Shown here: piece after piece, positions 1 through 21,316 of the stretch | How positions within the stretch are numbered: position 1 is the first letter of the stretch | Layout: every line of letters starts with the position of its first letter | Virus record (IMG/VR): IMGVR_UViG_3300046005_001844 | Location: 1-21,316 of that record | Length of the DNA stretch: 21,316 nt | Direction: 5' to 3' (one strand) | Source of the DNA: a virus | Notes under the pieces: model-generated | Databases searched by the model: none | What the model saw: the letters and a program-made list of their open reading frames with translations, nothing else | Told to the model about the DNA's origin: nothing | Position numbers and translations under genes: made by a program

Positions 1-183
1 TCTGCCATTTGCAGTGCTTAGTTCGGTAATGACGGCGGAGCTATCAACTGTGGCTCTAATTTGCATACGCGATGTACAATTTGATAAATCAATAGGTACA
101 CTGAGACTGTCTTTCCAATACAGCGTGTGTCGGTAAGTTGCACCCTGCTCTATAACAGGTAAATTTATCTTAGCGGCTGACAT
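1..183 (-). CDS. Partial phage baseplate/tail-associated protein (N-terminal 61 residues)
   Basis: The first 61 codons of a gene that continues past the left edge. The protein begins MSAAKINLPVIEQGATYR and continues with a TLYWKD segment, then PIDLSNCTSRMQIR and a VITELS stretch. This pattern (a GATY/F segment, a W-x-D turn, 'PIDLT'-like and 'MQIR'-like strands) is common in small phage tail or baseplate proteins with a BppU-type N-terminal beta domain. That assignment rests on recalled pattern, not alignment. The ATG at 183-181 is preceded by AAGGA about 7 nt upstream, so the start is well supported. It lies downstream of the lysozyme, separated by a 39-nt gap that holds an 18-bp dyad. Function is uncertain; the reading frame is clear. 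Confidence 0.7.
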   Translation of the reverse strand, partial: MSAAKINLPVIEQGATYRHTLYWKDSLSVPIDLSNCTSRMQIRATVDSSAVITELSTANGR

Positions 184-197
184 AGCGTTATCCTTTA

Positions 198-215
198 TAA
201 GTAATCAATGACTTA
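198..215. repeat. Intergenic 18-bp dyad, copy A
   Basis: TAAGTAATCAATGACTTA lies between the lysozyme stop and the ATG of the gene at the left edge. It is one of six related imperfect palindromes in the intergenic gaps of this window. On the minus strand it is followed directly by TATAAA, a -10-like hexamer, and then by the AAGGA ribosome binding site of the next gene. Binding site or promoter element is inference. Confidence 0.7.
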
Positions 216-222
216 CTAATAG

Positions 223-666
223 TCATGGTTTTAAAAATAACGCTTTTTCTTGCGCCCGTCTAAATGTTAAGCCATTGCAAACTTCTTTCTTGCCATCTAC
301 GGTAATCTTATTCCAAACATCAAACTGTGATGCCGCCTGATCTAGTAGACCAGCGTTAAGTTTTTTCAATAAAGTGGAGGTTGAAAAGGCAGTTATGCCG
401 ATGTTAAATACAAATACCACTAACGCACTGAATTGGTTCTCAGTCAGTGAATAGGTAACTTTAGAGTTAATACAGTCGATTGCTTTTTTACAATCCTTGA
501 TAAGCAATTCTTGACCCTGAGCTGGAGTAATAACATTAAACTTATCACCCTGTTCTTTAACGTGACCCCAACCAATCGTCATTTTTTTTGCTGGACACAA
601 ATACCATACTGCCGAATAGGATTCTTTCGACTTCAGTAGCTTTATACCTTCTTCGTTTATATTCAA
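223..666 (-). CDS. Endolysin, GH24 (T4-type) lysozyme
   Basis: A 147-residue muramidase that hydrolyses the peptidoglycan glycan backbone at host lysis. Numbered from the chosen start, the family pattern is clear: NINEEGIKLLK, then E15 (general acid), C24 in LCPA, and T30 in the MTIGWGH segment. The +9 and +15 spacing is that of the T4 lysozyme catalytic E/D/T triad, with Cys in the Asp position as in many phage endolysins. Later conserved stretches are FNIGITAFSTSTLLKKLN and, at the C-terminus, NGLTFRRAQE. I start it at TTG 666-664, which overlaps the upstream TGA as TTGA and has AGGA 8 nt before it. A longer reading from 747 would run through the upstream gene and add Cys-rich residues with no family match. 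No signal or signal-anchor segment is visible, so export should depend on a holin. Confidence 0.93.
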   Translation of the reverse strand: MNINEEGIKLLKSKESYSAVWYLCPAKKMTIGWGHVKEQGDKFNVITPAQGQELLIKDCKKAIDCINSKVTYSLTENQFSALVVFVFNIGITAFSTSTLLKKLNAGLLDQAASQFDVWNKITVDGKKEVCNGLTFRRAQEKALFLKP

Positions 667-905
667 TTGAATTTTCCTGTAGCAATGGCAATACCCACAC
701 CAACCAAACTTATGATGCCTGAAATAATAAAAACAACACCAGACCAAAAACCTTTTTGTTTACTTTGAGCGTCCAATATTGAGTTTAATTTGCTAAAAAT
801 CTCTTTCATTATCGCTGACGCTTCCAACTTATCTTCCGTTAGCTCACGACAAAGCCCATCGACACGTTGTTCTAACTTAGCTACCCTGCAATTTAAGTCA
901 CTCAT
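663..905 (-). CDS. XhlA/holin-like small membrane protein
   Basis: An 80-residue protein with a charged, heptad-like N-terminal half (about residues 1-48, including VAKLEQRVDGL and IFSKLNSIL) that looks like a coiled coil. One strongly hydrophobic segment (about 54-75, WSGVVFIISGIISLVGVGIA) sits near the C-terminus. This layout resembles XhlA-type hemolysin/holin accessory proteins found in phage lysis cassettes. The ATG at 905-903 overlaps the Rz stop as ATGA and has GGGA upstream; an earlier start at 947 would only extend it into the Rz gene. It ends in the TTGA overlap with the lysozyme gene, so the two are probably translationally coupled. It could instead be a second holin, an antiholin or an unrelated membrane-anchored coiled coil. 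Confidence 0.8.
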   Translation of the reverse strand: MSDLNCRVAKLEQRVDGLCRELTEDKLEASAIMKEIFSKLNSILDAQSKQKGFWSGVVFIISGIISLVGVGIAIATGKFN

Positions 906-1381
906 TTTGCTATCCCGCAATTTTTCTCGACCACAAAAGTAAAACATTCTTTAGCGTAAGCACTTACGGCATCGGCTCTATAACTGGAGTCTTTGAAAAA
1001 TCGATCAGCGCCTTCTGAAAGCTCGACGTATCCGGTTTCTGCTTTAGCGACTCCGGCACCACTATTTGTTGACACGGTGTTTGAACAACCTTTCCCACTT
1101 GTTGGGACATGCAACCTTGAAGTGTTAAGCAGGTCATGATAAGTATTAGCAGTTTGTATGGCTGACTCATGCGCTTTATCCAAATTATTGTTAATGATGA
1201 TGGCTTCAGCTTGTGCAGTTTGAACATGATTTACAGCCACCGCTAATTGAGCCGTCGCTTCTGAGTTCTGCTTTTGCAAAGCCATTTCAACCTGTAGCAA
1301 CTCACTTTTATCAATTTGATGCGAGATGAAGTAACCTGATGAAAATGCGCTGATAGCGACACCCAAGATTAAATACAACAT
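902..1381 (-). CDS. Rz: Inner-membrane spanin (i-spanin), Rz-like
   Basis: A 159-residue protein with an N-terminal membrane segment (MLYLILGVAISAFSSGYFI, residues 1-19) followed by a long polar, Ala/Gln-rich helical region (about 25-90) expected to be periplasmic coiled coil. This is the i-spanin plan; with Rz1 it disrupts the outer membrane in the last step of Gram-negative lysis. The identification is strengthened by a lipoprotein gene (Rz1-like) lying wholly inside it in another frame. The C-terminal part contains the YVELSEGADRFFKD and YAKECF segments seen in Rz/DUF2514-type proteins. The ATG overlaps the upstream holin-candidate stop as TAATG, with GGTGA about 8 nt before it. In this phage the spanins come before the lysozyme, not after it as in lambda. 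Confidence 0.88.
   Translation of the reverse strand: MLYLILGVAISAFSSGYFISHQIDKSELLQVEMALQKQNSEATAQLAVAVNHVQTAQAEAIIINNNLDKAHESAIQTANTYHDLLNTSRLHVPTSGKGCSNTVSTNSGAGVAKAETGYVELSEGADRFFKDSSYRADAVSAYAKECFTFVVEKNCGIAK
964..1170 (-). CDS. Rz1: Outer-membrane spanin lipoprotein (o-spanin), Rz1-like, nested in Rz
   Basis: A 68-residue lipoprotein encoded entirely within the Rz gene in a different frame. From the chosen ATG (1170-1168) it reads MSQPYKLLILIMTCLTLQGC: positive charge, hydrophobic stretch, then the lipobox LQGC with the lipidated Cys at residue 20. The mature part is short and contains several prolines (TPCQQIVVPESL near its start, PVIEPMP at the end), as in o-spanins. A longer reading from 1227 would put 19 basic and hydrophobic residues before the signal peptide and is less likely. 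The ribosome binding site is weak (GGAT about 10 nt upstream). The fully embedded arrangement is the one known for lambda Rz1. Confidence 0.88.
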   Translation of the reverse strand: MSQPYKLLILIMTCLTLQGCMSQQVGKVVQTPCQQIVVPESLKQKPDTSSFQKALIDFSKTPVIEPMP

Positions 1382-1554
1382 TAATCTTTCACCGCAAAGC
1401 CCATTAAGCCGACTAATGTTGCCGAACCTGCAATAACACTCTGAGCGGCTTCGGTATCGCCTTTAAAATACAAAACTAATGAGGCGATGCCAGCAATCAT
1501 AAAGATTAACCCACGCTTGGTTGACGCTTGCTTCCAATCTATTTCTATTTTCAT
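1381..1554 (-). CDS. Holin candidate, small two-segment membrane protein
   Basis: A 57-residue protein starting MKIEIDWKQASTKRG, followed by two hydrophobic stretches (about residues 16-32 and 38-55: GLIFMIAGIASLVLYF and AAQSVIAGSATLVGLMGFAV) separated by a short polar loop (KGDTE). Such short two-segment proteins with an 'IDWKKAT.RG' start are common next to phage endolysins and are usually called holins. It is the first gene of the lysis block. GGAG lies 6 nt before the ATG at 1554-1552, so I prefer this start to the ATG at 1578, which lies inside an intergenic dyad and lacks a comparable site. Holin function is inferred from size, topology and position. Confidence 0.8.
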   Translation of the reverse strand: MKIEIDWKQASTKRGLIFMIAGIASLVLYFKGDTEAAQSVIAGSATLVGLMGFAVKD

Positions 1555-1570
1555 CTCGCGCTCCATTTGA

Positions 1571-1588
1571 TAAGTCATTACTTACTTA
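1571..1588. repeat. Intergenic 18-bp dyad, copy B
   Basis: TAAGTCATTACTTACTTA sits in the 99-nt gap between the phosphoesterase and the holin candidate, just downstream (minus strand) of a sigma70-like promoter candidate whose start point would fall near 1594. An operator position is therefore plausible, though untested. It is the same family as the dyads at 198, 2968, 13629, 17687 and 19849. Confidence 0.7.
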
Positions 1589-1600
1589 TTATTAGGAACA

Positions 1601-1629
1601 ATCATAACAGGTGAAAATTCATAAGTCCA
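1601..1629 (-). promoter_or_regulatory. Candidate sigma70-type promoter before the lysis cassette
   Basis: On the minus strand TGGACT (1629-1624, 4 of 6 matches to TTGACA) is followed after 17 nt by TATGAT (1606-1601, 5 of 6 matches to TATAAT). The predicted start point is just upstream of dyad B and the holin-candidate gene. It lies in the longest intergenic gap of the window (1555-1653), a sensible place for separate lysis transcription. Hexamers this good occur by chance in AT-rich DNA, so confidence is modest. Confidence 0.4.
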
Positions 1630-1653
1630 TGTTTTTGTGATATAAGTTTTCAA

Positions 1654-2946
1654 TCACTCGGCATCTTGACGGTGATACCATTTACCACCAGCAACAGCAA
1701 AATCAGTAATTGGAATATAATCAAAGTTGGTAGCCTTAGTTTGCGTATCCACATTGATTAAAGCAAAACCGTTATGCCACTTCTCCCCTTCCGTATAAGA
1801 CGCTTCTCTTTTGTGTCCGGCACCCAATTGATGCCACTCATAGGGTCCAAAAATAGGATTATAGGTAGACCAAATCTCATGACGGTGGTGATGACCATTA
1901 ACCCCTGGCATACCCATGTGTCGTGCATGAGGAAAGTGGTGACACATCACTGTATCCCAATAGACTTTATAATTCTTAGCCAGTTCTTTATTGAACTCTG
2001 TTTTAGAGAATGTACCTAAATCAGACTTGGCGATATAGTTAATCTCAAACTGATCCAGTCCTAAAAGCTTGGCGACTGTAAAGCCATGCAGATCAGAAAG
2101 CACCGCTCTTAATGCAGGTGTGGCATCGGCTAACTGTCTAATCAATCGTGCTTCATGATTGCCCTCTACAAAGTCAAACTGAGCATTAGGACAAGCTTCT
2201 CTCAGCGGTGCAAAGATTTCATCGTGGACAAACTTAATGCGTGACACCACATCCCACTCTCTAGGGTCGACACCGTACTTACCGAACTCCGCGAGGTCGA
2301 AGATGTCGCCGACAAAGCAAATAGCATCAGGCTGAACACGTTCCGCTACATCAATCAATACGCGTAGGTAGAAGCGGTCTATCTCAATGTCATGTAAATC
2401 CGAACAGGTCAATACCGTCTTGAAGCGATTGCTATTCTCTCTAATGTATTGAGTACCCCAATCCTGACGCTCATTAAGCTGTCTGTAGTGATCCACACTG
2501 ACATGTTTTGCAATATTGCGCTCATGTGCGTGTTGATAGCGAGAGAGCTTTAAACCTGCTTGTCGTTTGAATTCGTCGAAGGTACCGAAGTAGCGATTCC
2601 AAGTTGATTCTGAAATGCTAGAGTGATTCCTGAAGAAGTTGCGGCTAACAATTTGCTCCACATCTATTTCAGCAATGCGCTTTAATTCGGCAATACATTC
2701 TTCCGCACCCCAATGTTCCATAAACTTAGAAACATCTTCAGACAGAGGTACTTCGGTATGATTAGCACGAACAATTAACTTTTGAGCGTTGGGGTCTGTT
2801 TTGGCAATACCACGCAGAAAACCTGCTTTGTTGGTTACCGTCTTGATGCTAATGTCTAACACTTTGGCTATATCTGCCATCGTTGGGTAATTGCTAACAT
2901 CGTTATAGATACTAATGAATTCGGATACATCGACTACTTTAGCCAT
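1654..2946 (-). CDS. Calcineurin-like metallophosphoesterase with DNA-binding-like N-terminus
   Basis: A 430-residue protein. The C-terminal two thirds carry the metallophosphoesterase metal-ligand motifs in order: SDLHD (D183, H185), GDIFD (D214), GNHEAR (N263, H264), CHHFPH (H336/H337) and GHHHRH (352-356). It should therefore be a two-metal phosphoesterase. The substrate cannot be read from sequence; nucleic acid, nucleotide or phosphoprotein are all possible. The N-terminus has a helix-turn-helix-like stretch (about 20-46, TMADIAKVLDISIKTVTNKA). A second module (about 80-132) ends STWNRYFGTFDEFKRQAGL and resembles the HNH-endonuclease-associated repeat, so DNA targeting is likely. The start has AAGG 5 nt upstream. 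It stands alone between two dyad-bearing gaps, between tail-tip and lysis genes, an unusual place for an enzyme. Confidence 0.9.
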   Translation of the reverse strand: MAKVVDVSEFISIYNDVSNYPTMADIAKVLDISIKTVTNKAGFLRGIAKTDPNAQKLIVRANHTEVPLSEDVSKFMEHWGAEECIAELKRIAEIDVEQIVSRNFFRNHSSISESTWNRYFGTFDEFKRQAGLKLSRYQHAHERNIAKHVSVDHYRQLNERQDWGTQYIRENSNRFKTVLTCSDLHDIEIDRFYLRVLIDVAERVQPDAICFVGDIFDLAEFGKYGVDPREWDVVSRIKFVHDEIFAPLREACPNAQFDFVEGNHEARLIRQLADATPALRAVLSDLHGFTVAKLLGLDQFEINYIAKSDLGTFSKTEFNKELAKNYKVYWDTVMCHHFPHARHMGMPGVNGHHHRHEIWSTYNPIFGPYEWHQLGAGHKREASYTEGEKWHNGFALINVDTQTKATNFDYIPITDFAVAGGKWYHRQDAE

Positions 2947-2967
2947 AAAAGCCTTATGGGTTTATTA

Positions 2968-2985
2968 TAAGTCATTAGTGACTTA
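2968..2985. repeat. Intergenic 18-bp dyad, copy C
   Basis: TAAGTCATTAGTGACTTA has 7-bp perfect arms (TAAGTCA/TGACTTA) around TTAG. It begins right after the stop codon of the 172-residue protein gene and precedes the phosphoesterase ATG. On the minus strand its last bases run into a perfect -10-like TATAAT (2969-2964), but there is no good -35 at 17-18 nt. Confidence 0.75.
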
Positions 2986-3504
2986 TTAAATTAACTGCAA
3001 ATTGCCTATAAAAAGGGTTGTTGTAGACTCTATACCTGAAACTGAAATGGCTGACTCTATGCTTACTTTAGCCGCATTGGCGAAATCTCTTACCGCATCT
3101 ATGTAAGAGTGCATGGTGGTTTTAGCGGTTTCATCAGATTCACGTTCAATGTTGAGCTGACGGTAGATAGGATACGCATCTAATATTTTCATAGACGCAA
3201 GCCCATTAATTGTATTTGTATGTTCTACCTTTTTTGTCTCTAAATATCCTTCAGGCTCTTGCCACATTAAAGTAGTCACATCAAATACATAATCATCATT
3301 GGGGCTTTTAGAGTGCTTAACCCACTCATTCGTATAGTGCCATTGAGTATAGAATTCTTCGTCAGATATATTTTCCGTTAGTTTATTTGGGGAAATTGCA
3401 ATACAGCCACCGTAATCAACATTTTCTTCATAAACGGGCGTTATGGTCAACACTATTGAGTGAACACACCTTGTTTTTGAATTTATTAATATTGCTTTAT
3501 TCAT
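2986..3504 (-). CDS. Putative tail-fibre assembly or minor tail-tip protein
   Basis: A 172-residue protein beginning MNKAILINSKTRCVHSIV. A middle region contains FDVTTLMWQEPEGY, and a C-terminal segment carries YPIYRQLNIERESDE, then MHSYIDAVRDFANAAKV. 'KAILINSKT..V.NIV' starts and 'YP.YRQLN' C-terminal segments recur in small proteins just downstream of phage fibre or J genes, some acting as fibre-assembly factors. I cannot assign this one to a family with certainty. The ATG at 3504-3502 follows the upstream stop by 7 nt and has AGGA close upstream. An upstream ATG at 3582 would overlap the previous gene by about 70 nt and adds residues with no such match, so I reject it. Confidence 0.75.
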   Translation of the reverse strand: MNKAILINSKTRCVHSIVLTITPVYEENVDYGGCIAISPNKLTENISDEEFYTQWHYTNEWVKHSKSPNDDYVFDVTTLMWQEPEGYLETKKVEHTNTINGLASMKILDAYPIYRQLNIERESDETAKTTMHSYIDAVRDFANAAKVSIESAISVSGIESTTTLFIGNLQLI

Positions 3505-3511
3505 GTTGTTC

Positions 3512-4327
3512 CTAAGTTTGAGATAATCTACAAAATTGTATTCTTGCGGTTCCAGTTCTTCCAACATAAACACCGATGGCATCTATTTGATTAATAGTGC
3601 TACCACTACTCACTGTACACGATAATCCTGCTTTTGCTATTTTGAAAGTGTTTTCACTTTGTCTAAAAACTTGATAGGTATAAACCATATTTGCAACCTC
3701 ATCATAACGCCCTAAAGAATTGATACAAAAATAAGGCTCACCTGGGGCTGAATCTATTGCCATGGCAGGCACGACAACTGTTGCAGGTATAGGTGGTAAA
3801 GTTGTTGTTGATAGTATGTTAAGCACTTCAACTGAACTCGAAAGATGTAAAGTGCCATCTGAATTATACGTTTCCAAACCATAACCTGTTCCTGCTGGAT
3901 TTATCCCAGCCTTTGTGAGATCAACTACAGGTGTTGCGTAAGCCACTTTAACAATGGCGGGAGATGCTGCACTGGTAACACCTATATCATGAGATACCCA
4001 TCTATTAGTTAATCCACCATCAAACCCATTATATGAAGCTAATCGACTTCCAAATTGATTATAATAGGTCATACAGCTACCTACAGGTATAGATACAAAA
4101 ATTAATGAAAATGTTGACGCAACAACTGGTTGCTGTAACCCACCTAAATAAGTTTGCCAAGCGTTAACACCATAACGAGGACTACCTACAGGTATTATTG
4201 CCGCTGAACCAGTCAGCAATGTGGCACAAGAAAGTGTTACTTTTTTAGTGACAATATAACTTCCTGGGTCTTCGGTGCTATAGCACAAGACATTGTTAGA
4301 ATTTTTAATATTAAACCCATAAGCCAT
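3512..4327 (-). CDS. Tail-tip or fibre-associated protein, larger paralogue
   Basis: A 271-residue protein starting MAYGFNIKNSNNVLCYSTED, then mostly short Thr/Ser/Gly/Val-rich strands typical of virion beta structure, ending ARIQFCRLSQT. The first ~20 residues resemble those of the next gene upstream (MSYGIKVKDGNGITRFHQDG), a start often seen in small proteins encoded next to J in siphophages. Its ATG overlaps the upstream stop as TAATG, with GGGGA about 9 nt before it, so it is coupled to the J block. A role as a tail-tip decoration or receptor-contact protein is inferred from position only; I recognise no enzymatic motif. Confidence 0.78.
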   Translation of the reverse strand: MAYGFNIKNSNNVLCYSTEDPGSYIVTKKVTLSCATLLTGSAAIIPVGSPRYGVNAWQTYLGGLQQPVVASTFSLIFVSIPVGSCMTYYNQFGSRLASYNGFDGGLTNRWVSHDIGVTSAASPAIVKVAYATPVVDLTKAGINPAGTGYGLETYNSDGTLHLSSSVEVLNILSTTTLPPIPATVVVPAMAIDSAPGEPYFCINSLGRYDEVANMVYTYQVFRQSENTFKIAKAGLSCTVSSGSTINQIDAIGVYVGRTGTARIQFCRLSQT

Positions 4328-4716
4328 TAAATACCATCCCCATAAATAACTAATAATCTATCGTTATACCAAGGTGAATGTGTTGTATTTTGATCCCCAA
4401 CCCAAACACTTATTGTATCTCCTGATACAGACCAATCAATATTATCTTCGTATTTATAACTGCTTGGTCCATAAAACAAACCCGTAGCTACGCCATTAGT
4501 CCGCATGACTCTTCTTATATCAAATTTATAATTATTTGCAGTTAATCCTGCATAAGATGCTGAAACAACCCACGCATTAAAAGCACCTGGGTTTTTAGCA
4601 ACCCAAGCGCCTGTATTTTTAAGCAATGGTATCATTGCAACAACTCTCATTTGGCTACCATCTTGATGAAATCTAGTTATACCATTACCATCTTTAACTT
4701 TAATTCCATAACTCAT
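4327..4716 (-). CDS. Small tail-tip-associated protein, smaller paralogue
   Basis: A 129-residue protein starting MSYGIKVKDGNGITRFHQDG, followed by a beta-rich body with several Trp and Tyr residues (WVAKNPGAFNAWVVSASYAG, later TISVWVGDQN). It shares the N-terminal 'M-x-YG-[IF]-x-[VI]-K-[DN]' pattern with the 271-residue neighbour, suggesting two variants of one attachment module with different outer parts. Its ATG overlaps the J stop codon as ATGA, so it is translationally tied to J. Function is unknown; by position a tip or fibre accessory protein is most likely. Confidence 0.78.
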   Translation of the reverse strand: MSYGIKVKDGNGITRFHQDGSQMRVVAMIPLLKNTGAWVAKNPGAFNAWVVSASYAGLTANNYKFDIRRVMRTNGVATGLFYGPSSYKYEDNIDWSVSGDTISVWVGDQNTTHSPWYNDRLLVIYGDGI

Positions 4717-7700
4717 GCTAAATTACCTAATCTCACCCTTAAATGCCCAGATGAATCATAAACTCTTATGCTATTAGCATCCATTATCATGCCTGGGGAA
4801 GTTACCGCTCCAAAGGAATAACTACCCGTCAGGGCAATGGAGCCTATTTGAGCCGACTGTATAGCAGCGGGTCCTATATATGTGCTGATATTAGCTTGTG
4901 TCATTTGCGGAACAGCCCACGCCACGCCCTGTATGCCTTGCGGACCAGCGGGTCCTGTTGCCCCTTGAATTAAACTCCAAGCATAGTCAGCAGCAACGAC
5001 CGACTCAGTTGCGGTGGTTTTGTTAAACGCTAATCCTATATAAGTCATTCCTGTGGGGCTGTCGTTTAAACCAGCTCCAGCGGCAGAAGTTCCATACTTA
5101 ACCCAAGTATAAGTATTTGTTCCAGCTAGACCATTAATACCATCAGTTCCTTTGATTAAACTCCAGTTATAATCTGTATAAACAGTAGACTCAGTGATAA
5201 CAGTTTTATTATAAGCAATACCCATATAGGTTTTGCCAGCAGGTAAATCTGACATGCCTGTTGTTGGGGTGTCTGCATACTTAAGCCAAGTATAGAGATT
5301 GGTACCATTAGTACCATTAGTACCATTAGTTCCCGCTGAACCAGTTAAACCTGTTGCTCCAGTTGCTCCAGTTGCCCCTTGAATTAAACTCCAAGCATAG
5401 TCGGTAGTAATGACCGACTCAGTTGCAGTGGTTTTGTTGAATGCCAACCCAATATATGTATTACCAGTAGGGCTATCGCTAATGCCTGCGCCTAATGCAG
5501 AAGTTCCATACTTAACCCAAGTATAAGTATTTGTTCCAGCTAGACCATTAATACCATCAGTGCCTTTGATTAAACTCCAATCATAATCTGTGTAGATGGT
5601 TGACTCGGTGGCAACAGTTTTATTATAAGCAATACCCATATAGGTTTTGCCGGCAGGTAAATCAGACATACCTGTTGTAGTGGTGTCTGCGTATTTAAGC
5701 CAAGTATAAAGAGTGGCGCCATTAGTACCATTAGTGCCAGGAGAACCAGTTAAACCAGTTGCTCCAGTTGCCCCTTGAATTAAACTCCAAGCATAGTCAG
5801 CAGCAACGACTGATTCAGTTGCGGTGGTTTTGTTAAACGCTAATCCTATATAAGTCATTCCCGCAGGATTGTCATTAATTCCAGCGCCCACTGCTGAAGT
5901 GCCGTACTTAACCCAAGTAAAAGTATTAGTCCCATCGACACCCGCTATGCCATCAGTTCCTTTGATTAAACTCCAGTTATAATCTGTATAAACAGTAGAC
6001 TCTGTTGCTGTGGCTTTATTATAAGCAACCCCCATATAAGTTTTACCCGTAGGTAAATCTGACATACCTGTTGTAGCTGTGTCAGCATACTTCAACCAAG
6101 TATAAAGAGTGGCGCCATTGGTTCCATTAGTGCCAGGAGAACCATTAATCCCGTTACTACCATTTGCTCCTTTAACTGTGTATAAAGTCCAATAATCGGT
6201 TGCGTTAGCCCCACCGACAGAGTAAACAGGAACAAGTATTCCGGTAGTAGTTGTTAGACTTGATGTATGAGTTAATTTGCAAGACCAGCCATAGCCCAAC
6301 GTATCAAGAACAATATCTCCCGAAGCGTAAAGTGTATTTGTAGTCCAATTACCTCTATAAACGTTTCGAGTAGCACCATCTGCCGGTTTATTTGTGCCGC
6401 CAATATTTGACCAATCTAACGCATTACCTGATGCTAAAATAATATTACCAGCAGAATCTCTAATGCTTAATCCACGACTATCTATCTTGTCAGCGGTAAT
6501 CTTAGTGATATATGCGTTATTGATATAAACGCCAGCAGGAAATACGCTACCATCAATCGTAGTGGGTGTTGTCAATACTGAAAAGGGTACAATAGGTGCG
6601 GATGCTCCTGGTCCAGCGGGATTAGCTATTGAAAACTTATCTGCTCTAATGGCAAACGATGATGTAGTAACACCATTTGTGGTGTCACTTGCTAAACCAA
6701 AGCCAGACACATAACCATTGGCATCAATCTTAACCGTATAACTGGCATTCAAACCGCTGATGTTGGTTTGCGCCGCAACTAATGCCTGATTTGACGCTCC
6801 TGGAGCATTTCTACCAACAGCTAGCCAGTCAATACTAAAGCTATCACCTGATGCCGTTGTGCTACCAATATCTAATCGTAACTGTGTTACTGGATTGATT
6901 GCAGTTGTCGCCATCCACGCAGTCACATCTTTCAAGTTGAACTCAAGAAGTGCGCTACCGCCTATAACATTGAATCCAGCAGGGATGGTTATCGTCTTTG
7001 CCAATAGCCAACCACCTGTTGTTTTATAATATAGTGACCCAGCCCAGCCAGTTGTTCCCGCCAATCTATTAACTTTAGCTTTAATGATTGGATAAGTGCC
7101 TCCAACAATGGCTAACCCTGCTGGTGAAATTAACTGTGGATTTGCAGCCGTTGATGTGATTGTTACTGAACCAGTGTTTACCCACGTTAAGGTTGCATTA
7201 ACAGCCGTCCAACTTTCGACTGTTGTTGTGTAATACCATGTTTGAAATTGGTCAAAGCTACCTTCAGCTAGACTGAGACGGGTACCTAGCTCTGCGTTTA
7301 AAGCGGAAGAGCCTAACATGCCGTTAAGCGTTGTTACCATCGCTCCCGCTTCATCTAAAGTGGATGCTGTTACATACAGTGATTGCAATGATTCGTTACC
7401 CGAAGTATCGACTGTTTTTATCCAGAAGTAATACGGTGTAGAGGCGAAGTTAAGACCTGCAACCAAATAGTTATCAGCCCTTATTGAGGTTAATAGTGTT
7501 GCAGATGCTTCTACACTACTTGTTGCGCTCCAGCGAATATTGACACGATCAAAATCAATGTCCATATCTGCTGGGTATGTCCATCGCAATTGTATAGAGC
7601 GAATTAACGATACCGCTGTGAAGGTAGCAACAGCTTTAGGGGGTATAGACTTTCCAGCTATTGTCAGAGTTGCCGTAATAGGTGTTGTTAAAACACCTAA

Positions 7701-10313
7701 TAAATCCTGACCGGACACCTTAACATCTAAAATATCAGCTTCAGCCAACCCTTCTATATCAAATACAGGCACACTTACTTGTTGAACTACCCAGTTACCA
7801 GCTCCAGAAGTTTTAGTAACGCGGTAAGATACATTATAAAGTGAAGCTATCCCCTCCCACGAAACATGAACTTTACTACCAATAATACCAGGGGCAATGA
7901 AATAGGTACTTTCTTCTAAATGCAAATTGGTTAGAACCGTCACATAAGGTGGTGTTATGGATGTTTTTGGTTTTTCTAGCAGCAACCCAGATTCAATTGC
8001 GCCGAATTTACTCGGGTTATGTTCAACTGCTGTGACGGTAAACAAATCAGCATGTTTACCGTCTTGAGCTACAGAAAGCACTCGCGCCAGCATGGGTACA
8101 ACTTCGTCACTTAATACAAATAAAGCATTATCTATAGGGAGTGTTGTTAGTGCGGTCGTCCATGTTAGTATAGAAAATGAACCCGTTGTTTGCTGAATTA
8201 CACGCTGTACAAATGAACCATCCGGCATTGCAAGAAAGATCGATACTGAGGGTACAGCACTAGCGCCTAAACCAAGCGATAGAGTAACAGGTGCATCTAA
8301 AGTTACCGAAGTTGATGATGACGATAAGATACGTCCACCTGCTCTCTTTCCCACTTTAAAGGCATCACTAATTCTTATTATTTCACCAGGAAATAACAAC
8401 GATGAGTCCAATCCCACGTTAAAGGTAATAATGTTAGATTCATACTTTTCCGTGTAAAGTATCCATCGACCAACTCGCTGTGCTTGTCCACGACTAGAGC
8501 AACCAAAAGCGATTGTATCAAGCTTCTTAATACCCATAGAAGAGTTAACTAAGTCATGATCCTCAACGTACTCAACACGCTGTTTATAATTATAATCAGG
8601 GTCATTCCATGTGACGTTGACAACACTATGACGATCTTTTCTGGATGAACTGGCATAGCTAAACTCACCATTAACCACGTTAGCTTGGTTGAATACCATC
8701 GAAGGCGTTGCTGGCGAATCTTGCCTAAAGCAAACCATTCCGCCACTCCAGTATGCCATGCCTCTAAATACAGAGGTGATATCAGAGATAATCTTATAAG
8801 CTTCTGCTTGTGTTTGAATTTGCGTATTGATTGAAAAACGTGGCTCATAACCGCCAAATCCATCACTAACTGACTCATCACAATATTTACCAATGGTGTA
8901 CAGCATTGACTTGTCAACTTGTGAAGAGCTTAGATAATTACCAAGTCCGTAGCGTGTGTTGGTTAATAGATCATAAAGTATCCATGCTGGATTGCTTGAT
9001 ATAGCAGTAGTGAACCCACCATTCCATATACCTGTATAAACACCTGTTGACTTACCATCACCTGCTATAGCTATATTGTTAGGCACTTGTATATATAAAC
9101 CATTAACAAGGTAAGCGCGTTGTGGCACACTTGAAAATACGGTAGGGTCTAAACCAATTGTAACAAGTGCAGAGTTTGGGTAATTTAATTTGGTATCTGT
9201 TAACTCAACATAACTATCCAAAAATATTTTATTCATAATGGAGGCGGTCGTACTATCTGCAGTTCGCCTACTAACTCTTATAACATAACCAGTGGTGGCG
9301 GAGGGCAATGTCAACACTGTACTTCTTTGGTATTTGGATTTAGTTTTTCCTTTAATAGTGATGTCATCCCCAACAGGCGTAAACACACCACCATCTACCG
9401 CTATTTCATAGTAATATGACACCTCACTACCGTTAATATCCCCCGTAGTCATATTTTGCGAAGACAAAGCCGCAACACTGACAATAATGCGAACACGATC
9501 AACATTTAAATTGGTAATTGAAAATGTTTTTGAAGATAGCGTTGTTATTTCAACATTCGCCATATTATAAGGTGTTTCAACGCTTGCAAAATCAGGAACT
9601 ATATCTTGATTAGGGCTACCATCTCTTGAGTCGAAAGAAGTGGAGTCAAAATTGTACTGACCTGACTCACTTAGTAGCGCAACATTATTTAAGAAAATAG
9701 ACTCAGCGCCATTAACTAAACCCCCTATCTTGCCCTCGCCAATCAAATCAATAATTGCTATTTTAGATCTGGATTGCAGCGTATCAGATGCCTCTACAGC
9801 TTGTCTTGCGCCGCCGCCGCCGCCTTTTGCGCCGCCGCCGCCGGAACCTGTTATAACAGGGAAGCGATCTCTGTGACCACCATTATGAACGCGAATACCA
9901 TCAGCTATAAAAGTGTGATAAGGCTCTACAGTTAGATTGTAAACAACCTCTCTGCCAATAATCTCTTTGCTTTTAATAGGCAGTAAATGACCCATGCCGC
10001 TAACAACGGTATCGTGTCCTACAACTAGGTTTTGTATCTCGGCAAACGCATTGTACTGATTTAAAACCCAGTGATTAGGTGTGATGAAAATCTCACCATC
10101 CCAAAATTTGACCCGCATAATGGGTTGTGGGTCTAAATGCACATGGTGTTTAATAACTTTAGCAAGATGAAGATCGCCTCTTTCATCAAACGCTAAAACA
10201 CTGTCGCCCTCTTTGATAAGCTCAATGGCAATTGTCTTACCGTCTTCTAACTGAACTTGGGTACCCGCTCTAAAACAACCACCACCTGCACCAACTATTT
10301 TATCTTTAGCCAT
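4713..10313 (-). CDS. J: Tip attachment / host-specificity protein J with N-terminal Hint domain and C-terminal repeats
   Basis: A 1866-residue central tail-tip protein (lambda J is about 1130). Order: a Gly-rich start; Hint domain C13-N144; a Gly-rich linker; then the usual J beginning (SRSKIAIIDLIGEGKIGGLV, about 181-200) and the conserved J core to about 790. Next come fibronectin-like beta domains (about 800-990), a beta-sandwich (about 1010-1170), a DUF1983-like part (about 1180-1290, with NGYVSGFGLAS and TSSFAIRADKFSIANP) and a chitin-binding-like GNW..NTLYASGDIV segment (about 1318-1380). Three long repeats (1404-1796) follow, and the end is lambda-J-like (SSGHLRVRLGNLA). Its ATG overlaps the stop of I as TAATG, with AGGGG upstream. 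It should set host range and contact the receptor. The repeats and the Hint domain explain most of the extra length. Confidence 0.95.
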   Translation of the reverse strand: MAKDKIVGAGGGCFRAGTQVQLEDGKTIAIELIKEGDSVLAFDERGDLHLAKVIKHHVHLDPQPIMRVKFWDGEIFITPNHWVLNQYNAFAEIQNLVVGHDTVVSGMGHLLPIKSKEIIGREVVYNLTVEPYHTFIADGIRVHNGGHRDRFPVITGSGGGGAKGGGGGARQAVEASDTLQSRSKIAIIDLIGEGKIGGLVNGAESIFLNNVALLSESGQYNFDSTSFDSRDGSPNQDIVPDFASVETPYNMANVEITTLSSKTFSITNLNVDRVRIIVSVAALSSQNMTTGDINGSEVSYYYEIAVDGGVFTPVGDDITIKGKTKSKYQRSTVLTLPSATTGYVIRVSRRTADSTTASIMNKIFLDSYVELTDTKLNYPNSALVTIGLDPTVFSSVPQRAYLVNGLYIQVPNNIAIAGDGKSTGVYTGIWNGGFTTAISSNPAWILYDLLTNTRYGLGNYLSSSQVDKSMLYTIGKYCDESVSDGFGGYEPRFSINTQIQTQAEAYKIISDITSVFRGMAYWSGGMVCFRQDSPATPSMVFNQANVVNGEFSYASSSRKDRHSVVNVTWNDPDYNYKQRVEYVEDHDLVNSSMGIKKLDTIAFGCSSRGQAQRVGRWILYTEKYESNIITFNVGLDSSLLFPGEIIRISDAFKVGKRAGGRILSSSSTSVTLDAPVTLSLGLGASAVPSVSIFLAMPDGSFVQRVIQQTTGSFSILTWTTALTTLPIDNALFVLSDEVVPMLARVLSVAQDGKHADLFTVTAVEHNPSKFGAIESGLLLEKPKTSITPPYVTVLTNLHLEESTYFIAPGIIGSKVHVSWEGIASLYNVSYRVTKTSGAGNWVVQQVSVPVFDIEGLAEADILDVKVSGQDLLGVLTTPITATLTIAGKSIPPKAVATFTAVSLIRSIQLRWTYPADMDIDFDRVNIRWSATSSVEASATLLTSIRADNYLVAGLNFASTPYYFWIKTVDTSGNESLQSLYVTASTLDEAGAMVTTLNGMLGSSALNAELGTRLSLAEGSFDQFQTWYYTTTVESWTAVNATLTWVNTGSVTITSTAANPQLISPAGLAIVGGTYPIIKAKVNRLAGTTGWAGSLYYKTTGGWLLAKTITIPAGFNVIGGSALLEFNLKDVTAWMATTAINPVTQLRLDIGSTTASGDSFSIDWLAVGRNAPGASNQALVAAQTNISGLNASYTVKIDANGYVSGFGLASDTTNGVTTSSFAIRADKFSIANPAGPGASAPIVPFSVLTTPTTIDGSVFPAGVYINNAYITKITADKIDSRGLSIRDSAGNIILASGNALDWSNIGGTNKPADGATRNVYRGNWTTNTLYASGDIVLDTLGYGWSCKLTHTSSLTTTTGILVPVYSVGGANATDYWTLYTVKGANGSNGINGSPGTNGTNGATLYTWLKYADTATTGMSDLPTGKTYMGVAYNKATATESTVYTDYNWSLIKGTDGIAGVDGTNTFTWVKYGTSAVGAGINDNPAGMTYIGLAFNKTTATESVVAADYAWSLIQGATGATGLTGSPGTNGTNGATLYTWLKYADTTTTGMSDLPAGKTYMGIAYNKTVATESTIYTDYDWSLIKGTDGINGLAGTNTYTWVKYGTSALGAGISDSPTGNTYIGLAFNKTTATESVITTDYAWSLIQGATGATGATGLTGSAGTNGTNGTNGTNLYTWLKYADTPTTGMSDLPAGKTYMGIAYNKTVITESTVYTDYNWSLIKGTDGINGLAGTNTYTWVKYGTSAAGAGLNDSPTGMTYIGLAFNKTTATESVVAADYAWSLIQGATGPAGPQGIQGVAWAVPQMTQANISTYIGPAAIQSAQIGSIALTGSYSFGAVTSPGMIMDANSIRVYDSSGHLRVRLGNLA
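4926..5294 (-). repeat. J C-terminal repeat, unit III
   Basis: Residues about 1674-1796 of J. The unit contains an A half (YTWLKYADT..TGMSDLPAGK ... WSLIKGTDG) and a B half (YTWVKYGTS..GAG.NDSPTG ... WSLIQGATG), then GPAGPQGIQG collagen-like triplets leading into the conserved J end. It is the last and shortest of three tandem units. Its DNA shares long near-identical blocks with units I and II. Confidence 0.9.
5295..5708 (-). repeat. J C-terminal repeat, unit II
   Basis: Residues about 1536-1673 of J (138 residues). It has the same A half/B half build as the other units, then the longest Gly-x-Y linker of the set (GATGATGATGLTGSAG and GTN triplets). The linker DNA contains short tandem repeats, a likely source of length variation. 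Confidence 0.9.
5302..5328 (-). repeat. Three tandem 9-bp repeats coding Gly-Thr-Asn triplets
   Basis: The plus strand shows gtaccatta three times in succession (5302-5310, 5311-5319, 5320-5328), coding part of the GTNGTNGTN run at the end of J repeat unit II. The unit length is a multiple of three, so slippage would change linker length without breaking the frame. Confidence 0.85.
5709..6104 (-). repeat. J C-terminal repeat, unit I
   Basis: Residues 1404-1535 of J (132 residues, 396 nt). The A half starts YTWLKYADTATTGMSDLPTG and the B half starts FTWVKYGTSAVGAG; each half is about 50 residues, and GLTGSPGTNGTNG linker triplets close the unit. It is preceded by a further collagen-like run (KGANGSNGINGSPGTNG). 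Confidence 0.9.
9882..10277 (-). other. Hint (intein-like) autoprocessing domain inside J
   Basis: Codes J residues C13-N144 (132 residues, no endonuclease insert). Block A: CFRAGTQV, then IELIKEGDSVLAFDERG. Block B: FITPNHWVL with T78 and H81. C-terminal block: YNLTVEPYHTFIADG then RVHN, with the terminal His-Asn pair H143-N144. The next residue is Gly145, not Cys, Ser or Thr, as in A-type bacterial intein-like domains. Both borders are Gly-rich (GAGGG before C13, GG after N144), and the usual J N-terminus follows only after about residue 180. The catalytic residues look intact. Whether the outcome is splicing, N-terminal cleavage or C-terminal cleavage cannot be read from sequence. Confidence 0.93.
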
Positions 10314-11275
10314 TATACTGCCCCTGTTGTAAAGCTATAAGTTGATGTACCTTTGTATTTATTATTTTTCCAATCTTTGTAACCGCCTGATGGTACAACC
10401 ACAAAATAGGTTGTATTGGGTAGTAAATTATTGGTTGGGTTGATGGTTACATTTAGTGAATTGATGTTAGTTATCAAACTGGAGGCAATGATAAAACTCT
10501 CTACCACAGCGCCTGATTTAGTACCGGTGTGAATTCTTATAGTGCCAGTGCCTTTAACGATTGCTTCGCTAAAGGTTAAAACAATATTTGTACTTGTTGA
10601 AACGCCTGTTGCGCCAATAGCAGGACTATAATTTGTAATTGTTGGGGCGATTTCGTCTTCAGCCGCATCATCTATCGTTAAGGATGCTGAAATGGCATGT
10701 GAACCCACCAAGCAAGTACCATAAATTAATGGTACTGGTACACCCTGTGCGGTTGTATTGGCTGGACCATTAAAATAGTAGGAGGTCTTATCAACCCTTC
10801 CTGACGCATCAAGACCTCCTGTTTTAGGCATTGGTGTCAATACACCAATAATCCCCTGAACGATCATCCCAATACCACCTAGTATGGCAACACCTGCCGT
10901 GAATCCTGAGATTGCCATCCCTGCTGGTACTAATTGGGGTTGCAAAAAGACAATAGCGGCGATGATAATAATTACACCCAATATGATTGAACCATATTTC
11001 CCACTACCCATTAGAACAGGTGTAAATCTTATACTGACTATTTCACCTGTCATAAATAGTTCTTGCTCATTGACTTCGCTAATAACACCATTGCCGTATT
11101 CACAAGTGACTTGATAACCTTCATAAACCGTTGCGTTATCTCTAAGCCAGAATTGAAAGCTAGGCTCATTGCAACTAATCATACGCAATGCTTCGGCAGG
11201 AGAATCAACACATAAATCCCAGCGTTTGCCGAATTTCTTACCCATCGCACCATCTAAAATTACTGCTGTAGTCAC
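10313..11275 (-). CDS. I: Tail assembly protein I with C-terminal Ig-like extension
   Basis: A 320-residue protein, longer than lambda I (about 223). Residues 1-200 follow the I family: TTAVILDGAMGKKFGKRWDL, an early beta-grasp-like part, two hydrophobic segments (about 96-112 and 118-147), then KTSYYFNGP..TTAQGVPVPLIYG..LVGS. Residues about 209-318 form an extra domain (APTITNYSPAIGATGVSTST, then IVLTFSEAI, and TTYFVVVPSG near the end) that fits the SbsA/Big_5 Ig-like family. The start is GTG 11275-11273, overlapping the K stop as GTGA with GGAG 8 nt before it. A farther ATG at 11377 would overlap K by about 100 nt. Lambda I acts in tail-tip assembly next to J; the extension may be a surface decoration. 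Confidence 0.93.
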   Translation of the reverse strand: MTTAVILDGAMGKKFGKRWDLCVDSPAEALRMISCNEPSFQFWLRDNATVYEGYQVTCEYGNGVISEVNEQELFMTGEIVSIRFTPVLMGSGKYGSIILGVIIIIAAIVFLQPQLVPAGMAISGFTAGVAILGGIGMIVQGIIGVLTPMPKTGGLDASGRVDKTSYYFNGPANTTAQGVPVPLIYGTCLVGSHAISASLTIDDAAEDEIAPTITNYSPAIGATGVSTSTNIVLTFSEAIVKGTGTIRIHTGTKSGAVVESFIIASSLITNINSLNVTINPTNNLLPNTTYFVVVPSGGYKDWKNNKYKGTSTYSFTTGAV

Positions 11276-12042
11276 TCTGCTTTCTCCATAAATGATTGAT
11301 GACGCAAATGATGTGTTGTATGTTTTTGATAAAAGCCGCCACCGTAGACATCCGTTCTTGATAGACGACCCATGCAATGATGTAGAATTCTGTCATCGCC
11401 TATATAGACAGCGATATGATCGGTCACCGTTGGTGATATCTTTATCAGAAATAAATCACCATCAACCGCTTCTGCATCTAGTAGAGACACAAAGCCAGCT
11501 TTCTTGTAGCTATCAACCAACATATTGATACCTTGCTGTTCCCAGTCTAATAATTCAGGATAGCCTTCCGCTCTAAAATCAATAGTGATGGAAAACTCTT
11601 TCTGATAATAATCACGAGCTAAGGTGAAACAGTCTTTGATACCGTAGATATAGGGTCTCTCTAAATAGCCTTCTTCAATATCTTGAGGTGCTACATGCTC
11701 AATTTCACTAAAGACAAATAGCCCATCGTCGTTTGAATGAATAGCTATGATGAACCAGTCGACACCTGTTGCGTTACATGCCGCAATATCAGTCACAGAG
11801 GGTTCTGGTGACTCGTTTACATGCGAATGCCATATACCGTAGACTTCGCCGCTATCAAGATGCTGACGGTACTCTTCTGTCGAAATTACAAAGCGATGTT
11901 GTGGTTGATCGGCAATATTGTCACAACGCACCGCAACAAGCTTTTTACCGACTTTGGTAATGACACCGCAGGATTCATTAGGGTAGTCTTGCTCTGCGAA
12001 TTGTTTAATAGCAGATTCAATCTGCTTACCTAGCTTAGCCAT
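11272..12042 (-). CDS. K: Tail tip assembly protein K: JAMM protease plus NlpC/P60 hydrolase
   Basis: A 256-residue two-domain protein. Residues 1-125 are a JAMM/MPN+ metalloprotease domain: E23 in ESCGVI and a perfect H72-x-H74-x7-S82-x2-D85 motif (WHSHVNESPEPSVTD). Residues about 130-245 are an NlpC/P60 cysteine hydrolase with C138 (GIKDCFTLARDYY), H209 (TDHIAVYIGDD) and H221 (ILHH). This is the domain pair of lambda K, thought to act in tail-tip maturation and possibly local peptidoglycan cleavage during entry. The ATG at 12042-12040 overlaps the end of L by 8 nt; a longer reading to 12105 would be embedded in L. Its TGA overlaps the GTG of I. Both active sites look intact. Confidence 0.95.
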   Translation of the reverse strand: MAKLGKQIESAIKQFAEQDYPNESCGVITKVGKKLVAVRCDNIADQPQHRFVISTEEYRQHLDSGEVYGIWHSHVNESPEPSVTDIAACNATGVDWFIIAIHSNDDGLFVFSEIEHVAPQDIEEGYLERPYIYGIKDCFTLARDYYQKEFSITIDFRAEGYPELLDWEQQGINMLVDSYKKAGFVSLLDAEAVDGDLFLIKISPTVTDHIAVYIGDDRILHHCMGRLSRTDVYGGGFYQKHTTHHLRHQSFMEKAE

Positions 12043-13279
12043 ATTGCATGGCGCCTGGAAAACCACCATAAGGTAATGTTGTCGTTGTGCCGAATCTTGC
12101 CTCACAAGACGTTAAACGCTTGCCACACACATCAGTTGCTAATGTATAGACCTGTACATCAACGGCGTTGAATAATTTCGCTCCACCCGCATTAGGGTTA
12201 TAACCACATTCCGCTCCCGCATATCGCCACGGACAAGAATTTTGATGCACTTGTCTTGAGGGTAACATCACACCAATTAGATCGAATGCAGAAGCTAATT
12301 CCCACTCAATAACATAGCGCGTCTCGGACATTTTTTGGTCAATAAACCAGACATCATCAGGGTAGTGCTGATTAGGGTCGGCAGTTACATTCCAACTTGA
12401 CCCGACCTTTTCATAAGTAGTTGGCACTGATCCACTTTGTAAATGACCTCCCCAAATGTAAACCGTATCTCCAATAACGCCTGTGTTATTCGCTGGGTCA
12501 ATATAGACATTTATATTGGCAGCAGGGGTTGCTCCAAATGTTCCCGTTACCAAATAGCGCGTCCATGTCGCGGTAGGTGTTAAAGTTGCAGTTGCGATAT
12601 CGGTAATACCAGCGCCGTCTCTAATTCTTAGAACTATGTTCCCTGTTAATGTGCCTGCTTTAACATAGATAGAAAAGACGTATGCTTTACTGGCATGAGC
12701 GGTAGTTGTGTAGGTCTGAACTAAATAGGTATTAGTTAACGCGCTTCTGCTTAATGTATCGGCAGTAAGTGTTCCATCAGGTGCCAATATTGAATTAGCA
12801 ATAACAGTAGTGCCTGCTGATTTAACCCAATTAGCCTGAGTGAAATCTTCTGAGTGTTTTAATAAATTGGTTTTGATGAAATTAACTTCATCTAGGTATT
12901 TCGCAAAGGTTCTTTTACGAATTACTTTTGCACCGATTAAATCACCAAATTGAGATAAGGTTGCGCTAAAAGCCCCATCTGCATTCGCTAAGCGAATCTT
13001 AGGTCTAGGTAAGCTACCTACACTTCCCAATGAAAAACCTTCAGTCTCTATCGGTAGTGCAATGTAAGTCTTCCCCTGCCAAATAATTTCTGTAGATAAT
13101 TGATTTGTACCTGCATGGAAGTACATATAATTTGCGGTAATACCTGTTAGCGCACTTACATCTAACACATATAGCTCGATTAACGCATTAGCGGCTAGTG
13201 ATTGTATGTCACCTTTTATCTGACCCGTTGTAGAGTCTGATAAATCCATGACATTTGCAACGGTGCTGTCAGTAGCCAT
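12035..13279 (-). CDS. L: Minor tail protein L with inserted carbohydrate-binding-like domain
   Basis: A 414-residue protein (lambda L is 232). The N-terminal part (IELYVLDVSALTG ... RKRTFAKYLDEVNF, to residue 134) and the C-terminal part (from TADPNQHYPDDVWFID, about 299) are typical L. The C-terminal part keeps four Cys (C349, C358, C385, C392), matching the [4Fe-4S]-binding set known in lambda L; the first and last spacings (9 and 7) are as I recall for lambda and the middle one is slightly longer. Between them, about 160 residues form an extra beta-sandwich (NLLKHSEDFTQANW, APDGTLTADTL, then AYVFSIYVKAG), a pattern common in phage carbohydrate-binding or adhesion domains. The ATG overlaps the M stop as TAATG, with GAGG upstream. 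Confidence 0.94.
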   Translation of the reverse strand: MATDSTVANVMDLSDSTTGQIKGDIQSLAANALIELYVLDVSALTGITANYMYFHAGTNQLSTEIIWQGKTYIALPIETEGFSLGSVGSLPRPKIRLANADGAFSATLSQFGDLIGAKVIRKRTFAKYLDEVNFIKTNLLKHSEDFTQANWVKSAGTTVIANSILAPDGTLTADTLSRSALTNTYLVQTYTTTAHASKAYVFSIYVKAGTLTGNIVLRIRDGAGITDIATATLTPTATWTRYLVTGTFGATPAANINVYIDPANNTGVIGDTVYIWGGHLQSGSVPTTYEKVGSSWNVTADPNQHYPDDVWFIDQKMSETRYVIEWELASAFDLIGVMLPSRQVHQNSCPWRYAGAECGYNPNAGGAKLFNAVDVQVYTLATDVCGKRLTSCEARFGTTTTLPYGGFPGAMQYG

Positions 13280-13623
13280 TAGACATTAGCCTCATAAACG
13301 CGATCAAACTTAACACTCATTTCAATAATGCCAGCTGATAGCTTTGTTAGTGCGTAGTCTCTACACACATAGATACCTAATTCATTTAATGGGTTAGTCC
13401 ACTGAAAACTTTCTATCGCATTTCTAGCTCTTAGAAAGGTTCTAATGGGTAGCATATAACTACTATTGCCTGTAAATGTTAATGTCCAAGTAATGACTTC
13501 AGTGTTAATGCCAACAGCTACCCGTTGTTCGTAACCATCGCCGAACTTTGTGACATTAACAGAAGGTTTTATATCTTCACTTGCACCCTCATTGGGATAC
13601 CATGTAAATACTGGTTTAGTCAT
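13279..13623 (-). CDS. M: Minor tail protein M
   Basis: A 114-residue protein, close to lambda M (about 109). The family pattern is clear: FTWYPNEGASEDIKPSVN, then KFGDGYEQRV at about 27-36, an ITWTLTFTG strand and a FDRVY end. Lambda M belongs to the tail-tip complex and lies between tape measure and L, exactly as here. The ATG at 13623-13621 has no clear ribosome binding site; the sequence just before it is taken up by a degenerate dyad (copy D). It ends in TAATG with L. Confidence 0.92.
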   Translation of the reverse strand: MTKPVFTWYPNEGASEDIKPSVNVTKFGDGYEQRVAVGINTEVITWTLTFTGNSSYMLPIRTFLRARNAIESFQWTNPLNELGIYVCRDYALTKLSAGIIEMSVKFDRVYEANV

Positions 13624-13628
13624 AATAG

Positions 13629-13646
13629 TAAGTAAGTGGTTAGTTA
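13629..13646. repeat. Intergenic 18-bp dyad, copy D (degenerate)
   Basis: TAAGTAAGTGGTTAGTTA, a weaker match to the dyad seen in five other gaps: the left arm TAAGTAA is intact and the right arm is GTTAGTTA in place of KACTTA. It lies right before the M start in the 67-nt gap after the tape measure gene. Confidence 0.5.
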
Positions 13647-13652
13647 TTACAT

Positions 13653-13681
13653 AGAGTACCCAATTAAAGCATAATAGTCAA
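13653..13681 (-). promoter_or_regulatory. Weak candidate promoter between tape measure and M
   Basis: On the minus strand TTGACT (13681-13676, 5 of 6) is followed after 17 nt by TACTCT (13658-13653, 3 of 6). The predicted start point falls at the edge of dyad D, the same promoter-then-dyad order as at the lysis gap. The -10 is poor, so this is only a candidate. Confidence 0.25.
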
Positions 13682-13690
13682 CAAGTTATA

Positions 13691-16600
13691 CTAGCCTGCC
13701 CACAATTGCCCACCCGGTCTTCTTTGTTCGGAAATTGTTTGAACAACGATACCTTTAATGCTATCTGCCATTTTTCCCCACATGTCGGCATCGCCCTTGC
13801 CGCCTTTTTTATCTTGTGTTGCGTTGCCGCCGCCATCGACATTAATATTAATGGAGACGTTATTATCCCCAGCACCACCGCCACCCTTCATAGTCACTGG
13901 AATGCTTTTGCCATCGGGTAATGGCACATACGCTTCATTTTGACGACCTTCGCCAAAGATGGCTACTTGCGGTGATTTAGCAACGCCGCCACTGGCATAT
14001 TTGTTGAGCGGCAATTTGCCCATTGAACTCATGATACCGCCATCGGCTAACGTACTAAAACTGGTATTAGTAACACCATAAGTGCTGCCACCGCCGCCGC
14101 CACCCAAAAAACCCATTGCCGCAGTACCCAAACCTATCAACATTTTTTGTACCATTATTCTGGCAATATCAGCAAGCACCGCTTTGGTAAAACTGGCAAA
14201 ATCAGCTTTACCATTGATTAACATAGTTGTTAATTGATCGGAGAAGCCCGTCATCCATTGAGTGCTGGCTTGGCGAATATTTTCACCCATATCATTCCAA
14301 GAACGTGCCATTGTTTGTATTGGATTCTCCATCTGTCTAGCGTGTTGCTCCATCATCGCTTCGATTTCTTGAATCTGATTTTCATAACCTGCGGTATTAG
14401 CTTTTAACATATCCTCTGTTAAGCCAAATTCCTTCATTTTGGCATTGCGCTCAATAGCAAAAATTGCATCAGCGCGATCTCTGGTAATACCAATCAATGA
14501 GGCGTTGATTTTTTGTACGTTAACCAATGAACTACTTTCTCGATTAGCTCTATCGGTAGCCGCCGCATTATCAGCCGTTGCTTTAACTTGTGCTTTTATG
14601 GCGATCACATGCCTATCGAAAGCCGCTGTATCGCCCCTCATCAACTCTCGCTGTTCATCCAGCTTATCGTTAGTGATACCCATCAATTCATTGTAGCGCA
14701 ACGTCTCTTTAGACATTGTTTCAAAGCCACCATTTGCCAATACAGCTTGTGCATGTTGAAGATCAACAAGTGATTTTGAAGTGTTTTTAGAGGCATTACG
14801 TTCTGTACCCGCTAGAGACTCCCATATCTTGCCCTGATCGGCTAATACCTTGTTAGTCTTATCCATCTCTCTGGCTAATTCGATAGTACCTGCTTTCAAA
14901 ACCTTGCCAGAGTCTATGAAGGACTGAATTCGTGCCTCCTCTGGACCCACACCGGCAACTTCTGCACCTATCTCATGAGGTTGACCTAACAACGCCTTCT
15001 TTCTTTCTAATTGCGCCTTGAGAGTGGCATAAGCACTATCTTGTGCGGCGATCTCTCTAGCGGCTTTTTTGGCAGCAGCATCTTTGCCTTTAGTGTCGGG
15101 TGAAAAACGACCAGAAGCATCATCCATCTCAGCCGCACCTACTCTAAAAGCATCGGCAGCTTTAAAGATGGTAGCGGCTAGTTCTTTAGCCAGTAAATCT
15201 TTCTTTTTGGGATCTATAGTGGTAAGAGCATTCAACTTCTCTGTGAAGGATTTAAGAGCGGGTGCTGATTCTTCAGTAAGCCTCTTATAGCCGTCAATAA
15301 TTTCGGCATTGCGCGTATTCTGAATGGCAACAGACTGTGCTATGTAGTCTTTATCTTTCGCTAGGTCTTTGACACCTGCGGCTGTTTTCTCATCGCTTAG
15401 CTTCTGCAATGAGGCTAAAGCGTTAGCATCGCCGAGTGCCTTAACATCGTCAGTTTGCTGCCCTAGCGATACTTTAAAGTCCGCAACACTCTGATAGATA
15501 CTTCGTTCGTCCTCTGCGGATTTTAAGATTAGAGCATCTTTCTCTTTTTGTATTTTCTGCTCATCCGACATCCCACCAAACGCTTCATAAATACTCGATG
15601 CCGCCTTGCCTACTACCCCTTGATTTTTTTTTCTTTCTTTCGCTCTTTCGCCAGCGGCGATCGCTTCATCAATAGCTCTAACACCCTCTACACTGACTTT
15701 AACGCCATCAGCCACCGCTTGCTTTACATCATCTAGTGCAGAGGTTGCTGAGCCTCCCCAGTTATACCAAGCAATGCCCCCTGCAATTAATAAACCCCCT
15801 AAAAGGGTTAATGGTAGAGCTAATGCGGCTGCACCTGCCGCTAGTGGGGCAAGCGCTATCTCAAAAGCGGCAGTCGCGGTTGCTGCCCCTAAAACAGCCG
15901 TTCTATAAATCGTTAAACTTGCACTAAGCGCAGTAATAGACGCTGAAGCGGCAGTTATAATCGACCATGTTCTGAAAGCTACATAGACTGACGCAATAAT
16001 TTCTAACCACTTACCAATCGCTTCTCTATTAGCAAGAATATACTTAGTCATATCAACGATAGAAGTTGTTACGCTACCTAATGTATGCCCGAAAGAAGCG
16101 GCAAAGGCTGCCATATCTTCCGTCTTTAATACATTGACTAATTCTCTAAGAGCCGCTTTAGCCACATCAAAGAACTTCGCATCACCAATTTCTTTTTGAA
16201 AGAGTAACCATTGTGTTGAAAGTTGTGAAGTTAAGCCTGTCCAGCTATCCATCATCTTCTTAGCAGAGCCGGAAAATTCAATCTCCATCTCTCTGAACAT
16301 GAGCTGTAAGGCTTGTTTTGAATTAACTGAGCCTTTTGAAACAGCTTTGATAAAGTCATCCATTGACATGCCCATACCACGAGCCATCAATGCAGAAGCG
16401 TTAGGAATAGCCTCCGCTAATTGTTGTCTCAACTCTTCCATTGAGACTTTGCCTTTTGAAGACATTTGGGAAATAGCGACAGCGGCTCGCTTTAATGAAT
16501 CTTCTGTACCACCAAAATGCGCGTTAGCATCCACTAAGGTTTGCAGTGCGCCAGCCGTGGGGTCGATACCGGTCGTTTTGAGCTTTACAAACGCATCGGT

Positions 16601-17005
16601 TAATCCGTCTAGGGCGACAGGTGCATTCTTCGCCATATCAACGACGAAGTTCATGTCTCTTACGCCTTCTGCGGTTCTTTCTGCTTGAGTTGCCGCCTTA
16701 CTTAAGCCGGTCATTAGCAAGCCCATACGCTCTAACTCACCATTGCTTTTCGCAATAGAGTACATAAAGCCTGTGGTTACAGCGTTGATATTGCGAAGCG
16801 CATCCCCTGCAAGAGCCGCTTTGATGATGACACTGTGCAGAGAAACGCCCAATGATGAGAAGGCGGAACTAGCGTGACTTGCACCTTTGACAGAGCTAGT
16901 GATATTTAGGTTAAGGTTTTTTAAACCTGTTTGAGCGGCAGTCAACCCTGATGTAAATCCGGTTGAATCGACATTTAAGACAACATTAATACTACCTGTA
17001 CTCAT
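13691..17005 (-). CDS. H: Tail tape measure protein
   Basis: A 1104-residue protein that sets tail length and is ejected on infection. The N-terminal region has the tape-measure pattern (FVVDMAKNAPVALDGLTDAF, then KLKTTGIDPTAGALQTLVDA, and KGKVSMEELRQQLAEAIPNA). A long hydrophobic Ala/Leu/Gly-rich region follows (about 328-418), then extended Lys/Ala/Glu-rich helical and coiled-coil segments. The C-terminal part is lambda-H-like: a TMARSWNDMGENIR region, LADGGIM and KYASGGVAKSPQVAIFGEGR, then Gly-rich turns. AGGG lies about 7 nt before the ATG. It is the longest gene between the chaperones and M, as expected. By the lambda ratio of residues to length the tail would be somewhat longer than lambda's; that is only an estimate. 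A run of nine A residues (minus strand, near 15625) is a minor oddity. Confidence 0.96.
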   Translation of the reverse strand: MSTGSINVVLNVDSTGFTSGLTAAQTGLKNLNLNITSSVKGASHASSAFSSLGVSLHSVIIKAALAGDALRNINAVTTGFMYSIAKSNGELERMGLLMTGLSKAATQAERTAEGVRDMNFVVDMAKNAPVALDGLTDAFVKLKTTGIDPTAGALQTLVDANAHFGGTEDSLKRAAVAISQMSSKGKVSMEELRQQLAEAIPNASALMARGMGMSMDDFIKAVSKGSVNSKQALQLMFREMEIEFSGSAKKMMDSWTGLTSQLSTQWLLFQKEIGDAKFFDVAKAALRELVNVLKTEDMAAFAASFGHTLGSVTTSIVDMTKYILANREAIGKWLEIIASVYVAFRTWSIITAASASITALSASLTIYRTAVLGAATATAAFEIALAPLAAGAAALALPLTLLGGLLIAGGIAWYNWGGSATSALDDVKQAVADGVKVSVEGVRAIDEAIAAGERAKERKKNQGVVGKAASSIYEAFGGMSDEQKIQKEKDALILKSAEDERSIYQSVADFKVSLGQQTDDVKALGDANALASLQKLSDEKTAAGVKDLAKDKDYIAQSVAIQNTRNAEIIDGYKRLTEESAPALKSFTEKLNALTTIDPKKKDLLAKELAATIFKAADAFRVGAAEMDDASGRFSPDTKGKDAAAKKAAREIAAQDSAYATLKAQLERKKALLGQPHEIGAEVAGVGPEEARIQSFIDSGKVLKAGTIELAREMDKTNKVLADQGKIWESLAGTERNASKNTSKSLVDLQHAQAVLANGGFETMSKETLRYNELMGITNDKLDEQRELMRGDTAAFDRHVIAIKAQVKATADNAAATDRANRESSSLVNVQKINASLIGITRDRADAIFAIERNAKMKEFGLTEDMLKANTAGYENQIQEIEAMMEQHARQMENPIQTMARSWNDMGENIRQASTQWMTGFSDQLTTMLINGKADFASFTKAVLADIARIMVQKMLIGLGTAAMGFLGGGGGGSTYGVTNTSFSTLADGGIMSSMGKLPLNKYASGGVAKSPQVAIFGEGRQNEAYVPLPDGKSIPVTMKGGGGAGDNNVSININVDGGGNATQDKKGGKGDADMWGKMADSIKGIVVQTISEQRRPGGQLWAG

Positions 17006-17018
17006 AACTATTCCCTAT

Positions 17019-17656
17019 TTATAAACTATTCATTAATGATTCCATTGCGCTACTATCAAAGACTTCATCAAAGCGTGTCACTTTGCCAATTTCAGTTGAT
17101 AACATATCAATTTTCTCTTGCATTCCTTCTGTGCTATTTACGGCGGCAGTGACGCTTAAAAGCCTCATATCATGCTCTGCAAATAATCGGTTTATGTTTG
17201 CGCTCATCAGCCAAAATGCGCGTATCGGTAATTCCATCACCTCGCGATACGACATACTATATTCTTTGGATACGCGACAAAAAAGGAAGCCAAAATCGAC
17301 TTCCCTGAGTTGTCCGTTATCTACTTTTTTTCAGTCTCACCTTCAGCGGCAATAGCTATCGCCTCCTCGTCATCACCCCGTACAAACGTGGCGATTTTTC
17401 CCAGTGAGATAAGCGGCATCGTTTTAAGTGTCGCGCTATTAATAGTTGGAACAGCTAAAACGATTAAGGCGATAGTCAGTTCTATTTGACTAGCAACATC
17501 ATCCTCTGCTTTAGCTTGAAGGTCTTTAACCAATTTGGTCGCTTCAATGAAGCTTTCAACAGTCTGCTCAATAATGGCGTGTTCTACACCTTGAAGCTTT
17601 AAAAAGCGATTGGGCGTTGTTGCAAGTTCATCTAGGTTCAAATATTTAACGGTCAT
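17019..17656 (-). CDS. Tail assembly chaperone GT, -1 frameshift fusion
   Basis: Predicted 212-residue product read from the G start through codon AAG at 17326-17324, then shifting -1 (next codon 17324-17322) and running to the stop at 17019. The -1 frame is open from the slip site and joins the downstream reading frame without a break. The bridging residues read VDNGQLREVDFGFLFCRVSK, then EYSMSYREVMELPIRAFWLM, matching the T part of siphophage chaperones ('DFGF.F..VSKE...S'). The ATG at 17255 lies inside this motif, and a protein starting there would lose conserved residues, so independent initiation is unlikely. By analogy with lambda G/GT it helps polymerise the tube around the tape measure and is absent from the mature virion. 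Confidence 0.9.
17321..17656 (-). CDS. G: Tail assembly chaperone G
   Basis: A 111-residue protein in the standard position between major tail protein and tape measure. It is acidic at the C-terminus (DDEEAIAIAAEGETEKK), with helical segments KYLNLDELATTPNRFLKL and AIIEQTVESFIEATKLVKD. In lambda-type phages this chaperone binds tube and tape-measure subunits and is partly extended by frameshifting; here the last three codons GAA AAA AAG hold the slip site. Ribosome binding is modest (AGAGAA upstream). The 52-nt gap before it carries dyad E. Confidence 0.88.
   Translation of the reverse strand: MTVKYLNLDELATTPNRFLKLQGVEHAIIEQTVESFIEATKLVKDLQAKAEDDVASQIELTIALIVLAVPTINSATLKTMPLISLGKIATFVRGDDEEAIAIAAEGETEKK
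17324..17330 (-). promoter_or_regulatory. Programmed -1 ribosomal frameshift site A AAA AAG
   Basis: Zero frame reads GAA AAA AAG TAG, so the heptamer A AAA AAG sits in the correct phase directly before the G stop codon. This is the most slippery heptamer known in E. coli (used in dnaX). An SD-like AAGGTGAG lies 5-13 nt upstream, also as in dnaX. A GGAAGTC/GGCTTCC hairpin (7-bp stem with one G-U pair, 6-nt loop, 17285-17304) lies 19 nt downstream, rather far for a stimulator. Confidence 0.9.
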
Positions 17657-17686
17657 AAAGTATTCTCTGTTGATATTAAGATTAAA

Positions 17687-17704
17687 TAAGTAACTAATTA
17701 CTTA
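17687..17704. repeat. Intergenic 18-bp dyad, copy E
   Basis: TAAGTAACTAATTACTTA has perfect 7-bp arms (TAAGTAA/TTACTTA) around CTAA. It lies in the 52-nt gap between the major tail protein and chaperone G, closely following the tail protein stop. As RNA the arms could form a small AU-rich hairpin, so attenuation or processing is an alternative to protein binding. Confidence 0.75.
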
Positions 17705-17708
17705 CTAA

Positions 17709-18590
17709 TTAAACCGCGCGTTTGTCACCAATTTTGAACAAAGTGCTATCCGTATCAGGGTAAGCATTAAATTCAACATTGAATACACGCTCAGCATCAA
17801 ACTTGTAAGCGAAGTTCAAAGCACCAGCAGTCGCTGTTTTTGGCAAAATAACATCTTGTGAGTAATCGTTATCAGCCGCAGACATTGGATGGAGCACCAA
17901 TTCTTGAGAAATTGCCAATAGAGAGACGCCAATATTACGAGTTACGTCAACACGTTCTTTAGTTGCATTAACACCACCAGTTAGTGTGGCTGCTGATACC
18001 GCCGGAGCTGTTGCTGATTTCGCCAATGTAAAAGCATTACCCGCTGTGCCGCGTAAACCAGAAACTACATTGATAATTAAACCAGTTGTATCTAGCGTGT
18101 AATCACTGTCATCAACAAAAGCATTAGTTGACGATTGTAGTGCCAGCGCCAAATTACTAGCGGTATTTTGTACGGCTGTTTTAGTTGGGTTGATTGTTGC
18201 GACACCAATAGCAATATCTGTTAAAGCTGTTGCAGTTACCGCTGTTTTAAAAGTAAACACCACACCATTAACCGTAATGGTATCTCCTGCTGCTGGGGCG
18301 ACTGTAAATGTAATACTACCCGCCGCCTTAACACCATCGGTTTTTAAGACCGCACCAGGCATTACCTTAATAATGTGATCCAAAGTTGACTCAGCTAAGG
18401 GCAGAGTTACTTTTGCGCTTCGACCCATGATAATCTCATCAATTTCTGAGTTACCATATTGGTCAACCATTACTTTGTGAGTTTCTGTTGTTACAGCGAA
18501 ATCAACACCACCTTTAGTGTAACCGACATCGATTCCACCAAATCTGACGCGACATACGCCTAATTTTACGTTCTGAGTATTACTTGCCAT
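17709..18590 (-). CDS. Major tail (tube) protein with inserted beta domain
   Basis: A 293-residue protein in the lambda V position. The flanking parts look like a siphophage tube protein: residues 1-85 (KLGVCRVRFGGIDVGYTKGG, DEIIMGRSAKVTLPLAEST) and 210-293 (VDVTRNIGVSLLAISQELVL, AYKFDAERVFNVEFNAYPDT). Between them, about residues 88-208, an extra domain reads SITFTVAPAAGDTITVNGVV, then ANLALALQSS and GNAFTLAKSA, ending ATLTGGVN. This 'PA.GDT.TVNG..F.F' pattern is found as an add-on domain in various phage virion proteins and would project from the tube surface. A strong AAAGGAG lies 9 nt before the ATG, fitting high expression. Confidence 0.92.
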   Translation of the reverse strand: MASNTQNVKLGVCRVRFGGIDVGYTKGGVDFAVTTETHKVMVDQYGNSEIDEIIMGRSAKVTLPLAESTLDHIIKVMPGAVLKTDGVKAAGSITFTVAPAAGDTITVNGVVFTFKTAVTATALTDIAIGVATINPTKTAVQNTASNLALALQSSTNAFVDDSDYTLDTTGLIINVVSGLRGTAGNAFTLAKSATAPAVSAATLTGGVNATKERVDVTRNIGVSLLAISQELVLHPMSAADNDYSQDVILPKTATAGALNFAYKFDAERVFNVEFNAYPDTDSTLFKIGDKRAV

Positions 18591-18616
18591 GTTAAATTGC
18601 TCCTTTGCAAAGATTA

Positions 18617-18991
18617 TTAAATTTTGGCATATACCGCATCGAAATTGACACTGTATTCTATGTTATTGCCATCCGTTGCCGGATACACAATGGGATCACT
18701 CTTAGGTAAGATGTACTTCACATCTAACCCATTTATTACCTTGCCCTGTATTGTCAATAAAGGGATAATTGAGTTTATTAAGGTGTCATCGTAATTAGCT
18801 TCACGCACAATGACTTGAAACCCACCTCGTCTAACGCCTTTCAGTTCATGATCGATCAGATCACCACTCATTCTGTTTAGTAGCAACACACCGATAGCGG
18901 TGTCGTAAGGCATCGAGTGAATGAATAAATCTGTTCCTAGTGAACCGATATTATTAGCCTCGAGTATCATCGCCATCTCTTTTAAGATCAC
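18617..18991 (-). CDS. Tail terminator-like protein (lambda U position)
   Basis: A 124-residue protein: a helical N-terminal part (ILKEMAMILEANNIGSLGTD), LFIHSMPYDTAIGVLLLNR, GGFQVIVREANYDDTLINSI, and a YSVNFDAVYAKI end. Proteins of this kind, often named 'minor capsid protein from bacteriophage', sit before the tube gene and act as the terminator that stops tube growth and forms the tail side of the neck. The start is GTG 18991-18989, overlapping the upstream stop as GTGA with AGGAG 7 nt before it. Family assignment comes from the mixed pattern and synteny. Confidence 0.8.
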   Translation of the reverse strand: MILKEMAMILEANNIGSLGTDLFIHSMPYDTAIGVLLLNRMSGDLIDHELKGVRRGGFQVIVREANYDDTLINSIIPLLTIQGKVINGLDVKYILPKSDPIVYPATDGNNIEYSVNFDAVYAKI

Positions 18992-19479
18992 ACCACTCTC
19001 CTGACTTTAGCTCTTATCTTTTCAACAATATGTGAGTCAACTTCTACCTTTGCTCGCTCCATATACTTTCTACCAGGATCGCCACCAGCCGCCCGTTTTG
19101 CCATGTTGCCTTCTCGACTACTGTTGTAGCGATCACTCTCTTCCATGATGACTGAATAGCCCTTAATGTTAACCATTGCACCTGTTTCTTCGTCGGCTAC
19201 TTCGTCTGCGACAAATACTGTTACCTTGTAAGGCATATATTGACCCGTTGCTGGATTTCTTACTGATCGAGTTACGCCCTTTTCATGCGCGTTGGTTCTA
19301 CCAATGGCGTTTTCAAGATTGTAGCGATCAACAGGTGCGTTTTGCTTAGCTAACATCACCATTTCATCAGCCGACTCATCCATCTGATCTAAGGTCGCGC
19401 GATAAGCTCTATCACCATCTTGTTCGATCATGGCTTTTATTGCCGCAAATTGTGCGTTAACGTCAGTTTTAAGTGCCAT
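18988..19479 (-). CDS. HK97 gp10-like tail completion protein (lambda Z position)
   Basis: A 163-residue, basic, mostly helical protein. Its N-terminal helix (YRATLDQMDESADEMVMLAK) leads into QNAPVDRYNLENAIGR, the 'A-x-x-AP..TG.L..SI' type motif of HK97 gp10-like proteins. Beta strands follow (YKVTVFVADE, YSVIMEES), then a basic C-terminal helix (GRKYMERAKVEVDSHIVEKI). These proteins join head and tail. Its ATG lies within the previous gene (11-nt overlap), and its stop overlaps the next start as GTGA. An insert with a poorly recognised VADEETGAMVNIKG stretch makes it somewhat longer than the usual ~120-140 residues. Confidence 0.85.
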   Translation of the reverse strand: MALKTDVNAQFAAIKAMIEQDGDRAYRATLDQMDESADEMVMLAKQNAPVDRYNLENAIGRTNAHEKGVTRSVRNPATGQYMPYKVTVFVADEVADEETGAMVNIKGYSVIMEESDRYNSSREGNMAKRAAGGDPGRKYMERAKVEVDSHIVEKIRAKVRRVV

Positions 19480-19816
19480 ATATCTTTAAACTCACCTGAT
19501 AATGGTCAATCACTCCATTAATGTGATTCATCTTTTGCTCTATTGACTCTATCGATAAAATAATACCGCCCACATTAACTAGATCGTTTATTTTGATCTT
19601 GGTACTGGGGGTGAATAACAGTGTTGAATTAGAAGTCATTTCAGCCGCATTACCAATCGAAGCACTTCTTGAATTATTTTGGTTGGTTGGCGTTGCTGCA
19701 TTGGCTAATTTTATAACCGCGCACAGGGTCGCAACGCGGGAACCAAATATCGGTTTACCGTTTTCATCAGCCCCAATTCTAGGCGATATAACACAGGGTA
19801 TTGTCGGAAATATCAT
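19469..19816 (-). CDS. Head closure / stopper-like protein
   Basis: A 115-residue protein just upstream of the gp10-like gene. It is beta-rich, with GADENGKPIFGSRVATLCAV early, a KIKINDLVNVGGIILSIESI segment (the 'D.v.v.g..y.V..i' pattern of head-closure or stopper proteins) and a DHYQVSLKIYG end. In related phages the stopper seals the portal before tail joining. I start it at ATG 19816-19814; an in-frame TTG two codons upstream is possible, and neither has a strong ribosome binding site. The assignment relies on position and a loose fold pattern. Confidence 0.72.
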   Translation of the reverse strand: MIFPTIPCVISPRIGADENGKPIFGSRVATLCAVIKLANAATPTNQNNSRSASIGNAAEMTSNSTLLFTPSTKIKINDLVNVGGIILSIESIEQKMNHINGVIDHYQVSLKIYGT

Positions 19817-19848
19817 ACACAAATTCTATCAGTGATTAGCCATAAAAG

Positions 19849-19866
19849 GAAGTCATTGGTTACTTA
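19849..19866. repeat. Intergenic 18-bp dyad, copy F
   Basis: GAAGTCATTGGTTACTTA overlaps the stop codon of the 252-residue protein gene and extends into the 36-nt gap before the head-closure-like gene. It is a good match to the other copies apart from the first base and a G in the centre. Confidence 0.65.
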
Positions 19867-20611
19867 TTTTTCTATAAATCAATGCGTTAGCGTTAGGGTG
19901 AAAAACGGCTGCCTTAATAGCGTCATATTCTACTAAGTTGATAACTTTATTATTGTAAGGATTACTACGACTTACGGTATCAATAATGAACCCACTGTCG
20001 CCTAGCATTTTGCCAGCAAACAATGTGACCTCATTAAAGACGGTTAATAAATGTTGACGAGTGATGGCTCTAACTGCGGTAATTGATCGCCATTCTTTAC
20101 CATTCTTACCGGTGTAGTTACCACCACCGACTACTGAACTCACTACAGCACCTTTGATTGCATTAACAATGCCAGCATTATCCGCATTCAGCATTATCAT
20201 AAAACCGATGCTTTTTAGCTGATCGTTACCAAACTTAATGTCACGACTTAATAACCCTCTGACACTCATCAGTGTTGATTGCACACAGTCTTTCAAATAG
20301 ACCGCTAATATTGCGTCATACTGCTCATTAAACGCTATCAGCTCGTCACTACTCAATGAATCTTTAAGAGCTAAGCGCATGACTGCATTTGTCGCTATCG
20401 TTAAGTCACGCTCATATTCTGTTAGACGACTACTGGCGTTCTTAGCTGCCATAGCGACAAAGGTGCGACGAGTCGAAGCGAGAGCTGGATTCTTTTTAGC
20501 AACACTAGAAGCCAGCTCACCTCGATAGTCATTAATCAACGCCTCATAATTCTCAGATACGCTCTGCGTCTGTTGGTTGATGGTAAATAAATCGGTTAGT
20601 AGCGTATTCAC
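19853..20611 (-). CDS. Unrecognised head/neck-proximal phage protein, 252 residues
   Basis: A real gene by length and context, but I do not recognise it. It is largely helical: LVNTLLTDLFTINQQTQSVS at the start of the region, a charged central helix-rich part (RRTFVAMAAKNASSRLTEYE), a Gly-rich turn VVSSVVGGGNYTGKNGKEW, and RAITRQHLLTVFNEVTLFAG near the end. The C-terminus (VFHPNANALIYRK) faintly recalls MuF-type head morphogenesis proteins ('HPNCRC'), but the cysteines are missing and the gene order does not favour it. I choose GTG 20611-20609, which overlaps the upstream TAG as TAGTG with AGG 6 nt before it. A TTG 33 nt earlier has AGG with no spacing. A head or neck structural role is inferred from position. 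Confidence 0.72.
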   Translation of the reverse strand: MNTLLTDLFTINQQTQSVSENYEALINDYRGELASSVAKKNPALASTRRTFVAMAAKNASSRLTEYERDLTIATNAVMRLALKDSLSSDELIAFNEQYDAILAVYLKDCVQSTLMSVRGLLSRDIKFGNDQLKSIGFMIMLNADNAGIVNAIKGAVVSSVVGGGNYTGKNGKEWRSITAVRAITRQHLLTVFNEVTLFAGKMLGDSGFIIDTVSRSNPYNNKVINLVEYDAIKAAVFHPNANALIYRKISNQ

Positions 20612-21276
20612 TAACGACCTAAATGCGCTCGATAAGTTACCCAACCTGATAGATAACCCATTGTGCGTTTACTGACAGATAGCGACAGCGGTGTAGAATT
20701 TCTGAAAGCACTTCTGGATTCACCAATTGCATCGGAAACAATACCTTCTTCGCGCTTCTTAGCCATTGGATCACCGCCTAAAATAATATCGGCTTCTGAA
20801 ATCTGCGCCTTCTTAACCGCATCAGTGAATAAAATCGGCAACTGCACAAACTCAACTAAAGGTAGTGTGCTGAGAGAGGGTCTAGTTCGATAGTACGAAA
20901 CCGCTTGCGTATCAAATAAATCCAAATTCAGTTTATTGGTGACAACCGTATTCTCTCTTGAAGGTATTAACAGTCCATAGATATCAAACTTCAAACGCCC
21001 TATTCTATAAAAAGCTTCTGTCATTGCCGCTGCCACCTTTTTATCAGATGAGGCGTTGATAGCCAGCATGTCAGGCATATCCATCATTAATAACTTAGCT
21101 TGATTCAATGTTTGATAACTATTGGTCATCGTGACTAAATCGCTACCGCTATCTAACCCATAGAGACTGTTAACAAAAACCACTCTGGTGTCCGTTAAGG
21201 TTACTCGTAGTTCGATAACCCTTAAACCTTTTAATGCGTAACCTGACAAGGTATTAGTTAAAACGGGTATAGTCAT
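20611..21276 (-). CDS. Unrecognised head/neck-proximal phage protein, 221 residues
   Basis: Starts MTIPVLTNTLSGYALKGLRV, with alternating strands early and a helical middle (LNQAKLLMMDMPDMLAINAS, then KKVAAAMTEAFYRIGRLKFD). A basic segment (GDPMAKKREEGIVSDAIGES) precedes a Ser-rich region, and the end is YRAHLGR. I do not recognise the family. Its ATG overlaps the stop of a gene entering from the right edge as TAATG, and its TAG overlaps the GTG of the next gene, so it belongs to the structural operon. Position upstream of the head-closure gene suggests a capsid, connector or head-decoration role; this is inference. Confidence 0.75.
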   Translation of the reverse strand: MTIPVLTNTLSGYALKGLRVIELRVTLTDTRVVFVNSLYGLDSGSDLVTMTNSYQTLNQAKLLMMDMPDMLAINASSDKKVAAAMTEAFYRIGRLKFDIYGLLIPSRENTVVTNKLNLDLFDTQAVSYYRTRPSLSTLPLVEFVQLPILFTDAVKKAQISEADIILGGDPMAKKREEGIVSDAIGESRSAFRNSTPLSLSVSKRTMGYLSGWVTYRAHLGR

Positions 21277-21316
21277 TAAGGCACTTGCGTCACCAGCTGT
21301 AAAGCCGCTAAGTGAT
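21276..21316 (-). CDS. C-terminal tail of a gene entering from the right edge
   Basis: A minus-strand frame open from the edge reads HLAALQLVTQVP then TAA at 21278-21276, whose last A is the first base of the next ATG (TAATG). This matches the coupling style of the whole operon, so it is probably the end of an upstream structural gene. Twelve codons are too few to name it. Confidence 0.45.
   Translation of the reverse strand, partial: HLAALQLVTQVP

Follow-up and report, generated by a model that had tools for sequence, protein, structure and literature searches.

What is the role of the six short mirror-image DNA sites that lie between the late genes of the phage represented by IMG/VR record IMGVR_UViG_3300046005_001844 (positions 1 to 21,316, a stretch of 21,316 nucleotides referred to below as the window)? 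The original prediction held that a family of 18-bp dyads occupies every sizeable intergenic gap of this fragment and had not been noticed inside genes, and proposed that the dyads are sites of a phage-encoded regulator (comparable to L5 stoperators), promoter elements, or RNA hairpins. The analysis described here confirmed that the dyads are present, intergenic, and far more frequent than expected by chance, and supported the proposed interpretations only in part. The six sites belong to a set of roughly 14 to 32 similar sites found across the genomes of a large family of phages related to phage-plasmids, and they are probably (with an estimated probability of about 0.8) the operators of a single phage repressor that keeps the dormant phage silent, although binding and repression are inferred.

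All six dyads were found at the predicted positions. The predicted consensus, with up to 3 mismatches allowed, gave 13 strand-matches in the window against 0.26 expected (the largest number in 100 shuffled sequences was 4). The pattern TMAGTMA-N4-TKACTKA with at most 1 mismatch gave six sites, none of which is inside a gene although 88% of the window is gene interior (P = 3e-6; no site in 10 Markov simulations), so that chance or base composition can be rejected as an explanation. In a census of gaps based on gene starts that were partly a matter of choice, gaps of 36, 39, 39, 52, 67, and 99 nt hold one dyad each, gaps of 13 and 26 nt hold none, and the one sizeable gap without a dyad is the 65-nt gap at 17256-17320, between the phrog_893 and phrog_1131 genes, which corresponds to the frameshift region that had been set aside in the original prediction. 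With an automatic ORF caller, dyads are found in 5 of 6 gaps of 36-300 nt and in 1 of 8 short gaps. However, the occupation of every sizeable gap is a property of this fragment and does not carry over to its relatives: in 11 relatives, 26-62% of the co-directional 36-300 nt gaps hold a dyad with up to 2 mismatches. A megablast search of the window against phages returned nothing.

All six dyads are given here on the minus strand. The dyad at 198..215 (TAAGTCATTGATTACTTA on the transcript strand) is located between the endolysin gene (223-675) and the gene that runs off the left end of the window. The dyad at 1571..1588 (TAAGTAAGTAATGACTTA) lies upstream of a 65-aa ORF and contains one of its possible starts; it has a promoter-like match (score 8.9) with a -10 box, TATGAT, that begins 18 nt upstream of the dyad. 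The dyad at 2968..2985 (TAAGTCACTAATGACTTA), upstream of the metallophosphoesterase (MPP) gene, is overlapped at its downstream end by a possible -10 box, TATAAT, at 2964..2969 (minus strand; score 7.1), with a poor -35 box (TTTAAT, 15-bp spacer). The weakest copy, at 13629..13646 (TAACTAACCACTTACTTA), has 3 mismatches to the predicted consensus and is found 5 nt before the start of the minor tail gene (phrog_14); just upstream of it, at 13653..13681 (minus strand), is the promoter-like TTGACT-N17-TACTCT, the best-scoring promoter near a window dyad (score 9.3). The dyad at 17687..17704 (TAAGTAATTAGTTACTTA) lies upstream of the phrog_893 gene (17321-17656), and the dyad at 19849..19866 (TAAGTAACCAATGACTTC), which departs from the pattern at its outer base, overlaps the stop codon of the gene at 19853-20644 and lies upstream of the phrog_911 gene; neither of these two has a promoter score of 7 or more.

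Loss of the dyad in relatives that conserve the neighboring sequence, which had been named beforehand as evidence against the prediction, was observed for two sites and not for three. A dyad is present in 1 of 14 homologous gaps for the site at 2968 and in 1 of 14 for the site at 19849, but in 4 of 4 for the site at 198, 15 of 18 for that at 13629, and 9 of 12 for that at 17687, whereas no homologs of the gene downstream of the site at 1571 were found. The single homolog with a dyad at the 2968 position is the near-identical contig L011, in which the dyad is identical (2 of 19 when all homologs are counted rather than only those alignable from the N-terminus). These rows include one record twice (L018 is part of G008, a dyad-bearing fragment) and some near-copies (L014, L015, and L016). 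A first count extrapolated the gene starts from partial matches; restricting it to matches that begin in the first 30 residues changed the MPP count from 1 of 19 to 1 of 14 and that of the Ig gene from 15 of 18 to 15 of 17. Single sites turn over while the regulon persists.

The motif TMAGTMA-N4-TKACTKA with up to 1 mismatch occurs 14-32 times, mostly between genes, in 12 further records of 64-115 kb, which include environmental phages, an Acinetobacter phage-plasmid (A. baumannii p107.0, with 27 sites), and Rhizobium phage RHEph10; a Klebsiella phage-plasmid (record W02) has a diverged version. In the window and 13 records that encode a particular helix-turn-helix (HTH) protein (see below), 272 of 329 sites lie outside gene interiors, as delineated by a simple ORF caller, although 78-88% of each record is gene interior, and Markov simulations gave a mean of at most 0.5 sites per record, with a highest single value of 3 (W02 was scanned with a relaxed pattern). 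The simulations were preferred to a reversed-pattern control, which was not informative for A. baumannii p107.0 (27 sites against 24 in the control), probably because TCAGTCA-N4-TGACTGA also fits the reversed pattern at a shift. A motif-blind search for gapped palindromes returned AGTCA-type words as the commonest between genes in records W01, G001, G005, G007, and G004, whereas none was among the 14 commonest words of nickie, ANB28, or record G003. The relatives that lack the HTH protein, nickie, ANB28, and BUCTxx99, have no dyads at up to 1 mismatch.

Sigma-70-like promoters are enriched at more than one position relative to the dyad, as would be expected for operators rather than for a fixed promoter element. 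Among 162 site-orientations (with divergent sites counted in both orientations and sites near contig ends left out), -10 boxes were found just before the dyad in 29 cases against 8.4 expected (standard deviation 2.9, maximum 16 in 100 flank shuffles), at its right end in 17 cases against 5.9 (maximum 16), and at +18..21 in 16 cases against 3.7 (maximum 11). The class with the -10 box at +32..39 is weak overall (33 against 21.2, maximum of the shuffles 32). These classes were defined after inspection of an initial promoter scan and tested largely on the same sites, and two added records taken alone are not significant (4 against 1.6 in W01 and 2 against 1.1 in W03 for the class upstream of the dyad). 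An unexpected property of the dyads is their polarity: the half that faces the incoming RNA polymerase is better conserved, with the downstream half worse in 188 and the upstream half worse in 44 of 324 sites. The bias remains (154 against 39) when sites that overlap the upstream stop codon are left out, and has the same direction in all promoter classes, although with P = 0.06 in the class of "other" sites. Both half-sites are nevertheless conserved, as seen in oriented profiles from which 35 convergent and 15 divergent sites of 187 were left out.

The best candidate for the cognate regulator is a Cro/CI-type (XRE, HTH_3-like) protein of about 120-155 residues. Pfam and PHROG scans of 81 proteins of G001 as one alignment did not name individual members, and the HTH protein was identified by scanning ten proteins encoded in the mixed-strand regions of that record. 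By tblastn, it was found in all four near-complete records that had been reached by tail or metallophosphoesterase homology and bore dyads (G001, G004, G005, and G007). Of 38 HTH loci in IMG/VR, 37 contain a dyad in the stretch examined (up to 10 kb on each side), with 103 sites in about 636 kb against 6 sites in 1.02 Mb of 71 other tail-gene loci; several of the 38 loci are near-duplicates, some overlap G001, G004, G005, and G007, and the control loci (L021-L091) include L032, which may itself belong to the group. Of 141 ORFs of G005, the HTH gene is the only one found in all 11 other HTH-positive records tested and absent from nickie and ANB28. However, nine of the 13 HTH-positive records were chosen because they carry the HTH gene, so its presence in 11 of 11 is partly built in, and the independent part of this observation is that these records have dyads. 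A sigma-70 region-2 protein and seven other ORFs are also absent from nickie and ANB28, but each is present in only 8 of the 11 HTH-positive records.

In G001, G004, G005, and G007, the HTH gene lies next to a CobT-like gene (named by synteny with annotated records), with dyads on one or both sides, and in 7 of 13 HTH-positive records an integrase or replication gene lies beside it. The G001 copy matched HTH_3 with 26.7 bits, above the curated cutoff of 23; of four other copies scanned, those from A. baumannii and L186 (partial) hit HTH families below the cutoff, and those from G007 and Klebsiella hit none. L186 comes from the same metagenome as the near-identical contig L011 and is a candidate piece of the phage of the window. 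In a Foldseek comparison, HigA, 434 Cro, and P22 c2 were among the closest folds (target TM of 0.79-0.83 and E values of 0.004-0.013 for 434 Cro and P22 c2). The association is not without exceptions. Four dyad-bearing fragments of 19-37 kb (G002, G006, G008, and G009) show no HTH gene, which, being fragments, they need not; in the host genome G012, the HTH hit lies on a different contig from its dyads and has one in-frame TAG; and some HTH carriers have few exact dyads (1 in G020, 2 in G026, and 3 in the 216 kb of G025). Record L204 was left out of these comparisons.

Taken together, these data are best explained by dispersed operators of a master lysogeny repressor. In this view, a dimer of the HTH protein would read the two TMAGTMA half-sites separated by 4 bp and, in the lysogen (a phage-plasmid or an integrated prophage), would sit on some 14-32 operators spread over a genome of about 100 kb, including the late tail and lysis operons. 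Where the dyad overlaps a sigma-70 promoter, the repressor would block initiation; where it lies in a gap without an obvious promoter, it may act as a roadblock to polymerase reading through, as the polarity of the sites suggests. Dyads beside the repressor's own gene suggest autoregulation. The sites, their placement between genes, their phasing with promoters, their polarity, the lack of RNA covariation (see below), and the co-occurrence with the HTH gene were all observed directly, whereas binding of the HTH protein to the dyad, its dimerization, repression, and any block of elongation are inferred, as is the presence of the HTH gene in the phage of the window, a 21-kb tail-to-lysis fragment that does not include the respective region. 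The relatives of this phage include SSU5/AB-type elements that combine phage and plasmid maintenance genes on one episome. A more far-reaching possibility, which at present must be regarded as doubtful, is that the dyads form a polar, genome-wide silencing system, in which one small Cro/CI-type repressor bound at oriented palindromes in operon gaps stops RNA polymerase in elongation as well as at promoters, and in which the same code, operator plus recognition helix, has been kept across phage-plasmids and related phages of Alpha- and Gammaproteobacteria and of unknown environmental hosts. This would be a stoperator system that evolved apart from that of mycobacteriophages, with a symmetric site made directional.

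Of the three roles put forward in the original prediction, that of sites for a phage-encoded regulator is well supported, whereas that of promoter elements is right only in that the dyads overlap promoters. An unlikely version of the latter is that the dyad binds a phage activator, as in the case of P1 Lpa or Mu C, and replaces the -35 box of late promoters. The window does hold late genes, and its site at 2968 is followed by TATAAT with a poor -35 box. However, sites of that class often also have a -35 box with a 17-bp spacer, other sites have the -10 box upstream of the dyad, where an activator could not act in the classical way, and dyads occur all over the genome and beside an HTH gene. 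Still less likely, and rejected for lack of pairing covariation in favor of DNA half-sites, is an RNA hairpin acting as a 5' stabilizer, processing site, or weak terminator: although the dyads lie on transcripts between genes and their 5' half is better conserved, unpaired arm combinations are as common as within-genome permutation predicts. For pair 1-16, which the search pattern leaves free, 184 of 324 sites are paired against a permuted mean of 183.7; pairs 2-15 and 3-14 pair less than permuted, but the limit of 2 mismatches in the search biases them in that direction; and only pair 5-12 is slightly above (264 against 255.7, P = 0.026). By the promoter scan, some dyads lie between the -35 and -10 boxes, where they would not be transcribed from that promoter.

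A similarly improbable alternative is that the dyads are dispersed partition or DNA-organizing (ParB/SopB-like) sites of a phage-plasmid. The sites are spread over the genome, some carriers have a ParA gene, and ParB_N proteins are conserved in the group, but the ParB_N protein (query G005_94139) is also present in nickie and ANB28, which have no dyads, and neither the phasing with promoters nor the polarity toward transcription is expected of centromeres. The sigma-70 region-2 protein was also considered as a potential binder, but is present in only 8 of the 11 HTH-positive records.

SSU5- and AB-type phage-plasmids are widespread and can carry resistance genes. Searches of open-access papers, directed mostly at phage-plasmid repressors and dispersed repressor sites (those consulted included PMC12977533 and PMC11652158), returned no paper that, judging by its title or the beginning of its abstract, treats this motif, the master repressor of these elements, or an SSU5/AB repressor-operator set; T4 PeaRL cassettes were not found either. 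A shared operator code and a named candidate repressor would make lysogeny, superinfection immunity, and induction of this superfamily directly testable. The polarity of a palindromic site is itself unexpected and raises the question of how a dimer on a dyad could distinguish the direction of transcription.

Dispersed repressor sites as such have been described in several phages. In mycobacteriophage L5 and other cluster A phages (PMC6550527, PMC9283540), 20-30 stoperators per genome lie in short intergenic spaces and promoters, oriented with transcription, and are served by one phage repressor with an N-terminal HTH and a proposed autoregulatory site near its gene. The dyads are similar in number (14-32 with at most 1 mismatch in the 11 HTH-positive records of 85-115 kb scanned with the standard pattern), in placement, and, in a weaker form, in orientation, but the L5 sites are 13-bp and asymmetric and are bound by a monomer with two DNA-binding domains, whereas these are 18-bp dyads with both half-sites conserved, for which elongation blocking is only suggested by polarity. 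Phage P1, which lives as a plasmid, carries 22 C1 operators that are dispersed over its genome and control lytic genes (PMC8546580), comparable to the 27 sites of the phage-plasmid A. baumannii p107.0; the P1 operators, however, are 17-bp and asymmetric (ATTGCTCTAATAAATTT) and differ from the dyad in sequence. The SPBRE elements of SPbeta (PMC10516654) were likewise first seen in silico in a prophage as a repeated intergenic element and later shown by ChAP-seq to be the sites of the master repressor MrpR, but their motif is 15-bp and MrpR has a tyrosine-recombinase fold, whereas the candidate regulator here is of the Cro/CI HTH type. Finally, P1 Lpa is a late-promoter activator (PMC8198154). 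The late-promoter dyads of Lpa and Mu C lie close to the -10 box, at one fixed place upstream of it and without a -35 box, whereas the dyads described here are found at more than one position, often with a -35 box.

The 21,316-base virus record that constitutes the window carries its main genes on the minus strand, coding for tail completion, tape measure and minor tail proteins, a long tip protein, a metallophosphoesterase, and a lysis cassette. The 1866-aa tip protein (4713-10313) begins with a stretch that, judged by eye from its translation, reads like a HINT (intein-type) domain and ends in collagen-like Gly-rich repeats. The six dyads of the original prediction are real, occur far above chance, and none of them lies inside a gene. 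The phrog_893 and phrog_1131 genes (17019-17656) look like a G/GT-type pair with a frameshift, and the 65-nt gap between them is the only sizeable gap in the window without a dyad.

The dyads belong to a genome-wide family. Relatives were found through the metallophosphoesterase and a minor tail protein, and four of these records, 96-112 kb in length (referred to as G001, G004, G005, and G007), each carry 14-30 copies. These copies avoid gene interiors, with 1 of 30 located inside genes in G001, 2 of 14 in G004, 5 of 25 in G005, and 0 of 16 in G007; over the window plus 13 records bearing the helix-turn-helix (HTH) gene discussed below, 57 of 329 sites are inside, although gene interiors were taken from a simple ORF caller that also admits false antisense ORFs. 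A motif-blind search for gapped palindromes between genes returned AGTCA-type words first in G001, G004, G005, G007, and the further record W01, whereas none were listed for phages nickie and ANB28 or for record G003. In Rhizobium phage RHEph10, the top word is of the AATCAA type, a diverged form. In the Klebsiella phage pJN2-26, an unrelated AAACAA-N1-TTGTTT palindrome comes first (9 of its 11 occurrences are outside gene interiors) and a GTAAGT-type word comes second. In G005, two dyads flank a promoter-like TTGACA..TATAGT sequence (104184-104247), and a similar dyad is found in G007 at 88560, next to a gene matching major capsid families.

Among homologues of the window's genes that could be aligned from within their first 30 residues, the homologous gaps retain a dyad in 4 of 4 cases for the site at 198, in 15 of 18 for the site at 13629, and in 9 of 12 for the site at 17687, but only in 1 of 14 for the site at 2968 (the single case being contig L011, which is nearly identical to part of the window) and in 1 of 14 for the site at 19849. 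The gap preceding the Ig-domain gene contains a dyad in 15 of 17 homologues, although not in the window itself, and for the other ten gene starts with homologues the figure is 3 of 97. Sites come and go at some gaps and stay at others, while the regulon stays.

Two alternative roles, as an RNA hairpin and as an activator site, can be weighed against these data. In the window, read on the transcript strand, positions 6 and 13 occur as C/G, A/T, C/T, and A/G, which already argued against an RNA stem. Over 324 oriented sites, the arms pair no more often than in within-genome permutations for six of the seven pairs, the exception being pair 5-12, which is slightly above (264 versus 255.7, P = 0.026); the limit of 2 mismatches in the search biases the other pairs, but pair 1-16 is free of that bias. 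In the first set of 137 sites, the frequent A/C choice in the left arm and the T/G choice in the right arm are independent of each other (76 paired, 70.8 expected, permutation P = 0.18). These patterns are those of DNA sites rather than of RNA.

With respect to promoters, a sigma-70 scan showed -10 boxes clustering at three places: just upstream of the dyad, at its right end (offset 16, with a -35 box 17 bp away), and about 33-38 nt downstream, in which case the right end of the dyad falls in the -35 box. Against 100 flank shuffles, the first two placements are clear (29 observed versus 8.4 for the former; 17 versus 5.9 and 16 versus 3.7 for the latter), whereas the third is weak (33 versus 21.2, with a maximum of 32 among the shuffles). 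It should be noted that these classes were defined on an overlapping set of sites and that the added records W01 and W03 alone are not significant. Variable overlap with promoter parts is what repressor operators show, while an activator site would keep one distance.

The dyads are also polar. The half-site on the upstream side, facing the incoming polymerase, is better conserved, with the upstream half being the worse one in 44 and the downstream half in 188 of 324 sites, and all 16 records other than the window lean that way (although record G024 does so only by 5 versus 6; in the window the counts are 1 versus 1). This asymmetry remains after removal of the sites that overlap the upstream stop codon (39 versus 154) and when only the core GTMA is considered (29 versus 87), and it points in the same direction in every promoter class and distance bin, the orientation of the sites being dependent on our ORF calls.

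The candidate regulator is a 139-residue HTH protein of G001, which scores above the cut-off for the HTH_3 family and has relatives in G004, G005, and G007 with 44-45% identity, encoded in each case next to the CobT-like gene and with dyads nearby. A tblastn search with the G007 copy detected this protein in 15 phage records (Rhizobium, Klebsiella) and in 728 plasmid records at an E-value of 0.01, including A. baumannii p107, where its gene is followed by an integrase gene and a ParA gene, and Klebsiella pJN2-26, where it is followed by an integrase gene; in RHEph10, it lies near a repC-type gene. Integrase genes are also located beside it in G001, G004, G005, and G019 (another HTH-bearing record), so that an integrase or replication gene is found beside it in 7 of 13 such records; for the other six, none of the five query proteins used gave a match beside it. 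The G001 record ends with a tyrosine integrase and a tRNA-Cys gene and therefore looks like an integrated prophage. The AlphaFold model of the HTH protein (mean pLDDT of 79) is closest to HigA, 434 Cro, and similar DNA-binding domains, including P22 c2, all at modest E-values.

In IMG/VR, 37 of 38 HTH loci hold a dyad, and dyads are present in all 13 HTH-bearing records scanned over their full length, the Klebsiella one in a diverged form (TARGTAAGTACTTACYTA). One of the contigs carrying the HTH gene, L186 (IMGVR_UViG_3300042549_009085), has two dyads 91 and 71 nt before the start of the match; it comes from the same metagenome as L011, which is 98% identical to part of the window, and is possibly another piece of the window's phage. 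Phages nickie, ANB28, and BUCTxx99 have neither the HTH gene nor the dyads at up to 1 mismatch. In the Stenotrophomonas phages ANB28 and BUCTxx99, the metallophosphoesterase match is in two pieces, and the BUCTxx99 gene is annotated as a LAGLIDADG homing endonuclease, suggesting an inserted element. Four dyad-bearing fragments (G002, G006, G008, and G009) show no HTH gene. Among eight host genomes reached through the metallophosphoesterase, only G012 has the HTH gene; this genome contains six exact dyads, five of them on one contig, but its HTH copy (G012:C5:52307-52702) is on another contig and reads through one in-frame TAG. Two other host genomes have one and two exact matches. A 1.18-Mb contig of Polynucleobacter sp. 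UK-Kesae-W10 (L198) carries a metallophosphoesterase 68% identical to that of the window, with no HTH gene in the genome and no dyads in the locus. Of 141 ORFs in G005, the HTH gene is the only one found in all 11 other HTH-bearing records tested and absent from nickie and ANB28; since most of those records were chosen through the HTH, this supports but does not prove the link.

The interpretation offered in the original prediction (sites of a phage-encoded regulator, promoter elements, or RNA hairpins) was partly supported, the first of these readings being the favored one. While the sites, their placement and polarity, and their co-occurrence with the HTH gene are observed in the sequences, binding and repression by the HTH protein are inferred. 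Most likely, the dyads are the sites of a master repressor of lysogeny acting at many operators, as P1 C1 does with 22 operators, L5 Rep with 20-30, and SPbeta MrpR at SPBRE. The polarity makes roadblocking of transcription elongation plausible but unproven; in L5, reversing the sites abolishes the repression of elongation. By its site shape or protein fold, the system described here is a member of none of these three.

Follow-up and report, generated by a model that had tools for sequence, protein, structure and literature searches.

An intein-like Hint domain near the N terminus of the tail tip protein J in uncultured tailed phages

Introduction

The function that A-type BIL domains have in nature is, to our knowledge, still unclear. 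These domains have the Hint fold with a Cys at position 1, a TxxH motif and a C-terminal His-Asn, lack an endonuclease and a +1 nucleophile, and lie in variable, non-catalytic parts of their carriers. For type A BILs, splicing in the absence of a +1 nucleophile has been reported, the freed amine attacking the thioester (PMC4031507); against splicing, their cleavage products are said to dominate (PMC4031507) and they are said not to ligate (PMC7765530). The BIL2 domain of Tetrahymena BUBL (6y75, 6tmm), a self-processing Hint able to release its N-flank, has ubiquitin-like flanking domains, and transfer of such a domain onto lysines, through isopeptide bonds, has been reported (PMC8616854).

Here we analyze a Hint domain in the tip protein of a virus, using IMG/VR record IMGVR_UViG_3300046005_001844, positions 1 to 21,316 (the window hereafter, meaning this whole stretch of 21,316 nucleotides). 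A literature search for Hint domains in phage J proteins returned no description of one.

Results

J and the Surrounding Tail Genes. The tail genes of the window relevant here are the following:
4713..10313, minus strand: gene for the host-specificity or tip attachment protein J, 1866 aa (NF049904, phrog_31, Pfam)
10313..11377, minus strand: gene I, tail assembly or plug protein (phrog_32, 6e-46), directly upstream of J
11272..12105, minus strand: gene K, with JAB and NlpC/P60 domains (Pfam Prok-JAB, NLPC_P60; phrog_30)
12035..13279, minus strand: gene L, hub or Fe-S protein (TIGR01600, in two stretches)

J matches phrog_31 (central tail fiber J) at 3e-251, and its residues 165-1235 match NF049904 (lambda_TipJ) at 2e-121, under that model's exception-level cut-off; Pfam FNIII-A_GpJ and Phage-tail_3 both score above their cut-offs, giving J the hub and FNIII make-up of the lambda J family. 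The product of gene I ends in a Big_5 Ig-like domain (Pfam Big_5, 6e-19), and its stop codon has one base in common with the J start codon, an overlap of at most 4 nt in most relatives examined. In gene L, an extra domain splits the two halves, with NF048003 at residues 137-289.

Anatomy of the Hint Domain. The Cys codon (codon 13) of J has its first base at 10277 and the Asn codon (codon 144) its last at 9882, which makes the span between them exactly a 132-codon Hint domain:
9882..10277, minus strand: Hint domain without endonuclease, J residues 13-144 (Pfam/NCBIfam, PDB profile, AlphaFold, Foldseek, family conservation)
10275..10277, minus strand: Cys13, Hint residue 1 and predicted N-S acyl shift nucleophile
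10071..10082, minus strand: Block B, T78-P79-N80-H81 (TxxH)
9882..9887, minus strand: His143-Asn144, predicted C-terminal cleavage residues
10278..10313, minus strand: N-flank ("N-extein"), residues 1-12, MAKDKIVGAGGG, with the first IxG(A/S)GGG motif and Gly at -1
9822..9881, minus strand: C-flank, residues 145-164, with Gly145 at +1, a GGHRDRFPV linker and then the second IxG(A/S)GGG motif (ITGSGGGG)

A sequence-only reading had described a complete Hint domain here, with C13, T78/H81, H143-N144, a +1 Gly and no endonuclease, set between two Gly-rich stretches ahead of the normal J start; all of these elements, as well as the flanks and the downstream J body, were located in J, together with an H133-T-F motif. 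On the domain with its flanks, three Pfam models pass their cut-offs, namely Vint (30.2 bits, cut-off 27), Hint (29.8, cut-off 29.7) and PT-HINT (27.9, cut-off 27.7), and TIGR01443 (intein C-terminal splicing region) is above cut-off on the whole J protein; Hint-family matches were obtained for all 51 family members. The best relative in the PDB is the BIL domain 2lwy (8e-5 with the single sequence, 1.1e-13 with a profile), AlphaFold models the domain with a pLDDT of 93-98, and the top five Foldseek matches in the PDB are all BIL domains, which supports a likeness to A-type BILs, the domains that had been proposed for structural comparison. Similarity of J to Hint domains is far beyond chance, which is ruled out as its source by the Pfam, PDB profile, AlphaFold and fold matches.

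Comparison with Known Hint Systems. The J Hint has its fold in common with 2lwy, from Clostridium thermocellum, at an rmsd of 1.6 Å and a TM score of 0.87 by target length. Judged by its diagnostic features and by ranked database matches, it is an A-type BIL-like domain, with the Hint fold, Cys1, TxxH, His-Asn, a non-nucleophilic +1 residue, no endonuclease and a variable, non-housekeeping site in its carrier. It differs from BILs of the 2lwy type in that it is carried by a structural protein of the phage tail tip, that it lies at the extreme N terminus with an N-flank of only 10-15 residues, that +1 is limited to Gly or Ala, and that the flanking host motif is doubled, with both copies changing together. 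The BIL2 structures 6y75 and 6tmm are also among its top Foldseek matches, but the N-flank of the J Hint is a short peptide.

Three other classes were considered. Class 1 mini-inteins (DnaB, RecA, gp41-1) have the same fold and the residues for the N-terminal and Asn chemistry, but an ordinary class 1 intein was rejected: the J Hint has only Gly or Ala at +1 in place of Cys, Ser or Thr, is not cleanly inserted and does not lie at a conserved active site. Hedgehog Hog/Hint domains likewise start with Cys-Phe after a Gly and have Cys1 and TxxH; the J Hint differs from them by its invariant C-terminal His-Asn, by a C-flank protein of 1700 residues and by the lack of a sterol-recognition region. 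Polymorphic-toxin PT-HINT or pretoxin Hint was rejected, as the J body lies downstream and there is no toxin domain. With lambda gpJ and Hint-less relatives, the Hint-bearing J has the body from about residue 165 onward in common, and with the Hint-less IMG/VR relatives also the N-terminal IxG(A/S)GGG...K motif; what these relatives lack is the Hint.

The Reaction Residues Are Conserved in Uncultured Phages. Many uncultured tailed phages carry this optional intein-like domain near the start of the tip protein: we found it on 80 or more IMG/VR contigs, nearly always at the identical place in J. No Hint-bearing J was present among the cultured phages in 50,697 phage records, and one of 369 bacterial genomes belonging to the same class as the L090 genome contained a carrier. 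Plasmid matches were discarded as carriers, being annotated as other Hint proteins. Hint-less alleles were counted at loci with at least 450 nt of upstream sequence, leaving out truncated contigs such as L222.

Both Cys1 and His-Asn are present in 67 of 67 unique copies of the family. The patterns of the motif search included TPNHWV and GGGCF (HN was outside them), and copies were therefore also gathered through the J body, with no selection for Hint. The 42 distinct copies of these J-based samples all have Cys1, TxxH (TANH in a few) and His-Asn, with Gly at -1 and only Gly or Ala at +1, so that conservation held on resampling and a motif-search artefact was rejected. The dN/dS ratio is 0.12 for the Hint and 0.24 for the J body. 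For codons other than Gly, it is 0.23 (0.10-0.46) in the N-flank against 0.30 (0.20-0.42) in the N terminus of Hint-less J, with overlapping intervals, and 0.13 in the linker after Asn144, the most constrained flank; these flank values rest on 10-13 codons and are weak. On these ratios, the N-flank of Hint-bearing J is under constraint and not relaxed. Overlap with gene I was rejected as the cause at most loci, gene I ending at +1 or +4 nt. The N-flank conservation could also reflect a role before processing.

Given that its catalytic residues are all conserved in the family, self-processing of J is strongly implied, and the intact reaction machinery in every copy suggests that J edits its own N terminus before or during assembly.

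Hint-Bearing and Hint-Less Alleles Are Intermixed. Among 99 close J proteins, alleles with and without Hint are intermixed, with at least 13 changes, 8 of them forced by supported branches. In one pair of close relatives with and without Hint, the difference is an insertion of ~0.42 kb bounded by a 15-bp direct repeat, with DNA ~91% identical on either side and a collinear tail region in the compared stretch. Since near-identical phages have a Hint-less J, J itself can probably do without processing.

The N-flank, whose motif is retained in the family, is the counterpart of the N terminus of Hint-less J. The insertion is more than the Hint itself. Joining the flanks leaves, relative to the Hint-less twins, a surplus segment of the AGLGAGAIQGAGGG type: a linker of the AGLG or GGHR type, found in nearly all members and missing in Hint-less J, and the second IxG(A/S)GGG motif. 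GSK, where present, stands in the left and the right motif alike (4 of 4 cases), and none of 94 rows is discordant. Conversion at the DNA level was judged an unlikely cause of this pairing, because in L026 and L307 the serine codons of the two copies come from different codon boxes. By their substitutions, both motif copies are constrained and change together.

As to why the Hint exists, it is quite possible that it is a selfish or neutral mini-element of no benefit, which persists through recombination in Gly-codon repeats and whose residues are conserved only since failed processing spoils J; this overlaps with both splicing and cleavage and does not bear on the products. Its patchy presence and the direct repeat favor this idea, as do pairs in which the Hint is far closer than the body (L161-L259, pS 0.21 vs. 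0.42). Against it, no endonuclease is present that could drive its spread, the Hint and body synonymous divergences correlate (r = 0.84), which indicates mostly vertical inheritance, and the insertion is unclean, with a conserved linker and second motif.

Candidate Products of the Reaction. The anatomy, conservation, insertion polymorphism and motif doubling were read from sequence, while we infer the chemistry and its products from BIL precedent. We tentatively favor, at a little under an even chance, a model in which this endonuclease-free Hint cuts J at Asn144 and at the Gly12-Cys13 bond and probably joins the pieces again. Cys13, with Thr78 and His81, would convert the Gly12-Cys13 peptide bond to a thioester; Asn144, with His143, would cyclize and release the C-flank, whose N terminus would then be an exposed Gly145 (or Ala, in sister groups); and the unhindered alpha-amine of Gly145 would attack the Gly12 thioester, linking MAKDKIVGAGGG to GGHRDRFPVITGSGGGG... 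and expelling the Hint. Part of the product may end at simple cleavage. Selection on both half-reactions (C1 and TxxH; HN) is easier to reconcile with excision than with cleavage at a single end. The low dN/dS of the Hint, the constraint on the N-flank and the paired changes of the two motifs also favor this model. Against it count the review statements on type A BILs, the possible role of the N-flank before processing, the weak and overlapping flank dN/dS values, and the Hint-less J of near-identical phages. The module is optional, gained and lost between close relatives, probably by recombination in the Gly-codon repeats.

Spliced J would begin with two IxG(A/S)GGG copies instead of one. The earlier proposal that splicing restores an ordinary J N terminus thus fails, because Hint-less J has neither the linker nor the second motif, both of which would remain; C-terminal cleavage alone would leave a more ordinary-looking N terminus. 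In this second scenario, which we consider rather doubtful yet credible, Asn144 cyclization would free J with a new Gly or Ala N terminus, and the first 12 residues and the Hint would be discarded, joined or cut at Cys13. The second motif would replace the first, and the Hint would be a removable cap delaying tip assembly. A J starting with GGHRDRFPVITGSGGGG or AGLGAGAIQGAGGGGKGGG would closely resemble Hint-less N termini such as MSNNGWVRGAGGGKGGG, the strong constraint on the post-Asn linker fits, and BILs without a +1 nucleophile yield mostly cleaved products (PMC7664689; PMC4031507). Cleavage alone leaves unexplained, however, the constraint on the N-flank motif and its tracking of the second copy, as well as the invariant Cys1 and TxxH if only the Asn reaction matters.

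If the domain is active, it would amount to a widespread example of a virion structural protein being edited by an intein-like domain, and a compact Hint ligating without a side-chain nucleophile would be useful for protein engineers. The Gly/Ala-only +1 residue, co-changing doubled motif and conserved GGHR/AGLG linker make for sharp product predictions, and the role of the Hint is directly testable, since its carrier is a machine that is well understood, and near-identical phages both with and without the domain exist.

Conjugation, in which a different tail protein attacks the Gly12 thioester through a lysine or its N-terminal amine, so that the J N-terminal peptide is moved to a partner or the tip is crosslinked, is unlikely. 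The match to BIL2, the constrained N-flank ending in Gly-Gly-Gly and the conservation of both half-reactions would suit it; however, nothing points to an acceptor, the piece transferred would have no more than ~10-15 residues, and the collinear twins have no dedicated partner gene accompanying the Hint in the compared stretch. Nothing specific to crosslinking with another tail-tip protein, which had been suggested as one possible purpose, was found. Less likely still is the fuller version, an ATP-free, ubiquitin-like conjugation in which J's N-terminal motif passes as a thioester to a lysine or the N terminus of a neighboring tail-tip subunit, covalently locking or timing the tip, with the doubled, co-changing motif as tag and retained copy. 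Finally, it is very improbable that an inactive Hint is kept as structural decoration of the tail tip: variable extra domains are known to occur at J N termini of lambda-like hubs (PMC13243795), but the catalytic residues are invariant in 42 of 42 copies and constraint is stronger on the Hint than on the J body.

A complete Hint domain at the N terminus of J

In the window, an IMG/VR virus record of 21,316 bases, the tail module and the intein-like Hint domain in its tail-tip attachment protein J are arranged as follows:

Within the window, minus strand: tail module, with tape measure, minor tail protein, L, K (JAB + NlpC), I and J
10313 to 4713, minus strand: J gene, 1866 aa
9882-10277, minus strand: Hint domain, J residues 13-144, with Cys13, T78-P-N-H81, H133-T-F and H143-N144

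The sequence-only reading had claimed a complete-looking Hint domain here, and the J translation bears this out: C13, T78/H81 and H143-N144 are all present, the +1 residue is Gly145, and the domain contains no endonuclease. Its placement between two Gly-rich stretches, also claimed, recurs at the J N terminus in almost all of the best 80 relatives, retrieved for comparison from at least 573 related stretches found by searching IMG/VR with the domain (J-Hint). Elsewhere in J, the C-terminal part (4953-6172) holds a ~396-bp unit in three tandem copies (82% matches), in which collagen-like Gly-x-x runs alternate with YTWLKYAD/YTWVKYGT modules.

Queried with its flanks alone, J-Hint passed the Pfam cut-offs for Vint, Hint and PT-HINT, and the whole J protein passed that for TIGR01443. 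A profile of J-Hint and its relatives matched the C. thermocellum bacterial intein-like (BIL) structure 2lwy at 1.1e-13, with mini-inteins next. AlphaFold, given 51 relatives, scored the domain at pLDDT 93-98, with low confidence in the Gly-rich flanks. In the structural comparison proposed by the earlier reading, BIL domains (6y75, 2lwy, 6tmm) took Foldseek ranks 1-5, followed by inteins, with an rmsd of 1.6 A between 2lwy and the J-Hint model. Every A-type BIL sequence feature tested is present in J-Hint. We class J-Hint as BIL-like on these sequence features and ranked matches, with a predicted processing activity; the class of chemistry is already known. The best BFVD match of the model, A0A218MKA3 (1016 aa, "Putative gp62," uncultured virus; 38% identity, 2e-14), is possibly an unannotated J with a Hint.

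The domain is conserved where present and optional in J

Among 67 distinct copies from the domain-based IMG/VR search, all 67 have C1, C-F and VHN; the +1 residue is Ala in 43 and Gly in 23, and the remaining contig stops at the junction. Because this search had used the motifs TPNHWV and GGGCF, we resampled relatives through the J body. Recounting only loci with at least 450 nt upstream, we found the Hint in 7/77, 44/74 and 24/72 loci of three samples, which come from contig collections, so that absence in a contig may reflect truncation. Cys1, HN, block F HTF and TxxH were kept in all 42 distinct copies from these samples. No Hint-bearing J was found among 50,697 cultured-phage records (1,521 with a J-like body), and one occurred among 369 sampled bacterial genomes, in a carrier already known. 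A related Hint in a Flavobacterium MAG (L093) occupies residues 561-690 at the C terminus of a 704-aa non-J ORF and reads VHN|GG, with only ~14 residues past the Asn. At another locus, L183, the Gly-codon run ahead of the Hint reads as Trp codons in the Hint frame (RRWWWWRG before CFL), and therefore carries a frame shift within the repeat, from assembly error or GGT-repeat slippage.

A tree built from 117 J bodies requires 10 or more switches between Hint-present and Hint-absent states, 6 of them forced by supported branches; for 99 close J proteins the minimum is 13, of which 8 are forced. The twin loci L261 (with Hint) and L260 (without) share 91% identity across ~2 kb on each side of a ~0.42-kb gap, as well as the first 39 nt of J, and the repeat GGTGCTGGYGGTGGT bounds the Hint-containing insert. 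Comparison of the L261 protein, MSNNGWVRGAGGG[CFT...VHN]AGLGAGAIQGAGGGGKGGGG, with that of L260, MSNNGWVRGAGGGKGGGAG, thus defines the insert as the Hint, a conserved linker (GGHR/AGLG-type, after Asn144) and a second copy of J's own N-terminal motif, IxG(A/S)GGG. Synonymous divergence of Hint and J body correlates at 0.84, so that J-Hint is passed on mostly vertically, with a few exchanges (e.g., between loci L161 and L259). Confidence in a selfish-element reading does not compete with confidence in splicing or in cleavage. Searches of an open-access library turned up no report of this domain recurring as an optional element of tail-tip J with a doubled, co-changing host motif around it.

Constraint on the flanks and a proposed excision

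In disjoint sister pairs, dN/dS was 0.12 for the Hint and 0.24 for the J body. The non-Gly positions of the linker gave 0.13 and those of the N-flank (J residues before Cys13) 0.23 (0.10-0.46) vs. 0.30 (0.20-0.42) for the Hint-less J N terminus, so that the N-flank is not detectably relaxed, the flank values being drawn from 10-13 codons per gene. Overlap with gene I was rejected, at most loci, as the source of the N-flank constraint, for which it does not account. The motif variant GSK occurs in 4 of 94 distinct flank pairs (L026, L028, L048 and L307), on both sides in 4/4 and on one side only in 0/94. DNA copying is an unlikely cause, since the paired serine codons of L026 (TCT/AGT) and L307 (TCA/AGT) come from different boxes; in the Hint-less relatives closest to L307 the motif reads GAG or GSG. 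By hand calculation, random placement would yield such pairing 1 time in about 3 million, a figure weakened by there being only two to four independent events.

J-Hint has no side-chain nucleophile at +1. In the route proposed for type A BILs, a thioester forms, Asn cyclises, and the amine thus freed then attacks that thioester (PMC4031507), and a work cited in PMC7664689 bears "ligation without nucleophilic side chains" as its title. An unhindered Gly/Ala amine at +1 would suit this amine-attack route, each step of which we infer for J-Hint. Conservation of both half-reactions, together with the constraint before Cys13, suggests an excision to whose product the N-flank would be relevant. The main rival is cleavage without re-joining: type A BILs splice, but cleavage prevails (PMC4031507), and its product would look closest to Hint-less J. 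Conjugation of the J N-flank, a reaction reported for Tetrahymena BIL2 (PMC8616854), is possible but improbable.

The tail-tip hub around J

The hub is one chain in T5 and is split into gpL, gpI and gpJ at the N-terminal region of lambda J (PMC10721106), a break called a focus of hypervariability (PMC13243795). An altered J N terminus at this break could change gpL or gpI docking. In the window, gene L (12035-13279) matches Phage_tail_L in two pieces around a domain inserted at residues 137-289, which matches NF048003 (phage head spike fiber / GTA spike fiber domain), and four Cys can be seen in its translated C-terminal Fe-S part. Gene I (10313-11377), a tail assembly protein I homologue, has a C-terminal Big_5 Ig-like domain (PF13205, 6e-19) past its phrog_32 match. 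The tail genes are separated from the lysozyme gene by a metallophosphatase (PF00149, 1654-2946), whose residues 82-133 weakly match HNH_repeat.
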